A stretch of DNA of 64,000 nucleotides from Bacteroides caecimuris (GTDB lineage Bacteria; Bacteroidota; Bacteroidia; Bacteroidales; Bacteroidaceae). The notes under the pieces are model-generated. The model saw only the letters and a program-made list of their open reading frames with translations. It was not told where the DNA came from and did not search any database. Positions 1 to 64,000 of the stretch are shown piece after piece (within the stretch, counting starts at the first letter, position 1; each line of letters starts with the position of its first letter). Where the stretch lies: assembly GCF_001688725.2 (NCBI RefSeq), contig NZ_CP015401.2, positions 434,001 to 498,000 on the forward strand, in the 5' to 3' direction. The position numbers and the translations under genes are program-made.

Positions 1-244
1 TGATACCGCGTTTGCGGAGGTTCTGCACTTGGTCCTTCATCAGGGCGATGAGCGGAGTAATGACAATGCAAATCCCTTCCTGGGCGAGAGCAGGCACTTG
101 AAAGGTGATGGACTTACCGCCTCCGGTAGGCATGAGCCCCAGTGTATCTTTGCCTTCGCCGATACTGGTGATGATCTCCTCCTGCAAGTCGCGGAAGGAG
201 TCATATCCCCAATATTGTTTTAATATCTCCTGATACTTATTCAA
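1..244 (-). CDS. recQ: ATP-dependent DNA helicase RecQ, N-terminal fragment (cut by window edge)
   Basis: Only the first 81 codons are present; the gene runs off the left edge. Reading leftward from 244 the protein contains the aromatic-rich start typical of RecQ ([15 protein letters not shown]), the Walker A motif MPTGGGKS and the following [15 protein letters not shown] helicase motif Ia. RecQ unwinds DNA 3'-5' in recombination and fork repair. An in-frame TAA lies just upstream, so the only start I can find is TTG at 242-244, which overlaps the recJ stop (TTGAATAA). This implies translational coupling to recJ. Family assignment is secure; the TTG start is an inference from the lack of any alternative. 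Confidence 0.9.
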
Positions 245-1955
245 TCGGTTTTATATCCTCGATTTGAAGTTGAACTTCGCCACGCTTGTGCGTGTTTTCT
301 TCAATAGTGTAACAGATGTCGAACGAACGTTTCGTTTTGATATAGCGCACGTGCGAACTCTGTCCGAACGCGATGCCGTTCATTACATTATTCGATTTAT
401 TATCAACCAGTTCGAGCTTGATATGTTCCTGGTCGCGTCCCACTACTTTACTCGTTCCATAATCATAGACGTGATGAGTACAGAAAATGGGTTTCGTGTT
501 GTCGGGGCCGAAAGGGTTAAACTTCTTCAGGTCGTTGAAGAACTTGGAAGAAATATCCCTGAAGTCGATTTCAGCATCAATCTCGATGACGGCACTGGTT
601 TGTTCCGGCAGGATATGCTGTGAAACGTAGTCTTCGAACCGTTTGGTAAAAGCACCCACATTCTCCACTTTCATTGATAGTCCGGCGGCGTATGTATGTC
701 CTCCGAAGTTTTCCAGCAGGTCGCGGCAATGCTCGATTGCTTTATATACGTCGAAGCCGGAAACAGAACGTGCGGAGCCTGTCGCCATGTCATCCGTCCG
801 TGTCAGTACCACGGCAGGGCGGTAGTACACTTCCGTCAGGCGGGAAGCTACGATACCGATTACTCCTTTGTGCCATTCTTCGTTGTAGAGCACAATAGAG
901 CGGCGGTCGGCTAATCCTTCCAGATTGGCAACGATGTTGTTTGCTTCTTCCGTCATACTCTTGTCGAGGTCTTTCCGGGTTTCGTTGTACTGGTTGATTT
1001 GTCCGGCTTTCTCAAGTGCCGCCGAGAAGTCTTTTTCCGTCAGCAGGTCTACTGCTTCTTTTCCGTTCTGGATACGTCCCGACGCATTGATGCGCGGTCC
1101 GATTTTAAACACAATATCGCTGACGGTGATTTCTTTTTCAGAAAGTCCGCATACATCGATAATGGCCTTCATGCCGATACTCGGGTTACTGTTCAGTTGT
1201 TTCAGACCGTGGTAGGCGAGAATACGGTTTTCACCCATAATTGGAACGATGTCCGATGCGATACTCACGGCTACGATGTCGAGCAACGGAATCAGATGAT
1301 GGAATTCGATGCCGTTACTAATGGCGAACGCCTGCATAAACTTGAAACCGACTCCACAACCGGAAAGGTGGGTGTACGGGTACGTGTTGTCCAGGCGTTT
1401 GGCGTTCAATATAGCTACGGCAGGCGGGAGAATATCATCCGGCACGTGATGGTCGCAGATGATAAAGTCAATCCCTTTTTCTTTGGCATACGTAATTTCC
1501 TCTACTGCTTTTATTCCGCAATCGAGTACAATAATCAGTCCCACACCGGTTTCAGCGGCGTAGTCCACTCCTTTTTTAGAAATGCCATACCCTTCGTTGT
1601 ATCGGTCGGGTATGTAGTAATCAAGGTTCGAATAGAACTGTTGAATAAACTTGTAGACCAATGCCACGGCAGTAGTACCGTCTACGTCATAATCTCCATA
1701 AATTAGAATACGTTCTTTCTTTCCCATCGCCCTGTTCAGACGTTCTACTGCAATATCCATGTCCTTCATCAGGAACGGATCGTGCAGGTCGGGCAACTGC
1801 GGGCGGAAAAACTTCTTGGCATCTGCTGCCTTCGTAATTCCCCGCTGTACCAAAAGTTGTCCAAGAATCGGGCTAATCCCTAATTCCTGGGCCAATGTCT
1901 GGCTTGTCTCTGCCTGTTCGGGTGTAATGGGTCGATAATTCCATTTGTGATTCAT
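237..1955 (-). CDS. recJ: Single-stranded-DNA-specific exonuclease RecJ
   Basis: 572-residue DHH-family 5'-3' ssDNA exonuclease used in recombination and mismatch repair. Visible motifs are [16 protein letters not shown] and ICDHHVP (the Mn-binding DHH core), RINASGR, and the DHHA1 region with FGGHTYAAG near residue 430, followed by an OB-fold-like tail. The open frame extends 40 codons further upstream to 2075, but I chose the ATG at 1953-1955 ([14 protein letters not shown]) because that is where family-like sequence begins; the upstream part is a chance hydrophobic extension. Its stop overlaps the recQ start, so the two repair genes form one leftward operon. Confidence 0.93.
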
Positions 1956-2197
1956 TTTATATATTGTTTTTTCTTTTTCTGTTCTCAAGGGTTGCGAAAG
2001 GCACTTCTTCCCAACAAGGGGTAAAAGTACGAAAAAAAGCGGAAGTGTATAGTAGATAAGACGAAAATATTTCAAGGGCAGTGGAAAACCGGAATGTTTT
2101 CAGAATGAACCGCCATGAGAACAAATCTATATAAATAGCCGATACGTTGAATATTAGCGTCAAAGGTGCCTTGCCTGGTTTCTAATCTAATACTACT

Positions 2198-2461
2198 TTA
2201 CTTCCAATTAGTTAATAGATAATTTCTTTTGCATTAATACTAAACTTTTTCTTCATTAGCGGCAAACTTGTTTTTGGTTAATATTAAACTATAAATGCAA
2301 GTTCCGTTTTTATAATCAAAGCTTGCATTTATAAAAACGGAACTTGCATTTATATAATCAAAGCTTGCGTTTATAGTTTATAATTAAGCAAATAAAACTT
2401 TGCTGTTAGACTAAAGCAAGTTTGCATCTGATAAACAGCAACTTTTCTATTAATAGGTAAG
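2198..2461. repeat. Intergenic 22-bp phased repeat array A
   Basis: About twelve diverged units in strict 22 bp phase fill the recJ-thioesterase gap. AAACTT-type cores begin at 2242, 2264 and 2286. On the right flank AACTTT, AAGTTT and AACTTT begin at 2396, 2418 and 2440, still in the same phase (110 bp = 5 x 22). The centre holds a perfect 25 bp inverted repeat (2291-2315 and 2329-2353, 13 bp spacer). Related arrays lie at 12.9 and 59.8 kb. No coding potential is seen. Confidence 0.75.
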
Positions 2462-2491
2462 GGGAGAAGAAGCAGTACTTTTCAAATCTAT

Positions 2492-2923
2492 CTATGCTTT
2501 TTGCAAGTCCCGTTCTTCATATTTGCAGATTGCTTCTATCCATTCCTTTGTCAGTGGCATGGATTCATGTTTTTCAAGGTCGAAAGTAACCATAACAGAC
2601 TTGCAGATACATTTTACTTCCTCCGTTTCTGTGTCGATAACCCGTTGGATCAGGTGAAAGCTTTTGGTACCTATCTTAGAAACAGCAGTCTGTACGGCGA
2701 TATGGTCGGATGCGAATATCTGCTTGACGAAATCCGCTTCGATGTGGACAACAACAATTCCGATCTTTTCCCAATCTACTCCGGGGCATACTGAAGCAAA
2801 GTATTCAGTCTTTCCTAAGTCGTAAAAGGAGAAGTAAACAGTGTTGTTGACGTGACCAAATTTGTCTACATCATTGAATCGCAATTGGATAGGTAATATG
2901 TGATGAAATACGATTTCTTCCAT
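2492..2923 (-). CDS. Acyl-CoA thioesterase, hot-dog fold (4HBT/YbgC-FadM type)
   Basis: 143 residues, the normal size of a single hot-dog domain. The N-terminus reads RFNDVDKFGHVNNTVYFSFYD, the usual active-site segment of 4HBT thioesterases (Asp followed by GHVNN on the long central helix). The rest, with EADFVKQI and VQTAVSKIGTKSF beta strands, matches the family. It probably hydrolyses an acyl-CoA or acyl-ACP thioester in the cytoplasm; the substrate cannot be read from sequence. It stands alone between the repeat array and a divergent gene. A consensus -7 box lies about 70 bp upstream on the minus strand. Confidence 0.82.
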   Translation of the reverse strand: MEEIVFHHILPIQLRFNDVDKFGHVNNTVYFSFYDLGKTEYFASVCPGVDWEKIGIVVVHIEADFVKQIFASDHIAVQTAVSKIGTKSFHLIQRVIDTETEEVKCICKSVMVTFDLEKHESMPLTKEWIEAICKYEERDLQKA

Positions 2924-2991
2924 TGTTTTCTCTTAAACATTTTAAATTTGACACAAAAATGGCGCTTTTGCTTTCTTGCTTGAATTTGAGG

Positions 2992-2999
2992 CAAAGATA
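2992..2999 (-). promoter_or_regulatory. Putative -7 box for the thioesterase gene
   Basis: Read on the minus strand the site is TATCTTTG, an exact match to the Bacteroides -7 consensus TAnnTTTG, 69 bp before the thioesterase ATG. I do not see a good -33 TTTG at 19-21 bp, so this is moderate evidence. Confidence 0.45.
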
Positions 3000-3174
3000 G
3001 AGAATTCTAATGATTCTGCTTTTGGAGATAAGGAAGAATTTCGTTAATAATCGTTTAAAGCGGAGTCTGGGGATGCTTCTCCTGTTAGGGAAACAAGCTT
3101 GTAATCATGTAATGGATAAATTATTGTCTGCCAATAGTTGATTTTAAAGGGTAATTTAAAAACGTCAGGATAGA

Positions 3175-3206
3175 TTTCACTAAATGGAATAAATATGTTA
3201 TTTTTG
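3175..3206 (+). promoter_or_regulatory. Promoter of the tsaC-like/clc/fmt/rpe/comEC run
   Basis: TTTC at 3175-3178, 20 bp spacer, and TATTTTTG at 3199-3206 match the Bacteroides -33/-7 consensus. Transcription would begin near 3212, so the TTG-initiated frame opening at 3211 would be leaderless and the ATG at 3238 becomes the likely start. Confidence 0.6.
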
Positions 3207-3237
3207 CGTCTTGTTCTTAACGGAAATTAATCAAGGA

Positions 3238-3801
3238 ATGATAGAAGATATTAAAAAAGCCTGTCAGGTGATGAATGAAGGAGGAGTGATCCTTTATCCC
3301 ACTGATACCGTATGGGGTATAGGCTGTGACGCGACTAATGAGGAGGCTGTACGCCGGGTGTATGAGATAAAGAAACGTGCTGACAGTAAAGCTATGTTGG
3401 TGTTGGTGGACTCTTCGGTTAAAGTAGATTTTTATGTACAGGATGTACCTGATGTAGCATGGGACTTGATTGAAGTTGCCGACAAGCCGTTGACGATTAT
3501 TTATTCCGGAGCACGTAATTTAGCACCTAATTTGCTTGCCGAAGATGGCAGTGTAGGGATTCGTGTGACGAATGAAGATTTTTCCAGAAGGCTCTGTCAA
3601 CAGTTCCGTAAAGCAATTGTTTCTACTTCGGCTAATGTCAGCGGGCAGCCGGGTGCTGCTAATTTTAGTGAAATCAGTGATGAAATCAAATCGGCGGTAG
3701 ATTATATCGTTGGCTTTCGTCAGGATGATATGAATAAGCCGAAACCCTCAAGCATCATTAAGTTGGGAAAAGGTGGAGTGATAAAGATAATTCGCGAATA
3801 A
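3238..3801 (+). CDS. L-threonylcarbamoyladenylate synthase (Sua5/YciO/YrdC/YwlC family)
   Basis: 187 residues from the ATG at 3238. The KxR-SxN type signature of the YrdC fold is visible: ILYPTDTVWGIGCDA, IKKRADSKAMLVLV, GSVGIRV and IVSTSANVSGQPGA. The enzyme makes threonylcarbamoyl-AMP from Thr, bicarbonate and ATP, the first step of t6A37 tRNA modification. The frame stays open from a TTG at 3211, but a consensus promoter ending at 3206 puts the transcript start about there, so the downstream ATG (MIEDIKKACQ) is preferred. The stop codon is immediately followed by the clc ATG, indicating an operon. Confidence 0.88.
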   Translation: MIEDIKKACQVMNEGGVILYPTDTVWGIGCDATNEEAVRRVYEIKKRADSKAMLVLVDSSVKVDFYVQDVPDVAWDLIEVADKPLTIIYSGARNLAPNLLAEDGSVGIRVTNEDFSRRLCQQFRKAIVSTSANVSGQPGAANFSEISDEIKSAVDYIVGFRQDDMNKPKPSSIIKLGKGGVIKIIRE

Positions 3802-5595
3802 ATGAAAGAAGAGAAACTTAGTTTATTGCAGCGTTGCATCAAATGGCGGGAAGCAAACATAAAGGAGAAGCAATTTATCCTGATATTAAGTTTTCTGGTC
3901 GGAATCTTCACAGCGTTTGCAGCTTTGGTATTGAAGTTCTTTATCCATCAGATACAGAATTTCTTGACTGATAATTTTAATGTAACGGAAGCCAACTACC
4001 TGTATCTGGTATATCCGGTTGTCGGTATTTTCCTTGCAGGTTGGTTTGTGCGTAATATTGTAAAAGATGACATCAGTCATGGGGTCACCAAAATTCTATA
4101 TGCCATCTCCCGTAGACAAGGGCGTATCAAGCGACATAATATCTGGTCGTCTACTATCGCTAGTGCCATAACTATCGGATTTGGTGGATCGGTCGGAGCA
4201 GAGGCACCGATTGTACTGACAGGTTCGGCAATCGGTTCCAATCTCGGGAGCGTGTTTAAGATGGAACATCGCACGTTGATGCTGCTCGTAGGTTGTGGTG
4301 CGGCAGGTGCCATTGCCGGTATTTTTAAAGCTCCGATTGCGGGACTGGTATTTACCTTGGAAGTGCTGATGATTGACTTAACCATGTCTTCTTTGCTTCC
4401 CCTGCTGATTTCTGCTGTGACAGCAGCAACTGTTTCGTACATAGTCACCGGTACGGAGGCAATGTTTAAGTTCCACCTCGATCAGCCGTTTGAATTGGAA
4501 CGTATTCCTTACGTTATCTTGCTGGGAATTTTTTGCGGACTGATTTCGTTATACTTCACACGTGCCATGAACTCGGTAGAAGGTGTTTTTGGCAAACTCA
4601 ATAACCCTTACAAGAAACTGGCTTTCGGTGGTGTGATGCTGAGTGTATTGATTTTCCTTTTCCCGCCTCTTTATGGTGAAGGATATGATACGATTAATCT
4701 TTTGTTGAATGGAACGTCTGCCGAAGAGTGGGATACGGTCATGAACAACTCTATGTTTTATGGTTATGGCAATTTATTGCTGGTTTATCTGATGCTGATT
4801 ATCTTGCTGAAAGTATTTGCTTCCAGCGCAACGAACGGTGGCGGTGGTTGTGGTGGTATCTTTGCTCCTTCGCTTTATTTGGGATGTATTGCCGGTTTTG
4901 TTTTCTCTCATTTTAGCAATGACTTTGCTTTCTCCCCTTATTTGCCGGAGAAGAATTTCGCATTGATGGGAATGGCGGGAGTCATGAGTGGTGTCATGCA
5001 TGCTCCATTGACAGGAGTGTTCCTGATAGCTGAACTGACAGGTGGGTATGATTTATTTCTTCCGTTGATGATCGTATCTGTAAGTTCATATCTGACAATT
5101 ATTGCTTTCGAACCTCATAGTATCTATTCGATGCGTTTGGCTAAGAAGGGACAATTGCTGACACATCACAAGGATAAAGCTGTGTTAACGCTGATGAAAA
5201 TGGAAAACGTGGTGGAGAAAGATTTCGTTGTCGTACACCCGGAAATGGATTTGGGGCAACTGGTGAAGGCAATCGCAGCTTCCCATCGAAATGTCTTTCC
5301 GGTGACAGATAAGAAAACGGGTGAATTGTTGGGAATTGTATTGCTCGATGATATTCGTAACATCATGTTCCGGCAGGAACTTTATCATCGTTTCACTGTT
5401 AATAAATTGATGACATCTGCTTCTGCCAGGATTATCGATACGGATGGAATGGAGCAAGTAATGCAAACGTTTGATGATACGAAAGCCTGGAATCTTCCGG
5501 TCGTAGATGAGGAGGGGCGCTATCAGGGATTTGTCTCTAAATCAAAGATATTTAATTCGTATCGTCAAGTGCTGGTACATTTTTCTGAAGACTAA
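3802..5595 (+). CDS. ClC-family chloride channel/antiporter with C-terminal CBS domains
   Basis: 597 residues. The first 420 or so form a ClC membrane core with about ten hydrophobic spans and the three ion-path motifs: GSVGAEAPI (gating Glu kept), GIFKAPIAGLVF and GGGGCGGIFAPSLYLG. Residues of roughly 450-590 form a CBS pair (MKMENVVEKDFVVVHPEMDLGQLV..., VNKLMTSASARIIDTDG...), usually a nucleotide-sensing regulatory module. Presence of the gating Glu is compatible with either channel or Cl-/H+ exchange. It starts directly after the tsaC-like stop with no gap, so it is co-transcribed with it. Physiological role is not evident from context. Confidence 0.9.
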   Translation: MKEEKLSLLQRCIKWREANIKEKQFILILSFLVGIFTAFAALVLKFFIHQIQNFLTDNFNVTEANYLYLVYPVVGIFLAGWFVRNIVKDDISHGVTKILYAISRRQGRIKRHNIWSSTIASAITIGFGGSVGAEAPIVLTGSAIGSNLGSVFKMEHRTLMLLVGCGAAGAIAGIFKAPIAGLVFTLEVLMIDLTMSSLLPLLISAVTAATVSYIVTGTEAMFKFHLDQPFELERIPYVILLGIFCGLISLYFTRAMNSVEGVFGKLNNPYKKLAFGGVMLSVLIFLFPPLYGEGYDTINLLLNGTSAEEWDTVMNNSMFYGYGNLLLVYLMLIILLKVFASSATNGGGGCGGIFAPSLYLGCIAGFVFSHFSNDFAFSPYLPEKNFALMGMAGVMSGVMHAPLTGVFLIAELTGGYDLFLPLMIVSVSSYLTIIAFEPHSIYSMRLAKKGQLLTHHKDKAVLTLMKMENVVEKDFVVVHPEMDLGQLVKAIAASHRNVFPVTDKKTGELLGIVLLDDIRNIMFRQELYHRFTVNKLMTSASARIIDTDGMEQVMQTFDDTKAWNLPVVDEEGRYQGFVSKSKIFNSYRQVLVHFSED

Positions 5596-5628
5596 TCCGT
5601 ACCTTAGTAATGATAACATATTTAGAAT

Positions 5629-6600
5629 ATGAAGAAAGAAGATTTAAGAATAGTATATATGGGGACTCCCGATTTTGCGGTAGAGACCCTGCGTCAATTG
5701 GTAGAAGGCGGTTATAATGTAGTAGGTGTGATTACGATGCCCGATAAACCTGCCGGACGCGGACATAAGATTCAATATTCTCCTGTCAAACAATATGCGC
5801 TCGAACAGAATTTACCGTTGCTTCAACCGGAAAAGTTGAAAGATGAGGTTTTTGTGGAAGCGTTGCGTGAATGGAAAGCCGATTTGCAGATTGTAGTTGC
5901 TTTCCGTATGTTGCCGGAAGTGGTATGGAATATGCCGCGCCTGGGTACATTTAATCTTCATGCTTCTTTACTTCCTCAATATCGTGGAGCTGCTCCTATC
6001 AACTGGGCGGTTATCAACGGTGATACGGAAACCGGGATTACAACTTTCTTTTTGAAGCATGAAATAGATACCGGAGAGGTCATTCAACAGGTGTGCGTAC
6101 CTATTGCAGATACGGATAATGTAGAAGTGGTACATGATAAATTGATGATGTTGGGAGGAAAACTGGTTCTTGAAACAGTAGATGCTATACTGAATGGAAC
6201 GGTCAAAACGATTTCCCAAGAAGAAATGGCAGTTGTCGGTGAACTTCGTCCTGCTCCGAAGATATTTAAAGAAACTTGCCGGATTGACTGGAACCAGCCG
6301 GTGAAGAAGATCTACGATTTTATTCGTGGACTATCACCTTACCCCGCTGCTTGGAGTGAACTGATTGCTTCCGAAAAAGCAGAAAGTGTGGTCGTGAAAA
6401 TATTTGAAAGTGAGAAGGTTTACGAATCACATCAATTGGCTGCTGGAACAATCGTGACTGATGGCAAGAAATTTATGAAAGTAGCAGTACCGGATGGATT
6501 TGTATCTGTTCTTTCTTTGCAATTACCTGGTAAAAAACGACTGAAAACAGATGAGTTACTTCGTGGTTATCACCTGGAAGATGGGTGCAAGATGAAGTGA
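5629..6600 (+). CDS. fmt: Methionyl-tRNA formyltransferase
   Basis: 323 residues, the usual length. It formylates initiator Met-tRNA using 10-formyl-THF. Visible signatures are the N-terminal IVYMGTPDFAVETL, the formyl-transfer site NLHASLLPQYRGAAPINWAVINGD, and HEIDTGEVI with its catalytic Asp, followed by the C-terminal OB-like tRNA-binding domain (KIYDFIRGLSPYPAAW). It lies 33 bp after clc and 67 bp before rpe in the same orientation, so it fits one transcription unit. Confidence 0.96.
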   Translation: MKKEDLRIVYMGTPDFAVETLRQLVEGGYNVVGVITMPDKPAGRGHKIQYSPVKQYALEQNLPLLQPEKLKDEVFVEALREWKADLQIVVAFRMLPEVVWNMPRLGTFNLHASLLPQYRGAAPINWAVINGDTETGITTFFLKHEIDTGEVIQQVCVPIADTDNVEVVHDKLMMLGGKLVLETVDAILNGTVKTISQEEMAVVGELRPAPKIFKETCRIDWNQPVKKIYDFIRGLSPYPAAWSELIASEKAESVVVKIFESEKVYESHQLAAGTIVTDGKKFMKVAVPDGFVSVLSLQLPGKKRLKTDELLRGYHLEDGCKMK

Positions 6601-6667
6601 TCTGACAATAAGATAGAATAAAAACTGTCCCGAACACGAGACAATTAGAACCTAAAATAAAAGAATT

Positions 6668-7318
6668 ATGAAACCGATTATCGCTCCTTCTATTCTTTCT
6701 GCCGATTTTGGATATTTGGCAAAGGATATTGAAATGGTAAACCGCAGTGAAGCAGAGTGGGTACATATTGATATTATGGACGGAGTATTTGTTCCGAACA
6801 TTTCATTTGGCTTTCCGGTACTGAAATATGTAGCGAAGTTAAGTAAGAAGCCGTTGGATGTGCATTTGATGATTGTGAATCCGGAGAAATTCATTCCGGA
6901 AGTAAAAGCATTGGGCGCTCATACGATGAATGTGCACTATGAAGCTTGTCCACATCTGCATCGGGTGGTTCAACAAATCAGAGAAGCTGGGATGCAGCCT
7001 GCTGTAACGATCAATCCGGCTACTCCTGTAGCTCTTTTACAAGATATTATTCAGGATGTGTATATGGTGCTTATTATGAGCGTGAATCCGGGATTTGGCG
7101 GACAGAAGTTTATCGAACATTCGGTAGAAAAAGTTCGTGAACTGCGTGCCCTGATTGAACGGACAGGTTCGAAAGCCCTGATTGAAGTAGACGGTGGCGT
7201 GAATCTGGAAACAGGGGCTCGTTTGGTTGAGGCGGGAGCCGATGCGCTGGTGGCTGGAAATGCTGTCTTTGGTGCACAGGAGCCGGAAGAAATGATTCGT
7301 CAGTTGCATAAATTGTGA
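6668..7318 (+). CDS. rpe: Ribulose-phosphate 3-epimerase
   Basis: 216 residues, a TIM-barrel enzyme that interconverts ribulose-5-P and xylulose-5-P in the pentose phosphate pathway. The protein shows IAPSILSADFGYL, the metal-site HIDIMDGVFVPN, VHLMIVNPEKFI, MSVNPGFGGQKFI and the phosphate-binding VDGGVN...GADALVAGNAVF. All expected catalytic and metal residues (His, Asp, His, Asp) are in place. Its TGA overlaps the GTG start of comEC by GTGA, which implies translational coupling. Confidence 0.96.
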   Translation: MKPIIAPSILSADFGYLAKDIEMVNRSEAEWVHIDIMDGVFVPNISFGFPVLKYVAKLSKKPLDVHLMIVNPEKFIPEVKALGAHTMNVHYEACPHLHRVVQQIREAGMQPAVTINPATPVALLQDIIQDVYMVLIMSVNPGFGGQKFIEHSVEKVRELRALIERTGSKALIEVDGGVNLETGARLVEAGADALVAGNAVFGAQEPEEMIRQLHKL

Positions 7319-9420
7319 CTAATCTATTGAATTCCTTTTATATCCATCGATATCCATTTATACGCCTGCTTATCCCTTGGATAGCAGGCATTTTTTGTGG
7401 AGATCATTTTTTTGATCGTTCATGGGATTCCCTTTGTGGTATTCTCTCCTTTGTTTTTTGGGCTGCATTGTCTTTTGCTCTTTATTTTCTGAAACGCTAT
7501 TCGTTGCGATGGTGTTTTGGGATAGCTATCTCCGCCCTTTGTTTTACGGGAGGATGGCTTGGAATGACTGGACAATTGCAACAGGCTGTCTGCTCTTTTC
7601 CGAAAGAAGAAACTGTGTACCGGGTTTTGATAACGGATGTGCCTCAACCTAAAGAACATACTTACCTCTGTCAGGCATTATTAAAAGAACGTCGTGATAC
7701 TGCGGGCATATATCCGATAGGGCATACTGCGGTTCTTTATCTACAGCAAGATTCGTCTGCCTCCCGTTTGAAGAGTGGAGATGAACTGTTGATTTCTGCC
7801 CGCATTTCTCCTCCTCTCAATAATCGAAACTTTGATGAATTTGATTATGCCCGCTTCCTGATGCGGAAAGGCATTAGCGGAACAGGATATGTTGCATCCG
7901 GGAAATGGATAAAATGCGACGGAATGAATAACTTTGACCTCCAATGTATAGCCAGCTCTTGTAGAAGAAACGTGGTTTCACTTTATCAGGAACTGGGATT
8001 CAACGGGGATGAACTGGCGGTACTTTCAGCACTAACAATAGGAGATAAGACAGAATTAAGTGATTCGGTTCGTGAAAGTTATTCGGTGGCCGGTGCAAGT
8101 CATATTCTTGCTTTATCCGGTTTGCATATCGGACTTTTATATGCAATGATCTTTTTCATTCTGAAACCTATTGCCCGAAGAGGAAATATAGGTAGATGTG
8201 TGCGTTCTGTTTTCCTTCTTGTCTTCTTGTGGACCTTTGCTTTTTTTACAGGGCTTTCTCCGTCGGTAGTACGTTCGGTCAGTATGTTTTCGATTTTAGC
8301 CATGGCGGATATGGTTCGTCGTGAACCTTTATCTTTAAATACATTGGCAGTAGCTGCGTGGTTGATGTTATTCTGCAATCCTGCATGGCTGTTCGATGTT
8401 GGTTTTCAGCTCTCTTTCCTTGCTGTTGCTTCTATCTTGTTTATCCAAAAGCCGATCTACCATTTGATTACCGTGAAAAGTAGAATAGGAAAGTATGTTT
8501 GGGGACTCATGAGCGTGTCTATTGCCGCACAAATAGGAACAGCTCCGCTTGTTCTGTTTTATTTCTCCCGATTCTCCGTGCATTTTCTATTGACGAATTT
8601 AGTAGTTATTCCTTTGATTACGATTATCTTATATGCTGCTGTCGTAATGCTTCTTCTGACTCCTTTTTCCTGGCTTCAGATAGGAATGGCCGGGGGTGTT
8701 AAAAAACTGTTGGAAGGGCTTAATTTCTTTGTCCGATGGGTAGAACAGCTTCCTTACGCTTCTATAGATGGGATTTGGCTTTATCAGTCAGAAGTACTGG
8801 GTATCTATATTGTCATCGCTCTGCTAGCCTATTATTTCATGAATCGCCGATACCGGAATCTGCAAATCTGTCTTTTTTCTATCTTGTTGATGGGGACTTA
8901 TCATGCAACGCTGTATTGGCTGGATCGTCCTCAAACGAGTTTAGTCTTTTACAATGTGCGTGGTTGTCCGGCAGTACATTGCATAAAGAGTGACGGGCAA
9001 TCCTGGATAAACTATATGGATACTCTCTCCAATGAAAAACGTCTGAAACGCATGGCTGCTAATTACTGGAAGCGTCATCACCTTCTTCCTCCCCAAGAAA
9101 TAACAACTGATTGCCGGCATGCTGAACTTAGCCGTCAACAGCAGATTATATCTTATCATGGTTGTCGTGTATGTGTCATAAACGATAACCGTTGGCGAAA
9201 CAAATCCGCCGTTTCTCCGTTATATATTAAGTATCTTTACTTATGCAAAGGATATGACGGTCGTCTGGAAGAGCTCGCCCAAGTCTTTTCTTTCTCTTAT
9301 GTCATATTGGACGCATCCCTCTCGGAATACCGCAAACACCTCTTTGAAAGCGAATGTAAGAAATCCGGTTTGCGATTTATCTCTTTGTCCGACGAAGGTT
9401 CTGTTCGCTTTTTGCTCTAA
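7315..9420 (+). CDS. comEC: ComEC/Rec2-type DNA-uptake channel protein
   Basis: 701 residues starting at a GTG that overlaps the rpe stop. An N-terminal pair of membrane spans and a soluble domain (DUF4131-like) lead into the competence core with GDKTELSDSVRESYSVAGASHILALSGLHIG (written here in part) and FFTGLSPSVVRS, then many hydrophobic helices up to about residue 510. The final ~180 residues do not show the HxHxDH metallo-beta-lactamase motif found in longer ComEC proteins, so this is the short form. The family forms the inner-membrane pore for ssDNA during natural transformation; whether it does so here is not shown. Confidence 0.88.
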   Translation: MTNLLNSFYIHRYPFIRLLIPWIAGIFCGDHFFDRSWDSLCGILSFVFWAALSFALYFLKRYSLRWCFGIAISALCFTGGWLGMTGQLQQAVCSFPKEETVYRVLITDVPQPKEHTYLCQALLKERRDTAGIYPIGHTAVLYLQQDSSASRLKSGDELLISARISPPLNNRNFDEFDYARFLMRKGISGTGYVASGKWIKCDGMNNFDLQCIASSCRRNVVSLYQELGFNGDELAVLSALTIGDKTELSDSVRESYSVAGASHILALSGLHIGLLYAMIFFILKPIARRGNIGRCVRSVFLLVFLWTFAFFTGLSPSVVRSVSMFSILAMADMVRREPLSLNTLAVAAWLMLFCNPAWLFDVGFQLSFLAVASILFIQKPIYHLITVKSRIGKYVWGLMSVSIAAQIGTAPLVLFYFSRFSVHFLLTNLVVIPLITIILYAAVVMLLLTPFSWLQIGMAGGVKKLLEGLNFFVRWVEQLPYASIDGIWLYQSEVLGIYIVIALLAYYFMNRRYRNLQICLFSILLMGTYHATLYWLDRPQTSLVFYNVRGCPAVHCIKSDGQSWINYMDTLSNEKRLKRMAANYWKRHHLLPPQEITTDCRHAELSRQQQIISYHGCRVCVINDNRWRNKSAVSPLYIKYLYLCKGYDGRLEELAQVFSFSYVILDASLSEYRKHLFESECKKSGLRFISLSDEGSVRFLL

Positions 9421-9444
9421 GTACAAAGATTTATCGTACATTTG
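9411..9444 (+). promoter_or_regulatory. Promoter of the DHH phosphoesterase gene
   Basis: TTTG at 9411-9414 (inside the comEC 3' end) and TACATTTG at 9437-9444, with a 22 bp spacer. The start at ATG 9467 lies 23 bp after the -7 box, which also excludes the longer upstream frame from 9254. Confidence 0.55.
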
Positions 9445-9466
9445 CACCTTGATAAAGTTTAAGAGT

Positions 9467-10504
9467 ATGTTGACGAAAGTAATTGAACAAGCCAAAATAG
9501 ACCATTTTACTAAATGGTTTGAAAGAGCTGACAAAATAGTAATTGTATCCCATGTTTCTCCTGACGGCGATGCTATCGGTTCTTCACTGGGATTATATCA
9601 TTTCCTGAACTCACAGGAAAAAACAGTAAACGTAATTGTGCCGAATGCTTTTCCCGATTTCCTGCGATGGATGCCGGGCAGCAAGGATATTCTTTTGTAT
9701 GACCGTTACAAAGATTTTGCCGATAAGTTGATAGCCGAAGCTGACGTAATCTGTTGTCTCGACTTCAATGCACTGAAGCGTATTGACGATATGGCAGACG
9801 CTGTAGCTGCAGCTCCTGCACGTAAAATCATGATCGATCATCACCTGTATCCCGAAGAATTCTGTAAGATTGTAATGTCCTATCCTAAGATTTCTTCTAC
9901 TTCCGAATTGATATTCCGGCTGATTTGTCGTATGGGATATTTCAGTGATATCACGAAGGAAGGTGCGGAATGTATCTACACAGGCATGATGACAGATACA
10001 GGAGGATTCACTTATAATTCGAATAACCGGGAAATTTATTTTATCATCAGCGAGCTGCTTTCCAAAGGAATCGATAAAGATGATATTTACCGTAAGGTGT
10101 ACAATACCTATTCGGAGAGCCGTTTGCGTTTGATGGGCTATGTACTGTCGAACATGACTGTTTATCCGGATTGTAATTCGGCATTAATCACATTGACAAA
10201 AGCCGAACAAAGTAAGTTCAACTATATAAAAGGTGATAGTGAAGGCTTTGTGAATATCCCCCTTTCCATCAAGAATGTTTGTTTCTCCTGCTTTTTGCGG
10301 GAAGATACAGAGAAGCCGATGATTAAAATCTCCCTTCGTTCGGTAGGAACCTTTCCGTGTAATCAGTTAGCCGCTGAATTCTTCAACGGTGGCGGACATT
10401 TGAACGCTTCGGGCGGTGAGTTTTTCGGAACGATGGAAGAGGCAAAAGCGGTCTTTGAGAAAGCGCTTGAGAAGTATAAACCTTTATTAACATCGAAAAG
10501 CTAA
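9467..10504 (+). CDS. DHH/DHHA1 phosphoesterase, NrnA-like (nano-RNase/pAp phosphatase or cyclic-dinucleotide degrading type)
   Basis: 345 residues. Motifs of the DHH superfamily are all visible: SHVSPDGDAIGSS (I), CCLDFNAL (II), IDHHLYPEE (III), GMMTDTGGFTYNS (IV) and the DHHA1 glycine motif GGGHLNASGG near the C-terminus. Members cut short oligoribonucleotides, pAp or pApA to mononucleotides; exact substrate is not predictable here. The frame extends upstream into comEC, but the promoter at 9411-9444 and the start of family similarity (MLTKVIEQAKIDHF) support the ATG at 9467. Confidence 0.88.
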   Translation: MLTKVIEQAKIDHFTKWFERADKIVIVSHVSPDGDAIGSSLGLYHFLNSQEKTVNVIVPNAFPDFLRWMPGSKDILLYDRYKDFADKLIAEADVICCLDFNALKRIDDMADAVAAAPARKIMIDHHLYPEEFCKIVMSYPKISSTSELIFRLICRMGYFSDITKEGAECIYTGMMTDTGGFTYNSNNREIYFIISELLSKGIDKDDIYRKVYNTYSESRLRLMGYVLSNMTVYPDCNSALITLTKAEQSKFNYIKGDSEGFVNIPLSIKNVCFSCFLREDTEKPMIKISLRSVGTFPCNQLAAEFFNGGGHLNASGGEFFGTMEEAKAVFEKALEKYKPLLTSKS

Positions 10505-10580
10505 AGATGGAAGGTTAAAAGTGAATATGGAAAGGTTAAAAGATACGAACTTTCAACTTCCCTCTTTCAACTTTTAATGA
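10505..10580. repeat. Short AAGGTTAAAAG / CTTTCAACTT inverted repeats
   Basis: Two GGTTAAAAG copies (near 10513 and 10534) face two TTTCAACTT copies (near 10552 and 10566), allowing alternative stems downstream of the DHH gene. It may act as a weak transcript end; no clean U-run follows. Confidence 0.35.
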
Positions 10581-10596
10581 TTTTGAGATACATTTG
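10565..10596 (+). promoter_or_regulatory. Promoter of the DUF4827 lipoprotein gene
   Basis: TTTC at 10565-10568, 20 bp spacer and TACATTTG at 10589-10596, exact for the -7 box. The ATG follows 27 bp later. Confidence 0.6.
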
Positions 10597-10622
10597 TGCG
10601 GAATATAGCTAAATAACAGATA

Positions 10623-11297
10623 ATGAAGAAACTTGTATTTTTATTTCTCTCTTTGTTAACCGCCGGAAGTCTGTTCCAGGCATGCGACAATTCGAAGACT
10701 TATGCAGAAATGCTGGAAGACGAGAAAAATGCGGTGAATAATTTCATCAAAGATAATGATATTCGTGTCATTTCCGAAGATCAGTTTAAAGAAAAAGGTT
10801 ATCAGACCGATTTAAGCAGGAATGAATATGTTGCTTTTTCATCTAATGGCGTGTATATGCAAATAGTAAATAAGGGAGAATTGGTAGTGCCGGAACATCC
10901 GGCGGCTATAGATTCATTCGCTACTAATGATAATATTTGTACCCGGTATGTAGAAATGAATATAATGACAAGAGATACCACATGTTTCAATGTGGCTTTG
11001 GATAGATGGATGGATGTTCCTGATTACTATGAGCATCCACTGACATTCCGTTATGAGCAAAACATATCTACTACCTATGGAAAAATCATTGTTGAAGGGT
11101 TTGGTTATGACTATTTATGGACGTCTATGGGCTACGGAACTGCGATTCCATCCGGATGGTTGTTGGCTTTGCCATATCTATATAATAATGCCCATGTACG
11201 CTTGATTGTACCTTCTAAGATGGGGCATACAACTGCACAACAATATGTCAATCCTTATTTCTATGATATCCGTAAGTTTGAAAAAGCAAAAAGCTAA
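10623..11297 (+). CDS. DUF4827 family lipoprotein
   Basis: 224 residues. The N-terminus is a lipoprotein signal peptide (MKKLVFLFLSLLTAGSLFQAC) with the lipidated Cys at 21, so the protein is probably anchored in the cell envelope. The mature part resembles the Bacteroidales DUF4827 family, which has an FKBP-type peptidyl-prolyl isomerase-like outline; the segment ending in SGWLLALPYLYNNAHVRLIVPSKMGH matches the usual end of such domains. No catalytic role can be assigned. It has its own promoter and lies 37 bp before the glmM-type gene, which may be co-transcribed. Family call is from memory of the conserved pattern and is moderately certain. Confidence 0.72.
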   Translation: MKKLVFLFLSLLTAGSLFQACDNSKTYAEMLEDEKNAVNNFIKDNDIRVISEDQFKEKGYQTDLSRNEYVAFSSNGVYMQIVNKGELVVPEHPAAIDSFATNDNICTRYVEMNIMTRDTTCFNVALDRWMDVPDYYEHPLTFRYEQNISTTYGKIIVEGFGYDYLWTSMGYGTAIPSGWLLALPYLYNNAHVRLIVPSKMGHTTAQQYVNPYFYDIRKFEKAKS

Positions 11298-11334
11298 AGC
11301 ACTAACATTAAATAAATCTTTTATTTAAAAACCT

Positions 11335-12723
11335 ATGACTCTAATCAAATCTATCTCTGGAATCCGCGGAACCATCGGCGGAGGAGCGGGAGAAGGACTG
11401 AACCCGCTTGACATTGTAAAATTCACCTCGGCTTATGCTACGTTAATTCGTAAGACCTGCAAAGCGAAGAGCAACAAGATTGTTGTGGGACGCGATGCCC
11501 GTATCTCAGGTGAAATGGTAAAAAACGTAGTAGTCGGCACATTAATGGGAATGGGCTGGGATGTAGTAGATATCGATCTTGCTTCTACTCCCACCACAGA
11601 GCTTGCCGTAACTATGGAAGGCGCTTGTGGCGGTATCATCCTGACAGCTTCTCATAACCCTAAACAGTGGAATGCACTGAAGTTACTGAATGAACATGGC
11701 GAATTTCTGAATGCAGCCGAAGGCAACGAAGTACTTCGTATTGCTGAAGCAGAAGAATTTGACTATGCCGACGTAGATCACTTGGGCTCTTACCGCAAAG
11801 ACCTGACTTATAATCAGAAACATATCGACAGTGTACTGGCTCTCGATCTGGTAGATGTAGAAGCTATCAAAAAAGCAGATTTCCGTGTAGCCATTGACTG
11901 TGTAAACTCGGTAGGCGGTATCATTCTTCCCGAACTTCTTGAACGTTTGGGGGTGAAACATGTAGAAAAACTCTACTGTGAACCTACCGGAAACTTCCAG
12001 CACAACCCCGAACCGCTTGAAAAGAACCTCGGTGACATCATGAACTTAATGAAAGGTGGAAAAGCCGATGTAGCCTTCGTTGTAGACCCCGACGTTGACC
12101 GTCTGGCAATGATCTGCGAGAATGGCGTAATGTACGGTGAAGAATATACACTGGTTACTGTTGCCGACTATGTACTGAAACATACCCCCGGTAACACTGT
12201 TTCTAATTTGAGCTCTACCCGTGCTTTGCGTGATGTAACTCGCAAGTATGGAATGGAATACAGCGCTTCTGCCGTAGGCGAAGTAAATGTTGTAACGAAG
12301 ATGAAAGCAACCAATGCCGTTATCGGTGGTGAGGGAAATGGTGGAGTAATCTATCCTGCCAGTCACTACGGACGTGATGCATTGGTAGGCATTGCATTAT
12401 TCCTTAGCCATTTGGCTCACGAAGGAAAGAAGGTTAGCGAGCTTCGTGCTACTTATCCTCCTTACTTCATTGCTAAAAACCGTGTAGACCTGACTCCGGA
12501 AATCGATGTAGATGCTATCCTTGCCAAAGTGAAGGAAATCTATAAGAACGAAGAAATCAACGATATCGACGGTGTGAAAATAGACTTTGCCGACAAATGG
12601 GTACATTTGCGCAAGAGTAATACAGAGCCGATCATCCGTGTGTATAGTGAAGCTTCTACCATGGAAGCTGCCGAGGAAATCGGTCAGAAAATTATGGATG
12701 TAATTAATGAATTAGCAAAATAA
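11335..12723 (+). CDS. glmM: Phosphoglucosamine mutase / phosphohexomutase (GlmM-like)
   Basis: 462 residues, alpha-D-phosphohexomutase superfamily. Features in order: ISGIRGTIGGGAGEG at the N-terminus, GRDARISGEM, the phosphoserine loop TASHNPKQWNALK (Ser106), the metal-binding DPDVDRLA, the sugar loop GEGNGGVIYP, and the phosphate loop RKSNTEPIIRVYSEA. The family converts glucosamine-6-P to glucosamine-1-P for peptidoglycan and LPS, although phosphomannomutase activity cannot be excluded from sequence. A clear hairpin terminator follows. Confidence 0.88.
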   Translation: MTLIKSISGIRGTIGGGAGEGLNPLDIVKFTSAYATLIRKTCKAKSNKIVVGRDARISGEMVKNVVVGTLMGMGWDVVDIDLASTPTTELAVTMEGACGGIILTASHNPKQWNALKLLNEHGEFLNAAEGNEVLRIAEAEEFDYADVDHLGSYRKDLTYNQKHIDSVLALDLVDVEAIKKADFRVAIDCVNSVGGIILPELLERLGVKHVEKLYCEPTGNFQHNPEPLEKNLGDIMNLMKGGKADVAFVVDPDVDRLAMICENGVMYGEEYTLVTVADYVLKHTPGNTVSNLSSTRALRDVTRKYGMEYSASAVGEVNVVTKMKATNAVIGGEGNGGVIYPASHYGRDALVGIALFLSHLAHEGKKVSELRATYPPYFIAKNRVDLTPEIDVDAILAKVKEIYKNEEINDIDGVKIDFADKWVHLRKSNTEPIIRVYSEASTMEAAEEIGQKIMDVINELAK

Positions 12724-12758
12724 TATCCTGTAAAATAGGATTTTATTTATAACATTTG

Positions 12759-12820
12759 AGTCTCGTATATCATAAAGATAACTGAATAAGTTGTCTCACA
12801 TGATATACGAGACTTTTTTA
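12759..12820 (+). terminator. Intrinsic terminator after glmM
   Basis: Perfect 15 bp arms at 12759-12773 and 12800-12814 (AGTCTCGTATATCAT and its complement) with a 26 nt loop, followed by TTTTTTATT. Confidence 0.8.
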
Positions 12821-12854
12821 TTAGGATGATATCCACTGAATGATAAGAGTTACT

Positions 12855-13052
12855 CTTCTCCTTGAGTATTAACAATAAAGTTTCTTTTGATTAAGTCTAA
12901 ACTTCCTTTCGTCTAATAGTAAACTTCTCTTTTGTTATTTACAAACTTAAAATGAAAGCTTGCATTTATAGATTGGAAGGGATGAAAAGCAACTTTACTG
13001 TTAATAAAAAGAAAGTTTGGACTTAATCAAGAGCAACTTTTCTATTAATAGA
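12855..13052. repeat. Intergenic 22-bp phased repeat array B
   Basis: Same family as the array at 2.2 kb. AAACTT cores begin at 12899, 12921 and 12943, with AAAGTT at 12877. The right flank carries AACTTT, AAGTTT and AACTTT at 12991, 13013 and 13035, again 22 bp apart, but offset 4 bp from the left phase. The core contains AAAGCTTGCATTTATA as in array A. It sits between the glmM terminator and the PUL regulator promoter. Confidence 0.72.
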
Positions 13053-13058
13053 TTACAT

Positions 13059-13107
13059 GAGAAGTAAGCAGTGTTGAGAGAGAAGTAATCAACAAAGCTT
13101 ACTTCTC
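13059..13107. repeat. Inverted repeat next to array B
   Basis: Perfect 11 bp arms GAGAAGTAAGC (13059-13069) and GCTTACTTCTC (13097-13107). No U-run follows, so a terminator role is doubtful. The remaining stretch 13108-13346 shows nothing I can identify. Confidence 0.45.
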
Positions 13108-13346
13108 TGCGTCGTTAGCATAGATACACCACAAGAATATCAATTGGTATACAACTTTATAGGTCTTATATCAATGATAAACACATGGCTTAAATATGCA
13201 TATTGATAAACGTACGGCATGAAAATAAAACTGATTGCATTATTTATAATGATGAGATCATTGAAAAATGGAAGAGGCAGACTCTTAGATTGTGTGAACT
13301 TAGTAGTGAAGTAATTGTTGAAAATAGAGGTACTTGATAAAATAGA

Positions 13347-13377
13347 GTTGCATTTTCCGTATAAAAACGTATCTTTG
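13347..13377 (+). promoter_or_regulatory. Promoter of the PUL regulator gene
   Basis: GTTG at 13347-13350, 19 bp spacer, TATCTTTG at 13370-13377 (exact -7 box). It gives a leader of about 85 nt before the regulator. Confidence 0.6.
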
Positions 13378-13468
13378 TGTAAAGAGAATCAAAGGCATCG
13401 ATTATTAATGGCTATTTTCTTTCGCACTGCGAAACAAAACATATAAGCGATTGCCTGATATTTAATAG

Positions 13469-16400
13469 ATGATATTAATGATTAACACAATGAAAATGCG
13501 CTTGATTTTTCCTTTTGTTCTATTGATTTATTCATTGATCTGTCAGGCAGATGGTGGTAAAGATTCATATATCTTCCGGAAAGTAGATTATCAGCAAGGA
13601 TTATCTAATAGCGCTGTGCTTTGTCTTTTTCAAGACAATACAGGGTTGATGTGGTTCGGTACTTACGATGGAGTCAATTGTTATGACGGCAGAAGCATGG
13701 AAGTTTTCCGTTCCGATTTTTCAGCTCCCAAGGCTTTGAGTAACAACGTAATCCATTCTATTCAGCAGGCGGATAATAATTGTTTGTGGATTTCTACTCA
13801 TTTGGGGATTAATCGTCTTTCACAGAATTCACGGCAAGTTGTCGGATATTATGACTTTACAGATGATTATTATCTACATTCCAATTCTAAAGGAAACACA
13901 TGGGTGGTGAGTCATGGTGGAATTTTCTACTATAATACATCTTATAAACGATTTGTACAGATTAAGAATCTGAAAGTACCCGTAGAAGATATGGATAAAC
14001 GGGCATTCGTAACGGATGATGGTGTTTTGTGGATTTTCACCCAACAAACAGGGGAGCTGTTACAGGTTTCGCAGGATGCTTTTGATTGTGACACATTATC
14101 AATTCATTCAACTGTTTCATCTACTAATTTTCATGCGAAACCTATTGAAGATGTCTTTTATCAGAATGGTGTTCTTTGTTTTATCGATAGTGAGCATGAT
14201 CTTTATGTTTATGATATTTCCCGACAATCTAAAATTTATATTCGTAACCTTTCTTCATTAGTGCAGAAGAATGGAACTATTGCAGGAATAGCCCTTTTCT
14301 ATGAAGATATTATTATTGGTTTTCGAACGAATGGGTTAGTCCGTCTCCGTACTTCACAAAAATATAAAGAAGAAGTGGTCGACCGGAATGTACGTATATA
14401 TAGTATTTATCGAGATCCTCATCAGAATGTCCTATGGGTTGCTTCAGACGGACAAGGAACGATTATGTATGCTAAGAAATATTCTATTGCTACCAATTTG
14501 ATGCTCAATCAACTGTCATCTAACTTAAGCAGGCAGGTACGTTCTGTTATGACAGACGATAGTGGTGGGCTATGGTTCGGGACGAAGGGTGATGGACTGT
14601 TGCATATACCGGATTATCGTGAGAATGAAGAGGCTTCTACCGTTACAGTTTACTCTCCTGAAGGTAAGCAAAATGTTGTGTCTTATATACGATGGAATAA
14701 AGAATTTCCTGTTTATAAATTGGTTCAAAGCCGTTATATGGATGGCTTTTGGATAGGATCTGGAGATCCGGGACTATTTTACTATTCTTTTGAAGACAAA
14801 GCTTTGCATTCTGTGGAGAATCTGCCGGCACAACCCACCGAGATACATGGCATTTATGAGGAAAATGATAGTGTACTTTATGTGGTGACAGCCGGTTTCG
14901 GTTTTCATAAATTAATACTTGAGAAGCAGGCAGGTACCATTCGTTTCAAGTCGCAGAAAAGTTATCATTTTTTTCACGGTCAGCGAGAAATTACGATGTT
15001 CTATCCAATGCTGTCCGAGGGGGATTCTATTTTGTGGCTTGGCAGTCGGGAGAAAGGACTCGTACGGTTTGATAAGCGGACTGAAGAATATAAGGTGATT
15101 TCTTTGAAAGAAATGCTTCATAAGTCGGTAGACGATGTGCTTAGCCTGTATCGGACCAAAGAAGGGTTGTTATATGTAGGGACAACATCAGGATTGGTAT
15201 GTCTGAATTCTAATGGAAAACAGATGAAAGCTACCTATATCGGACGGGAGCAAGGTTTGCTCAATGATATGATTCATGGTGTACTTGAAGATGAGAACGG
15301 ACTCTTATGGCTTGGTACGAATCGGGGGCTGATTAAATATAATCCGATAAATGGCTCATCACATGCTTACTTTTACAGTGCAGGTGTTCAAATCGGCGAG
15401 TTTAGCGATGATGCTTATTACATGTGTCCATATACACAGGAGCTTTTTTTCGGTGGGATTGACGGGTTGCTTTATTTGGATAAAGAGGTGCAGGCTGCTC
15501 CGGAATTTTATCCGGATATTTTGTTACGTAAGTTGACTGTTGGACATACGCAAGTGGTTCAGGAAGATGGAGATTACTATACAGATGATGGTAAGGCATT
15601 ACAGTTGAAGGGGACGGAGGTTTCATTTGCACTTTCTTTTGTTGTTCCGGATTTTTTATCAGGAGAAGATATAGAATATTCTTACCAGTTGGAAGGATAT
15701 GATAAGGATTGGACCTCTTTTAGTAGTATTAATGAAGCCTCATATACAGGAGTGCCGGCAGGTGATTATATCTTTAAGGTACGCTATAAGAGGGATGTAT
15801 TTGATATGGAATATCGGCATTTTTCTATTCCGGTATATATCCTTTCTCCCTGGTATCGATCGGTGGCGGCTTATTTTGTTTATTTGATCATTTTCTTGTT
15901 GCTGTTAGGGTACGTGATATATTTACTACGTAAAAACTACCTTCAGGAACGGATGATGAAAACACTGATGGGGACAGAAAGTTGTCGGAAATCCGAGACT
16001 GTATATACAAACCGTAGGATGCTTGAAGATTTTACTCTCATTTATAATTATTGTGACCAATTGCGTGCTGAGAATCTTTCTTATGAGCAATGTCTTGAGA
16101 AAGTGTCACTGATACGCGAAACTGTGATGAGCGCACTTCTTAATCCTGACGCTCTGTTTTTGGAAGAACTTAAACAATTCTTTCCGGATCGATTTATTGT
16201 TTCTGCACGTATGAGTATACAGGGAGTTTCTCAAGAGGTGTTGCGTACGTTGGAAGAACAAGGGATTGATCATTCTTCTATATCGTCAATGATTCCGGAA
16301 CACTTAACATTTCCAGTTTACAAGAATGCATTATATAGTATTCTTTATTGCTGCTATCTCCGGATTACTGAAATGAAGGGTACTCATGGCGTAATAGTAG

Positions 16401-17437
16401 AAATGTCAGAACAGGATGGTAAGATGCAGCTACATTTTTCTTCTAAAGATGCTACTGCGAAAGCGTTGTATGAATATCTTTCAGATAAAGCTTCTTCGGT
16501 GACGGAGAAAGATTCCGATCATGTGTTCGCTGTGCATTTACTTTTAGGTTTTGTACGGTCAGCTTTGGAACGTATTCATGCCGTTCTTCGTTATGATAAT
16601 GATGAGAGTGGTAATCGGTTGACGATTATCTTTGAACCGGCGATCTTGACAGTGGCAGGTGAACAAGGGAAAAAAACTGTGCTTTTGTTGGAAGACAGAG
16701 ATGAAATGACTTGGTTGATTAGTAATTTCCTGGCTGATGAATATGTGGTTCATCAAGTAAAGAGTGTGCAGCTTGCTTTTGACGAAATTCGTCGGTCGGC
16801 TCCGGATCTATTATTAGTGGATATGACAATGTATGCCAATGCTGAAAGTACTTTTATGGAGTATGTTAGCCGAAATCGTACTCTGCTTTCAAAGACAGCT
16901 TTTATTCCATTGTTAACCTGGAAAGTTGGTTCGGCCATTCAGCGGGAACTGATCTTGTGGTCTGATTCTTATATTGTACTTCCTTATGATATATTGTTTT
17001 TGCGGGAAGTTGTCCATAATGCTATTTATGGAAAGCGGGAAGCGAAGCAGATATATATGGAGGAACTGGGAGATTTGGCGGGACAGATTATCTGTACAAC
17101 TACCGAACAAGCTGATTTTATTCGCAAATTGTTAAAGGTGATTGAAGAAAACCTGGACAAGGAAGAACTGGGCTCAACGTTGATAGCTGATCGTATGGCA
17201 ATGAGTTCCCGTCAGTTCTATCGTAAATTCAAGGAAATTTCCAATACTGCTCCCGGTGATTTAATAAAGAGTTACCGTATGGAAAAGGCAGCCCGCCTGT
17301 TACTTGATGAAGAACTTTCTATTCAAGATGTTATTATGGAGGTCGGTATTTCCAGCCGGTCTTATTTTTATAAAGAGTTTACCCGTCGGTTCGGGATGAC
17401 ACCGAAAGATTATCGGGAACAGCGAAAGGTATGCTGA
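13469..17437 (+). CDS. Hybrid two-component-type PUL regulator with AraC output and degenerate kinase core
   Basis: 1322 residues. A signal peptide (MKMRLIFPFVLLIYSLICQA) is followed by a periplasmic sensor of Reg_prop beta-propeller repeats (LMWFGTYDGVNCYD, LWISTHLGINRL, LLWLGTNRGLIKYN and others), a Y_Y_Y domain near residues 730-780 (YSYQLEGYDKDW), one membrane span near 796-818, a cytoplasmic linker, a receiver near 1068-1185 (LLLVDMTM, Asp1118) and an AraC HTH at about 1215-1322. I find no HisKA H-box, and the expected ATPase N and G boxes are absent. The receiver has LPYD where the conserved KPF lysine is normal. It probably binds a glycan fragment and switches on the neighbouring PUL. 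A start at the internal ATG 13490 is equally possible. Confidence 0.88.
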   Translation: MILMINTMKMRLIFPFVLLIYSLICQADGGKDSYIFRKVDYQQGLSNSAVLCLFQDNTGLMWFGTYDGVNCYDGRSMEVFRSDFSAPKALSNNVIHSIQQADNNCLWISTHLGINRLSQNSRQVVGYYDFTDDYYLHSNSKGNTWVVSHGGIFYYNTSYKRFVQIKNLKVPVEDMDKRAFVTDDGVLWIFTQQTGELLQVSQDAFDCDTLSIHSTVSSTNFHAKPIEDVFYQNGVLCFIDSEHDLYVYDISRQSKIYIRNLSSLVQKNGTIAGIALFYEDIIIGFRTNGLVRLRTSQKYKEEVVDRNVRIYSIYRDPHQNVLWVASDGQGTIMYAKKYSIATNLMLNQLSSNLSRQVRSVMTDDSGGLWFGTKGDGLLHIPDYRENEEASTVTVYSPEGKQNVVSYIRWNKEFPVYKLVQSRYMDGFWIGSGDPGLFYYSFEDKALHSVENLPAQPTEIHGIYEENDSVLYVVTAGFGFHKLILEKQAGTIRFKSQKSYHFFHGQREITMFYPMLSEGDSILWLGSREKGLVRFDKRTEEYKVISLKEMLHKSVDDVLSLYRTKEGLLYVGTTSGLVCLNSNGKQMKATYIGREQGLLNDMIHGVLEDENGLLWLGTNRGLIKYNPINGSSHAYFYSAGVQIGEFSDDAYYMCPYTQELFFGGIDGLLYLDKEVQAAPEFYPDILLRKLTVGHTQVVQEDGDYYTDDGKALQLKGTEVSFALSFVVPDFLSGEDIEYSYQLEGYDKDWTSFSSINEASYTGVPAGDYIFKVRYKRDVFDMEYRHFSIPVYILSPWYRSVAAYFVYLIIFLLLLGYVIYLLRKNYLQERMMKTLMGTESCRKSETVYTNRRMLEDFTLIYNYCDQLRAENLSYEQCLEKVSLIRETVMSALLNPDALFLEELKQFFPDRFIVSARMSIQGVSQEVLRTLEEQGIDHSSISSMIPEHLTFPVYKNALYSILYCCYLRITEMKGTHGVIVEMSEQDGKMQLHFSSKDATAKALYEYLSDKASSVTEKDSDHVFAVHLLLGFVRSALERIHAVLRYDNDESGNRLTIIFEPAILTVAGEQGKKTVLLLEDRDEMTWLISNFLADEYVVHQVKSVQLAFDEIRRSAPDLLLVDMTMYANAESTFMEYVSRNRTLLSKTAFIPLLTWKVGSAIQRELILWSDSYIVLPYDILFLREVVHNAIYGKREAKQIYMEELGDLAGQIICTTTEQADFIRKLLKVIEENLDKEELGSTLIADRMAMSSRQFYRKFKEISNTAPGDLIKSYRMEKAARLLLDEELSIQDVIMEVGISSRSYFYKEFTRRFGMTPKDYREQRKVC

Positions 17438-17507
17438 TTGTCAGATTAAATTCTTTCGTATAGGTGATTAGTTGGGAAACATTATTATTTATTTGTTTGT
17501 CACAACC

Positions 17508-17595
17508 TTGTGCTCTAAATCCCTTCTGTTAATTTTATTATATTGATTATTAGAGTATTAACCTGTGCTCTAATTTGCCATTCTGTGCTTTAAAT
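17508..17595 (+). promoter_or_regulatory. Candidate regulator operator before susC (three sites)
   Basis: Three copies of a motif close to YTGTGCTYTAAWT begin at 17508, 17563 and 17583 (spacings 55 and 20 bp). The middle site also forms an inverted repeat ATTAGAG (17549-17555) / CTCTAAT (17568-17574). The same three-site layout precedes the first GH92 gene. Role as binding site for the PUL regulator is inferred. Confidence 0.55.
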
Positions 17596-17603
17596 ATGTA
17601 TCT

Positions 17604-17611
17604 TTATTTTG
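17604..17611 (+). promoter_or_regulatory. Possible -7 box of susC
   Basis: TTATTTTG is one base off the TAnnTTTG consensus, 9 bp after the last operator site, with no good -33 element. That is the expected form of an activator-dependent promoter. Confidence 0.4.
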
Positions 17612-17719
17612 CCGTTTTTTTGGCAAGGTAGAGCATTGGAGTTTTATTCGAATAACCTTTATTTGCAACAATCTTTTTAAAGGGAATTAACCTTATTATT
17701 AATCAAATTTAAAGGAATT

Positions 17720-20700
17720 ATGAATGAAAAACTAAAGTATCTTACCTTATTTATAATAGGTATGATGTTGAGTTTGGGCATGAATGCTCAATCTGTAAAA
17801 TCAATCTCCGGTACGGTAACCGATGATCAGGGAGAGGCGGTTATCAGTGGTACGGTGAAAGTTAAAAACGGTAGTACAGGAACAATCACTGACATTAACG
17901 GTAAATACACTCTCTCTGTTCCTTCCAATGCCACCTTGGTGTTTTCGTATATTGGTTATATCACACAAGAATTTAAAGTCTCGGAATTAAAGAGTAATGT
18001 TCTGAACGTAGTTCTGCAATCGGATACGAAAGCACTGGACGAAGTAGTCGTTGTAGGTTATGGTACCATGCGCAAATCAGACTTGACGGGTTCCATTTCC
18101 ACAGCCAAAGGTAAAGACATGCTGAAAGCACAATCATTCAATGCGCTTGACGGATTGAAGGGTAAAGTGGCCGGTGTGAATATCTTCTCTAATACCGGTC
18201 AGCCGGGTGGAGAATCACGTGTCATCATTCGTGGTATTTCTACTATCAACGCATCGGCATCACCGCTGTACGTAGTCGATGGAGTGGTGATGTCAAACTT
18301 CGAATTGCTTAATCCGAATGATATCGAATCTATCGAAGTATTGAAAGATGCTTCCTCTGCTGCCATCTATGGTGCCCGTGGTGCGAATGGTGTTATCATG
18401 GTGACTACCAAGCGTGGTAATGCAGGAAAAGGAGTCCATGTTTCCTATGATGGTTCATTGTCTATCGGTAAGATGGCTAGAAAAATAGACGTAATGGATG
18501 CTAACGAATGGATGTCTACCTTCAAGCAGGGATTGGAAAATGCCAACGAATTTCAAGGCAAGAACTTCACAACTGATCTGTCACAGATATTCACAGACGA
18601 ACGTTTGTTCAATGCAGACGGTTCTCCGAAATATAATACCAACTGGCAGGATGAAGCATCCCGCACTGCCATCTCTCATAACCATCAGATCAGTATCCAA
18701 CGTACAGGAGAAGGATCTTCTATCGGAGCATTCATCAATTATACCGATCAACAGGGTATTTTGCTGAACTCTTACTTCAAACGTATCAACGCAAAACTGG
18801 CATATGATGACAAACCGACAGATTGGTTGTCTACTTCCGTTAATTTGCTGGTGAACCATACTTGGGGTAACAGAACTTCTGATAACCCCTACGGACAAGG
18901 TGCATTGCGTACAATGATCGAACAGTTACCTTTCTTGCCAGTTAAGCTGGATGGCGAATATACGCAGACAAATATAATTAATACAAGTTCTATTCTCAAC
19001 AATCAGACTGATCCTAATAGTGGAAAACAAGGTTTCAGCCCGGAAGGTGTAGGTAATCCCGTTGAGTTGCTCGAACGAATGCAGGCTATGCAATATCGTA
19101 CGCAGATCTTTGGTAATGCGGCTTTGACTTTCCATCTCATGAAAGGATTAGATCTGAAAACCCAGTTCGGTATCGATTACCACAATAATCGCGACGCTAA
19201 CTATACGCCGTTCACTCCGCGTCCGATGATTAATCAGAGTACTGAAGGATCAGCTTCTGCAAGTAATTCCAATTCACTGTATTGGCAGGAAGAAACTTAC
19301 CTGACTTATGTGAAAGATTTTAATAAACATCATCTTAATGCAATGGCAGGTATGTCCTGGCAGGAATATCGCTATACCTCTTTCAATGCTTCCGACAGTA
19401 AGTATATCGATGACTTCTACGGATATTATAATTTAGGTTCCGGTACGAACCGTCCTTCTGTTGGCAGTGATTACGACAAGTGGGCGATGAACTCTTATTT
19501 CTTGCGTCTGGCATATTCTTATGACAACAAGTATATGGCTACCGTAACCGGTCGTTATGACGGTTCTTCCAAATTCGGACAGAACAATAAATATGCATTT
19601 TTCCCATCAGTCGGTTTGGGATGGATGATTTCTAATGAAGACTTCTTGAAAGATAACTCATTGATCAGCAAACTGAAGTTGCATACTTCTTACGGTCTGA
19701 CAGGTAATTCGGAAATCGGTACTTATAAATCATTGGCTACAGTGAGCCAGTCGAATACAATCATTGGTGATGCTCTGCACGTTGTGTCTTATCTGGACAA
19801 TATGCCTAATCCGGACCTGAAATGGGAAAAGACAGGACAGTGGGACTTAGGATTCGAGTTGGGTTTATTCAATAACAGGCTGAATTTCGATATTTCCTAT
19901 TATTATAAGTATACTTCGGATTTGTTGCTCGACCGTCCGGTTCCTGAATCAACAGGTTACTCTTCCATTATGGATAATATTGGAGCCGTTTCCAATCGTG
20001 GTTTAGATATTCTGGTTACAGCATATCCTATTCAGACACATGATTTCCAGTGGACTTCCACTCTTAATTTAGGTTTCAACAAAAACCGTGTAGAGAAGTT
20101 GGATGAAAGTGCATCTGTTGATCCTGTCACCGGTAAGCGTCAGATTACGACCGACGGTTTTGTGGGTTACGATATGTTGATTCGTGAAGGTGAAGAGCTT
20201 TCTTCTTTCTATGGTTATAAGCGTGCTGGTATCTATGATGGAATCCCGTCTAACTGGGACCCGGAGACAATGAACATACCTTCCACTATCGGTGAGAAGG
20301 TGACTTATAAGAAACGTGAAATTATCGGTAACGGTTTACCTGACTGGATGGGCTCATTTATCAATACCTTCAATTATAAAGGATTCGATTTGACGTTAGA
20401 TTTCCAGTTTACATGGGGGGTGGACGTGATGCAAGAATATTATCACTCTACTGTAGCCCGTTTCCTAACTAACGGTATAGACCGTCTTTATAAGGAAGCA
20501 TGGCATCCAACTCTCAATCCGTCGGGTAAAGAACAGGCAATTCGTCTGAATAACTTTGGTCAGGGAGCTAATAACCAGGCAGATGATGACTGGGTTTGCA
20601 ATGGTTCTTATTTGCGTTGTAACATGATTCAGCTCGGATATACCTTCAATCCGACACTGATTAAGAAGATCGGTCTGTCTTCATTGCGTTTGTATGCGAA

Positions 20701-20857
20701 TGTGAATAACGCGTTCCTGATTACTTCTAAGGACTATAACGGATACGATCCGGATAACTCATCTCGTTTAGGTGACAACAAATGGGGGGCTAACCGCCAA
20801 TTCTTCACCTATCCGCGTCCGAGAACGTTTACGTTCGGTCTTAATGTAGCATTTTAA
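17720..20857 (+). CDS. SusC-like TonB-dependent outer-membrane transporter
   Basis: 1045 residues. A signal peptide ends near MNAQ; residues of about 25-105 are the carboxypeptidase-like regulatory domain (SGTVTDDQGEAVISGTVKVK). The SusC signature DEVVVVGYGTMRKSDLTGS near 112 leads into the plug (YVVDGV, ESIEVLKDASSAAIYGARGANGVIMVTTKRG), then the beta-barrel ending in RPRTFTFGLNVAF. It should import oligosaccharide in partnership with the SusD-like lipoprotein 27 bp downstream. Its substrate is best judged from the locus: alpha-mannosides. Expression is probably set by the three-site operator upstream. Confidence 0.95.
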   Translation: MNEKLKYLTLFIIGMMLSLGMNAQSVKSISGTVTDDQGEAVISGTVKVKNGSTGTITDINGKYTLSVPSNATLVFSYIGYITQEFKVSELKSNVLNVVLQSDTKALDEVVVVGYGTMRKSDLTGSISTAKGKDMLKAQSFNALDGLKGKVAGVNIFSNTGQPGGESRVIIRGISTINASASPLYVVDGVVMSNFELLNPNDIESIEVLKDASSAAIYGARGANGVIMVTTKRGNAGKGVHVSYDGSLSIGKMARKIDVMDANEWMSTFKQGLENANEFQGKNFTTDLSQIFTDERLFNADGSPKYNTNWQDEASRTAISHNHQISIQRTGEGSSIGAFINYTDQQGILLNSYFKRINAKLAYDDKPTDWLSTSVNLLVNHTWGNRTSDNPYGQGALRTMIEQLPFLPVKLDGEYTQTNIINTSSILNNQTDPNSGKQGFSPEGVGNPVELLERMQAMQYRTQIFGNAALTFHLMKGLDLKTQFGIDYHNNRDANYTPFTPRPMINQSTEGSASASNSNSLYWQEETYLTYVKDFNKHHLNAMAGMSWQEYRYTSFNASDSKYIDDFYGYYNLGSGTNRPSVGSDYDKWAMNSYFLRLAYSYDNKYMATVTGRYDGSSKFGQNNKYAFFPSVGLGWMISNEDFLKDNSLISKLKLHTSYGLTGNSEIGTYKSLATVSQSNTIIGDALHVVSYLDNMPNPDLKWEKTGQWDLGFELGLFNNRLNFDISYYYKYTSDLLLDRPVPESTGYSSIMDNIGAVSNRGLDILVTAYPIQTHDFQWTSTLNLGFNKNRVEKLDESASVDPVTGKRQITTDGFVGYDMLIREGEELSSFYGYKRAGIYDGIPSNWDPETMNIPSTIGEKVTYKKREIIGNGLPDWMGSFINTFNYKGFDLTLDFQFTWGVDVMQEYYHSTVARFLTNGIDRLYKEAWHPTLNPSGKEQAIRLNNFGQGANNQADDDWVCNGSYLRCNMIQLGYTFNPTLIKKIGLSSLRLYANVNNAFLITSKDYNGYDPDNSSRLGDNKWGANRQFFTYPRPRTFTFGLNVAF

Positions 20858-20884
20858 TTCACCGTTATAAAAACCATAAGAATT

Positions 20885-22510
20885 ATGAAACTATTAAAAG
20901 TATATATATCTGTATTTTGTATGTGTTCACTTTCTGTGTTGTTGAATTCATGCGACGATTTCCTGAAAGAAGAACCATTGGATATGAAGTCATCTGACCA
21001 ATTCTGGAAGACGAAAGCTGATGCGGAGTCGGGTGTGAACGCATTGTATTTCGGTGGTGTACCTTATTTACATAACACTGATGTAGGCGGTGGCTGGACT
21101 CCTAAAGCGACAATGTGGGGTGGTATTGTGTCCGGATTGTACGTTGATAAGCGTAAGGATAGAACATTTACTACGGCATCCGAAGGGTGTAACTTCAATA
21201 TTGAGTCTTTTGATGATATTGCAATGAAATACTGGCATGAGTTTTATAAAGGTATTTCACGTGCCAACTTTGTTATAGCCAATATTCCGACAATGACCGG
21301 GGTGCTGGATGAAGCTACTATTAATAATTATGTGGCTCAAGGTAAATTCTTCCGTGCATATGGATATTTCTGGCTGGTCAAAGAATTTGGTGGTGTTCCT
21401 TATATTTCAGAACCTTACACATCTACAGAAGGTATGTACAAAGAACGTCTTTCTGCTGAAGAGGTTTATAAGAAAATTGAAGCCGACTTGCTGGATATTG
21501 TCAACGGGGATGCATTGCCGAATAAAACGTTTTATGATAATGGCTGTTATGTCACTAGGGCAATGGCGCAGACTTTGCTGGCACAAGTTTATTTGCAATG
21601 GGCTGGTGCACCGTTAAACGGTGGAACAGACTATTATGGAAAAGCAGCACAGATGGCTTTGAAAGTGATCAATGATAGTCCTCACGAACTTATTCATCCG
21701 AATGGAACGACTGATGATTTGAGCTCGGCATATAATGTAATCAAGACTACGAAAAGTTCTGCAGAAATCATTTATGCTAAAGAATATAATTATAGTGATT
21801 ATAGTGTAGGTAACTCTTATGCTTGCCGTTCTATCGGAGCGGATGCATTTCAGTGGGGAGTGTTCCATCCGGGAGGAGACGTGTTATATAATGCATACCT
21901 TCCCTGTGATATGTTGCTTAACAGCTATGATCCTGCTGATATTCGGGGACATGAGAAACAGTTTTTCTTTAGGGAATATACCGATGCTGCAGGGGGGACT
22001 CATACTTTGAACAATGCAGGCAACTGGGCATGGTTTGATGAAAATGCTTTGATTAGCGGTCATGACGGCGATTATAATATGCCAGTATTCCGTTTTGCGG
22101 AAGTCTTGCTGATTGCAGCCGAAGGTCTGGCACGTACAGGGCATGAAGATAATGCTGTCGGTGGCGCTAAATATTACCTCAACCAAGTGCGTAAACGCGC
22201 AGGACTGATGGATGAGACTGCTACAGGAGACAATCTGGTGCAAGCGATTTTGACTGAACGTCTGCATGAATTGCCGTTGGAATTTAAGATTTGGGATGAC
22301 ATTCGCCGTACTCGTTTGTATCCGGAAGCATCTACTGAAACTGGAAAGTTGAAATGGACTGCCCTTTCATCTGCTCAGATTCAGAACAAGCCTGATGGAA
22401 GCACAAGAGCCGGAGCCATTCCTGAATATGCTTTGTTATGGCCTATCCCGTTAGATGAAATTCAGGCTAATCCTGCGTTGGAAGGACATCAGAACCCGGG
22501 ATGGAACTAA
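20885..22510 (+). CDS. SusD-like surface glycan-binding lipoprotein (RagB/SusD family)
   Basis: 541 residues with a lipoprotein signal peptide (lipidated Cys23 in LLNSCDD). The mature start DDFLKEEPLDMKSSDQFWKTKADAESGVNALY is the typical SusD N-terminus, and the TPR-like part includes FRAYGYFWLVKEFGGVPYI. The C-terminus carries the usual PEYALLWPIPLDEIQANP...QNPGWN ending. It caps the SusC barrel at the cell surface and binds the glycan. It forms one operon with susC; a weak hairpin follows. Confidence 0.95.
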   Translation: MKLLKVYISVFCMCSLSVLLNSCDDFLKEEPLDMKSSDQFWKTKADAESGVNALYFGGVPYLHNTDVGGGWTPKATMWGGIVSGLYVDKRKDRTFTTASEGCNFNIESFDDIAMKYWHEFYKGISRANFVIANIPTMTGVLDEATINNYVAQGKFFRAYGYFWLVKEFGGVPYISEPYTSTEGMYKERLSAEEVYKKIEADLLDIVNGDALPNKTFYDNGCYVTRAMAQTLLAQVYLQWAGAPLNGGTDYYGKAAQMALKVINDSPHELIHPNGTTDDLSSAYNVIKTTKSSAEIIYAKEYNYSDYSVGNSYACRSIGADAFQWGVFHPGGDVLYNAYLPCDMLLNSYDPADIRGHEKQFFFREYTDAAGGTHTLNNAGNWAWFDENALISGHDGDYNMPVFRFAEVLLIAAEGLARTGHEDNAVGGAKYYLNQVRKRAGLMDETATGDNLVQAILTERLHELPLEFKIWDDIRRTRLYPEASTETGKLKWTALSSAQIQNKPDGSTRAGAIPEYALLWPIPLDEIQANPALEGHQNPGWN

Positions 22511-22546
22511 TTAGGTAATAATAAATATTTGTTTCTGATAGAATTG

Positions 22547-22577
22547 GAGAGAGGGTAAAGGCTAATTATCCTCTCTC
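22547..22577 (+). terminator. Weak hairpin after susD
   Basis: GAGAGAGG at 22547-22554 pairs with CCTCTCTC at 22570-22577; the tail TATTGCTT is only moderately U-rich. It probably attenuates rather than ends transcription. Confidence 0.4.
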
Positions 22578-22603
22578 TATTGCTTAAACGGTTAGTCTTT
22601 CGG

Positions 22604-22694
22604 TTGTACTCTCATTGTATACACATAAATATTATGTTTTGATTCTCAGTTATTTAACTTGTACTCTCGTTGACACTCGTTTCCTTTGGTTGAC
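22604..22694 (+). promoter_or_regulatory. Candidate regulator operator before the GH92 gene cluster (three sites)
   Basis: TTGTACTCTCATTGTA at 22604, TTGTACTCTCGTTGAC at 22659 and a weaker copy, GTTTCCTTTGGTTGAC, at 22679 (11 of 16 positions equal to the second). Offsets of 55 and 20 bp equal those before susC. A TTATTTTG box follows at 22712-22719. This points to a second regulated promoter for the enzyme genes. Confidence 0.55.
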
Positions 22695-22817
22695 TATACT
22701 GCTATTTTTTCTTATTTTGGCGTATCAGAGGACTGATAATTGCTGAAAGATGCTTTAATTTGTAACATAAATAAAAAAGACTTGATAATCTAGTATTAAT
22801 AGTTTAATTCGTAGACC

Positions 22818-25103
22818 ATGAACAAAAAGAAACTACTATCTTTCGCAATAGCCCTGCTATTGGGAGTTTCCTCTACCTTTGCACAAAAGCAACCGGTAGA
22901 CTATGTGAATCCTTTAATGGGGACTGATTCGAAAATATCACTATCCAATGGAAATACATATCCCGCCATTGCGTTGCCTTGGGGAATGAATTTCTGGATG
23001 CCACAAACCGGAAAGATGGGTGACGGTTGGGCTTACACTTATGCATCCGACAAAATCAGAGGTTTCAAGCAAACGCATCAGCCCAGTCCGTGGATCAATG
23101 ACTACGGTCAGTTTTCAATCATGCCGATGACTAAACAGTTGAAGATTGATCAGGATAGTCGTGCTTCCTGGTTCTCTCACAAAGCAGAGAAAGCCACTCC
23201 TTATTATTATAGTGTTTATTTGTCGGAATATGATATGACAACTGAAATAGCTCCGACAGAACGTTGTGCACATTTCCGTTTCACTTTCCCTGAAACCTCC
23301 GATGCCTATGTGGTAATAGATGCTTTCGATCGCGGTTCGTATGTGAAGGTGATTCCCGAAGAAAATAAAATAATCGGTTATACGACACGCAATAGTGGCG
23401 GTGTTCCTCAAAACTTTAAGAATTACTTTGTGATAGAGTTCGACAAGCCTTTTACTTTCAATAAAGTATGGGCAGACTATCATTTGGTTGAAACACATCT
23501 CGAACTGCAATCCAATCACGTGGGGGCTGCTATCGGATTTTCGACGAAAAAAGGAGAACAAGTGCATGCAAAAGTGGCATCCTCATTCATCAGCCCCGAA
23601 CAGGCGGAACTGAACTTGAAAGAAATTGGTAATAAGACCTTTGAACAGACAAAAGAGGCCGGTCGTAAGGCATGGAACAATGTCTTGGGGCGTATCAAGG
23701 TTGAAGACAGCGATGAGAACCGTATGCGTACGTTCTACTCTTGTTTGTATCGTTCGGTGTTGTTTCCCCGTATGTTTTACGAGGTAAACGGTAAGGGGGA
23801 AACTGTGCATTACAGCCCCTATAATGGTGAAATCCGTCCGGGATATATGTTTACCGACACTGGATTCTGGGATACTTTCCGTTGCTTGTTTCCATTTGTT
23901 AATTTGATATATCCTTCAATGGGTGAGAAGATGCAGGCAGGCCTGTTGAATACCTATCTTGAAAGTGGATTCTTTCCTGAATGGGCCAGCCCGGGCCATC
24001 GTGGTTGCATGGTTGGGAACAATTCTGCTTCTGTAGTGGCGGATGCTTTCATGAAGAATATAACCAAAGCGGATGCAGAAAAAATGTATGAAGGTCTACT
24101 GAAAGGGGCCAATAGCGTACATCCGAAAGTTTCTACTACCGGACGCCGTGGATATGAATATTATAACAAACTGGGCTATGTGCCATACGATGTGAAAATT
24201 AATGAGAATGCGGCACGCACATTGGAATATGCATACGATGACTGGTGCATTTACCGTATGGGTGAAAAATTAGGTCGTCCGGCAGAAGAACTGGATGTTT
24301 ATAAGAAAAGGAGTCAGAACTACCGTAATCTGTTCGATCCGGAAACTAAGTTGATGCGGGGAAAAAATTCCGACGGAACTTTCCAGACTCCTTTCAATCC
24401 TTTTAAATGGGGAGATGCCTTTACGGAAGGAAATAGTTGGCATTATACATGGTCGGTATTCCACGATGTACAAGGACTGGTTGATCTGATGGGCGGCAAG
24501 AAGATGTTTGTCAGTATGCTTGATTCTGTATTCAATCTTCCTCCTGTATTTGATGATAGCTATTATGGAGGAGTGATTCACGAGATTCGTGAAATGGAAA
24601 TTGCTAACATGGGTAACTATGCACATGGCAACCAACCTATCCAGCACATGATCTATTTGTATAACTATGCCGGCGAACCGTGGAAAGCCCAATATTGGTT
24701 GCGTGAGACGATGAACCGCCTCTATCTTCCTACTCCGGACGGTTATTGTGGAGATGAAGATAACGGTCAGACTTCGGCTTGGTATGTATTTACTGCATTG
24801 GGTTTCTATCCGGTATGTCCGGGCAGCAATGAATATGTGATGGGAGCTCCTTACTTTAAGAAAGCAACGATTACACTAGAGAACGGCAAGAAATTGGAAA
24901 TCTCCGCCCCGAAGAATAACGATGATAATCGTTATATTCGTTCATTGAACTATAATGGCAAGAATTATACAAAGAATTATCTGAACCATTTCGATCTGTT
25001 GAAAGGCGGTCGTCTGGTGTTTGATATGGATAACAAACCGAATAAGGGAAGAGGTATCAACGAATCAGACTTCCCGTATTCATTCTCTCGTGACGCAAAG
25101 TAA
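22818..25103 (+). CDS. GH92 family enzyme with Gln at the catalytic-acid position
   Basis: 761 residues with a signal peptide (cleavage after TFAQ). The GH92 two-domain pattern is clear: VDYVNPLMGTDSK at the start, TGFWDTFRCLFPF, LEYAYDDWCIY, and the Asp motif GDEDNGQTSAWYVF with the general-base Asp. The catalytic-acid motif HGNEP of alpha-mannosidases reads HGNQP here (His603 to Pro607, Gln606, codon CAA at 24633). In a characterised GH92 phosphomannan-uncapping enzyme the acid Glu is likewise Gln, because a phosphate leaving group needs no protonation. I therefore infer mannose-1-phospho-mannose cleavage rather than plain mannosidase activity; this needs biochemistry. First gene of the enzyme operon. 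Confidence 0.88.
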   Translation: MNKKKLLSFAIALLLGVSSTFAQKQPVDYVNPLMGTDSKISLSNGNTYPAIALPWGMNFWMPQTGKMGDGWAYTYASDKIRGFKQTHQPSPWINDYGQFSIMPMTKQLKIDQDSRASWFSHKAEKATPYYYSVYLSEYDMTTEIAPTERCAHFRFTFPETSDAYVVIDAFDRGSYVKVIPEENKIIGYTTRNSGGVPQNFKNYFVIEFDKPFTFNKVWADYHLVETHLELQSNHVGAAIGFSTKKGEQVHAKVASSFISPEQAELNLKEIGNKTFEQTKEAGRKAWNNVLGRIKVEDSDENRMRTFYSCLYRSVLFPRMFYEVNGKGETVHYSPYNGEIRPGYMFTDTGFWDTFRCLFPFVNLIYPSMGEKMQAGLLNTYLESGFFPEWASPGHRGCMVGNNSASVVADAFMKNITKADAEKMYEGLLKGANSVHPKVSTTGRRGYEYYNKLGYVPYDVKINENAARTLEYAYDDWCIYRMGEKLGRPAEELDVYKKRSQNYRNLFDPETKLMRGKNSDGTFQTPFNPFKWGDAFTEGNSWHYTWSVFHDVQGLVDLMGGKKMFVSMLDSVFNLPPVFDDSYYGGVIHEIREMEIANMGNYAHGNQPIQHMIYLYNYAGEPWKAQYWLRETMNRLYLPTPDGYCGDEDNGQTSAWYVFTALGFYPVCPGSNEYVMGAPYFKKATITLENGKKLEISAPKNNDDNRYIRSLNYNGKNYTKNYLNHFDLLKGGRLVFDMDNKPNKGRGINESDFPYSFSRDAK

Positions 25104-25109
25104 GCTGAT

Positions 25110-27452
25110 ATGAATAATTTGAGAAAGAAAGTATTGATGATGACTATGGCGGCAGCAACTTTGTCCGCCATAGCCCAACAGCCGGTAGACTATGTGAATC
25201 CGATTATCGGGACCAATGGGATGGGGCACACTTTTCCCGGTGCTTGCACTCCTTTCGGATGGGTACAGTTGAGTCCGGACACAGACACAATTCCGCATAA
25301 TGTAAATGGAGCTTATCAGAAAAATGCCTACGAGTATTGTGCCGGTTACCAATATAGGGACAAGACCATTGTTGGCTTCAGTCACACTCATCTTAGTGGT
25401 ACGGGACATTCTGACTTGGGAGACATCTTGTTGATGCCTGCTGTTGGCGATGTGAAGTTAAATCCCGGTCGGGCGGATTATCCGGAAGAGGGATACCGTT
25501 CACGTTTTGACCATGCTACAGAAAAAGCTGTTCCCGGATATTATGAAGTGATACTGGACGATTATGGCATTAAGGCCCAACTGACAGCAACACAACGGAC
25601 GGGTATACATAAATATACCTTCCCGAAAGGAAAAGATGGTCATTTGATTTTGGATCTGGTGCATGGTATTTATAATTATGACGGCAAAGTTCTATGGGCC
25701 AATTTGAGAGTCGAAAACGATACTCTGTTGACCGGATATCGTATCACCAATGGATGGGCGCGTACGAATTATACCTATTTTGCTATCTCTTTGTCACAGC
25801 CGATTAAAGACTACGGATATAAGGATAAGGAAAAAGTATTGTACAATGGCTTTTGGCGTCGTTTTAAGTTGGAAAAGAACTTCCCCGAAATCACAGGTCG
25901 AAAAATCGTGGCTTACTTTAACTTCGATACCGCTAACAATTCGGAACTGGTTGTAAAAGTGGCATTGTCGGCAGTCAGTACGGAAGGGGCCATTAAGAAT
26001 CTGCATGCCGAGGCTTCCGGAAAGAGTTTCGAACAGTTGGCGGAAGCTGCTCGTACAGATTGGAATAGTGAACTGAAACATTTCGAGATCGAAGGTACGC
26101 CCGATCAGAAAGCAATGTTCTATACTTCTCTTTACCACACCATGATTAATCCGTCTGTGTATATGGATGTAGACGGTTCCTATCGTGGGCTGGATCATAA
26201 CATACACCGGGCGGAAGGATTCACCAACTATACTATATTTTCCCTTTGGGATACCTATCGTGCGGAACATCCTTTCCTGAATCTGGTGAAACCGGGACGC
26301 AATGCGGATATGGTGGAATCCATGATTAAACATGAGCAACAAAGCGTGCACGGAATGTTGCCGATATGGAGTCTGATGGGAAATGAAAACTGGTGTATGA
26401 GCGGTTATCATGCTGTGTCTGTACTGGCGGATGCAATAACCAAAGGCGTCTTTTCGAATGTGGATGAGGCATTGGCGGCAATGGTCAGTACATCCACCGT
26501 TCCGTATTATGAAGGTATAGCTGATTATATGAAGCTGGGATATATTCCGCTTGACAAAAGTGGTACAGCAGCTTCTTCTACTTTGGAGTATGCATACGAC
26601 GATTGGACTATCTATCAGACAGCTTTGAAGGCAGGTAACAAGGAAATAGCGGAGACTTACCGAAAGCGTGCCCTCAATTATCGTACTATCTATGATACAA
26701 GTATTGGTTTTGCACGTCCCCGTTATAGTGACGGTTCTTTCAAGAAAGAGTTTGATGTATTACAAACCTATGGTGAAGGTTTTATTGAAGGCAATTCATG
26801 GAATTTCTCTTTTCATGTGCCACACGATGTATTTGGCATGATCGACTTGATGGGAGGAGAAGGGACGTTCGTGCAGAAATTGGATGAACTGTTCTCCATG
26901 CATCTGCCGGAGAAGTACTATGAACATAATGAGGATATTACGGAAGAATGTTTGGTCGGCGGATATGTGCATGGGAATGAACCGAGCCACCATGTTCCTT
27001 ATCTATATGCGTGGACTTCCCAGCCGTGGAAATCACAGTACTGGCTGCGTGAGATTCTGAATAAGATGTATAAGAATGATATTAACGGATTGGGTGGAAA
27101 TGATGATTGCGGACAGATGTCAGCATGGTACCTTTTCTCCGTGATGGGCTTCTATCCGGTTTGTCCTGGTACAGACCAGTATGTATTGGGAGCTCCCTAC
27201 CTACCTTATCTGAAGATGACGCTTCCTAATGGAAAGACATTGGAGATCAAAGCGCCGGGTGTCAGCGATAAGAAACGTTACGTGCAGTCGCTGAAATTGA
27301 ACGGCAAAGTATACGACAAGATGTATATTACACATGAAGACCTTTTGAAAGGAGGCGTGCTTGAATTCAAGATGGGTGCGTCACCTAACAAACGCCGCGG
27401 ATTATCACCGGAGGATAAACCTTATTCATTAACTAACGGAATCAATCAATAA
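25110..27452 (+). CDS. GH92 alpha-mannosidase
   Basis: 780 residues, signal peptide ending near AIAQQ. The canonical GH92 features are all present: VDYVNPIIGTNGMGHTFPGA, GFSHTHLSGTGHSDLGD, FSLWDTYRAEHPFLNL, LEYAYDDW, the catalytic-acid motif HGNEP (Glu624) and the base motif GNDDCGQMSAWY. It is a calcium-dependent, inverting exo-alpha-mannosidase; linkage preference cannot be read with confidence. It starts 6 bp after the first GH92 stop, so the two are co-translated. Probably periplasmic, trimming imported oligosaccharide. Confidence 0.93.
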   Translation: MNNLRKKVLMMTMAAATLSAIAQQPVDYVNPIIGTNGMGHTFPGACTPFGWVQLSPDTDTIPHNVNGAYQKNAYEYCAGYQYRDKTIVGFSHTHLSGTGHSDLGDILLMPAVGDVKLNPGRADYPEEGYRSRFDHATEKAVPGYYEVILDDYGIKAQLTATQRTGIHKYTFPKGKDGHLILDLVHGIYNYDGKVLWANLRVENDTLLTGYRITNGWARTNYTYFAISLSQPIKDYGYKDKEKVLYNGFWRRFKLEKNFPEITGRKIVAYFNFDTANNSELVVKVALSAVSTEGAIKNLHAEASGKSFEQLAEAARTDWNSELKHFEIEGTPDQKAMFYTSLYHTMINPSVYMDVDGSYRGLDHNIHRAEGFTNYTIFSLWDTYRAEHPFLNLVKPGRNADMVESMIKHEQQSVHGMLPIWSLMGNENWCMSGYHAVSVLADAITKGVFSNVDEALAAMVSTSTVPYYEGIADYMKLGYIPLDKSGTAASSTLEYAYDDWTIYQTALKAGNKEIAETYRKRALNYRTIYDTSIGFARPRYSDGSFKKEFDVLQTYGEGFIEGNSWNFSFHVPHDVFGMIDLMGGEGTFVQKLDELFSMHLPEKYYEHNEDITEECLVGGYVHGNEPSHHVPYLYAWTSQPWKSQYWLREILNKMYKNDINGLGGNDDCGQMSAWYLFSVMGFYPVCPGTDQYVLGAPYLPYLKMTLPNGKTLEIKAPGVSDKKRYVQSLKLNGKVYDKMYITHEDLLKGGVLEFKMGASPNKRRGLSPEDKPYSLTNGINQ

Positions 27453-27465
27453 TCAATAAAGAAAT

Positions 27466-28260
27466 ATGAAAAAGATACATTTAATCTATGCTGCTTGCCT
27501 GCTGGTAGGTATGGGGGCTTGTGCTGCAAGTGTGCAAAAGCAGGTGAAGGATAATTTTGATGTATGGAAAGAGTACAATACAGGTGCTATATTGTTTGAG
27601 GATAAAGCACCGGAAACGTTGGGATCGGACATTTATCACCGGATTATTCCCGATGCTGAATCGTACATCAAGGAACAGGCACGTACTGTATTAGCTACTC
27701 TTTACAATTCTCCGGAAGATAGTATTCCCGCAGTGCACAAGATACATTATACTTTGGAAGATATCAACGGTATTTCTGCTAAAGGCGGTGGCAATGGTGA
27801 TGTGACGATTTTCTACAGTACACGTCATATTGAAAAATCTTTTGCAGCGAATGATACGGCAAAGTTGTTTTTCGAAACGCGCGGGGTATTGTTGCATGAA
27901 CTGACACATGCTTATCAGCTGGAACCGCAAGGAATCGGTTCTTATGGAACCAATCGTGTGTTCTGGGCATTTATTGAAGGTATGGCAGATGCTGTACGTG
28001 TGGCAAACGGTGGCTTCGATGGTCCTAATGCCCGTCCGAAAGGCGGGAACTATATGGACGGTTATCGTACGGCAGGTTATTTCTTTGTCTGGTTGCGTGA
28101 TAACAAAGATCCTGAATTCCTGCGTAAGTTCAATCGCAGTACGTTGGAGGTGGTGCCTTGGTCGTTTGATGGTGCTATCAAACATATTTTAGGGAATGAA
28201 TATAGTATTGACGAATTGTGGCATGAGTATCAGGTCGCTGTAGGTGATATACAAGCATAA
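27466..28260 (+). CDS. BSP-family (basic secretory protein) metallopeptidase lipoprotein
   Basis: 264 residues. The lipoprotein signal ends LLVGMGAC (Cys19). The zincin motif HELTH at residues 144-148 (LLHELTHAYQLEPQG) and the downstream FWAFIEGMADAVRVANG are typical of the plant/bacterial basic secretory protein peptidase family. No substrate is known from sequence. Its place between GH92 genes, 13 bp after one and overlapping the region of the next, suggests that it helps to degrade the protein part of a mannosylated glycoprotein, or exposes glycan to the other enzymes. Functional link is inference. Confidence 0.8.
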   Translation: MKKIHLIYAACLLVGMGACAASVQKQVKDNFDVWKEYNTGAILFEDKAPETLGSDIYHRIIPDAESYIKEQARTVLATLYNSPEDSIPAVHKIHYTLEDINGISAKGGGNGDVTIFYSTRHIEKSFAANDTAKLFFETRGVLLHELTHAYQLEPQGIGSYGTNRVFWAFIEGMADAVRVANGGFDGPNARPKGGNYMDGYRTAGYFFVWLRDNKDPEFLRKFNRSTLEVVPWSFDGAIKHILGNEYSIDELWHEYQVAVGDIQA

Positions 28261-28270
28261 TAATGTAAAT

Positions 28271-31200
28271 ATGGTGAGTGTAATGGGTAAAAGAGGATTG
28301 TTTTTAGTATGGCTGTGCCTGGTGAGTATTTTGCCAGGCATGGCTCAAACCGAGAAACTGATTGATTATGTGAATCCATTTGTGGGAACAGATGGTTATG
28401 GTAATGTGTATCCGGGTGCGCAGATTCCTTTCGGAGGAATTCAGATGAGTCCGGACACGGATAGTAAATACTATGATGCGGCTTCCGGTTATAAATATAA
28501 TCATTCCACCTTGTTGGGGTTCAGTCTGACTCATTTAAGCGGGACTGGTATACCTGATTTGGGAGACTTCTTGTTTATTCCCGGAACAGGAGAGATGAAA
28601 CTGGATCCGGGGACACGTGAGGAGCCGGCAAAGGGATATCGCTCACGTTATTCTCATGAAAAGGAATGGGCATCACCTAATTATTATGCGGTGGAACTGT
28701 CTGATTATGGAGTAAAAGCTGAAATGACGTCAGGGGTGCGTAGCGGTATGTTCCGCTTCACCTATCCTCAATCGGATAAAGCTTTTATAATGATCGATAT
28801 GAACCATACTTTATGGCAATCTTGTGAATGGGCGAATCTGCGCATGGAAAATGATTCTACCATCACCGGATATAAACTGGTGAAAGGCTGGGGACCGGAA
28901 CGGCATATCTATTTCACGGCTACTTTCTCTAAAAAGTTGACCGGCTTGCGCTTTATGCAGAATAAGAAGCCGGTGATTTACAATACTTCCCGGTTTCGTA
29001 GCAGCTATGAGGCTTGGGGAAAGAATCTGATGGCTTGCATCTCTTTTGATACAAAAGCCGGAGAGGAAGTGATTGTAAAAACTGCTATTTCATCGGTCAG
29101 CACAAACGGGGCAAAGAACAATATAGCGGAACTTGCCGGACTCACTTTCGATGACCTGAAAGCTAAAGGAGAAGCACTATGGGAAAAAGAACTGGGAAAA
29201 TATACCCTTACTGCCGACCGTAAAACGAAAAGAACATTCTATACGTCGGCTTACCATGCGGCTTTGCATCCGTTCATCTTTCAGGATGCAGACGGGCAGT
29301 TTCGAGGATTAGATAAAAATATAGAAAAAGCCGAAGGGTTTACCAACTATACGGTATTCTCTCTTTGGGACACCTACCGGGCTTTGCATCCCTGGTTCAA
29401 TCTGGTTCAACAGGAAGTGAATGCCGATATTGCCAATTCCATGTTGGCTCATTATGATAAAAGTGTGGAGAAAATGCTTCCTATCTGGTCGTTTTATGGA
29501 AATGAGACTTGGTGTATGATTGGTTATCATGCCGTTTCCGTATTGGCTGACATGATTGTGAAGGGAGTGAAAGGATTCGATTACGAACGTGCGTATGAGG
29601 CTATGAAGACCACGGCGATGAATCCGAATTATGACTGTTTGCCGGAATATCGTATGATGGGATATGTGCCTTTCGATAAAGAGGCGGAGTCAGTATCTAA
29701 AACATTGGAATATGCGTATGATGATTATTGCATGGCACAGGCTGCCAAGGCTTTGGGTAAGGAGGATGATTATCGTTATTTCTTGAATCGTGCACTCTCT
29801 TATCAGACTTTGATTGATCCGGAAACGAAATATATGCGTGGCAAGGACAGTCAGGGAAACTGGCGTACACCGTTTACTCCGGTAGCTTATCAGGGCCCCG
29901 GATCTGTAAATGGATGGGGGGATATTACGGAAGGCTTTACTGTACAATATACCTGGTATGTACCACAAGATGTACAAGGATATATGAACGAAGCTGGCGA
30001 AGACTGGTTCCGCAATCGGTTGGATGAACTGTTCACGGTAGAGTTGCCGGATGACATACCGGGAGCACATGATATTCAAGGCCGTATCGGAGCCTATTGG
30101 CATGGAAATGAACCTTGCCATCATGTAGCGTATCTTTATAATTACTTGAAAGAACCTTGGAAATGTCAGAAGTGGGTCCGTACGATTGCTGACCGTTTCT
30201 ATGGCGATACTCCGGATGCATTAAGTGGCAATGACGATTGCGGACAGATGTCGGCTTGGTATATGTTCAATTGCATTGGCTTTTACCCGGTGGCTCCTTC
30301 AAGCAATATGTATAATATCGGTTCTCCTTGCGTTGAGGCAATAACAGTTCGGATGAGTAACGGAAAAGCTATTGAAATGGTAGCAGATAATTGGTCACCG
30401 AAGAATGTGTATGTAAAGGAGTTGTATGTGAATGGCAAGAAGTATGACAAATCTTATTTGAAATATGAGGATATACGTGATGGCGTGAAACTACGTTTTG
30501 TCATGAGCAGTAAACCGAACTATAAGCGTGCGGTATCGGATGAAGCAGTAGCTCCTTCTTTGTCGTTGCCTGGAAAGACAATGAAATATCAGGCAACTCT
30601 TTCAGAGAAGAAAACGAGTGGCAATCCTGTTTTTAAAGGTTGGTATGCCGATCCCGAAGGAGTCGTGTTTGGAGATGAATATTGGATCTATCCTACGTAT
30701 TCGGCACCTTATGATGAACAAACCTTTATGGATGCTTTTTCGTCTAAAGACTTGGTGAACTGGACAAAGCATCCGAAAGTCATATCAAAAGAGAATATCA
30801 GTTGGCTTCGTCGTGCTCTTTGGGCGCCAGCGGTGCTTGCGGCGAATGATAAGTATTATCTGTTTTTCGGAGCCAATGATATCCAAAATAATAATGAAGT
30901 GGGGGGAATTGGTGTCGCTACGTCAGATAATCCTGCCGGACCTTTTAAGGATGCTTTGGGCAAGCCGCTGATTGATAAGATTGTTCATGGCGCTCAACCT
31001 ATCGATCAGTTTGTATTCAAGGATGATGACGGGCAATATTACATGTATTATGGTGGCTGGGGACATTGTAATATGGTGAAAATGGCTCCTGACTTGTTGA
31101 GTATTGTTCCTTTTGAGGACGGAACGATGTATAAGGAAGTCACTCCGGAAAACTATGTGGAAGGACCATTTATGTTGAAACGTAATGGAAAATATTATTT

Positions 31201-31528
31201 CATGTGGTCGGAAGGTGGCTGGGGACTCCCGAACTATAGTGTAGCATATTCCATTTCAGATTCCCCCTTTGGTCCGTTCAAAAGGGTTGGTAAAATCCTG
31301 GAACAGGATCTTTCGGTAGCTACCGGAGCAGGGCATCATTCGGTGATAAAAGGAGCCGGAGAAGATGAGTGGTATATTGTTTATCATCGTCGTCCGTTAG
31401 GTGAAACAGCGGCAAATAGTCGTGAAACTTGTATTGATCGAATGTATTTTGATGAAAACGGGTATATCAAACCTGTGAAAATGACTTTTGAAGGAGTATT
31501 ACCCAGTCCGTTTGATCGTACGAAGTGA
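28271..31528 (+). CDS. GH92-GH43 fusion enzyme
   Basis: 1085 residues from the ATG at 28271 (MVSVMGKRGLFLVWL, signal peptide to about GMAQ); the open frame starts 27 bp earlier inside the peptidase gene. Residues 30-760 are a full GH92 module with HGNEP (Glu614) and GNDDCGQMSAWY. A short linker leads to a C-terminal five-blade beta-propeller of the GH43 clan from about 780, with YADPE (Asp794), LRRALWAPAVLAANDKYYLFFG and VEGPFML (Glu964), which supply a base and acid Glu. It may remove alpha-mannose and a second sugar (arabinose, xylose or galactose type) from one glycan. Fusion is continuous in frame with no sign of error. Confidence 0.88.
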   Translation: MVSVMGKRGLFLVWLCLVSILPGMAQTEKLIDYVNPFVGTDGYGNVYPGAQIPFGGIQMSPDTDSKYYDAASGYKYNHSTLLGFSLTHLSGTGIPDLGDFLFIPGTGEMKLDPGTREEPAKGYRSRYSHEKEWASPNYYAVELSDYGVKAEMTSGVRSGMFRFTYPQSDKAFIMIDMNHTLWQSCEWANLRMENDSTITGYKLVKGWGPERHIYFTATFSKKLTGLRFMQNKKPVIYNTSRFRSSYEAWGKNLMACISFDTKAGEEVIVKTAISSVSTNGAKNNIAELAGLTFDDLKAKGEALWEKELGKYTLTADRKTKRTFYTSAYHAALHPFIFQDADGQFRGLDKNIEKAEGFTNYTVFSLWDTYRALHPWFNLVQQEVNADIANSMLAHYDKSVEKMLPIWSFYGNETWCMIGYHAVSVLADMIVKGVKGFDYERAYEAMKTTAMNPNYDCLPEYRMMGYVPFDKEAESVSKTLEYAYDDYCMAQAAKALGKEDDYRYFLNRALSYQTLIDPETKYMRGKDSQGNWRTPFTPVAYQGPGSVNGWGDITEGFTVQYTWYVPQDVQGYMNEAGEDWFRNRLDELFTVELPDDIPGAHDIQGRIGAYWHGNEPCHHVAYLYNYLKEPWKCQKWVRTIADRFYGDTPDALSGNDDCGQMSAWYMFNCIGFYPVAPSSNMYNIGSPCVEAITVRMSNGKAIEMVADNWSPKNVYVKELYVNGKKYDKSYLKYEDIRDGVKLRFVMSSKPNYKRAVSDEAVAPSLSLPGKTMKYQATLSEKKTSGNPVFKGWYADPEGVVFGDEYWIYPTYSAPYDEQTFMDAFSSKDLVNWTKHPKVISKENISWLRRALWAPAVLAANDKYYLFFGANDIQNNNEVGGIGVATSDNPAGPFKDALGKPLIDKIVHGAQPIDQFVFKDDDGQYYMYYGGWGHCNMVKMAPDLLSIVPFEDGTMYKEVTPENYVEGPFMLKRNGKYYFMWSEGGWGLPNYSVAYSISDSPFGPFKRVGKILEQDLSVATGAGHHSVIKGAGEDEWYIVYHRRPLGETAANSRETCIDRMYFDENGYIKPVKMTFEGVLPSPFDRTK

Positions 31529-31545
31529 TGTTTTTATTACATTTG
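31511..31545 (+). promoter_or_regulatory. Possible promoter of the GH97 gene
   Basis: TACATTTG at 31538-31545 is an exact -7 box; TTTG at 31511-31514 is 23 bp upstream, slightly too far. None of the operator copies occurs here, so GH97 may be partly independent of the regulator. Confidence 0.45.
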
Positions 31546-31582
31546 CCACTGTAAAACGATGAATTAATTAAATATCTAAATC

Positions 31583-33529
31583 ATGAGAAGATATATCCTG
31601 TTAGTTGTGTGTTTGTGCTTGGTTTCACTACTTCATGCGCAGAACCGGTTAGAGTTGGTTTCTCCCAATGGAGAACTGAAAGTGTCCTTGAATCTCTCGG
31701 ATAAAATCTATTATAGTATAGATTATAACGGAGATGTATTGTTGAAAGACAATTCTCTTCTGTTGGTTCTGAAAAATCAAGTGTTGGGACAGAATCCTAA
31801 GTTGCGTCGTCAGAAGCAATGGAATATCGACGAGCAATTAACTCCTATTGTTCCTTTGAAATATTCGAAAGTCAGTAATCGTTATAATCAATTGCTACTG
31901 ACCTTCAAAGACTATTCAGTAGAATTCCGTGCTTTTGACGATGGAGTTGCTTACCGGTTTATTACCTCACAGAAAGGGGATGTTGAAGTAATGAACGAAG
32001 AGTGTGCTATCAACTTCCCGTCGGATTATCTTCTTCACTTGCAACAACCGGGAAGTTTCCATACAGCTTATGAGGAACCTTACACACATGTTCAAAGTAA
32101 TGCGTGGAAGCCTGAAGAACGGATAGCTGTTTTGCCGGTATTGGTTGACACACAAAAAGACTATAAAATATTAATCAGCGAGTCGGATCTGGCTGATTAT
32201 CCATGTATGTTTCTCAAAGGAACGGGCACGAACGGAGCAATCTCTGTTTTTCCTAAAGCTCCGCTTGCGTTTGCCGAGAACAGTGATCGTAGCGTGAAGA
32301 TTACTCAAGAAGCTGATTACATTGCGAAAACAAAAGGTACGAGAAATTATCCTTGGCGTTACTTTGTGATAAGTAAAAATGATAAGCAGTTGCTTGAGAA
32401 CACAATGACTTATAAACTGGCTAAAAAGAATCAACTCCAGGATGTTTCATGGATTAAGCCGGGACAGGTGAGCTGGGAATGGTGGAATGACGCTTCTCCT
32501 TACGGACCGGATGTGAATTTTGTTTCCGGTTATAACTTGGATACTTATAAGTATTACATTGATTTTGCTTCTAAATTTGGTATTCCATATATCATTATGG
32601 ATGAAGGCTGGGCTAAAAGTACGCGTGATCCTTATACGCCTAATCCTAAAGTTGACTTGCACGAGTTGATTCGTTATGGCAAGGAAAAAAATGTAGGGAT
32701 TGTGCTTTGGCTGACGTGGTTGACGGTAGAAAACAATTTTGATCTTTTCAAGACTTTCAAGGAATGGGGAGTAAAAGGACTTAAGATTGATTTCATGGAC
32801 AGAAGTGACCAGTGGATGGTCAACTTTTACGAACGGGTAGCCCGAGAAGCAGCCAAGCATCATTTGTTTGTCGATTTTCATGGATCTTTCAAACCGGCCG
32901 GACTGGAATATAAATATCCGAATGTGTTGTCTTACGAAGGAGTGCGTGGCATGGAACAAATGGGCGGTTGTTATCCGGATAATAGTCTGTATTTGCCGTT
33001 TATGCGCAATGCTGTCGGTCCGATGGATTATACTCCCGGAGCGATGATTAGTATGCAGCCTAATGTGTATCGGTCGGAACGTCCTAATGCTGCAAGTATC
33101 GGAACACGTGCTTATCAGTTGGCACTCTTTGTGGTTTTTGAGAGTGGTTTGCAGATGTTGGCGGATAATCCTACTCTTTATTATCGTAATGAAGATTGTA
33201 CCCGTTTCATCACACAAGTTCCCGTAACGTGGGACGAGACTGTGGCACTGGAAGCTAAAGCAGGTGAATATGTCATTGTAGCAAAACGGAAAGGAGATAA
33301 GTGGTTTATAGGAGGAATGGCTAATAATGGTAAAAAGGAACGTGAGTTTACCATAAAGTTAGATTTCTTGAATAAAGATCGCTCTTATCAAATGACCTCT
33401 TTTGAGGATGGTATCAACGCAGGACGTCAGGCGATGGATTATCGTTGCAAGTCATCCCAGGTGAAAGCCGGAGAGCAGCTAACTATAAAGATGGTTAGAA
33501 ATGGCGGCTTTGCAGCTGTCATTGAGTAA
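31583..33529 (+). CDS. GH97 glycoside hydrolase, retaining alpha-galactosidase-like
   Basis: 648 residues, signal peptide to about LLHAQ. The N-terminal beta-sandwich (LVSPNGELKVSLNLSDKIYYS) precedes the TIM barrel with QVSWEWWNDASPYG, PYIIMDEGWAKS, VLWLTWLTV, GLKIDFMDRSDQWMV (Asp403) and FVDFHGSFKPAGLEYKYPNVLSYEGVRGMEQM. In GH97 the Asp in the KIDFM motif acts as nucleophile in retaining alpha-galactosidases, whereas SusB-type inverting alpha-glucosidases use Glu residues instead. I therefore favour alpha-galactosidase activity. In this PUL it would remove alpha-galactose caps from a mannan-type glycan. Confidence 0.88.
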   Translation: MRRYILLVVCLCLVSLLHAQNRLELVSPNGELKVSLNLSDKIYYSIDYNGDVLLKDNSLLLVLKNQVLGQNPKLRRQKQWNIDEQLTPIVPLKYSKVSNRYNQLLLTFKDYSVEFRAFDDGVAYRFITSQKGDVEVMNEECAINFPSDYLLHLQQPGSFHTAYEEPYTHVQSNAWKPEERIAVLPVLVDTQKDYKILISESDLADYPCMFLKGTGTNGAISVFPKAPLAFAENSDRSVKITQEADYIAKTKGTRNYPWRYFVISKNDKQLLENTMTYKLAKKNQLQDVSWIKPGQVSWEWWNDASPYGPDVNFVSGYNLDTYKYYIDFASKFGIPYIIMDEGWAKSTRDPYTPNPKVDLHELIRYGKEKNVGIVLWLTWLTVENNFDLFKTFKEWGVKGLKIDFMDRSDQWMVNFYERVAREAAKHHLFVDFHGSFKPAGLEYKYPNVLSYEGVRGMEQMGGCYPDNSLYLPFMRNAVGPMDYTPGAMISMQPNVYRSERPNAASIGTRAYQLALFVVFESGLQMLADNPTLYYRNEDCTRFITQVPVTWDETVALEAKAGEYVIVAKRKGDKWFIGGMANNGKKEREFTIKLDFLNKDRSYQMTSFEDGINAGRQAMDYRCKSSQVKAGEQLTIKMVRNGGFAAVIE

Positions 33530-33596
33530 CAGAATATTTAATTTATAATGTTCCTCCCTCTCTTTCAAATTTAAATTTAACAGCGTCTCCCAGAGA

Positions 33597-33785
33597 AGAT
33601 TTTTGAATTTCATTTCTCATATTCTCATTCGTTAGATGTAAATGACAGAAAACTAATAGGATAGATTATGAGAAATGATTTTTGAAACAGCATTTCTCAT
33701 AGTTTCTCCGTAAAAAAGCTCGGATTTGATCCTGTTTCTCATACTTGTTGCATTCATTTCTCATAGTGTATCGGAAATAGTAATG
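33597..33785. repeat. ATTTCTCATA repeats downstream of the PUL
   Basis: GATTTTTGAA followed by CATTTCTCATA occurs near 33598 and again near 33677, with further TTTCTCATA copies near 33743 and 33766 and an inverted TATGAGAAAT at about 33667. No ORF or terminator is evident. Confidence 0.5.
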
Positions 33786-33849
33786 AATCAATGAAACTAT
33801 GCAATCTTCGTTTACTTCTGTTACATCTTTCATTTGTCCCATATATTGT

Positions 33850-33983
33850 GGGAAAGTATTCCCTCATATTATGGGAATTTATTCCCGCAAAATGTGGGAA
33901 TACTTTCCCTACTAATAGGGAATCTTTTCCCTGTTAACTGGGAATACTTCTCTTGTTAATAGGGAAACTTTGCCTCACTGTAC
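33850..33983. repeat. Array D: tandem 14-bp palindromes every 22-23 bp
   Basis: GGGAA begins at 33850, 33873, 33896, 33918, 33940 and 33962. The first four units are palindromes of the form GGGAANNNNTTCCC (for example GGGAAAGTATTCCC), separated by 8-9 bp AT-rich spacers ending in TAATA-like sequence; the last two are decayed. It lies between two convergent genes, so it is not an ordinary promoter operator. Confidence 0.75.
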
Positions 33984-34061
33984 TTCTTTGGTATTAGTTG
34001 TGTACTTCCCTAATTTATAAGAAAGTCTGCTATTTGAAAAGATTATTACTTGGATAGATTA

Positions 34062-34580
34062 TTACTTGGGCAGAGAAGGAATAAGAGAGGCTTTTTTCAG
34101 CTCTTCTTCGAAGTTGGGAGTGAAGATTCCTTTACCCAGATTTTCTTTTATTTCTTCGATCTTCCAAAATCGTCCATCGTCCAGTTCGTCGCTGGGGTGG
34201 ATTTCTTCCTCATAAACGGTTTTGTGGACAAAAACAAGCTCTTTTTCACGGCTGGATTCAAAAACATAACTGGTGAGAAGCTCGGGGGTGAAGTCTGTGA
34301 TGCCTAATTCTTCACGGACTTCTCTCTTTAGGGCGATTTCTACACTTTCGCCCAAATCAATATGTCCGCCCACAGCCGTATCCCATTTTCCTGGTTGAAT
34401 GTCTTTCCATTCGGGACGTTTCTGTAAGTAGATGTCTCCTTGGGCATTGAATACGTGAAGGTGAACCACCGGATGAAGCAGTTTGCTACCACTGTGACAT
34501 TCTCCGCGAGTGGCGGCTCCGGTGATATTTCCTTGTTCGTCTACGATAGGGAACATTTCCTGGTTATTATCGCTTGGCAT
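34062..34580 (-). CDS. Nudix hydrolase
   Basis: 172 residues. The complete Nudix box GHIDLGESVEIALKREVREELGI (written here as GX5EX7REUXEEXGU) lies near residues 70-92. The surrounding pattern (EMFPIVDEQGNITGAATRGECH, LLHPVVHLHVFN, GDIYLQKR, KPGKWDTAVGGH-like) resembles the isopentenyl-diphosphate isomerase-like Nudix group found widely in gut Bacteroides. It presumably hydrolyses a nucleoside or phospho-compound linked to X; substrate unknown. It lies 54 bp after queA in the same orientation and could be read from the same transcript. Confidence 0.85.
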   Translation of the reverse strand: MPSDNNQEMFPIVDEQGNITGAATRGECHSGSKLLHPVVHLHVFNAQGDIYLQKRPEWKDIQPGKWDTAVGGHIDLGESVEIALKREVREELGITDFTPELLTSYVFESSREKELVFVHKTVYEEEIHPSDELDDGRFWKIEEIKENLGKGIFTPNFEEELKKASLIPSLPK

Positions 34581-34634
34581 AGTGTCTTTTATATTGGGTA
34601 AAATTGGGTAAAATCTTTCGGAGAGGAGAATATT

Positions 34635-35855
34635 TTATGGTATTAATAAAGAAGAATCTCCATAACTTAAGAACCGGAAGTCATGCGCCAGTGCATAATC
34701 ATAAATAGTGCGCCAATTCCCTTTTACAAAAGCTGAAACCAAAAGCAGCAAGGTACTTTGTGGCTGATGGAAATTAGTAACCATCGCTTTCACTATTTTA
34801 TAATTGTATCCTGGTGCTATGATAATCTGTGTACTGGTGTGAAGGGTTTCCAAACCATTCCTGTCGAGATATCCTAATATCTTTTGCAGCGCAACAACGG
34901 GAGGAATCTGGTCGTACTTTTCATAAGGCTGCCATTGTTTGACACGCAGTTCTTCTTCCGTAGCGTATGGATTTTCAGCCAATGTGACTCCAATGTGATA
35001 CAGACTTTCTAGAGTTCGTACAGAAGTAGTCCCTACTGCAATAGCACGACCGTCGTGGTCAATCAGTTTTTTGATGGTGCTCCGGTTGACCGATATATAT
35101 TCCGTGTGCATCTCGTGACCTTCGATTTCTTCACTTTTTACAGGTTTGAATGTGCCTGCTCCTACATGTAGGGTTAATTCTTCAAGATCAATCCCTTTCT
35201 CTTGAAGTGCATCCAATACTCGTGGAGTGAAATGTAATCCCGCCGTGGGCGCAGCTACCGAACCTTTTATTTTAGAATAAACAGTCTGATAAGTCTCCTT
35301 GTCACTTTCTTCTGTATCCCGGTTTAAGTAAGGAGGAATAGGAAGTTCTCCGAATACTTCAAGGATATCGGCAAACGTCACTTCCGGATTATCCCATGCA
35401 AAATCTACCCAATGGCTGGTTCCTTTACATTCTCCTCGGGTAACGGTCAGGGTAATAGGGAATCCTTTGACGGTCATTTCGCGTTTCAACCGTCCGTCTT
35501 TCCATTTCTTCAGATTGCCGATCATACAAAGCCAGGCGGCATGTGCTGTCTGTTGGAAATTCAAGACATAATCGTTTGGCTGGATCGGCTCAAGACAAAA
35601 CACTTCGATCAGTGCTCCCGTCTCTTTTCGAAAATGGAGGCGTGCCTGGATGACTTTCGTATTATTGAATATCATCAGGCTGTCTTGCGGCAGATATTCC
35701 GGCAAAGAAGTGAAAACATCTTCACTGACTTCTCCACGACGGTATATTAAGAGTTTGGACTGGTCGCGGGTAGGCAACGGGAATTTTGCAATACGTTCAT
35801 CCGGAAGAGGATAATTGTATTCACTGATATGGATATGTCTAGTATCTTCTTTCAT
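34635..35855 (-). CDS. queA: S-adenosylmethionine:tRNA ribosyltransferase-isomerase QueA
   Basis: 406 residues from the ATG at 35855 (MKEDTRHIHISEYNYPLPDERIAKFP); an ATG three codons earlier is also possible. It transfers the ribosyl moiety of SAM to preQ1-modified tRNA to make epoxyqueuosine. Diagnostic motifs are the N-terminal DLP-like YPLPDERIAKFPLPTRDQS, SLMIFNNTKVIQARL, APTAGLHFT, LTLHVGAGTFKPV and VTNFHQPQSTLLLLVSAF. It is somewhat longer than the common 340-350-residue form because of an insert near 100-160. The hairpin ending tRNA-Pro lies just upstream. Confidence 0.95.
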   Translation of the reverse strand: MKEDTRHIHISEYNYPLPDERIAKFPLPTRDQSKLLIYRRGEVSEDVFTSLPEYLPQDSLMIFNNTKVIQARLHFRKETGALIEVFCLEPIQPNDYVLNFQQTAHAAWLCMIGNLKKWKDGRLKREMTVKGFPITLTVTRGECKGTSHWVDFAWDNPEVTFADILEVFGELPIPPYLNRDTEESDKETYQTVYSKIKGSVAAPTAGLHFTPRVLDALQEKGIDLEELTLHVGAGTFKPVKSEEIEGHEMHTEYISVNRSTIKKLIDHDGRAIAVGTTSVRTLESLYHIGVTLAENPYATEEELRVKQWQPYEKYDQIPPVVALQKILGYLDRNGLETLHTSTQIIIAPGYNYKIVKAMVTNFHQPQSTLLLLVSAFVKGNWRTIYDYALAHDFRFLSYGDSSLLIP

Positions 35856-35870
35856 TGTTTTCAAAATAAA

Positions 35871-35904
35871 AAGAGGTTAGAACCCATTCGGTTTCTAACC
35901 TCTT
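35871..35904 (-). terminator. Terminator of tRNA-Pro
   Basis: 12 bp perfect stem (AAGAGGTTAGAA and complement, 35871-35882 and 35893-35904). On the minus strand it is followed by TTTTATTTTG, a good intrinsic terminator 8 nt past the tRNA 3' end. Confidence 0.8.
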
Positions 35905-35911
35905 TAACCAG

Positions 35912-35986
35912 TCGGGGTGACTGGATTCGAACCAGCGACCACACGCCCCCCAGACGCGTACTCTAACCGGGCTGAGCTACACCCCG
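35912..35986 (-). tRNA. tRNA-Pro (anticodon GGG)
   Basis: 75 nt cloverleaf on the minus strand. The acceptor arms CGGGGTG / CACCCCG, D-arm GCTCAG..., T-arm with GGTTCGAATCC, and a seven-base anticodon loop CTGGGGG on a CGCGT/GCGTG stem are all present; the loop gives anticodon GGG. Discriminator is A, and CCA is not encoded. The gene is a hybrid: the mobile element junction lies in the anticodon loop, so the 5' half and promoter come from one side of the insertion and the 3' half from the other. Confidence 0.93.
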
Positions 35987-36216
35987 AATTGCGGATGCAA
36001 AGGTAGTGCTTTATTTTAAATCTACAAATAAATCGTTGTAAAATATATATATGTGTCTGTTGCAAATGATTTATCTTGCTTATTATTAGTGTTATACATT
36101 CATACGGTCAAGTGCTATTTAGATAAGATTCTAAATAGCAATGAGGCAACTTCGGTGGTTGTTTTATATCCTATATAGTGCAAAATACATGCAAAAAGCC
36201 TCGTCTTATTGCAATA
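35947..36216. repeat. Left 270-bp attachment repeat of the integrated element
   Basis: Matches 41226-41495 with three mismatches (near 36054, 36065 and 36211) and no gap. It begins at the run of C in the tRNA-Pro anticodon loop and spans the 5' half of the tRNA, its promoter and about 190 bp of upstream DNA. Confidence 0.9.
35998..36028 (-). promoter_or_regulatory. Promoter of tRNA-Pro
   Basis: On the minus strand TTTG (36025-36028), 19 bp spacer, TACCTTTG (35998-36005): an exact consensus promoter 12 bp before the tRNA. It lies inside the attachment repeat, so a second copy exists at 41277-41307. Confidence 0.8.
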
Positions 36217-36239
36217 AAAAGCGTCTAATCATCCCGAAA

Positions 36240-36272
36240 CCTTAATCGAACCTTAATCGAACCTTAATCGAA
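36240..36272 (+). repeat. Three 11-bp iterons near the left element end
   Basis: CCTTAATCGAA occurs three times without a gap at 36240, 36251 and 36262, just inside the attachment repeat. Near the right end TCCCGGAAACCTTATTCG (about 41112-41128) resembles TCCCGAAACCTTAATCG at 36232. Arm-type integrase or excisionase binding sites are the likely role. Confidence 0.6.
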
Positions 36273-36408
36273 AAACAGGACGAACAATTGGGATGCAAAT
36301 AGACTGCAAGGTTAATGTAGGTTAAAGTCTGTCCCAATTTCGCAATGTTTTAAGGAACCTTCCTTGTTGAGCCATTGCAATGATGTAGTTTTAATCATCG
36401 GAATTATC

Positions 36409-36416
36409 TATCTTTG
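36409..36416 (+). promoter_or_regulatory. -7 box of the integrase gene
   Basis: TATCTTTG, exact for the consensus; the -33 region is poor. Leader of about 85 nt to the integrase ATG. Confidence 0.45.
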
Positions 36417-36507
36417 CATTGAGCGAGAGTGAAGCTCTATACTTTATTCCTATGTAAAGTGTAAAATAATTTCGTCGGCCATATAACTTAAAAAGAAAAA
36501 CAACAAC

Positions 36508-37752
36508 ATGGCAAGGACAAAAATCGTGCTTTTCAAAAGCAACATTAGAAGGGACGGAAGCTGCCCCGTCTGTTTAAGGGTGGCAAAAGAGGACAAAACA
36601 AAGTACATCGACTTGCAACTGTCGGCAACGAAAGGACAATGGGACGAATTGGCATCCCGATTTAAAAAAGACAAGCGTGTCAATCCTAACTACGAAAATT
36701 ACAATGCGTTGCTGAACCGTTATGAAGTTCGAAAGGATGAAATCCTACAAAAGTTCATGGAGGAACGGGTAAACTGGACGCTTAACCAGTTCGAAGAGGA
36801 GTTTCTTGGTATGTCAAAGCAGGGTAAGGTTTATGACTACTTCATGCGACAGGTGGAAAACCTAAAAGCCACAAGGCATATCGGTAACGCAAAAGTCTAT
36901 GAGCGTACTTTGCATATGCTGGCAAAGTATGATGACAAGATTGAGGAACGACTGTTTTCCGAGTTGGATGTAAAGTACATCAATCGGTTTAACCTTGAAA
37001 TGGAAAAAGACGGCTGTTGCGGAAACACCCGTAAATACTACCTCAAAACATTAAGGGCGGTTATAAACAAGGCGATAAAAGAGCGTGAAGCCTCATCAAA
37101 CACCTATCCTTTCGGTAAGGGTGGCTTTGAAATCGGTAAGCTGGCAGAGGAAACAGCCAAACGCTACCTTTCACCACATGATTTGGAGCTGATAAAAAAC
37201 TCGCCTCAACAAAATCCTGTGTTGGAGTTGTCCCGTAGGGTGTTCCTGTTTTCCTATTTATGTTTCGGTATGAGTTTTATAGATGAAGCCATGCTGACTA
37301 AAAACAATATTGACACGTTTGGGACAGAGGAGCATATCGTTTATAAAAGACAAAAGACACAGAACGCTAAAAATGCAAAGCCTATAACAATACCTGTAAC
37401 CCCTGCCATAAGAGAGCAGTTGGAATGGTTTAAGGCAAATACTGCTTTGACAGGCAACTATTTGCTGCCAATAATAACAAGGGATTATGAGGGGGAACAA
37501 CTGTATGACCATATCCGTAGTCGTTACAAACGTATAAATGACGGTTTAAAGCAATTAGGCAAGTTGCTCCGTATTCGTATGAACCTGACTACCTATGTCA
37601 GCCGTCATACAATGGCCATGACCTTACAAGGCAATGATGTCCCCCGTGAAATTATCAGCCAAGCGTTGGGGCATCGTAATCTTACAACGACAAACGTATA
37701 TCTTGACAGTTTTTCAACAAGCGTATTAGACAGAGTAGCTAAAATCCTTTAA
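36508..37752 (+). CDS. Tyrosine recombinase/integrase
   Basis: 414 residues with the Bacteroidetes arrangement: an Arm-binding N-terminal domain (TKIVLFKSNIRRDGSCPVCLRV), a SAM-like core-binding domain near 100-200, and a catalytic domain. Catalytic features seen are the first Arg in LELSRRVFLFSYLCFGMSF, YVSRHTMAMTL (RH..., where HxxR is replaced by a variant), LGHRNLTTTNVYLDSF with the His and nucleophile Tyr. It should insert and excise the element at tRNA-Pro. The HTH gene follows after 2 bp. Confidence 0.92.
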   Translation: MARTKIVLFKSNIRRDGSCPVCLRVAKEDKTKYIDLQLSATKGQWDELASRFKKDKRVNPNYENYNALLNRYEVRKDEILQKFMEERVNWTLNQFEEEFLGMSKQGKVYDYFMRQVENLKATRHIGNAKVYERTLHMLAKYDDKIEERLFSELDVKYINRFNLEMEKDGCCGNTRKYYLKTLRAVINKAIKEREASSNTYPFGKGGFEIGKLAEETAKRYLSPHDLELIKNSPQQNPVLELSRRVFLFSYLCFGMSFIDEAMLTKNNIDTFGTEEHIVYKRQKTQNAKNAKPITIPVTPAIREQLEWFKANTALTGNYLLPIITRDYEGEQLYDHIRSRYKRINDGLKQLGKLLRIRMNLTTYVSRHTMAMTLQGNDVPREIISQALGHRNLTTTNVYLDSFSTSVLDRVAKIL

Positions 37753-37754
37753 TT

Positions 37755-38546
37755 ATGAGTATGGCAATAAATATGCCTTTGGGCGGCTTGATAGACAAGT
37801 CGCTCAAAGGGGAAGCCCGTTTTGCGCATGAGGAATGGTTGCGCACCTATGTAAAAAGACTAACGAATGGTAATAAGACAAAGCTAAAACAGGCTTTAAA
37901 TGAGGTGGATGAGGCTATAAACCAATGGCGGGACGGCTTCTTCATATCCACTTATGATGAAAAGTTATCAGCCGTCCGACAAGGCAAACTAAACATGGAC
38001 AGCCAAGAGTTGGAAGATGTCTATAACGAGGAAACCTATTTGCAAAAAGAGGGTAAAACAGGTTTGGTTGCAGATTTCCTGTATAATTCCATAGCTCAAT
38101 ACGGCTTTATCAATGAACATCACCGTGATGCAATAGAGAGCGCATGGATGTTTCACGACATGGAGTTTTTACAACAGCAATGGGAGTATTACGCTTTGGT
38201 TCAAATAAGGTCGTTGCGGGCAGTTATTGTTTCCATGCTGGGAACAGTACCAACGATACCCGAAACCGAACCACAGAACGCCAAAAGAGAGCCAAAACGG
38301 ATAGAAGATTATCCCGAAGTGTTTGATATTACACTTTGTTGTGAGCTTACGAACTATGCAAAGGACACTATTTACAAGTGGACCCGTACCCGTGAAATAC
38401 CTTGTCATCGTTCCGGGACAAACGGGCGCAAACTCGTGTTCAAGCGTGACGAAATCGTAGCGTGGATGACTGCCCGAAAGCAGGAAACCAAGGACGAATT
38501 TATAAAACGAATGGAAAGCCAGTTAGCTGCACGGCTTCGTAAATAG
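37755..38546 (+). CDS. Helix-turn-helix protein, excisionase-like C-terminus
   Basis: 263 residues. The first 170 residues are helical and not recognised. The C-terminus (about 190-250) contains LTNYAKDTIYKWTRTREIPCHRSGTNGRKLVFKRDEIVAWM in part, the winged-HTH pattern of MerR/excisionase (HTH_17) proteins. Being 2 bp behind the integrase, it likely acts as recombination directionality factor or controls replication. The function of the long N-terminal part is unknown. Confidence 0.75.
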   Translation: MSMAINMPLGGLIDKSLKGEARFAHEEWLRTYVKRLTNGNKTKLKQALNEVDEAINQWRDGFFISTYDEKLSAVRQGKLNMDSQELEDVYNEETYLQKEGKTGLVADFLYNSIAQYGFINEHHRDAIESAWMFHDMEFLQQQWEYYALVQIRSLRAVIVSMLGTVPTIPETEPQNAKREPKRIEDYPEVFDITLCCELTNYAKDTIYKWTRTREIPCHRSGTNGRKLVFKRDEIVAWMTARKQETKDEFIKRMESQLAARLRK

Positions 38547-38598
38547 TTAATATGCTTTATTATGTATAACTTTCTATATACATTCCAATCTCACAGCC

Positions 38599-39594
38599 AT
38601 GTATGACAAAATCAAATTAATGCTATATGACCTGCCAACAGGGTACGACTGGCAAACAGTCCTGCAACGTACAGTTGTAAAGGACTATTTTGCCAATGGT
38701 ACAGGTGGTAAGGGGTATTGGCTTGGACGTAGAGTCATAGCCACAGAAACGTATGTGTCATTCGAGGGCAGTCTTCCTAAATGTCTGTGGGGACATAATC
38801 TAAAGACCTTGTCATTACAACAAGTCAAGTGGCTTATAATGAAGTTGAGCAAGGACTTGGGTGTACCTATGTATAAGGCAGTGGTGGAGTCTGCGGAGTT
38901 TGCACATAACTTTAGTATGACAGAGCCTCCTATTATGTATATGCAGAAGTTGGACGCCATGAAGAAATTTAGACCTAATGAGTGGAATGGTACTAAGTAC
39001 ATAGAGGACGAAGAGGTGCGTTGCAAGTTTTATGATAAGATACAGGAGGCAAAGAAGAAGCGTGAGTTGCCTAAATATGGAAGAGAGAACTTGCCGAGAA
39101 ACTTATTGAGGTACGAGGTGACATTTAGCACCAAAGGACTGAATAGGTTGTTTGGTAGGGATATAGTGGCAGAGGAGCTTTGGAGTAAACAGGTATTTTG
39201 GACGCTGGTTGCAGAGTGGTTTGGATATTATGAGGATATGGTGAAACTGCCTAATGACTGTTGGGATGTGGATTACCATATTTTTGAGAGCGCCAAAGAC
39301 TTTGCCAAGTGGTGTATTTGTATAGCAAATGCCGACCAAAACCTGTCTTATTATGTGAAGCACGTCCTTTTTAAACTTCGGGCAAATCCGCAGCCATCCG
39401 ACCGTGTCCTACATGGGCAAATACAAAAGAAAATCCAAGAAGCGTTGGAGTGGGGCAAAAAACATCTGACTCTCCCTAACCTGACCTTGGAACTGACAGG
39501 CAAAATAGAACAATATCTTGCCGGGCTGTTGGAGCAGTCGGCAGACGGTATGAGCGTCGCAGAGGAACGACGAATATTCAATACCGCCTGTTAG
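38599..39594 (+). CDS. Replication initiator resembling filamentous-phage gene II protein (Phage_CRI type)
   Basis: 331 residues. The segment YVSFEGSLPKCLWGHN near residues 55-70 parallels the S-P-A-K-x-L-x-G-H-N segment of Ff phage gpII, and NLLRYEVTFSTKGLNRLFG near 170-190 parallels the LVRFEARIKTRYLKSFG segment of gpII. The same order and spacing are kept. Members nick the double-strand origin and start rolling-circle replication. It lies 53 bp after the HTH gene; a structured hairpin and a possible nick site follow directly. The assignment rests on pattern resemblance, not on a search. Confidence 0.72.
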   Translation: MYDKIKLMLYDLPTGYDWQTVLQRTVVKDYFANGTGGKGYWLGRRVIATETYVSFEGSLPKCLWGHNLKTLSLQQVKWLIMKLSKDLGVPMYKAVVESAEFAHNFSMTEPPIMYMQKLDAMKKFRPNEWNGTKYIEDEEVRCKFYDKIQEAKKKRELPKYGRENLPRNLLRYEVTFSTKGLNRLFGRDIVAEELWSKQVFWTLVAEWFGYYEDMVKLPNDCWDVDYHIFESAKDFAKWCICIANADQNLSYYVKHVLFKLRANPQPSDRVLHGQIQKKIQEALEWGKKHLTLPNLTLELTGKIEQYLAGLLEQSADGMSVAEERRIFNTAC

Positions 39595-39612
39595 TCCTCT
39601 TTCTATTCAAAT

Positions 39613-39683
39613 AAGGCTTGGTAATCATCATAGGGTGTAAACTCCACTTCCTAAGTTTACTCTTCGGGTGATTATCAAGCCTT
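39613..39683 (+). other. Two-tier hairpin downstream of rep (terminator or origin structure)
   Basis: Outer arms AAGGCTTGGTAATCA (39613-39627) and TGATTATCAAGCCTT (39669-39683) pair with one mismatch; an inner stem GTAAACT/AGTTTAC sits at 39637-39643 and 39654-39660. ATCTTTTAATAG follows, so a terminator is possible, but cruciform structures like this also mark rolling-circle origins. Confidence 0.6.
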
Positions 39684-39685
39684 AT

Positions 39686-39706
39686 CTTTTAATAGAGGGG
39701 GCTATT
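39686..39706 (+). other. Candidate rolling-circle nick site
   Basis: CTTTTAATAG (39686-39695) is close to the Ff phage nick region TTCTTTAATAG, and AATAG pairs with CTATT at 39702-39706 to form a small hairpin. It is very short, so similarity may be chance. The stretch 39707-40156 that follows holds no gene I can support. Confidence 0.3.
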
Positions 39707-40156
39707 GGTCGTGCACAGCCAAAAACTTATCAGATACAATAAAAGTGTTCGGTGGGGTGTAATAATGGCTTAAACGCTCTAATACGAGGTTGCTTAATTC
39801 TATGTGATAAGGTGGGTATGCTCGGTCGATAGAATGAATACAGGTTGTAAGTAAAGAGGATGTAACACTCTCAAATCTTCATTGTATGATGATAAACTTA
39901 TGTAATGACAGGGTACAACATCATAGAGGGTTTGCAATGTGGAGGGCGAAAATGTCATATAGCACCTAAAAACGAGTGGAATGTAATCGAATGGTAAGGT
40001 CTGTTTGAGGTCGTGGGTATGATGATGAGGCTGTTTCGAGGCATCCATAAGAGATACGACATTTCAAAATGCAATAGTCTCATCGGAGTTCCCTCCCTAA
40101 AATCTTGTGAACTATCAATAAATGAGTAAATTTGTTCCACGACATCCCTAAAAACG

Positions 40157-40187
40157 TTTGTAGAACGTTGGATTTTAGTTATATTTG
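40157..40187 (+). promoter_or_regulatory. Consensus promoter of the folded region
   Basis: TTTG (40157-40160), 19 bp spacer, TATATTTG (40180-40187): perfect at every consensus position, one of the strongest promoters in the window. Transcription would begin near 40193, at the base of a hairpin. Confidence 0.75.
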
Positions 40188-40192
40188 TCCCG

Positions 40193-40435
40193 CTAACAGG
40201 TTAACGACCTGTTGGTGACATATTAATTAAAGGAAGCGTTTAGCTTTATCCCGTTTTAGAAATTCTGGTAAAATTTCATGTGGTACGGGGATAGACGATA
40301 CAAACGCTCATGCTAATCTTGTATATATCAGTGATATATATGGCTTGGCGTGGGGTGTCGTTTTATCTTGTACCACGGGTTTACCAGAGCCTCTAAAACA
40401 GATAATTCTAACAGCCTCACGCTATCTTTTTATAT
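40193..40435 (+). ncRNA. Putative structured RNA (or long 5' leader) in the element
   Basis: A 9 bp hairpin (40193-40201 / 40207-40215) starts at the predicted transcript end. A long stem then folds 40253-40399: GTTTTAG/CTAAAAC (40253 and 40393), CTGGTAAA/TTTACCAG (40265 and 40380), GTGGTAC/GTACCAC (40280 and 40370), GATAGACGATAC with GTGTCGTTTTATC (40290 and 40355, one bulge), then ACGC/GCGT and a TATATATC/GATATATA tip. The tail reads CGCTATCTTTTTATA. It may be a stand-alone RNA, a leader of the gene at 40479, or an origin or packaging structure. Confidence 0.6.
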
Positions 40436-40478
40436 AAACCTTTCCTGTCGGGGCTGTGGGGAGCAAATCTACGATATT

Positions 40479-40928
40479 ATGAAAAGAGTTTTATTAGTTT
40501 GGGTCTTGTTAGTTGTTTCCGTTACTTGTTTTTGTCAAGGAGGGGGTATTTTAGGATATAAAATGACTGATGTAAAATTCGGGAACAATTATTCGTCCAC
40601 TACAAGCAAGGTTAATTTCGTAAATAAGGGGCAAGGAGTATATACTATTGACGGGATAAGCAGGGATGGGAAAGAGGATGTTTTTTCCGCAACATTGCAA
40701 TATGTTGGGATGTTTGAGGGCGAGTATAAGTATAAAGGTATATTGGCATATAAATTAGAGCTATATTCAAATGTCGTTGTATATACACCTCATAAATTGA
40801 GCACATATACAACTGTTGGGAATGACCTTCCTTCTAAAAATATGATAGAGTTTTATATCTATGAAAAGAATGGGCTGGGTGATGTTAGTTTTAAAACAAT
40901 ATTCCAATTGACATTTCCACATTACTGA
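40479..40928 (+). CDS. Small secreted protein of unknown function (element cargo)
   Basis: 149 residues from the ATG at 40479; the frame is open upstream through the folded region, but the signal peptide MKRVLLVWVLLVVSVTCFCQ fixes the start. There is no proper lipobox. The mature 128 residues are rich in Tyr, Lys and beta-strand patterns (VNFVNKGQGVYTIDGIS, YKYKGILAYKLELYSNVVVYTP). I do not recognise the family. It is the last gene before the right attachment repeat and is followed by a terminator; it is either a cargo or an envelope or exclusion-type protein. Confidence 0.65.
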   Translation: MKRVLLVWVLLVVSVTCFCQGGGILGYKMTDVKFGNNYSSTTSKVNFVNKGQGVYTIDGISRDGKEDVFSATLQYVGMFEGEYKYKGILAYKLELYSNVVVYTPHKLSTYTTVGNDLPSKNMIEFYIYEKNGLGDVSFKTIFQLTFPHY

Positions 40929-40966
40929 TATATGTAGTAAGGCTTCTAACGGAGCGTCTAAGACAT

Positions 40967-40999
40967 GGGTAGGGCGATAGCTGTCCTACCCTGTTTGTT
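40967..40999 (+). terminator. Terminator after the secreted-protein gene
   Basis: GGGTAGG (40967-40973) pairs with CCTACCC (40985-40991), followed by TGTTTGTT. Confidence 0.65.
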
Positions 41000-41146
41000 A
41001 TAATGGGTTTGTCTCTAATAGAGGCATTAACGAATACTTGTAAAATTTGCTATGCAATAATGCAAAATCCACATAGCAAAAGGCAATAATCGGATTAAAT
41101 AAACCAAGTTTCCCGGAAACCTTATTCGTAGGGTATTCGCAGGTAA

Positions 41147-41179
41147 AAAATAAGGAGTTAAGTATTGTCTTAACTCCTT
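41147..41179 (-). terminator. Leftward terminator at the right element end
   Basis: AAGGAGTTAAG (41152-41162) and CTTAACTCCTT (41169-41179) form a perfect 11 bp stem. The A run on its left reads as ATTTTTT on the minus strand, so it stops leftward transcripts, such as those from the duplicated tRNA promoter at 41277-41307. Confidence 0.7.
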
Positions 41180-41225
41180 GATTTGTATGTTGTTATAAGT
41201 TTATTATCGGTAATCTTATTCAATT

Positions 41226-41265
41226 CCCCCAGACGCGTACTCTAACCGGGCTGAGCTACACCCCG
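41226..41265 (-). pseudogene. Displaced 5' half of tRNA-Pro
   Basis: Acceptor 5' strand, D-arm and anticodon 5' stem identical to the intact gene, ending in the anticodon loop. It cannot form a tRNA. Confidence 0.85.
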
Positions 41266-41495
41266 AATTGCGGATGCAAAGGTAGTGCTTTATTTTAAAT
41301 CTACAAATAAATCGTTGTAAAATATATATATGTATCTGTTGCAAGTGATTTATCTTGCTTATTATTAGTGTTATACATTCATACGGTCAAGTGCTATTTA
41401 GATAAGATTCTAAATAGCAATGAGGCAACTTCGGTGGTTGTTTTATATCCTATATAGTGCAAAATACATGCAAAAAGCCTCGTCTTATTACAATA
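41226..41495. repeat. Right 270-bp attachment repeat
   Basis: Second copy of the left repeat, 267 of 270 positions identical, at a constant offset of 5279 bp. It holds the displaced 5' half of tRNA-Pro and a full copy of its promoter, and joins directly to the higBA operator. Confidence 0.9.
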
Positions 41496-41503
41496 GATAA
41501 GAA

Positions 41504-41548
41504 ATAATTCGCTAATATTGCGAATTATACAATTATATGTTACCTTTG
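41504..41548 (+). promoter_or_regulatory. higBA promoter and palindromic operator
   Basis: ATAATTCGC (41504-41512) and GCGAATTAT (41520-41528) form a perfect palindrome with a 7 bp spacer. It covers the -33 region (ATTG, 41517-41520); TACCTTTG at 41541-41548 is an exact -7 box, 20 bp later. Autorepression by the antitoxin HTH is the expected mode. Confidence 0.65.
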
Positions 41549-41568
41549 TATTATCAAAGAACAAATGC

Positions 41569-41889
41569 ATGAATGTAGAATTTGAAAAAGAGTATTTGGT
41601 AGAACTTTACGAAAAAGGAAAGACCGATGATAAGAAACATCGATTTCAGCCTCAAATTATCAATGGCTATTTGAAGTGTGTTAAGGCTCTATTGAATGCT
41701 TCCCGAATGGAAGATTTATATCAATATAGAGCTTTGAACTATGAAAAGTTGAAAGGTGATAAAAAAGGGCTTTCCTCTTTGCGTATCAATGACCAATATA
41801 GGTTGGAATTTCGGGAAATTACCAATGCAGGCAATCAAACAGTTGTAGAAATATGTTCTTTGGTAGATATTACGAATCATTATAAATAG
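41569..41889 (+). CDS. higB: HigB-like toxin of the RelE superfamily
   Basis: 106 residues from the ATG at 41569. The C-terminal half shows the HigB/plasmid-maintenance toxin pattern: LNYEKLKGDKKGLSSLRINDQYRLEFRE followed by VVEICSLVDITNHYK. Such proteins cleave mRNA in the ribosome A site. It lies 5 bp before the antitoxin gene, toxin first, as is normal for higBA. The longer frame from 41518 would begin upstream of the -7 box and is rejected. Confidence 0.85.
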   Translation: MNVEFEKEYLVELYEKGKTDDKKHRFQPQIINGYLKCVKALLNASRMEDLYQYRALNYEKLKGDKKGLSSLRINDQYRLEFREITNAGNQTVVEICSLVDITNHYK

Positions 41890-41894
41890 GAACT

Positions 41895-42215
41895 ATGAGT
41901 ATAACAGCGAACAATTTACAATCATTCCGTCCCTACCATCCGGGAGAACTGGTTAAGGAAGAATTGGAATGCAGAGGCATAAAACAAAAGGACTTTGCAA
42001 AGAAGTTTGGTTTGTCTTATTCCGCTTTAAATGAGACGTTGAATGCAAAACGACCAATAACCACTGAGTTTGCTTTGCTCTTAGAGGCGGCTTTAGGTAT
42101 CAATGCCGATTTGCTGGTAAGAATGCAAACAGACTATAATATACAAGTGGCACGAAAGAATAATTCTTTGCTTGAAAAGTTGAATAATATAAAGAAGATA
42201 GCAGCCGTATTTTGA
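41895..42215 (+). CDS. higA: HigA-family antitoxin
   Basis: 106 residues with an XRE-type HTH near 20-75 (PGELVKEELECRGIKQKDFAKKFGLSYSALNETLNAKRPI in part, then TEFALLLEAALGINADLLVRMQ). It should neutralise the upstream toxin and repress the operon through the palindrome at 41504-41528. The pair sits just outside the right attachment repeat, so it appears to be chromosomal rather than part of the element. Confidence 0.88.
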   Translation: MSITANNLQSFRPYHPGELVKEELECRGIKQKDFAKKFGLSYSALNETLNAKRPITTEFALLLEAALGINADLLVRMQTDYNIQVARKNNSLLEKLNNIKKIAAVF

Positions 42216-42298
42216 AGTGGATACACAAAGCGCACCTGTAAACTCTTCAATGCAACAATGTGTTGGTTGTTAATAGATTAACATAGAGTTTAAAATGG

Positions 42299-42401
42299 TA
42301 TAATTATCTTGCACACATCTGCAACGGTATCTTACACGCTCTTATATCTCTATGTATCAATCGAATAAATACAAAGAGTGTAGGTGTGCAAAATAATTAT
42401 A
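42299..42401. repeat. Long inverted repeat between convergent higA and aroB
   Basis: 18 bp arms at 42299-42316 and 42384-42401 match with one mismatch. An inner pairing ACACGCTCTT / AAGAGTGT extends the stem. It could end transcription from both sides; there is no sign of transposition ends. Confidence 0.6.
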
Positions 42402-42417
42402 TCATTTGTAGGATAGA

Positions 42418-43479
42418 TTAAATTCCCATACATTCGCGATAGAAGTCGAGCATCTCGAAGATAGTGTCCTTATCGGCAGTCTGATTGATGCAAATGTCTC
42501 CGATATCTTTCAGTAAGGTGAAATTGATAGTACCTGAAGTATTCTTTTTATCATGCGTCATAAAGGCATACAATTGGTCATATTTTTTGCAGTCGAAGGT
42601 AAATACGCCATAATTCTCCTTGATAAACTGGATCGTTTGCCGCATTTTCTCTTTCGGGAAACCTACTTTGAGATGAGAAAGATACAGTTCGCACACAATT
42701 CCCCAAGCTACTGCATATCCATGTAATACAGGACGGTTTTCTGCCAGTGCCATACTTTCGAACGCATGTCCTACGGTGTGTCCCAAATTTAATGCTTTGC
42801 GGATTCCATGTTCGAGGGGATCCTGCTCTACGATGTCTTCTTTCACTTGTACCGATCGACCTACCAATTGTTTGAGAGCTGCATAATCAATACTAGAGGA
42901 ATCGAATTTGAGCAATTCTGCCCAATGTGCCGTATTACTAATCAACCCATGCTTCAACATTTCAGCATATCCGGAGAAGAAATTGTGTGTGTCCAATGTG
43001 CGTAGGAATTCCGTTTCAATCAATACACTGTTTGCCGGAGCGAAAGCACCGATTTCATTTTTCAGTCCGTTGAAGTTGATTCCTGTTTTACCCCCCACTG
43101 ATGCGTCCACCATAGCGAGCAGGGTGGTTGGTATATTGATATAGGAAATGCCCCGTTTGAATGTAGCTGCGGCAAAACCTCCTAGATCTGTCACCATCCC
43201 TCCTCCTAGATTGATAAGTAAAGAGTGGCGGGTAGCCCCTTGAGTGCTTAATGCCATCCAGACGGAAGCGAGTGTTTCCAGAGTTTTATGTACATCTTCT
43301 GCTCCGATACAGATTTCTACAGCATCTTTCAACAGACCCGATTCTTTTAGAGAGGGGAGACAAAGACGCTGGGTATGCTCGTCTGTGAGGACGAATAATT
43401 TGTCATGCGGACATAGCTCAATGGCACGACCGAGGCTCGTTTCCAAGCTTTCGCAGAGAATAACTTCTTGTTTACTCAT
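42418..43479 (-). CDS. aroB: 3-dehydroquinate synthase
   Basis: 353 residues from the ATG at 43479 (MSKQEVILCESLETSLG). It converts DAHP to 3-dehydroquinate in the shikimate pathway with NAD and a divalent metal. Visible are the NAD-binding NLGGGMVTDLGGFAAATFKRG, PTTLLAMVDASVGGKTGIN, metal-site segments EMLKHGLI and LNLGHTVGHAFE (with HxxxH). The frame is open nine codons upstream, but a perfect minus-strand -7 box at 43504-43511 places the transcript start so that the inner ATG is preferred. Confidence 0.94.
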   Translation of the reverse strand: MSKQEVILCESLETSLGRAIELCPHDKLFVLTDEHTQRLCLPSLKESGLLKDAVEICIGAEDVHKTLETLASVWMALSTQGATRHSLLINLGGGMVTDLGGFAAATFKRGISYINIPTTLLAMVDASVGGKTGINFNGLKNEIGAFAPANSVLIETEFLRTLDTHNFFSGYAEMLKHGLISNTAHWAELLKFDSSSIDYAALKQLVGRSVQVKEDIVEQDPLEHGIRKALNLGHTVGHAFESMALAENRPVLHGYAVAWGIVCELYLSHLKVGFPKEKMRQTIQFIKENYGVFTFDCKKYDQLYAFMTHDKKNTSGTINFTLLKDIGDICINQTADKDTIFEMLDFYRECMGI

Positions 43480-43503
43480 GATTCTTTTTGCTTTTTTACT
43501 CTG

Positions 43504-43540
43504 CAAATGTATATAAAATATCTTTTTTTGCTTACTTTTG
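43504..43540. promoter_or_regulatory. Divergent promoters of aroB and the small membrane protein
   Basis: Minus strand: TACATTTG at 43504-43511. Plus strand: TACTTTTG at 43533-43540. Both are exact -7 boxes with weak -33 elements, placed back-to-back in the 81 bp between the two genes. Confidence 0.55.
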
Positions 43541-43560
43541 TCTCGTTAAAACGTTTAATC

Positions 43561-43965
43561 ATGAAAGCATTATTACCTGTATATTGTCGTCCTTTAGGAT
43601 ATGTTGTCTTGTTGGTTGCTCTGTTCATCCCTTTTATTTTGGTGATGCAGGGAGTGGTGACTGATACTAATTTGCTGTTTTATAAAGAATGTACAAAGTT
43701 GTTGATGATGGCAGGATGCTTGTTAATAATCTTTGCATTAAGTAAGAATGAAAGCCGTGAAACGGAGCAAATCCGTAATTCGGCTGTTCGTAATGCCATC
43801 TTTTTGACATTCTTGTTCGTTTTTGGTGGTATGTTGTGGCGTGTTATGCAAGGAGATGTGATAAACGTCGATACTTCCTCTTTCCTGACTTTTCTGGTTT
43901 TTAATGTGCTTTGTCTGGAGTTTGGTCTGAAAAAAACGCTTGTTGATCGATTCTTTAAAAGATAA
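43561..43965 (+). CDS. Small integral membrane protein of unknown function
   Basis: 134 residues from the ATG at 43561, which follows the -7 box by 20 bp. About four hydrophobic spans are visible (PLGYVVLLVALFIPFILVMQ, LMMAGCLLIIFAL, AIFLTFLFVFGGMLW, FLTFLVFNVLCLEFGL) with a short charged loop in the middle. I do not recognise the family and no catalytic motif stands out. It is monocistronic or leads into the TonB-receptor-like gene 83 bp later. Confidence 0.7.
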   Translation: MKALLPVYCRPLGYVVLLVALFIPFILVMQGVVTDTNLLFYKECTKLLMMAGCLLIIFALSKNESRETEQIRNSAVRNAIFLTFLFVFGGMLWRVMQGDVINVDTSSFLTFLVFNVLCLEFGLKKTLVDRFFKR

Positions 43966-44048
43966 TTTTCTTTTCAATTAAACCTTTTGCGATTCGATTT
44001 GTCAAAAAGGCATTGTTATTGCTACTAATATAATCGTAAATAAGGTAA

Positions 44049-46862
44049 ATGAAAAGATTTTCAGCAGGGTTGGTGCTGATGTTGCTATGCACCTTCTCAA
44101 TTTTTGCACAGAATAAGGTTATTACTGTTTCGGGACGTGTGGTGGAAGCCGACACAAAAGAGCCTGCAGCGCAGGCTACAGTTCAATTGTTATCATTACC
44201 CGATAGCGCTTATGCGGCAGGTATAGCCAGTAGTAACCAGGGATGGTTTACTCTCCCCAAAGTGAAAGCCGGAAAATATGTGTTGAAAGTTTCCTATATT
44301 GGATTCCGAACCAAGTTCGTGCCGGTACAATTATCTGCTAACACCACTGATAAAAAAATGGGAACCATTGCATTGGACCCGGATGCTGTCATGCTGAAGG
44401 AAGCGGTGATTACTGCCGAAGCACCTCCTGTAACTGTAAAAGCTGATACGACAGAATACTCTGCAGCTGCTTATCCTGTACCTGAAGGTTCAATGTTGGA
44501 AGAATTGGTAAAGAAGATTCCTGGTGCTGAAGTTAGTGATGAAGGTAAGATCACTATAAATGGAAAAGAAATCAAAAAGATTATGGTTGATGGTAAAGAG
44601 TTTTTCTCCGATGACCCTAAAGTCTCAATGAAAAATTTGCCTGCTAATATGATTGAAAAAGTAAAAGCCTATGATAAGAAAAGTGATATGGCGCGTATCA
44701 CAGGAATTGATGATGGTGAGGAAGAACCTGTTTTGGATTTAACTGTGAAGAAAGGGATGAAGAAGGGATGGATTGGAAATTTGATTGCAGGCTATGGAAG
44801 TCAAGAACGATATGAAGGTGGGGTGATGATTAGCCGTTTTAAAGATGATTCCAGTATCTCTGTAATTGGTTCTGCTAATAATACCAATAATAAAGGTTTT
44901 TCAGAATTTGGTGATGCCGGACAGGGATTAGGAGGTGGAAATGCAGGTTCCGGTATTACAACGGCACAATCTTTGGGTATTAATTTTGCTAAAGACACAA
45001 AGAAATTTCAAATTGGAGGACATGTTCAGTATGGACATTCTGATAATGATGCCCGTCGTAAAACTTCTTCAGAAACATTCTTGGGCGAAACTTCTTCTTT
45101 TGCCCAGAGTGAAAACTATTCAAATCGTAATCGTCATGATTTTAAGGTTGATTTTCGTTTGGAATGGCGTCCTGATACATTGACTACAATAATTTTTCGT
45201 CCCAATGGTAGCTACTCACAGACGGAATCAAGTAATAGTTCTTGGTCAAAAACGGAAAATAATTTGCATAGCCCTGTTAATGAAAAGGAAGCTGCCTCTT
45301 CTTCTAAAAGTCATAATGCATCTTTTAATGGTACTTTGATGGCCTTTCGGAGGTTGAATAATAAAGGGCGAAATTTGTATTTAGGAGCACGTTTCGGCTA
45401 TAGTGATAGCGAATCAGATTCTTATTCTAATTCAAGCACTGAGTTTTTTGAGTTGGATAGTATTTCTGACATTGCAAGATATACAGATCGTAATAGTGAC
45501 AGCCGTAATTGGAGTATATCTGCTTCTTATACTGAACCTGTTTTTAAGAACCATTTCTTACAATTGCGTTATGAGTTTGCTCATCGTAAACAATTGTCAC
45601 AGGCATTAGTATATGATAGCATTAATCGTTATCCATATCCGGAATACATGGAACGCGGATATGATAATGATTTAAGTACGCGTGTGGAAAATTTTTATGA
45701 TACTCATACTGCAGATGTTTCTATGCGCGGTATTCACCCTAAAATGATGTATAGTGTTGGCGTTGGCTTAACTCCTCAAACATCTTTAAGCGAAACAACT
45801 ATTGGTCCTAATTACAAAAAAAACTATCCCGAACAAAATGTGCTGAATTGGGCTCCTTCAATAATGTTCCGTTATATGTTTAATAAACAGCATATGTTAA
45901 TGTTCCGTTATCGTGGACGGAGTAGCACTCCTAATATTGAAGATTTACAAGAGGTGATTGATATTACTGATCCAATGAATATGAGATATGGTAATCCAAA
46001 CTTGAAGCCTTCATTCAACAATAGTTTCACGCTTGATTATAGGAAGTATGTGCCAGAAGCTATGCGTAGTTATTCTGTTAATTTATATTATACAAATACA
46101 TTGAATTCTGTAGCTAATAAAATGACGTATGATCCTGAAACTGGTGCACGGGTTTATAAAAAGGAGAATGTAAATGGGAATTGGCAGGCGAGAGGATATT
46201 TTTCTTTTAATACTCCGTTGAAAAATAAGAAATTTACAATCTCATCTAATACAAATGCCAGATATAGTGATGCGGTAAGTTATACAAGCGTTGGAAATAA
46301 TAAAAATTTAGATCAGGAGTTAAGTACTACGCATAATCTAGCTTTGGGCGAACGTTTTACGAGTAGTTACCGTAGTGAACTGTTTGATTTGTCTTTAAGC
46401 GGTTCGGTCAATTATAATTTGGTTCGAAATAGCAAGCAAGAAAATAGTAACCGCGAGACGTTTGATTATTATATAGGAGCTAATACGAATGTAAATCTTC
46501 CATGGCAGATATCTATTTCTACGGATGTAAACTGTCGGTTTAAGGATGGATACACAGGTGGATTAAATAATAATGAGGTGTTATGGAATGCCCAGATATC
46601 TAAGAATTTCTTGAAGAATAACTCTGGGACTATTCGTTTTAAAATTTATGATATCTTGAAGCAACAAACTAATTTATCCCGTTCTATTAGTGAAACAATG
46701 ATGAGTGATACGGAATACAATACTTTGGGAAGTTATTTCATGGTACATTTTGTATATCGTTTTAATACTTTGGGTGGAAAAGCTGGTAATAGACATGGCT
46801 TTGGAGGAGACCCAAGAAGAGGACATGGTTTTGGTGGCGGTGGTAGACCCATGCGCTTTTAA
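44049..46862 (+). CDS. TonB-dependent-receptor-like outer-membrane beta-barrel protein
   Basis: 937 residues. A signal peptide (to about SIFAQ) is followed by a carboxypeptidase-regulatory-like domain (VSGRVVEADTKEPAAQATVQLL), a plug-like region with MLEELVKKIPGAEVSDEGKITING and KEFFSDDPKVSMKNLPANMIEKV, and a long Asn/Ser-rich beta-barrel of the outer-membrane beta-barrel_3 type. The tail is Gly/Arg-rich (GNRHGFGG...GGGGRPMRF). No SusD partner is nearby, so it is not a SusC. Its cargo is unknown; related proteins are often linked to metal or peptide uptake or to envelope maintenance. Confidence 0.85.
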   Translation: MKRFSAGLVLMLLCTFSIFAQNKVITVSGRVVEADTKEPAAQATVQLLSLPDSAYAAGIASSNQGWFTLPKVKAGKYVLKVSYIGFRTKFVPVQLSANTTDKKMGTIALDPDAVMLKEAVITAEAPPVTVKADTTEYSAAAYPVPEGSMLEELVKKIPGAEVSDEGKITINGKEIKKIMVDGKEFFSDDPKVSMKNLPANMIEKVKAYDKKSDMARITGIDDGEEEPVLDLTVKKGMKKGWIGNLIAGYGSQERYEGGVMISRFKDDSSISVIGSANNTNNKGFSEFGDAGQGLGGGNAGSGITTAQSLGINFAKDTKKFQIGGHVQYGHSDNDARRKTSSETFLGETSSFAQSENYSNRNRHDFKVDFRLEWRPDTLTTIIFRPNGSYSQTESSNSSWSKTENNLHSPVNEKEAASSSKSHNASFNGTLMAFRRLNNKGRNLYLGARFGYSDSESDSYSNSSTEFFELDSISDIARYTDRNSDSRNWSISASYTEPVFKNHFLQLRYEFAHRKQLSQALVYDSINRYPYPEYMERGYDNDLSTRVENFYDTHTADVSMRGIHPKMMYSVGVGLTPQTSLSETTIGPNYKKNYPEQNVLNWAPSIMFRYMFNKQHMLMFRYRGRSSTPNIEDLQEVIDITDPMNMRYGNPNLKPSFNNSFTLDYRKYVPEAMRSYSVNLYYTNTLNSVANKMTYDPETGARVYKKENVNGNWQARGYFSFNTPLKNKKFTISSNTNARYSDAVSYTSVGNNKNLDQELSTTHNLALGERFTSSYRSELFDLSLSGSVNYNLVRNSKQENSNRETFDYYIGANTNVNLPWQISISTDVNCRFKDGYTGGLNNNEVLWNAQISKNFLKNNSGTIRFKIYDILKQQTNLSRSISETMMSDTEYNTLGSYFMVHFVYRFNTLGGKAGNRHGFGGDPRRGHGFGGGGRPMRF

Positions 46863-46886
46863 TCAATATAAAGTCTGGATGAACAG

Positions 46887-46934
46887 GAAGTCCTGACGGC
46901 AACGATTGATAGAGTTGTCACCAGGACTTCTTTG
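46887..46934 (+). terminator. Terminator after the beta-barrel gene
   Basis: GAAGTCCTG (46887-46895) pairs with CAGGACTTC (46922-46930), with an inner GGCAAC/GTTGTC pairing; TTTGTT follows. Confidence 0.75.
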
Positions 46935-46961
46935 TTAATCCGATAATTTACTCTATATTTG
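46931..46961 (+). promoter_or_regulatory. Promoter of cardiolipin synthase
   Basis: TTTG (46931-46934), 19 bp spacer, TATATTTG (46954-46961): exact consensus. The -33 element is part of the preceding terminator tail. The ATG follows 31 bp later. Confidence 0.75.
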
Positions 46962-46992
46962 TTGTTTAGTATCCGTATGAAAGGAGATTCCT

Positions 46993-48432
46993 ATGATTGA
47001 TTGGAACTATATACTCAGCCAAATAGCAACAGTGGCTTTTGATATTCTTTATTTCGGAGCCATTATCGGTACGATTGTCATTATCATTCTTGACAACCGT
47101 AATCCTGTTAAGACTATGGCATGGATACTCATATTGCTTTTCCTTCCTATTGTCGGACTTGTCTTTTATTTTTTCTTTGGGCGGAGTCAACGTCGCGAAC
47201 GTATTATTGGGCAAAAAAGCTACAACCGCTTATTGAAGAAACCAATGGTCGAATATCTGGCGCAGGATTGCTCGGATGTTCCCTATGAATACTCTCGTCT
47301 TATTCCGCTTTTCCAGCAAACGAACCAAGCGTTTCCATTTGAGGGGAACCGTGTGGCAGTCTATACCGAAGGATATACCAAACTTCAATCATTATTGCGT
47401 GAACTGCAAAAAGCGAAGCAGCATATCCACATGGAATATTACATCTTTGAAGATGACGCTATCGGGCGTATGGTCAGGGATGTGCTGATAGAAAAGGCTT
47501 CTCACGGGGTTGAAGTACGGGTTATCTATGATGATGTAGGTTGCTGGCATGTGCCTAATCGTTTTTTTGAAGAAATGCGCAATGCCGGTATTGAAGTCAG
47601 GAGCTTTCTGAAAGTACGTTTTCCCTTATTTACCAGTAGGGTGAATTACCGTAACCATAGAAAGATTGTCGTTATTGACGGACGCGTGGGCTTCGTTGGA
47701 GGGATGAACTTGGCAGAACGTTATATGCGTGGCTTTTCTTGGGGTATTTGGCGCGATACGCATATCATGTTGGAAGGTAAGGCGGTGCATGGTTTACAGA
47801 CGGCTTTTTTGCTTGATTGGTATTTTGTAGACCGTACGTTGATAACCGCTTCCCGTTATTTTCCGAAGGTTGACTCTTGCGGAAGTTCTTTAGTGCAAAT
47901 TGTCACGAGTGAGCCTATCGGACCATGGAAAGAAATCATGCAGGGATTGACTGTTGCCATTACCAGTGCCAAAAAGTATTTCTATATGCAAACACCTTAT
48001 TTTTTGCCTACGGAACAAATATTAGCGGCTATGCAAACAGCTGCATTGTCTGGGGTGGATATACGCCTGATGTTGCCGGAACGTGCCGATAACTGGATAA
48101 CTCATCTTGGATCGCGTTCTTATTTGGCAGATGTGATGCAGGCAGGTGTTAAAGTCTATTTTTATAAGAAAGGTTTTCTACATTCTAAGCTGATGGTTTC
48201 AGATGATATGCTTTCCACTGTAGGGTCTACCAATGTTGACTTCCGTAGCTTTGAGCATAACTTTGAGGTGAATGCTTTTATATATGACGCAGAAACTGCC
48301 CTTGAAATGAAAGAAATATTTCTTCAGGACCAGCGCGAAAGTACACAGATCTTTTTGAAGAATTGGGTCAGACGTTCGTCGATGCAAAAAGCAGCGGAGT
48401 CTATCGTGCGTTTATTGGCTCCGCTACTTTAA
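46993..48432 (+). CDS. cls: Cardiolipin synthase (phospholipase D family)
   Basis: 479 residues. Two N-terminal membrane spans (about 15-60) precede two PLD catalytic modules with HKD motifs: NHRKIVVIDGRVGFVGGMN near 220 and HSKLMVSDDMLSTVGSTN near 400. It condenses two phosphatidylglycerol molecules to cardiolipin at the inner membrane. Length, spans and both HKD motifs match the family. Confidence 0.94.
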   Translation: MIDWNYILSQIATVAFDILYFGAIIGTIVIIILDNRNPVKTMAWILILLFLPIVGLVFYFFFGRSQRRERIIGQKSYNRLLKKPMVEYLAQDCSDVPYEYSRLIPLFQQTNQAFPFEGNRVAVYTEGYTKLQSLLRELQKAKQHIHMEYYIFEDDAIGRMVRDVLIEKASHGVEVRVIYDDVGCWHVPNRFFEEMRNAGIEVRSFLKVRFPLFTSRVNYRNHRKIVVIDGRVGFVGGMNLAERYMRGFSWGIWRDTHIMLEGKAVHGLQTAFLLDWYFVDRTLITASRYFPKVDSCGSSLVQIVTSEPIGPWKEIMQGLTVAITSAKKYFYMQTPYFLPTEQILAAMQTAALSGVDIRLMLPERADNWITHLGSRSYLADVMQAGVKVYFYKKGFLHSKLMVSDDMLSTVGSTNVDFRSFEHNFEVNAFIYDAETALEMKEIFLQDQRESTQIFLKNWVRRSSMQKAAESIVRLLAPLL

Positions 48433-48456
48433 TAAGGATGAAATTGTATTTAGTTC

Positions 48457-48990
48457 TTATCTGAATAGTGAGAAGTTCACACTTCCATACACCCTTCTCT
48501 CAAGGAAATGTGGATTTTCTTCGAACTTATTCTCTTTTCCATGCTCCAGTACCAATAATCCTCCTTCTTTGAGAAGATTATTCTGAAAGATTAATTCGGG
48601 GATTGTTTCCAACTCTTTTAAAGCGTAGGGAGGATCGGCAAAAATGAAGTCGAACTGTTCGCGACTATTCTTGATAAACTTGAATACATCTCCGCGTATC
48701 GGCAGACATTTGTCTGTCTGCACTTCTTTCATGATTTTGCAGATGAATGAGTGATGTGCAGGGTCTTTCTCAATACTGATAACACGGTCGCATCCACGGG
48801 ATACCAGTTCGATACTGATGCTTCCCGTCCCGGCAAACAGATCAAGAGCTGTTACTCCTTCTTCAAAATCGATATAGTTATTGAGTACATTAAACAGATT
48901 TTCTTTGGCGAAATCTGTTGTAGGGCGTGCTTTAAATGTCCGAGGCACGTCAAATCTTCTTCGTTTGTAAATACCGCTGATTACTCGCAT
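48457..48990 (-). CDS. rsmD: 16S rRNA (guanine966-N2)-methyltransferase
   Basis: 177 residues, normal size. It shows MRVISGIYKRRRFDVP at the N-terminus, the SAM-binding ALDLFAGTGSISIELVSRG and the catalytic FADPPYALKEL (DPPY motif). It methylates G966 of 16S rRNA in the assembling small subunit. Its start overlaps the end of the DUF3822 gene by 10 bp, so it is translated with it. Confidence 0.93.
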   Translation of the reverse strand: MRVISGIYKRRRFDVPRTFKARPTTDFAKENLFNVLNNYIDFEEGVTALDLFAGTGSISIELVSRGCDRVISIEKDPAHHSFICKIMKEVQTDKCLPIRGDVFKFIKNSREQFDFIFADPPYALKELETIPELIFQNNLLKEGGLLVLEHGKENKFEENPHFLERRVYGSVNFSLFR

Positions 48991-49751
48991 GTTAATAAGG
49001 CTTGCATGTCAATATTAGTTGCAGGATTCATAACGAATACCTGTAGGATAAACTTTTTCAGTTCACTCATTAAAACATCTTTCTCAGGAAGTATTCCGGT
49101 TAGGTGTAACTCATCCCGTTCCTGATTAAACTCCAACTGTTTCCAGACGTATAATAAATAATAAATACGATCTTCTGTATGAGTACATTCAAAGGAATTG
49201 GCCAGAAGCAGATGTCCTCGTTCAAAGCAATAGATGTCAATGCCGTCTTTGCGTACAGAAACATACATCTTCTTACTGTTTCCTAATCTGCTTTTTGCAG
49301 AAAAATAATCAATGAATGAAGTGGATTGAGAATAGAAACGAGCTTCGGGATATTGCCCATTCAAAAAGGTTTGTGCGCTTTTATCTATGCCGAAGATGAC
49401 AGCTACATTATTCTTTCTTAGGATATTATGGAGCACCGTTTCGTTTTCTCTTTTTTGATGATTATGATAAAACAGCAGTTCTGCCTGTTCCTCCTCAAAC
49501 AAGTCTAATGGCGCGATTGTAAAACGCTTGCTTGCCATCATTATATTTACCTGTTTGTAAGGATGATTTAGGAAGTCCGATTCGTGAAAGACTGCCTTTA
49601 GATTGGCTGTAAGTGATAGAGATGTATCTATCTCTTTCTCTATTATTGAAAGCGAATCGTTATGAATCGGGTTATAGATAGAAAAAGAAAATCCATCCGT
49701 ACTAAGACGGATGGATAAAGTATATTGTTTTGATTTAGTAAAATCAATCAT
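48981..49751 (-). CDS. DUF3822 family protein
   Basis: 256 residues, a Bacteroidetes family that regularly sits before rsmD. The sequence suggests an actin/ASKHA-like fold (alternating strands such as KKMYVSVRKDGIDIYCFERGHLLLANSFEC), but no ATP-binding signature can be claimed. Function unknown. Its ATG overlaps the stop of the upstream gene by one base (TAATG), and it overlaps rsmD, so all three genes are one leftward operon. Confidence 0.78.
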   Translation of the reverse strand: MIDFTKSKQYTLSIRLSTDGFSFSIYNPIHNDSLSIIEKEIDTSLSLTANLKAVFHESDFLNHPYKQVNIMMASKRFTIAPLDLFEEEQAELLFYHNHQKRENETVLHNILRKNNVAVIFGIDKSAQTFLNGQYPEARFYSQSTSFIDYFSAKSRLGNSKKMYVSVRKDGIDIYCFERGHLLLANSFECTHTEDRIYYLLYVWKQLEFNQERDELHLTGILPEKDVLMSELKKFILQVFVMNPATNIDMQALLTCE

Positions 49752-50437
49752 TATTCCCAGTTACCAGCACCATTGTTTGGAGTATCGATAGAACCTACCA
49801 TCAAACCGCTATATCTGCCTAGTTTAGAATCCAGGTCTTTCAGGTTGATGATTTCTTGTTTGTCAAGTCCGCCTAAGTATGTCTCGTATGGAGCTTTTAC
49901 TTCGAACAAATATACTGGGGCACCAGATTTGGCAGTATCGTTTTTAACGTTCATTTCGAATTGAGCACCATTACCGTGAGGAATATATTTCATAGAATCT
50001 GCATTGAATCCTTTCGGATAAATAGTATCCAATACAGCTACCCACATAGTGTCACGTTTGAAGTTTTCAAGTCCCCATTTCTTAACTTCATCGTATCTGC
50101 CGGTTTTTTTCGCTTTTTGGATGATATCTACTGCTTTCTTTTCAGTCAATCCATCTTCCAACTGCTTATCTGTCAGCTGTCCGATTTTCATAACGAACGG
50201 CAATTTTTGATTTTTAACGAAATCAATCAATGTGTCTAATCTGGGGGCATACATTCCGCGATGTAGCATACGATACTCCTGCTGTGCTTTACGGATGTCA
50301 ATCAGGCGGGCAATAACAGCTTTTTCCCTTTCCTTCTTTGCCTTTTCAAAATTGATAGGACCCATAATGCTGCTGTAGCAGATATAAACTAATGCGGCAG
50401 CACAGAGCACTAATACAATATTAAATACTGTTTTCAT
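49751..50437 (-). CDS. Membrane-anchored protein of unknown function
   Basis: 228 residues. One N-terminal hydrophobic segment (FNIVLVLCAAALVYICYSSI) anchors a mainly helical, charged domain (EKAKKEREKAVIARLIDIRKAQQEYRMLHRG) resembling the stalk of pilin-like or secretion-associated proteins, then a beta-rich C-terminus. I do not recognise a named family. It is the first gene of the operon with DUF3822 and rsmD, and a perfect -7 box lies 36 bp upstream. Confidence 0.78.
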   Translation of the reverse strand: MKTVFNIVLVLCAAALVYICYSSIMGPINFEKAKKEREKAVIARLIDIRKAQQEYRMLHRGMYAPRLDTLIDFVKNQKLPFVMKIGQLTDKQLEDGLTEKKAVDIIQKAKKTGRYDEVKKWGLENFKRDTMWVAVLDTIYPKGFNADSMKYIPHGNGAQFEMNVKNDTAKSGAPVYLFEVKAPYETYLGGLDKQEIINLKDLDSKLGRYSGLMVGSIDTPNNGAGNWE

Positions 50438-50472
50438 GATAAATTATGTTTTTAGTTGTTATATTCGCATCG

Positions 50473-50480
50473 CAAAAATA
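50473..50480 (-). promoter_or_regulatory. -7 box of the membrane protein/DUF3822/rsmD operon
   Basis: Minus-strand TATTTTTG, exact consensus; the -33 element is not obvious. Confidence 0.5.
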
Positions 50481-50532
50481 GAATAAATAAATTTAAATAC
50501 GATAGTTCCTTGAACTTTTTTCTCGTACAAAA

Positions 50533-51951
50533 ATGATAAATAACTATTTAGAAAGGCAAATTAAGGAAAATTTTCCTTACCAACCAACTTTAGAGCAGGA
50601 AATTGCTGTAAAATCTCTTTCAGAGTTTCTGCTGTCTACGCTGGCAGATGAAGTCTTTATCTTAAGAGGGTATGCTGGTACTGGTAAAACATCGTTGGTA
50701 GGGGCATTGGTGAAAACGATGGATCAGCTGCAGCAGAAGTCTGTATTGTTGGCTCCTACAGGGCGTGCGGCAAAAGTCTTTTCAGTGTATGCAGGACATC
50801 CGGCTTTTACCATTCATAAAAAAATATATAGACAACAATCTTTTTCTAATGAGCTTAGTAACTTTTCGATCAATGACAATTTAGCTACCAATACATTGTT
50901 TATTGTCGATGAGGCTTCCATGATTTCAAACGAAGGACTGTCGGGCAGTATGTTTGGAACAGGACGTTTATTGGATGATTTGGTGCAATTTGTGTATTCG
51001 GGGCAAGGTTGCCGGCTCTTGTTGATGGGAGATACCGCACAGCTTCCCCCGGTAGGTGAGGAGTTGAGTCCTGCGCTTTTTGCTGATGCATTGAAAGGTT
51101 ATGGACTTGAAGTGCGTGAGATTGATCTTACCCAAGTGGTTCGGCAGGTACAAGAATCCGGAATATTGTGGAATGCCACGCAGTTGAGGCAACTGATAGC
51201 GGAGGATGATTGTTATTCTTTACCTAAAATAAAAATAACAGGTTTTCCTGATATAAAGATGATGCCGGGTACGGAATTGATTGATGCCATTACCAGTTGT
51301 TATGATCATGACGGCATGGATGAGACGATTGTGATTTGTCGTTCTAATAAACGCGCGAACCTATATAATAACGGAATACGTGCACAGATCCTTTGGCGGG
51401 AAGATGAACTGAATACAGGAGATATGTTGATGATAGCCAAAAATAATTATTATTGGACGGAGCAATATAAGGAAATGGACTTCATTGCCAATGGAGAAAT
51501 TGCAGTCGTGCGTCGTGTTCGTAAGACACGGGAGATGTATGGTTTTCGCTTTGCGGAAGTGACTCTCAGATTTCCTGACCAGAATGATTTTGAATTGGAT
51601 GCGAATCTATTATTGGATACCTTACGTTCGGACTCACCTGCATTGTCGAAAGAAGACAATGACCGATTGTTCTATACGGTACTTGAGGATTATATAGATA
51701 TTCCAAACAAAAGAGACCGGATGAAAAAGATGAAAGCCGATCCACATTACAATGCTTTACAGGTGAAATATGCATACGCAATAACCTGTCATAAAGCGCA
51801 AGGCGGACAGTGGCAGAATGTATTTTTAGATCAGGGGTATATGACGGACGAGTATCTGACTCCCGATTATTTCCGGTGGTTGTATACCGCCTTCACTCGG
51901 GCGACGAAGACACTGTATTTGGTGAATTATCCGAAAGAGCAGATGGAATAG
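50533..51951 (+). CDS. RecD-like ATP-dependent DNA helicase (AAA_30/UvrD_C_2)
   Basis: 472 residues of superfamily 1B. Motifs: Walker A GYAGTGKTS (residues 46-54), LLAPTGRAAKVFS (Ia), LFIVDEASMIS (II), LLLMGDTAQLPPVGEE (III), and the C-terminal YAITCHKAQGGQW and YTAFTRATKTLYLV (V, VI). It is a single-subunit helicase used in DNA repair rather than part of a RecBCD complex; no recB or recC is near. A long palindrome follows the stop codon. Confidence 0.9.
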   Translation: MINNYLERQIKENFPYQPTLEQEIAVKSLSEFLLSTLADEVFILRGYAGTGKTSLVGALVKTMDQLQQKSVLLAPTGRAAKVFSVYAGHPAFTIHKKIYRQQSFSNELSNFSINDNLATNTLFIVDEASMISNEGLSGSMFGTGRLLDDLVQFVYSGQGCRLLLMGDTAQLPPVGEELSPALFADALKGYGLEVREIDLTQVVRQVQESGILWNATQLRQLIAEDDCYSLPKIKITGFPDIKMMPGTELIDAITSCYDHDGMDETIVICRSNKRANLYNNGIRAQILWREDELNTGDMLMIAKNNYYWTEQYKEMDFIANGEIAVVRRVRKTREMYGFRFAEVTLRFPDQNDFELDANLLLDTLRSDSPALSKEDNDRLFYTVLEDYIDIPNKRDRMKKMKADPHYNALQVKYAYAITCHKAQGGQWQNVFLDQGYMTDEYLTPDYFRWLYTAFTRATKTLYLVNYPKEQME

Positions 51952-51970
51952 ATGGTTGGAATATCAAACA

Positions 51971-52018
51971 TGAAATCAGTTAGTTTGAAATCAACTGATT
52001 TCAAACTAACTGATTTCA
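51971..52018. repeat. 48-bp palindrome after the RecD-like gene
   Basis: 23 bp perfect arms at 51971-51993 and 51996-52018 with a 2 bp centre. The arms contain GAAATCA twice. It may end transcription; the following TACTTTATT is weakly U-rich. Confidence 0.65.
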
Positions 52019-52286
52019 TACTTTATTCCACTAGTGGGCACTTTAAATTAAACATCGTTCTTTGAAATCTTTGATAATCGCATAGTTATGTATTTTTTTG
52101 GAGCGTGACGATTTGAATTGAAAAGTTGTTTTAGCTTTGCCCAAAAGCTCAAAACAATGAATCAAGGCAAATATATCTTCGCTCAACTTACAGATTTTCT
52201 TCCCCGTCGTGTCTTTGACGTAAGCGTCTCCGCGATGCCGTCTTGTTTTATTTGTCATTGTCTTCTACCTTTGCCCTCAAAAAAAC

Positions 52287-52730
52287 ATGGCTCCTCCCAA
52301 TCTTTCTTATCCTTTGATTGTTGAAGACTACAAGCATCATCTTCGTAGTTTTCCTGATAGTTATCTGAGTTTTCAGTCTTTTTGTGAACCCTACAATGTC
52401 CGTGTTGCAAGTGTCCGTCAATGGATGCGTCGTCATGGCATTGATCTCAGCGTATTATACTATGAAGTCTTGTTGGAACGTTCCACCTCTGATCCCTCTT
52501 TTGAAATCCCCCAGACCTTTTACGGACGGCGTAAAACCTCCCGTCCGCCTGCTGAACAAGAGCCGGCTTCCGTGCAGGTTGTATCCTCCCCTGAAGTTTT
52601 AAAAGGCGTTTCCATTACATTTCCTGACGGCATGACAGTCAATATCCGACAAGCCCATGCCCCGGCATTGACCAAATTCATCGAATCCTATAACAAACTA
52701 AGTGCCCAAAGTTATGTTCAGTCTGAATGA
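52287..52730 (+). CDS. IS66 TnpA-like accessory protein
   Basis: 147 residues. The N-terminal 60 residues look like an HTH (LSFQSFCEPYNVRVASVRQWMRRHGID), and the end has VSITFPDGMTVNIRQAHAPALTKFIESYN, typical of the first gene of Bacteroidetes IS66 elements. It probably binds the IS ends or assists transposition. The 3' end overlaps the start of the TnpB gene. Confidence 0.8.
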   Translation: MAPPNLSYPLIVEDYKHHLRSFPDSYLSFQSFCEPYNVRVASVRQWMRRHGIDLSVLYYEVLLERSTSDPSFEIPQTFYGRRKTSRPPAEQEPASVQVVSSPEVLKGVSITFPDGMTVNIRQAHAPALTKFIESYNKLSAQSYVQSE

Positions 52731-53061
52731 ATACATTAGTTACTACCTTTATCCACGCTATATTGATATGAATAAAGGAATCGAATGTCTTTCTGAATTA
52801 ATCCGCTCACAGATGAATGCCAGCCCCTTAAGCGGAGACGCTTTCCTGTTTTTCGGCAAGAAAAAAGACATGGTCAAGGTACTTCGCTGGGATACCGATG
52901 GATTTATTTTATATCAAAAACGATTGGAAGAAGGCACTTTTGAATTACCCCGTTTTAAGCCTTCCCAAGGGCTGTGTAAGCTTGAATGGGAGATCTTTTT
53001 TATGATAATGAGAGGCATCTCGCCGCGTTCAGTACTTCTGAGAAAACGTTTTAAAATATAG
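52714..53061 (+). CDS. IS66 TnpB (Orf2-like) accessory protein
   Basis: 115 residues starting with MFSLNEYISYYLYPRYIDMN; a GTG four codons upstream is another possible start. The IS66 Orf2 pattern is plain: LSELIRSQMNASPLSGDAFLFFGKKKDMVKVLRWDTDGFILYQKRLEEGTF in part, then KLEWEIFFMIMRGI. Overlaps tnpA by 17 bp, consistent with coupled translation. Required for IS66 transposition, but its biochemical role is not settled. Confidence 0.88.
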   Translation: MFSLNEYISYYLYPRYIDMNKGIECLSELIRSQMNASPLSGDAFLFFGKKKDMVKVLRWDTDGFILYQKRLEEGTFELPRFKPSQGLCKLEWEIFFMIMRGISPRSVLLRKRFKI

Positions 53062-53147
53062 TTTTCAACCGATTAATGCGTTGATATATAAATATTTAAG
53101 TATGAATATGATTTGTTTTACTAACATATTATCCGTATCTTTACACC

Positions 53148-54767
53148 ATGAATTACAAACGGATAATAAGCTTGCTGGAGGAACAATTACGTTTTTCCAA
53201 AGAACAGAACAGGCAACTGGTTGAACAAAACAACCAGCTGCTTGCTCAGAACAAGCGTATGTCCGAACAGTTGTCTGCCCAGTCGGACAATGCCTTCCTT
53301 CTTACCCATCAGGTTGAAACTCTTACAGAAGCACTACAATCGCTTGAAAAAGCCTTTGCTGCAAAGGAATCGTCTATGCAGAAAATGCAGAAGACCAACC
53401 GGGCATTAAGCAAACTGGTAACTAAAAAATCAGAGAAAATAATCCCTGTTCCATCCGCTGACGAACCGGTAGGGAACCGAAAGAAAGAAGCCCCCTCTCC
53501 AAAGGAACGCGGCAACAACAATGCCCGGCGTAAGGAATACTTTGGCCTGGAGATACAAGAACATGATATCTATCCGTCCTGTCCCGGCTTCCAGCCCGAA
53601 TTCGGGGAGTTTTTGAAGATAGTGGATTCCATCCGCTACGAATATATCCCTCCCCGTTTCATCAAACATATTAACCACCGGTATTATTACCGGTATTTGG
53701 GAAATATTATAGCCGGAAGTCTGCCTGCCACGCCGTTGCTGAACTCCAATTATGATGCCTCTTTCATTGCCGGTATCCTGCAATTACGTTATATCTATTC
53801 CATGCCCGTGGAAAGAATTATCAAACTCTTTGCCGAAAACGGTTTCGAAATGAACAAGTCTACCGCACACGGGCTGATCCGGAAAGCGGCACAGATGTTG
53901 GATGTCCTGCAGGAAGTTCTGCGCGATGCCGTCCACGAGGATGATTATCTGCATATGGATGAGACTTATCATACCATATTGGAAAAAGGAGCCCAGTCAA
54001 AGACCGGAAAGAATTCCTGCAAAGGATATATTTGGGCGGCTATGGCAAGCCATTTGAGACTGGTGCACTTCTTTTACGAAAACGGTTCACGGGCCAAGAA
54101 AGTACTCACCCGGTATCTTAAACCAGATTACCGGGGAGCTGTACAGTGTGACGGGTTGGGGGATTACAAAATATTGGAGACCGAAGAATACCCCAATGCG
54201 ATCCGTCTGGCGTGTTTCCAACATTGCAAACGAAAGTTTCTGGATATAAAACAGAATAAGGACGCACAAAAAATTATAGAAATTATCAATAGGTTATATA
54301 GGAAAGAACATGAAATGCCACCTGAATATCCACCTGAACAAGCCTTGGAATACAGAAAGAAGCATGCGATCCCTATATTAAGCGAATTAAAAGATGAACT
54401 GTTGCAAATACAGGCGAAAAAGACAACCTTGCCAAAAAGTAATTTGAGCAAGGCGGTCAATTATACCCTGAATGAATATCCCGCATTGTGCAATTATGTG
54501 CTCAAACCCGAGTATGAACTGGATAACAACGAGATAGAAAGGTTAAACAGGTATATCAGTTTAAGTAGAAAGAACTCGCTATTCTGCGGAAGTCATCAAG
54601 GAGCAAAGAGAGCAGCGCTGATATATTCATTAGCGTGCTCATGCAGACTTAATGGGATAAACTCATTCGATTACTTCAAAGACATACTGAACAAATTTAT
54701 TGAGATTAAACCAAACACTGACAAAAAGGTGATAAGGGAACTGTTACCGGATAAATGGAAGAAGTAA
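53148..54767 (+). CDS. IS66 family transposase (TnpC)
   Basis: 539 residues. A coiled-coil N-terminus (SLLEEQLRFSKEQNRQLVEQ) leads to a zinc-binding-like segment and the DDE catalytic domain with LHMDETYHTILEKG, VQCDGLGDYKILE and NNEIERLNRYISLSRKNSLF, the C-terminal IS66 signature with the catalytic Glu. Length and motifs are complete. The stop codon reaches the right inverted repeat. Confidence 0.94.
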   Translation: MNYKRIISLLEEQLRFSKEQNRQLVEQNNQLLAQNKRMSEQLSAQSDNAFLLTHQVETLTEALQSLEKAFAAKESSMQKMQKTNRALSKLVTKKSEKIIPVPSADEPVGNRKKEAPSPKERGNNNARRKEYFGLEIQEHDIYPSCPGFQPEFGEFLKIVDSIRYEYIPPRFIKHINHRYYYRYLGNIIAGSLPATPLLNSNYDASFIAGILQLRYIYSMPVERIIKLFAENGFEMNKSTAHGLIRKAAQMLDVLQEVLRDAVHEDDYLHMDETYHTILEKGAQSKTGKNSCKGYIWAAMASHLRLVHFFYENGSRAKKVLTRYLKPDYRGAVQCDGLGDYKILETEEYPNAIRLACFQHCKRKFLDIKQNKDAQKIIEIINRLYRKEHEMPPEYPPEQALEYRKKHAIPILSELKDELLQIQAKKTTLPKSNLSKAVNYTLNEYPALCNYVLKPEYELDNNEIERLNRYISLSRKNSLFCGSHQGAKRAALIYSLACSCRLNGINSFDYFKDILNKFIEIKPNTDKKVIRELLPDKWKK

Positions 54768-56033
54768 CGACATCGCGGAGACGCTTACTCTTTGACCGCT
54801 TGGTAGAGAAGTATTCCGGGAATAAGAAAATCAGAACATTCACCTGTTGGAATCAGATGCAGTGCATGATTTTCGGACAACTGACCGCCCGAGACAGTAT
54901 GCGTGACCTTATGCTCAGCCTCGAGGCACACAAGAACAAGTATTATCACTTGGGATTCGGTGCAATAGTTAGCCGTACCAATCTGGGGAAAGCAAACCGG
55001 AATAGAGATTATCGTATCTACGAAGAATTTGCTTATACCCTGATTGCGGAAGCCCGTAATAGCTACAACAAAAATGACTTTGAGGTGAAAGTTGACGGTA
55101 ATGTTTATGCCTTTGATTCCTCCACCATAGACCTTTGTCTGAATGTTTTTGGTGGGCAGAATTTAGGAAATACAAAGGAGGCATCAAACTTCATACCTTG
55201 TATGATGTAAAAACTTCCATACCGACAGTCGTACTGGTAACCAATGCTAAAGTACATGACGTAAACATGCTGGATGAGTTGAGTTATGAAAAGGGAAGTT
55301 TCTATATCATGGATAAAGGATATGTTGACTTCACCCGTTTGCATAAGCTTCACACCTGTGGTGCTTACTTCGTTACACGTGCAAAGGATAATATGAGATT
55401 CCGTAGAATGTATTCCCGTGAAGTCGATAAAACAACCGGAATAAAATGTGACCAGATTGGAATGCTTGAAACGTATAAATCGCTCAAAGCATATTCAGAC
55501 AAACTCAGGCGGGTTAAATACTACGATGAAGAACTGGACAGAGAATTTGTGTTCATCACCAACAACATGGAACTCTCAGCAGAGGAAATTGCTTTGCTAT
55601 ATAAGAACCGTTGGCAGGTGGAACTATTTTTCAAATGGATAAAGCAACACCTGAAAGTAAAATCTTTTTGGGGCACCACGATGAATGCAGTCAAGACACA
55701 AGTGTACTGTGCCATCATAACATACTGTCTGGTTGCCATTGTCGCTTACAAATTGAAAGTCAACCGTCCAATCTACGAAATTCTACAAATTTTGAGCTTT
55801 TCTCTACTGGATAAAACACCTGTAAGAGAGATACTTACCTATTGTGATTACAAAAATGTCAAAGAACTAAATTATAAACAATTGAAAATCAGCTGGGACT
55901 AAGTGCCCAGCAGTGACTTTATTCCTATATTTGATACAGTCCGAAGTTATTTATTTGACTGTAAACAGATTAAAAAGAATCCGCGTGAGGTGTGGGCAAC
56001 GGATAAGAAATTAGTAAGCCTCTGTGGAACACC

Positions 56034-56210
56034 ATGTTTATCACGCTTTCAAATAACTCTTTTACTGGACCTACAAAATTATATAGAAAAATCGATTTTT
56101 TCTACACCGGCACAATAAAAACCGAGGCCAACCCTGAAACTCTGCTTCATACTTCGTTTAATTGTTACGAATGTCCTATATTTAAGGAGTGTAACCACGC
56201 AATGATATAA
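56034..56210 (+). other. Unresolved 58-codon ORF between IS remnants
   Basis: Reads MFITLSNNSFTGPTKLYRK... and ends NCYECPIFKECNHAMI, with three clustered Cys. It may be the tail of a lost gene. I cannot assign it. The other frame of 55903-56118 is open too but is equally unrecognised. Confidence 0.25.
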
Positions 56211-56212
56211 GC

Positions 56213-56521
56213 AACAATAAAGTCAAAAGCAACAGGACGACGCATGGGAACCGATTCCTGCGTCAGATATTGATTGAAATATCCTGGGTCGCATCAAGAA
56301 CCCGAAACTGCTTTTTCTCAAACTTCAGCTACGTGCAATGCACCCAACGCCATAAGAACAAGATGAAGATACAAGTAGCCATTGCCCGAAAGTTATTGGT
56401 TGCGGTATGGCACATGCTGACAAAAGACGAGGATTTTATAGATGTTTACCTCAAGCGGCTTGAAAAGCAGGCGGAATGGCAAAATGATCTTCAAGCATTA
56501 GAATCGTTATTGGTCGGATAG
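56213..56521 (+). pseudogene. IS110-family transposase, C-terminal remnant
   Basis: The open frame gives HGNRFLRQILIEISWVA, then KNKMKIQVAIARKLLVAVWHMLTKDEDF, which is the characteristic C-terminal (Transposase_20) end of IS110/IS116/IS902 transposases. The N-terminal RuvC-like DEDD domain is absent. No start codon context is preserved. It shows that several IS families have visited this spot. The rest, 56522-56884, holds no gene or structure that I can support. Confidence 0.65.
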
Positions 56522-56883
56522 ACCTTTCCGATATACCTCTATCGACAACATAATTACCTTTGTGCTGCCACATGAGCGCGTTTACAAAATTATTGTATCC
56601 ATAGAGGGATTGGACACCGGCGTAGTCCTTTTAGGCTGAAGAGGAAAGTAACAAACTTTACTAGTTCAGACGACAAAATACTTGTCGTCTTAGGCGTTTT
56701 GTGGGAAAATTTACGGACTATAAGTATAATTAATTAGATACAAGTAAGTTACATGCGAATATAAGAGCGGGGGATTTTTCTTTTTAGAGGAAAGGTAGGA
56801 AAAAGTTATGATAATTGAGTTTATATCACGAATATTTTTGGCAGGAGACCGGTTGGTTGTAGATAGCGCGCGGGATTAGAAAC

Positions 56884-56923
56884 AAAAAAACGTGCCTTAA
56901 AGTGCGGATGACTTTAAGGCACG
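56884..56923 (-). terminator. Terminator of alaS
   Basis: CGTGCCTTAAAGT (56891-56903) and its perfect complement (56911-56923) form a 13 bp stem with a 7 nt loop; on the minus strand TTTTTTTG follows. Confidence 0.88.
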
Positions 56924-56954
56924 GTTCTTGTATGGGATGTATGTTACTGCTTTC

Positions 56955-59573
56955 TTAGATACCTGCCAGTTCCAGTACTTTTTCAACTGCCGCCGATAGT
57001 CCGTCAGTATTTTTACCTCCTGCAGTAGCGAAGTGAGGTTGTCCACCGCCGCCACCTTGAATCAGCTTGGCAGCCTCTTTCACCAAGTTACCAGCTTTCA
57101 GGCCACCTGCAACCAAATTATCGCTAAGCATAACTGTCAGCATCGGTTTGCCGTTGTCTGTACTTCCGGCTACGAAGAATAAGTTTTCTGTGATTTCCCC
57201 CCGAAGTTGGAAAGCGATATTCTTCACTACTTCTGCCGGTAGCGGAGCACAGAATTTGATTACTTTGATACCGCGGATCTCTTGTACATTTTTCAGTAGT
57301 CTTTCCTTCAAAGCTGCTTCTTTCTCTTTCATGAAGTCTTCTACCTGCTTTTTCAACCCGGCATTTTCATCCAGATATTTATGGATGGCAATTCTTAAGT
57401 CAGGTGCATTATTGAAGAGAGCCTTCAAGTCGCTAAGTGTATCTTGTATCGTATCCAGCATTTCTTCCACGCGTGCTCCGGTATAAGCTTCAATACGGCG
57501 AACGCCGGCAGCAACAGAACTTTCGGAGATGATTTTCACCATACCGATATTTCCGGTTGCAGCTACGTGTGTACCACCGCAGAACTCGATAGAAGTACCG
57601 AACTGGATCACACGAACTCTGTCGCCATACTTTTCACCAAAGAGGGCGATAGCTCCCAATTCCTTAGCTTCCTCGATAGGAATATTGCGATATTCTTTCA
57701 ATGGGATATTAGCGCGGATTCTTGCATTGACGATATGTTCTACTTTACGGATTTCTTCATCGGTCACTTTCTGGAAGTGAGAGAAGTCGAAACGCAATGA
57801 ATCCGGTGTAACCAATGAACCTTTCTGTTCGATATGTTCTCCCAACACTTCACGCAAAGCAGCATCCAGCAAGTGGGTCGCTGAGTGATTAGCTGCGCAG
57901 GCGGCACGTTTGTCGGTATCCACACATGCCATCATCGGAGCTTCCGGATGTTCGGGCAGCTTTTTGGTAATATGTATCGGAAGATTATTCTCTTTCTTTG
58001 TATCGACCACTTCAATCGTCTCGAACTCGCTCACCAATACACCTGTATCACCTACCTGACCACCACTTTCTGCATAGAACGGAGTATAGTCGAGTACAAT
58101 CTGATACAATGTCTGGTTCTTTTGTCTGATCTGACGGTAACGAAGGATAGAAGCCTCGTATTCAGTGTAATCGTAACCAACAAATTCAGTAGTCCCTTCT
58201 TTCAGTACAATCCAGTCACCTGTTTCGATGGCGGCGGCGTTGCGGGCACGCTGTTTCTGCTGCTGCATTTCTCCGTCGAACTCTTCGATGTTGACGGTCA
58301 TTCCGTTTTCACGGAGAATCAGTTCGGTCAGGTCAAGCGGGAAGCCGAATGTATCATATAAGGTAAAGGCATCTTTACCGCTGATTTCAGTTTTTCTATT
58401 GGCTTTGGTATCTTCCATTGTCTTGTCCAATAGACGGATACCAGTTTCCAAAGTGCGGAGGAATGATTCTTCTTCTTCCTTGATTACTTTTTCAATCAGT
58501 GCCTTTTGTGCAATCAGTTCGGGATAAGCTTCTCCCATGTTGTCGATAAGCACGGGCAGCAGCTTGTACATAAATGCCTGTTTCTGTCCGAGGAAAGTAT
58601 ATCCGTAGCGAACGGCACGGCGAAGGATACGGCGGATTACGTAACCTGCTTTGGCGTTGGAAGGCAACTGGCCATCTGTGATTGAGAATGCAATGGTACG
58701 GATATGGTCGGCAATCACACGCATAGCGATATCTTGCTGCTTGTCTTTTCCGTATTCTGTACCCGACATCGCTGCAATAGCTTTCAGCATTGGCTGGAAT
58801 ACGTCTGTGTCGTAGTTGGATGTTTTGCCTTGCAATGCCATGCACAAGCGCTCGAATCCCATACCGGTATCAATAACCTTGGCAGGAAGCGGCTCAAGAC
58901 TGCCGTCTGCTTTGCGGTTGTATTGCATGAACACGAGGTTCCAGATTTCAATTACCTGCGGGTGATCGTGGTTGACGAGGTCGCGGCCGGAGATTTTGGC
59001 ACGTTCTTCAGCAGGACGGAGGTCGATATGGATTTCGGAACAAGGTCCGCAAGGTCCTGTATCACCCATTTCCCAGAAGTTGTCGTGTTTGTTGCCGTTG
59101 ATGATGTGATCTTTCGGCAGGAACTGTTCCCAATAAGAAGCAGCTTCGTCGTCACGGCCCAATCCTTCTTCAGGACTTCCTTCAAATACGGTTGCATAGA
59201 GATGTTCCGGATTCAGTTTCAAGACTTCTACCAGATATTCCCACGCCCAGCTGATGGCTTCTTTCTTGAAGTAATCGCCGAACGACCAGTTACCAAGCAT
59301 TTCGAACATGGTGTGGTGGTACGTATCGTGTCCTACTTCTTCCAGGTCATTATGCTTTCCGCTTACGCGCAAACATTTCTGAGAGTCGGCGACTCTTTGG
59401 TATTTCGCCGGATGGTTGCCCAAAATAATATCTTTAAACTGGTTCATACCCGCGTTGGTAAACATCAGGGTAGGGTCGTCTTTTATCACCATGGGAGCCG
59501 ACGGAACGATGTGGTGTCCTTTCGACTCAAAGAAATTCTTGAATGAATTTCTGATCTCTTTTGCAGTCAACAT
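56955..59573 (-). CDS. alaS: Alanyl-tRNA synthetase
   Basis: 872 residues from the ATG at 59573 ([29 protein letters not shown]). The class II catalytic domain ([30 protein letters not shown]), the editing domain with [12 protein letters not shown] and [14 protein letters not shown] (zinc ligands), and the C-terminal [15 protein letters not shown] domain are all present. The frame extends 26 codons upstream, but the alaS promoter lies inside that stretch, so the inner ATG is the start. It charges tRNA-Ala and edits mischarged Ser and Gly. Confidence 0.96.
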
Positions 59574-59621
59574 ATCTTCTATATATCTATCGTTGAGGTT
59601 AATATTCTCAAAAAAACTGTG

Positions 59622-59652
59622 CAAAGATAGCTTGTTTTTGCGATATGGCAAA
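59622..59652 (-). promoter_or_regulatory. Promoter of alaS
   Basis: Minus strand TTTG (59649-59652), 19 bp spacer, TATCTTTG (59622-59629): exact consensus. It places transcription near 59616 and fixes the alaS start at 59573. Confidence 0.8.
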
Positions 59653-59780
59653 AGTTTGTTTCAATATATTGTGCGAGGGGGCAATACGGATGTGTCTTCT
59701 AAAGTATCTCATTAATAACCAAATGTAATAACCGGTTTTAATGATACTTACCGATAACAAAGAGGAGCGAATGGCTATTT

Positions 59781-60088
59781 TTACTTCTCATTCGTTAATA
59801 ATCCACTTCTGGTTCATTAATAGAAAACTTCTTTTCCATTAATAGTAAACTTCTTATTATCAGTATGTAAACTTGTTTTTTATTAATTGTAATCTATAAT
59901 TGCAAGCTTTGATTATAAAAACAAAGGCTTTGATTCTATAAACGCAACTTGCAATTATACAATCAAAGCTTTCGTTTATAGTTTGCATCGAGTGAAAAGA
60001 AAGTTTCCTCCCTATCGGAAGGAAGTTTACACTTAATGGGCAGTAAGTTTTTCATTAATAGCCAGGAACGCAACTGTTAATACTTCTT
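59781..60088. repeat. Intergenic 22-bp phased repeat array C
   Basis: The longest and clearest of the three related arrays, about 14 units. AAACTT or a near match begins at 59781, 59803, 59825, 59847 and 59869; AAGTTT begins at 60001, 60023 and 60045, still in exact 22 bp phase (132 bp = 6 x 22). ATTAATAG recurs between the cores. The centre (59890-59985) holds AAGCTTTGATTATA-type palindromic segments as in array A. Confidence 0.78.
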
Positions 60089-60231
60089 CTGACAGCTACA
60101 GATGGACGCGATGAGAAGAGCTTGTTTAAAAAGGATTGAAATAAAAACTTAAGGAAGTAACCGTCTCTACAAATGCTCTATTTGAAGTGACCAAACTTAT
60201 AATTAAAAAAAATGTGTCAGGCAGATGGGAC

Positions 60232-60272
60232 GGAAACCGAGAGGCGATATCTGATGTTGGCACTCGGTTTCC
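60232..60272 (+). terminator. Hairpin split from its tail by ISAs1 insertion
   Basis: GGAAACCGAG (60232-60241) pairs with CTCGGTTTCC (60263-60272). The ISAs1 target duplication GGTTTCCTAA overlaps the right arm. The original tail TAATCAGTTT is now beyond the IS at 61604. It may once have ended the leftward OMP transcript or another gene. Confidence 0.45.
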
Positions 60273-60275
60273 TAA

Positions 60276-61596
60276 CAGGGCAAACGCATTATATTTTTAT
60301 CTTATTTAATAGTTTGAACAAATATTCATCATTCCATCCTGCGTTTTTTCTTTTGGCTGCTACACTGCCCTTTGTTTCATCTTGTTTGATGATATAAAGG
60401 GCTATCTTATTAATTAAAGAAAAATTTTGCGCAGCATTACCTACTTTCCTTCCTGCGTCTTCTCTAAACGATACGTCTAACTGCCAATGTAGCCTGTTTT
60501 CTATATCCCAATGCGATCTTATAGCCTCTGAAATTTCTTTCGGTTTTAGCCCTAGTGAAGTAATGTAATATCTTTTTTCTACGGAAAGTTTTTTAGTGGC
60601 TACCTCCAGTCTTTCGGTACTAATTCTTACGATGGACTTGACCCCCTCAAATTTATCTTTCAGCATTGATTCCATAATCTTTCCCGGGCTATAAACCAGA
60701 CATTCACGAGTCTCAATTCTCCCATGAGAAACCTCCTCTGTGACATATTTTCCATAGTGTGAACGGTATACCGGCCGATCAATATCAACACCATCCATCT
60801 CGTCTAGCCATCGTTCCACATCCATTAACCTGTTTTTTTGATTGGCCTTTAATGCCAGAATATAGTCTGCATTATTTTCTATTATTACTTCGGCAATATC
60901 TGTTTGGCATGCAATAGCATCAATTGTCACTATGCAATCCTGCAAATCCAGAGATTTTATAAGAGAAGGAATAGCGGTGATTTCATTGCTTTTATCATCT
61001 ACTTTTACCTGACCCATACTGATTCCATTGGAAACAGCCCAGGCACTAACCATATGAAGCTTGAATCCTTTTTTGCCAAAGGGATTGTCTTTGCTGCACT
61101 TACTTGCTCCACGAAGCATTTTACCGTCTATAGCAACAACCCCTTCATACTTACCACAAAGCTCAGATACCCAATCACGAAAGACCAATTCAAAATAACC
61201 GGGTTTGAGTAAACTGAAAAAACGATTGAAAGTGTCATGACTTGGGATCTTTACTAAATCAGGAAAACGACGTTTAAAGAAGTCAAACTTACAAATACCG
61301 AACCGTTCTATTTCATTCCAGCTTTCACTTCCACAGATTACAGCACACAAGGCTATATAAACGATGACTTCCAAAGAGTGTTCTTTTTTTCGGTCAATAC
61401 GAGGATCTTCAAGTTGTTTACAAAGACTAATTAAGCTCATTTTAGGGTTTATTTTTGTTTAAATTCAATACAACAAAAATACAAATAAATAATTAATATA
61501 CAAAATATTAATAGATTAATAATAAGACAAATAATAAAAATGAAATATAGATAATAGTTGACTAATTGATAGACAAAATATAATGCGTCTGCCCTG
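60276..61596 (-). mobile_element. ISAs1-family insertion sequence
   Basis: 1321 bp with ends CAGGGCAAACGCATTATAT (60276 on) and its near complement ending at 61596 (CAGGGCAGACGCATTATAT on the minus strand). Flanked by the 10 bp direct repeat GGTTTCCTAA at 60266-60275 and 61597-61606. Intact single-gene element. Confidence 0.92.
60289..61440 (-). CDS. ISAs1 family transposase
   Basis: 383 residues. The N-terminal DUF4338-like region (LCKQLEDPRIDRKKEHSLEVIVYIALCAVICGSESWNEI in part) and the DDE domain with VVAIDGKMLRGA, VTIDAIACQTDIAEVII, YILALKANQKN and HWDIENRLHWQLDVSFREDAGR are the standard ISAs1 (H-repeat-associated) features. All three acidic residues are present, so it may be active. The stop lies 13 bp inside the left IS end. 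Confidence 0.93.
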   Translation of the reverse strand: MSLISLCKQLEDPRIDRKKEHSLEVIVYIALCAVICGSESWNEIERFGICKFDFFKRRFPDLVKIPSHDTFNRFFSLLKPGYFELVFRDWVSELCGKYEGVVAIDGKMLRGASKCSKDNPFGKKGFKLHMVSAWAVSNGISMGQVKVDDKSNEITAIPSLIKSLDLQDCIVTIDAIACQTDIAEVIIENNADYILALKANQKNRLMDVERWLDEMDGVDIDRPVYRSHYGKYVTEEVSHGRIETRECLVYSPGKIMESMLKDKFEGVKSIVRISTERLEVATKKLSVEKRYYITSLGLKPKEISEAIRSHWDIENRLHWQLDVSFREDAGRKVGNAAQNFSLINKIALYIIKQDETKGSVAAKRKNAGWNDEYLFKLLNKIKI

Positions 61597-61629
61597 GGTT
61601 TCCTAATCAGTTTAATACTCATTTAATAC

Positions 61630-62334
61630 TCACCGATGGAAGAGATAATAGGACAATCCCAGCTCCAAGGACGGAACAAACAGGTGTATGTTTTCTTTCG
61701 GACGTACGGGCGACCGGTCGACATAGCTGTTTCCTTGATGGAGTCCTTTCAACCGGGCGTATATGCCATCTACGGAGAGTCTGAGGGCTATGTTCGAGTC
61801 GAAGATGTATTCGTAAGCCAGACCGATGTTGCAACCGATGCCGGAAACTCTCGTCCGATAGTCCGTTTGTGACGGCTCTGCTTGTGGCATCAGGGTTCCT
61901 TTGGCCTGGTGACGGACGTAGCCCACTCCGGCATTAATGTAGCCCACTCCTCTTTCGAAGGCCGTCTGCCGTTTGAGGAAGGAGACTTGGGGTGCTACGT
62001 AATGGAAGGATGATGCTTCGTCCATATTTTCATACTTTTGCTTCTTACCCCGATAATGATAGTAGTATGCTCCGTATCCGAAGGCGCTGCGGGGAGAGAA
62101 GGTCATCAGTTGCAGGGAAGAGGTAAATCCGGCTCTGTCTTCATCTTTGGGTACATCCCACGAGCTGATACCGCCTCCACACATATCCGGCATCCCGAAT
62201 CCTATTCCTGCATTGAATACATATACACGCTTGTATGATGGGACGTTGCTTTCCGAGTCTATGGTTTGTGCTGACAGCGTAGCGGTTGTCAGCAGGCAGC
62301 CCAATAGTAATATCAAATTTCTACTGAATTTCAT
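61630..62334 (-). CDS. Outer-membrane beta-barrel protein, small (OmpA/OmpW-like barrel)
   Basis: 234 residues with a signal peptide (MKFSRNLILLLGCLLTTATLSAQ). The mature protein has alternating amphipathic strands with aromatic ends (VYVFNAGIGFGMP, FGYGAYYYHYRG, GYINAGVGYVRHQ, IGLAYEYIFDSNIALRLSVDG) and ends in LSYYLFHR, as expected for an eight- to ten-strand barrel. No partner domain. Function unknown. The ISAs1 insertion 24 bp beyond its stop leaves the gene intact, but replaces its natural 3' flank. Confidence 0.8.
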   Translation of the reverse strand: MKFSRNLILLLGCLLTTATLSAQTIDSESNVPSYKRVYVFNAGIGFGMPDMCGGGISSWDVPKDEDRAGFTSSLQLMTFSPRSAFGYGAYYYHYRGKKQKYENMDEASSFHYVAPQVSFLKRQTAFERGVGYINAGVGYVRHQAKGTLMPQAEPSQTDYRTRVSGIGCNIGLAYEYIFDSNIALRLSVDGIYARLKGLHQGNSYVDRSPVRPKENIHLFVPSLELGLSYYLFHR

Positions 62335-62360
62335 AATAGTCTATATTTGTTTGGAAAATT

Positions 62361-62395
62361 TTTCCGCTTCCGCCCGCCCTGCGCGGAAGCGGAAA
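62361..62395 (-). terminator. GC-rich hairpin between the OMP gene and the 74-residue ORF
   Basis: 13 bp perfect arms TTTCCGCTTCCGC (62361-62373) and its complement (62383-62395). Leftward the tail reads AATTTTCC, so it most likely terminates the 74-residue ORF transcript. Confidence 0.7.
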
Positions 62396-62417
62396 GTTGT
62401 TTCATTGTAGTTTTTGA

Positions 62418-62642
62418 TTAATTAATTTCAATCCAATCCAATCTGTCTATGTATGTTTCTACAAATTGAAATTCGGTCCTACAAGTAAGAGCCACCTGTC
62501 TCATCAAATCATTCAATTGCTGGACAGTTGTACAATTTTGTAGTCTTGGTATGATTGCCAATAATTTCATTCTTTGTAGACTGCTCATTTCATATAAAAA
62601 AAATAATGGTAGCTCAAATAACAAATACTTCATTGCTTTCAT
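62418..62642 (-). CDS. Small protein of 74 residues, unknown
   Basis: Reads MKAMKYLLFELPLFFLYEMSSLQRMKLLAIIPRLQNC... and ends FVETYIDRLDWIEIN. The first 20 residues are hydrophobic, the remainder helical and charged. I do not recognise it. Support for a real gene comes from context: a near-consensus promoter about 60 bp upstream and a strong terminator 22 bp after the stop. The ORF is otherwise short enough to be chance. Confidence 0.5.
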   Translation of the reverse strand: MKAMKYLLFELPLFFLYEMSSLQRMKLLAIIPRLQNCTTVQQLNDLMRQVALTCRTEFQFVETYIDRLDWIEIN

Positions 62643-62700
62643 AGCTTTTAATTTTTTGTTGATTATAAACGGTTGTGCAACCTGCGTTAAGATCTCGGTA

Positions 62701-62731
62701 TAAATGTATATAAAAAAAATGAAAGAACAAA
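62701..62731 (-). promoter_or_regulatory. Promoter of the 74-residue ORF
   Basis: Minus strand TTTG (62728-62731), 19 bp spacer, TACATTTA (62701-62708), one base off the -7 consensus. Confidence 0.5.
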
Positions 62732-63162
62732 GAAAAACAGTTTTGCATTTAATATTATTCGTATATACTCTATAAAAGTAACGTCAGTTTGATATACATC
62801 TATGCTGTTACGGTTCTTCTCTTTTAGAGAGGTTGCTCTCTCCCGATTCATAAAATGCTTTGCAGCATAAAAAAAGCTCCGGCTTTCACAAATCCCAACT
62901 TTGCCATGTCAGAAAATTATAGTAACTTAGTCTGGAAAGAATGTCGCAATGGAATGTGTAGATAGGATAAATGTTTTATTTTAGTTGCTTTCTTTTCTTA
63001 AATAATTGGTTGTTATGGCTAGAAGATGTATTTTTGTAGTGGTTGAAATGAGATGTTGGTCACAAAATTTAATAATTGATTGTATAATTGTTTGATAGTC
63101 AGTGAAAAGTGAATTGCTTTTATTGCTTTAGCCGTATTAACAAGCGAAATATTTCCAAAAAG
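62732..63162. other. Non-coding gap before the M23 gene
   Basis: Contains small hairpins (AGAGAG-GTTG-CTCTCT at 62826-62841; ATGCTTTGCAGCAT followed by an A run near 62852) but no gene, repeat array or consensus promoter that I can support. Confidence 0.4.
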
Positions 63163-64000
63163 ATGCGCAAAGTATACTATATCTATAATCCACAGACCCA
63201 GACTTATGATCGAATTTACCCTACCGTACGGCAGCGTGCGCTTAGTATCCTGCGTCGGCTTTTCTATGGAATGGGGTTGGGAGCAGGTTGCTTTATTGTA
63301 TTGCTTTTGATTTTTGGTTCTCCGTCAGAGAAGGAATTAAGAATTGAAAACAGCCGTCTTTTGGCACAGTACAATGTGCTTTCCCGGCGTTTGGACGACG
63401 CTATGGGGGTGCTTCAGGATATTCAGCAACGTGATGATAATCTGTATCGGGTGATTTTACAGGCAGATCCTGTTTCTCCGGCTATTCGTCAGGCAGGTTA
63501 TGGCGGGACGAACCGTTACGAAGAACTGATGGATTTGGCGAATGCCAAGTTGGTGGTGAATACGACTCAAAAGTTGGATGTGCTTTCCAAAAGGCTTTAT
63601 ATCCAGTCGAAATCTTTCGATGATGTGATTGATATGTGTAAGAACCACGATGAAATGCTGAAATGTATTCCGGCCATACAGCCTATTTCGAATAAAGATC
63701 TTCGTCAGACAGCATCCGGTTATGGTACACGTATCGACCCTATTTATGGTACGACAAAGTTTCATGCAGGCATGGATTTCTCTGCTCATTCGGGAACGGA
63801 TGTATATGCTACCGGCAACGGAACAGTGGTAAAAGTGGGATGGGAAACCGGATACGGTAATACCATCGAAATAGATCATGGTTTCGGGTATCTCACTCGG
63901 TATGCTCACTTGCAGGGATTTAATACGAAAGTTGGAAAGAAAGTGGTACGTGGTGAGATTATCGGAAAAGTGGGTAGTACAGGAAAAAGTACCGGTCCGC
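63163..64000 (+). CDS. M23 family metallopeptidase (cut by right edge)
   Basis: 279 codons are present from the ATG at 63163 (MRKVYYIYNPQTQTYDRIYP); the end lies outside. One membrane span near residues 35-58 (GMGLGAGCFIVLLLIFG), a coiled-coil (SEKELRIENSRLLAQYNVLSRRLDDAMGVLQDI in part), then the LytM/M23 domain with SGYGTRIDPIYGTTKFHAGMDFSA (zinc His and Asp), GNGTVVKVGWETGYGNTIEIDHGFGYLTRYAHLQ (HxH-type ligands in part). Such proteins cut peptidoglycan cross-bridges or regulate amidases at division. Its position beside alaS is common in this group. Confidence 0.9.
   Translation, partial: MRKVYYIYNPQTQTYDRIYPTVRQRALSILRRLFYGMGLGAGCFIVLLLIFGSPSEKELRIENSRLLAQYNVLSRRLDDAMGVLQDIQQRDDNLYRVILQADPVSPAIRQAGYGGTNRYEELMDLANAKLVVNTTQKLDVLSKRLYIQSKSFDDVIDMCKNHDEMLKCIPAIQPISNKDLRQTASGYGTRIDPIYGTTKFHAGMDFSAHSGTDVYATGNGTVVKVGWETGYGNTIEIDHGFGYLTRYAHLQGFNTKVGKKVVRGEIIGKVGSTGKSTGP

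Follow-up and report, generated by a model that had tools for sequence, protein, structure and literature searches.

What holds three diverged, far-apart intergenic repeat arrays to the same 22-bp spacing? The window, a 64,000-nt stretch of Bacteroides caecimuris DNA, raised this question when a sequence-only reading placed such arrays at 2198-2461, 12855-13052 and 59781-60088.

Three intergenic arrays share one phased palindromic architecture

All three arrays are real. Self-matching at lag 22 was 0.42, 0.49 and 0.47 in arrays 1, 2 and 3, compared with 0.29-0.31 in dinucleotide shuffles (z 3.9, 5.5 and 7.1; the level was reached by 0/1000 shuffles for each array). Self-symmetry under reverse complementation was 0.60-0.70, with shuffles at or below 0.49 (100 per array). 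Autocorrelation at 22 bp above shuffled DNA was found in these arrays and in a noncoding sample described below; in array 1, lag 21 (z 4.9) was stronger than lag 22. The arrays and their cores are:

2210..2457, plus strand: array 1, full 248-bp element with arms of 22-bp units and a core of 4 x 21 bp (profile match)
2289..2376, no strand assigned: core of array 1, four dyad units spaced 21 bp apart, spanning alignment columns 80-167 (alignment)
12867..13050, plus strand: array 2, two arms with the core reduced to one unit (profile and orthologue comparison)
59815..60062, plus strand: array 3, full 248-bp element (profile match and orthologue)
59894..59981, no strand assigned: core of array 3, four 21-bp units (alignment)

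Array 1 lies between a RecJ-like gene (237-2075, minus strand) and a thioesterase-like gene (2492-2923, minus strand), and array 3 is located upstream of the alanyl-tRNA synthetase gene (56955-59576, minus strand). Their arm boxes follow each other at 22 bp, at 2242 and 2264 and again at 2396, 2418 and 2440 in array 1, and at 59825, 59847 and 59869 and again at 60001, 60023 and 60045 in array 3.

A full copy is a 248-bp quasi-palindrome: four 21-bp dyads form its core, and in the arm on either side AAASTT boxes recur at 22-bp intervals. The centre had been described as non-repetitive, which is wrong: in 39 aligned arrays it is itself a 21-bp array of four dyads, with invariant columns at 90/111/132/153 and 94/115/136/157 and a half-site step of CG, TG or CA in 305/312 cases. 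The first alignment was built without L120, L148 and L038, near-duplicates were removed at 88%, and L140 was then taken out of alignment A1, leaving these 39 rows. The distance across the centre is an exact multiple of 22 bp only when each box, AAACTT on one side and AAGTTT or AACTTT on the other, is counted from its first A; the equivalent box centre bases (columns 58 and 189) stand 131 bp apart.

The geometry is fixed while the letters vary. After deduplication at 88%, mean pairwise identity among 40 arrays drawn from six genomes was 65%, and 35 of these arrays had no gap, four had a one-base deletion and one (L140) had 42 extra bases. After the ends had been extended to the model by 1-2 bases, 97 of the 104 profile-extracted arrays measured 248 bp (87/94 distinct arrays). 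The length changes observed lie near whole units: +44 in L143, +42 in L140, +22 beside array 3 in G009, where the orthologue of array 3 is 98.8% identical, and -62 in array 2, whose core has lost three units minus one base relative to the orthologous place in G021, where it is retained.

The arrays form a dispersed family within a wider 22-bp class

The arrays are not just three, as the sequence-only reading had it, but part of a family of about 36 places in the 4.84-Mb genome (69 BLAST rows, from 40 of 63 candidates scored, merged by eye), with 78 profile matches when the two strands are counted together. Copy number differs between species, with 12 profile matches each in G109 and G096 (both strands). 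The arrays occur in 55 of 119 genus genomes and, across the bacterial family, in 14 of 30 genera; under filters stricter than those for the profile-match counts, no family array was found in 64/119 genus genomes. Syntenic arrays were found in sister species; their absence, or that of a 22-bp signal above shuffled DNA, was what the sequence-only reading had set as its refutation, and it passed on both counts. One site in G001 has both neighbours without an array (by eye). Because copy number varies between species and this site lacks its array, the arrays look dispensable, and no copy looks essential.

A nucleoid or topology element had also been suggested. This is unsupported: copy number varies, and with dnaA as the origin proxy and incomplete array lists, no significant ori-ter bias was seen in four genomes (one-sided P for ter 0.09, 0.10, 0.86 and 0.15). 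A macrodomain site was likewise rejected on the lack of significant placement bias. Phage origin was rejected as well, there being no match to the exact pattern in viral_contigs. Matches did occur in three unannotated faecal 'Bacteriophage sp.' records and in 11 'plasmid' records, all from Bacteroides finegoldii, and we suspect that these are chromosomal pieces.

In the noncoding sample, a sharp lag-22 peak appeared in 10 segments of 41 kb in this genome, two of which belong to the AAASTT-box family. G026, a congener without the family, showed the peak in 9 segments of 46 kb noncoding DNA with other palindrome words, and the peak was absent in block-shuffled DNA and in a 22-kb sample of noncoding DNA from E. 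coli. Many unrelated words share the step in this unbiased sample, which agrees with what the sequence-only reading had named as support, many arrays of one phase and variable sequence. Because these peaks come with other words, the congener included, the AAASTT-box arrays are one family of a broader class. The window holds a further member of this class with other letters (lag 22 z 6.7, 0/1000 shuffles):

33838..33975, no strand assigned: fourth 22/23-bp phased array, GGGAA-N4-TTCCC alternating with TTAATA

Spacing and conserved columns are kept in place

Decayed sequence with retained spacing had been taken as a sign of selection on geometry, and this held for orthologous arrays compared in place. 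Across 16 pairs, one per locus, the arrays had 203 substitutions and 4 indels and their flanks 206 and 50 (p 3.5e-10), so that indels per substitution were 12-fold fewer in arrays (0.020 vs 0.243) at an about equal pace of substitution; pair by pair, 4/16 were ties and 2/16 ran in the opposite direction. The flank filter, which allowed divergence up to 15%, removes 5 of 21 pairs; without it, all 21 pairs gave 394 substitutions and 13 indels in arrays and 393 and 96 in flanks (0.033 vs 0.244). These figures apply to an ortholog set without the duplicate loci L201, L202, L203, L206, L024 and L009 and without lengths outside 240-255, drawn with a profile filter that left out arrays with large losses (119 loci matched, 15 partial dropped, 104 kept). 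The one-per-locus test replaced an earlier pooled set of 35 non-independent pairs (arrays 808 substitutions and 34 indels, flanks 729 and 177).

Conserved columns changed in 1.1% of cases and other columns in 9.9% in 17 orthologous pairs, none skipped, 12 of which have one member among the arrays that define the columns. In the five pairs with neither member defining the columns, 8/405 conserved sites had changed vs 120/835 others; change at contact columns is thus 7-9 times rarer than at the remaining columns. At the half-site YR columns, 25 transitions and 2 transversions were counted, the flipped pair and pairs not exactly 248 bp being left out. Indel suppression and the low rate of change at contact columns together indicate selection on spacing and contacts, in place. 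The conserved columns also favour the earlier suggestion of protein contacts, which are putative and deduced from geometry and conservation.

Core inversions as a possible route of letter turnover

Core segments invert in place. In L028, inverting columns 110-137 reduced the mismatches to its orthologues from 10 to 0 (0/150 simulations), and unit flips were seen in L172/L187 and L119/L139 (0/150 simulations each). In an inversion test of 16 pairs, part of them chosen from the top of the ranking, 6 gained at least 5 matches (at most 1/150 simulations; about four separate events) and 5 showed no gain; L129/L190, L188/L190 and L133/L191 were taken as frame artefacts of the ungapped comparison and not counted. 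Inverted, not direct, similarity within arrays exceeded similarity between arrays (z 6.5). This resembles quasi-palindrome template switching, which, in the excerpted account, homogenises inverted arms and inverts spacers as seen in the core (PMC8604942), and the arrays offer a natural example of evolution by this route.

The inversions and the excess of inverted similarity, together with this known mechanism, are what would be expected if the repeats maintained themselves by unit slippage and template switching and had no function. We regard this explanation as decidedly unlikely. Template switching is a mutation mechanism that accounts for the turnover of letters, not for selection on spacing; the rarity of small indels and the low rate of change at conserved columns are left unexplained, and the five pairs independent of the column definition go against it, as do other genera in which boxes are retained while spacers are replaced (by eye).

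Insertion sequences and an array-bearing MITE

An insertion sequence lies 214 bp past array 3:

60276..61596, minus strand: ISAs1-family insertion sequence, 1321 bp

Twelve of the 17 counted copies or fragments of this element lie inside family arrays, which make up about 0.17% of the genome (binomial p 4e-30), and duplications of 9-10 bp of array sequence were present at all eight insertions with both ends visible (by eye). The arrays explain the destination of an insertion sequence, and REP elements are known IS targets in the excerpted literature (PMC1525189). That the arrays are recognition targets of ISAs1-type elements, kept as a safe insertion haven, nevertheless strikes us as highly improbable, given that insertion disrupts the array, that array-bearing relatives have few or no close copies (no match in G127 and G001, one full copy in G009) and that a second ISAs1 type has only 1/5 copies in an array.

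Some arrays are carried by a transposable element. An IS5-like MITE of ~540 bp in this genome contains the array between copies of the terminal repeat GAGCCTGTTTAAA, and a 3-bp TNA duplication accompanied 8 of the 11 MITE copies read. In Porphyromonas gingivalis, the excerpted report describes BrickBuilt as a MITE that combines IS5-like ends with a 23-nt minisatellite (PMC4596501). The array could by analogy be the body of a non-autonomous element whose geometry serves its own transposition only, with old copies as relics. We judge this unlikely, if worth serious attention. The MITE type is confined to 15 extracted arrays, 13 here and 2 in G009, with none flagged in the other genomes; the 78 flanks examined, from 39 arrays, share no strongly conserved terminal inverted repeat and show just a weak motif no more than about 30 bp away from the array; relics would be expected to gain indels like flanks, which the arrays do not; and the unbiased sample holds many unrelated words. 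Tn7/Mu-like ends were rejected on the same 78 flanks, which share no strong terminal motif.

RNA and coding readings

Loci with lag 21-23 lie between convergent genes in 10/23 cases vs 35/194 background segments (p 0.002), 5-bp stems look possible, by eye, for many of the words in this class, and mirror columns 51/196 mostly pair T with A or A with T (28/40). These observations would suit transcription of the array as a long hairpin or row of hairpins, such as a terminator, stabiliser or small RNA favoured at gene 3' ends. We nonetheless consider this very unlikely. The strongest mirror association, columns 58/189, is G-G or C-C (31/40), which cannot pair; the best mirror-arm windows (z 3.6 and 3.5) fall within the tail of 25,200 windows; and strand scores are nearly alike (array 1, 166.8 bits on the plus and 145.6 bits on the minus strand). 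A whole-array hairpin RNA was set aside because the top mirror columns carry the same base and arm covariation is weak. Rfam 15 at gathering score returned only tRNA in the window. Coding was rejected too: 21 bp would be seven codons, yet the arms step at 22 bp.

A candidate scaffold for a dyad-binding protein

We lean slightly towards reading each array as a phased scaffold of dyad-symmetric sites to which an oligomeric dyad-binding protein would bind. About three AAASTT boxes per arm, at 22-bp steps and in mirror order, flank four palindrome-like core sites at 21-bp steps; the protein would sit every two helical turns on one DNA face, and the bound oligomer would build a nucleoprotein filament or wrap of about 250 bp. 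The array may insulate locally, form a boundary or modulate expression. We infer that proteins make the contacts and that a single oligomer spans the array. Loose recognition (half-site CG, TG or CA) may let the letters within this scaffold vary, as may template switching among the inverted repeats, which would swap or invert units at constant length.

We found no named system for such a row of evenly spaced putative protein contacts. Plasmid iterons, partition centromeres and Mu/Tn7-type transposon ends also line up sites of about 20-22 bp at intervals of two helical turns, in simple or mirrored rows; unlike them, the arrays here occur in dozens of chromosomal copies with drifting words. REPs are short single palindromes, whereas the arrays comprise about ten phased sites in an AT-rich 248-bp frame and are targeted by another IS family. 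What they share with REP/BIME is being dispersed extragenic palindromic repeats that serve as specific IS targets (excerpts of PMC1525189; here 12/17 ISAs1). BrickBuilt is likewise a dispersed intergenic tandem array in Bacteroidales, and its unit of 23 nt is close to 22 bp; the excerpts of its report count 19 copies in a single strain, some of them with IS5-like ends, and mention 22-nt direct repeats in P. gingivalis W83 (PMC4596501). Its repeats are direct and number 1 to 22.8 copies, in contrast to the fixed length, mirror arms, 21-bp core, 22/21-bp steps and drift-resistant spacing found here; those excerpts report it from no species other than P. gingivalis and P. gulae, and as not being bisected by full transposable elements (PMC4596501). 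CRISPR has near-identical repeats and unique spacers, and here the repeats have diverged strongly around short conserved boxes. The terminal inverted repeats of an IS5-type MITE were seen in the MITE subset and not in the 78 flanks.

Dispersed palindromic repeats are usually regarded as debris. In the present arrays, spacing and contact letters stay conserved in situ and the remainder drifts, across genera of a gut-bacterial family, with the same 22-bp step also carried by unrelated words. If the scaffold reading is true, the arrays can serve as direct bait for the binder, and one could then test for a Bacteroides system that organises DNA or regulates genes across the whole chromosome. Self-comparison of the ORFs closest to 42 arrays yielded no recurring replication, partition or transposition gene family. 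A gene related to HU (HU-HIG; PF18291 / TIGR01201) adjoins 6 of the 42; since the flanks show at least four of these six arrays to be orthologous, the gene is no more than a lead to the candidate binder, and we found no literature on it. More tentatively still, Bacteroides may hold a general layer of 22-bp phase-locked palindrome arrays in which several word classes coexist, each perhaps read by its own member of an expanded, possibly HU-related, family of dyad-binding proteins; jointly they would be addresses for local chromosome folding or insulation, and words and binders would turn over between genera. Extrapolation from the sampled stretches gives on the order of 100 phased arrays per genome.

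Anatomy of the arrays

The sequence-only reading had placed 22-bp phased arrays at three sites of the window, and all three were recovered there:

2198-2461, array 1
12855-13052, array 2
59781-60088, array 3

In each, the 22-bp autocorrelation exceeded that of all 1000 dinucleotide shuffles (z 3.9, 5.5 and 7.1 for arrays 1-3), and strong reverse-complement symmetry was found in all three alike. Array 1 scored nearly equally on the two strands against the family profile (166.8 vs 145.6 bits). The centre had been described as non-repetitive, which the alignment of 39 arrays contradicted: the core consists of four dyad units, spaced 21 bp apart and built as TATAA-half-site-AANTT-half-site-TTATA, and AAASTT boxes recur every 22 bp in the arms (AAACTT/AAAGTT on the left, AAGTTT/AACTTT on the right). 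After deduplication of the arrays at 88%, six genomes supplied 40, and the alignment comprised all of these except locus L140, with 45 of its 248 columns invariant. Mean pairwise identity among the 40 was 65% (lowest 53%). The length of 248 bp was found in 97 of 104 near-full, profile-extracted arrays (87 of 94 distinct), whose ends were extended to the profile model before counting; a one-base deletion occurred in 4 of the 40, and L140 had 42 extra bases. The same step of the half-site was CG, TG or CA in 305/312 core half-sites.

Distribution in the genome and its relatives

The B. caecimuris genome is a single contig of 4,839,927 bp, of which the window is 434001-498000. BLAST with array 1 against this genome gave 69 rows, merged by eye into ~36 places; the rows came from 40 of 63 candidates scored, the best non-self rows among them had 73-81% identity, and 33 regions were then fetched. 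The profile R1, built from sequence alone, found the family in 55 of 119 genomes sampled from the genus and in 41 of 151 from the bacterial family (14 of 30 genera), with stricter filters in searches over 40 genomes dropping weak matches. In an order-level sample, 5 of 198 genomes matched; two belong to the genus, and the remaining three matched weakly (E 1e-4 to 1e-3). At equal effort on both strands, six genomes gave 78, 30, 56, 37, 12 and 12 matches, showing that copy number varies. Carriers by exact pattern (20 stretches) were Bacteroides xylanisolvens, acidifaciens, faecichinchillae, bouchesdurhonensis, congonensis, faecis, finegoldii and faecalis, and one uncultured Bacteroides. At nine loci from other genera, inspected by eye, the 22/21-bp frame and AAASTT boxes were kept and the half-site words had changed (ACCAAACCTTGGT in L236, ACGCCGGTGGCGT in L237, TTCGCAAGTTGCGAA in L235). 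We know of no counterpart to such a fixed frame with word turnover.

Selection on spacing and contact columns

Orthologous arrays were recognised through matching flanks. For the indel test, one pair per locus with 100-bp flanks and flank divergence of at most 15% was taken, giving 16 pairs. Over 3964 array sites there were 203 substitutions, with 4 indels; over 3027 flank sites there were 206, with 50 indels. The proposal that spacing is selected while the letters drift was thus borne out, with 0.020 indels per substitution in arrays vs 0.243 in flanks (p 3.5e-10); the flanks are partly coding, which would lessen this contrast. Pair by pair, the ratio was lower in the array in 10, higher in 2 and tied in 4. 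All 21 orthologous pairs (394 substitutions and 13 indels in arrays vs 393 and 96 in flanks) and an earlier pooled count of 35 overlapping pairs gave the same indel picture.

Across 17 orthologous pairs, conserved columns changed at 1.1% and the remaining columns at 9.9%, 12 of these pairs sharing one member with the arrays that defined the conserved columns; the five pairs free of such members gave 2.0% (8/405) vs 14.4% (120/835). In the YR columns of the half-sites, 25 changes were transitions and 2 were transversions. Selection operates in place, on copies with no visible mobility sequence.

Given the conserved frame, mirrored arms, loosely coded letters and in-place selection, we favour the array as a phased scaffold for a putative oligomeric dyad-binding protein. 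The frame is kept at the positions that a series of protein contacts would need. The geometry, the constraint in place, the class-wide period, the IS targeting and the inversions are observed here; that the contacts are made by protein, and what the binder and its role might be, we infer.

Gain, loss and inversion of units

The core of array 2 has one unit in B. caecimuris and relative G009. In G021 it has four, a difference of 62 bp, and the right arm there is interrupted by an IS66-like insert, as judged by eye. Gains close to a whole number of units were seen in L143 (44 bp) and L140 (42 bp), and G009 has one additional 22-bp unit beside array 3.

Core segments have also been inverted. The one in L028 matches, as reverse complement, its orthologues in G009, G082, G109, G114 and G134; inverting columns 110-137 reduced mismatches from 10 to 0 (12 to 2 against G134), a gain reached by 0/150 simulations against L152 and L182. 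Flips centred on unit 2 (L172/L187 and L119/L139, 0/150), unit 3 (L114/L187, 1/150) and the element centre (L172/L183, 1/150) were found as well. Overall, 6 of 16 pairs, some chosen from the top of a ranking, showed such gains (~four separate events), 5 showed none, and the other 5 gained 2 to 5, a level attained in 1 to 33 of 150 simulations. Inverted similarity was higher within than between arrays (z 6.5), peaking around units 2 and 3, and direct similarity was no higher within than between arrays. Polymerase template switching between inverted repeats is described as leaving this signature (PMC8604942).

An insertion sequence targets the arrays

Truncated arrays made up 13 of the 33 fetched loci, and in 11 of these the break lay within 2 bp of an end of one ISAs1-family element, a copy of which is in the window:

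60276-61596, ISAs1-family element, 1321 bp, beginning 214 bp from array 3

Counting near-identical copies or fragments, of which those with no protein match may be missed, 12 of 17 in the genome lie inside arrays of the R1 family. The remaining five comprise the copy near array 3, two in apparent genes, and a tandem pair in L301 (G000:C1:3957500-3961400, 1-3901), itself within a different 22-bp palindrome array, TTTGACTATAG/CTATAGTCAAA. The loci of this genome concerned are L023, L030, L032-L037 and L039-L041. Insertion points recur, and 9-10 bp duplications of array sequence were seen by eye at 8 insertions with both ends visible. For a second ISAs1 type, 1 of 5 copies was in an array.

An IS5-like MITE of ~540 bp encloses 13 full arrays of this genome and, by eye, ~6 truncated ones; a TNA duplication flanks 8 of the 11 copies that could be read. 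The nearest published description is that of BrickBuilt in P. gingivalis, a 23-nt minisatellite of variable length in a MITE with IS5-like ends; 22-nt repeats are noted there too (PMC4596501). Titles and abstracts returned from an open-access library included no description of such arrays in Bacteroides. We file them with dispersed extragenic palindromic repeats; REP elements are known IS targets (PMC1525189).

Neighbours and placement

A housekeeping role is disfavoured by the variable copy number, by a G001 neighbourhood that is intact (by eye) with the array absent, and by the lack of a significant ori-ter bias. Genes of an HU-related family (PF18291, TIGR01201) adjoin 6 of 42 arrays, at least four of the six being orthologous; these HU-HIG genes lie 19-63 bp from L010, L114, L124, L131, L143 and L149. 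The HU-HIG assignment was checked on one member, and the adjacency is a lead to a candidate binder rather than a test. A VirE-like gene, named by eye, neighbours L113, L132 and L151. The repeat CTATCACC occurs in one flank, in constant orientation to the array, at L125, L128-L130, L133 and L144 (G030, one in G001), so that composite structures of array and repeat may exist.

A broader class with the same period

As a guard against ascertainment, noncoding segments with self-match of at least 60% over 66 bp at offsets (lags) of 12-44 were sought in 20 stretches of 20 kb, evenly spaced, from each of B. caecimuris and G026, a congener in which R1 finds nothing. The 22-bp period is class-wide. In B. 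caecimuris, 10 segments had lag 22, 4 had lag 21 and 5 had lag 44 (others at most 2); in G026 the counts were 9 at lag 22, 2 at lag 23, 1 at lag 21 and 3 at lag 44, with no other lags and no R1-family match among the hits. Block-shuffled DNA and 200 kb of E. coli K-12, 22 kb of it noncoding, each yielded 0 segments. The B. caecimuris stretches L312 and L314 contain full R1-family arrays. By eye, the words differed: GAAACTNTAGTTTC, TATGAGAAAAAATACTCATA, CCCACGTGT and TTATAGCTAA in B. caecimuris and CTTTTGTACAAAAG, AACATGTACATGTT and GACCTGCGCAGGTC in G026. Reverse-complement symmetry exceeded the noncoding 95th percentile at 6/10 and 8/9 lag-22 loci, respectively, and convergent intergenic placement was enriched at lag 21-23 loci (10/23 vs 35/194 background, p 0.002).

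A second array family, with CTTTTGTACAAAAG at 22 bp, recurred in 6 of the 20 G026 stretches (L331, L335, L337, L343, L349, L350). Two of the B. caecimuris hits, at L313 (8348 on) and L323 (17344 on), are near-identical distant copies with GAACGAAGGTGA-like steps and 22-bp self-match; this repeat does not look palindromic. The window holds one further array of the broader class:

33838-33975, GGGAA-N4-TTCCC array

At 36238-36272 of the window, an 11-bp unit, AACCTTAATCG, half of the 22-bp step, is present in three perfect copies.
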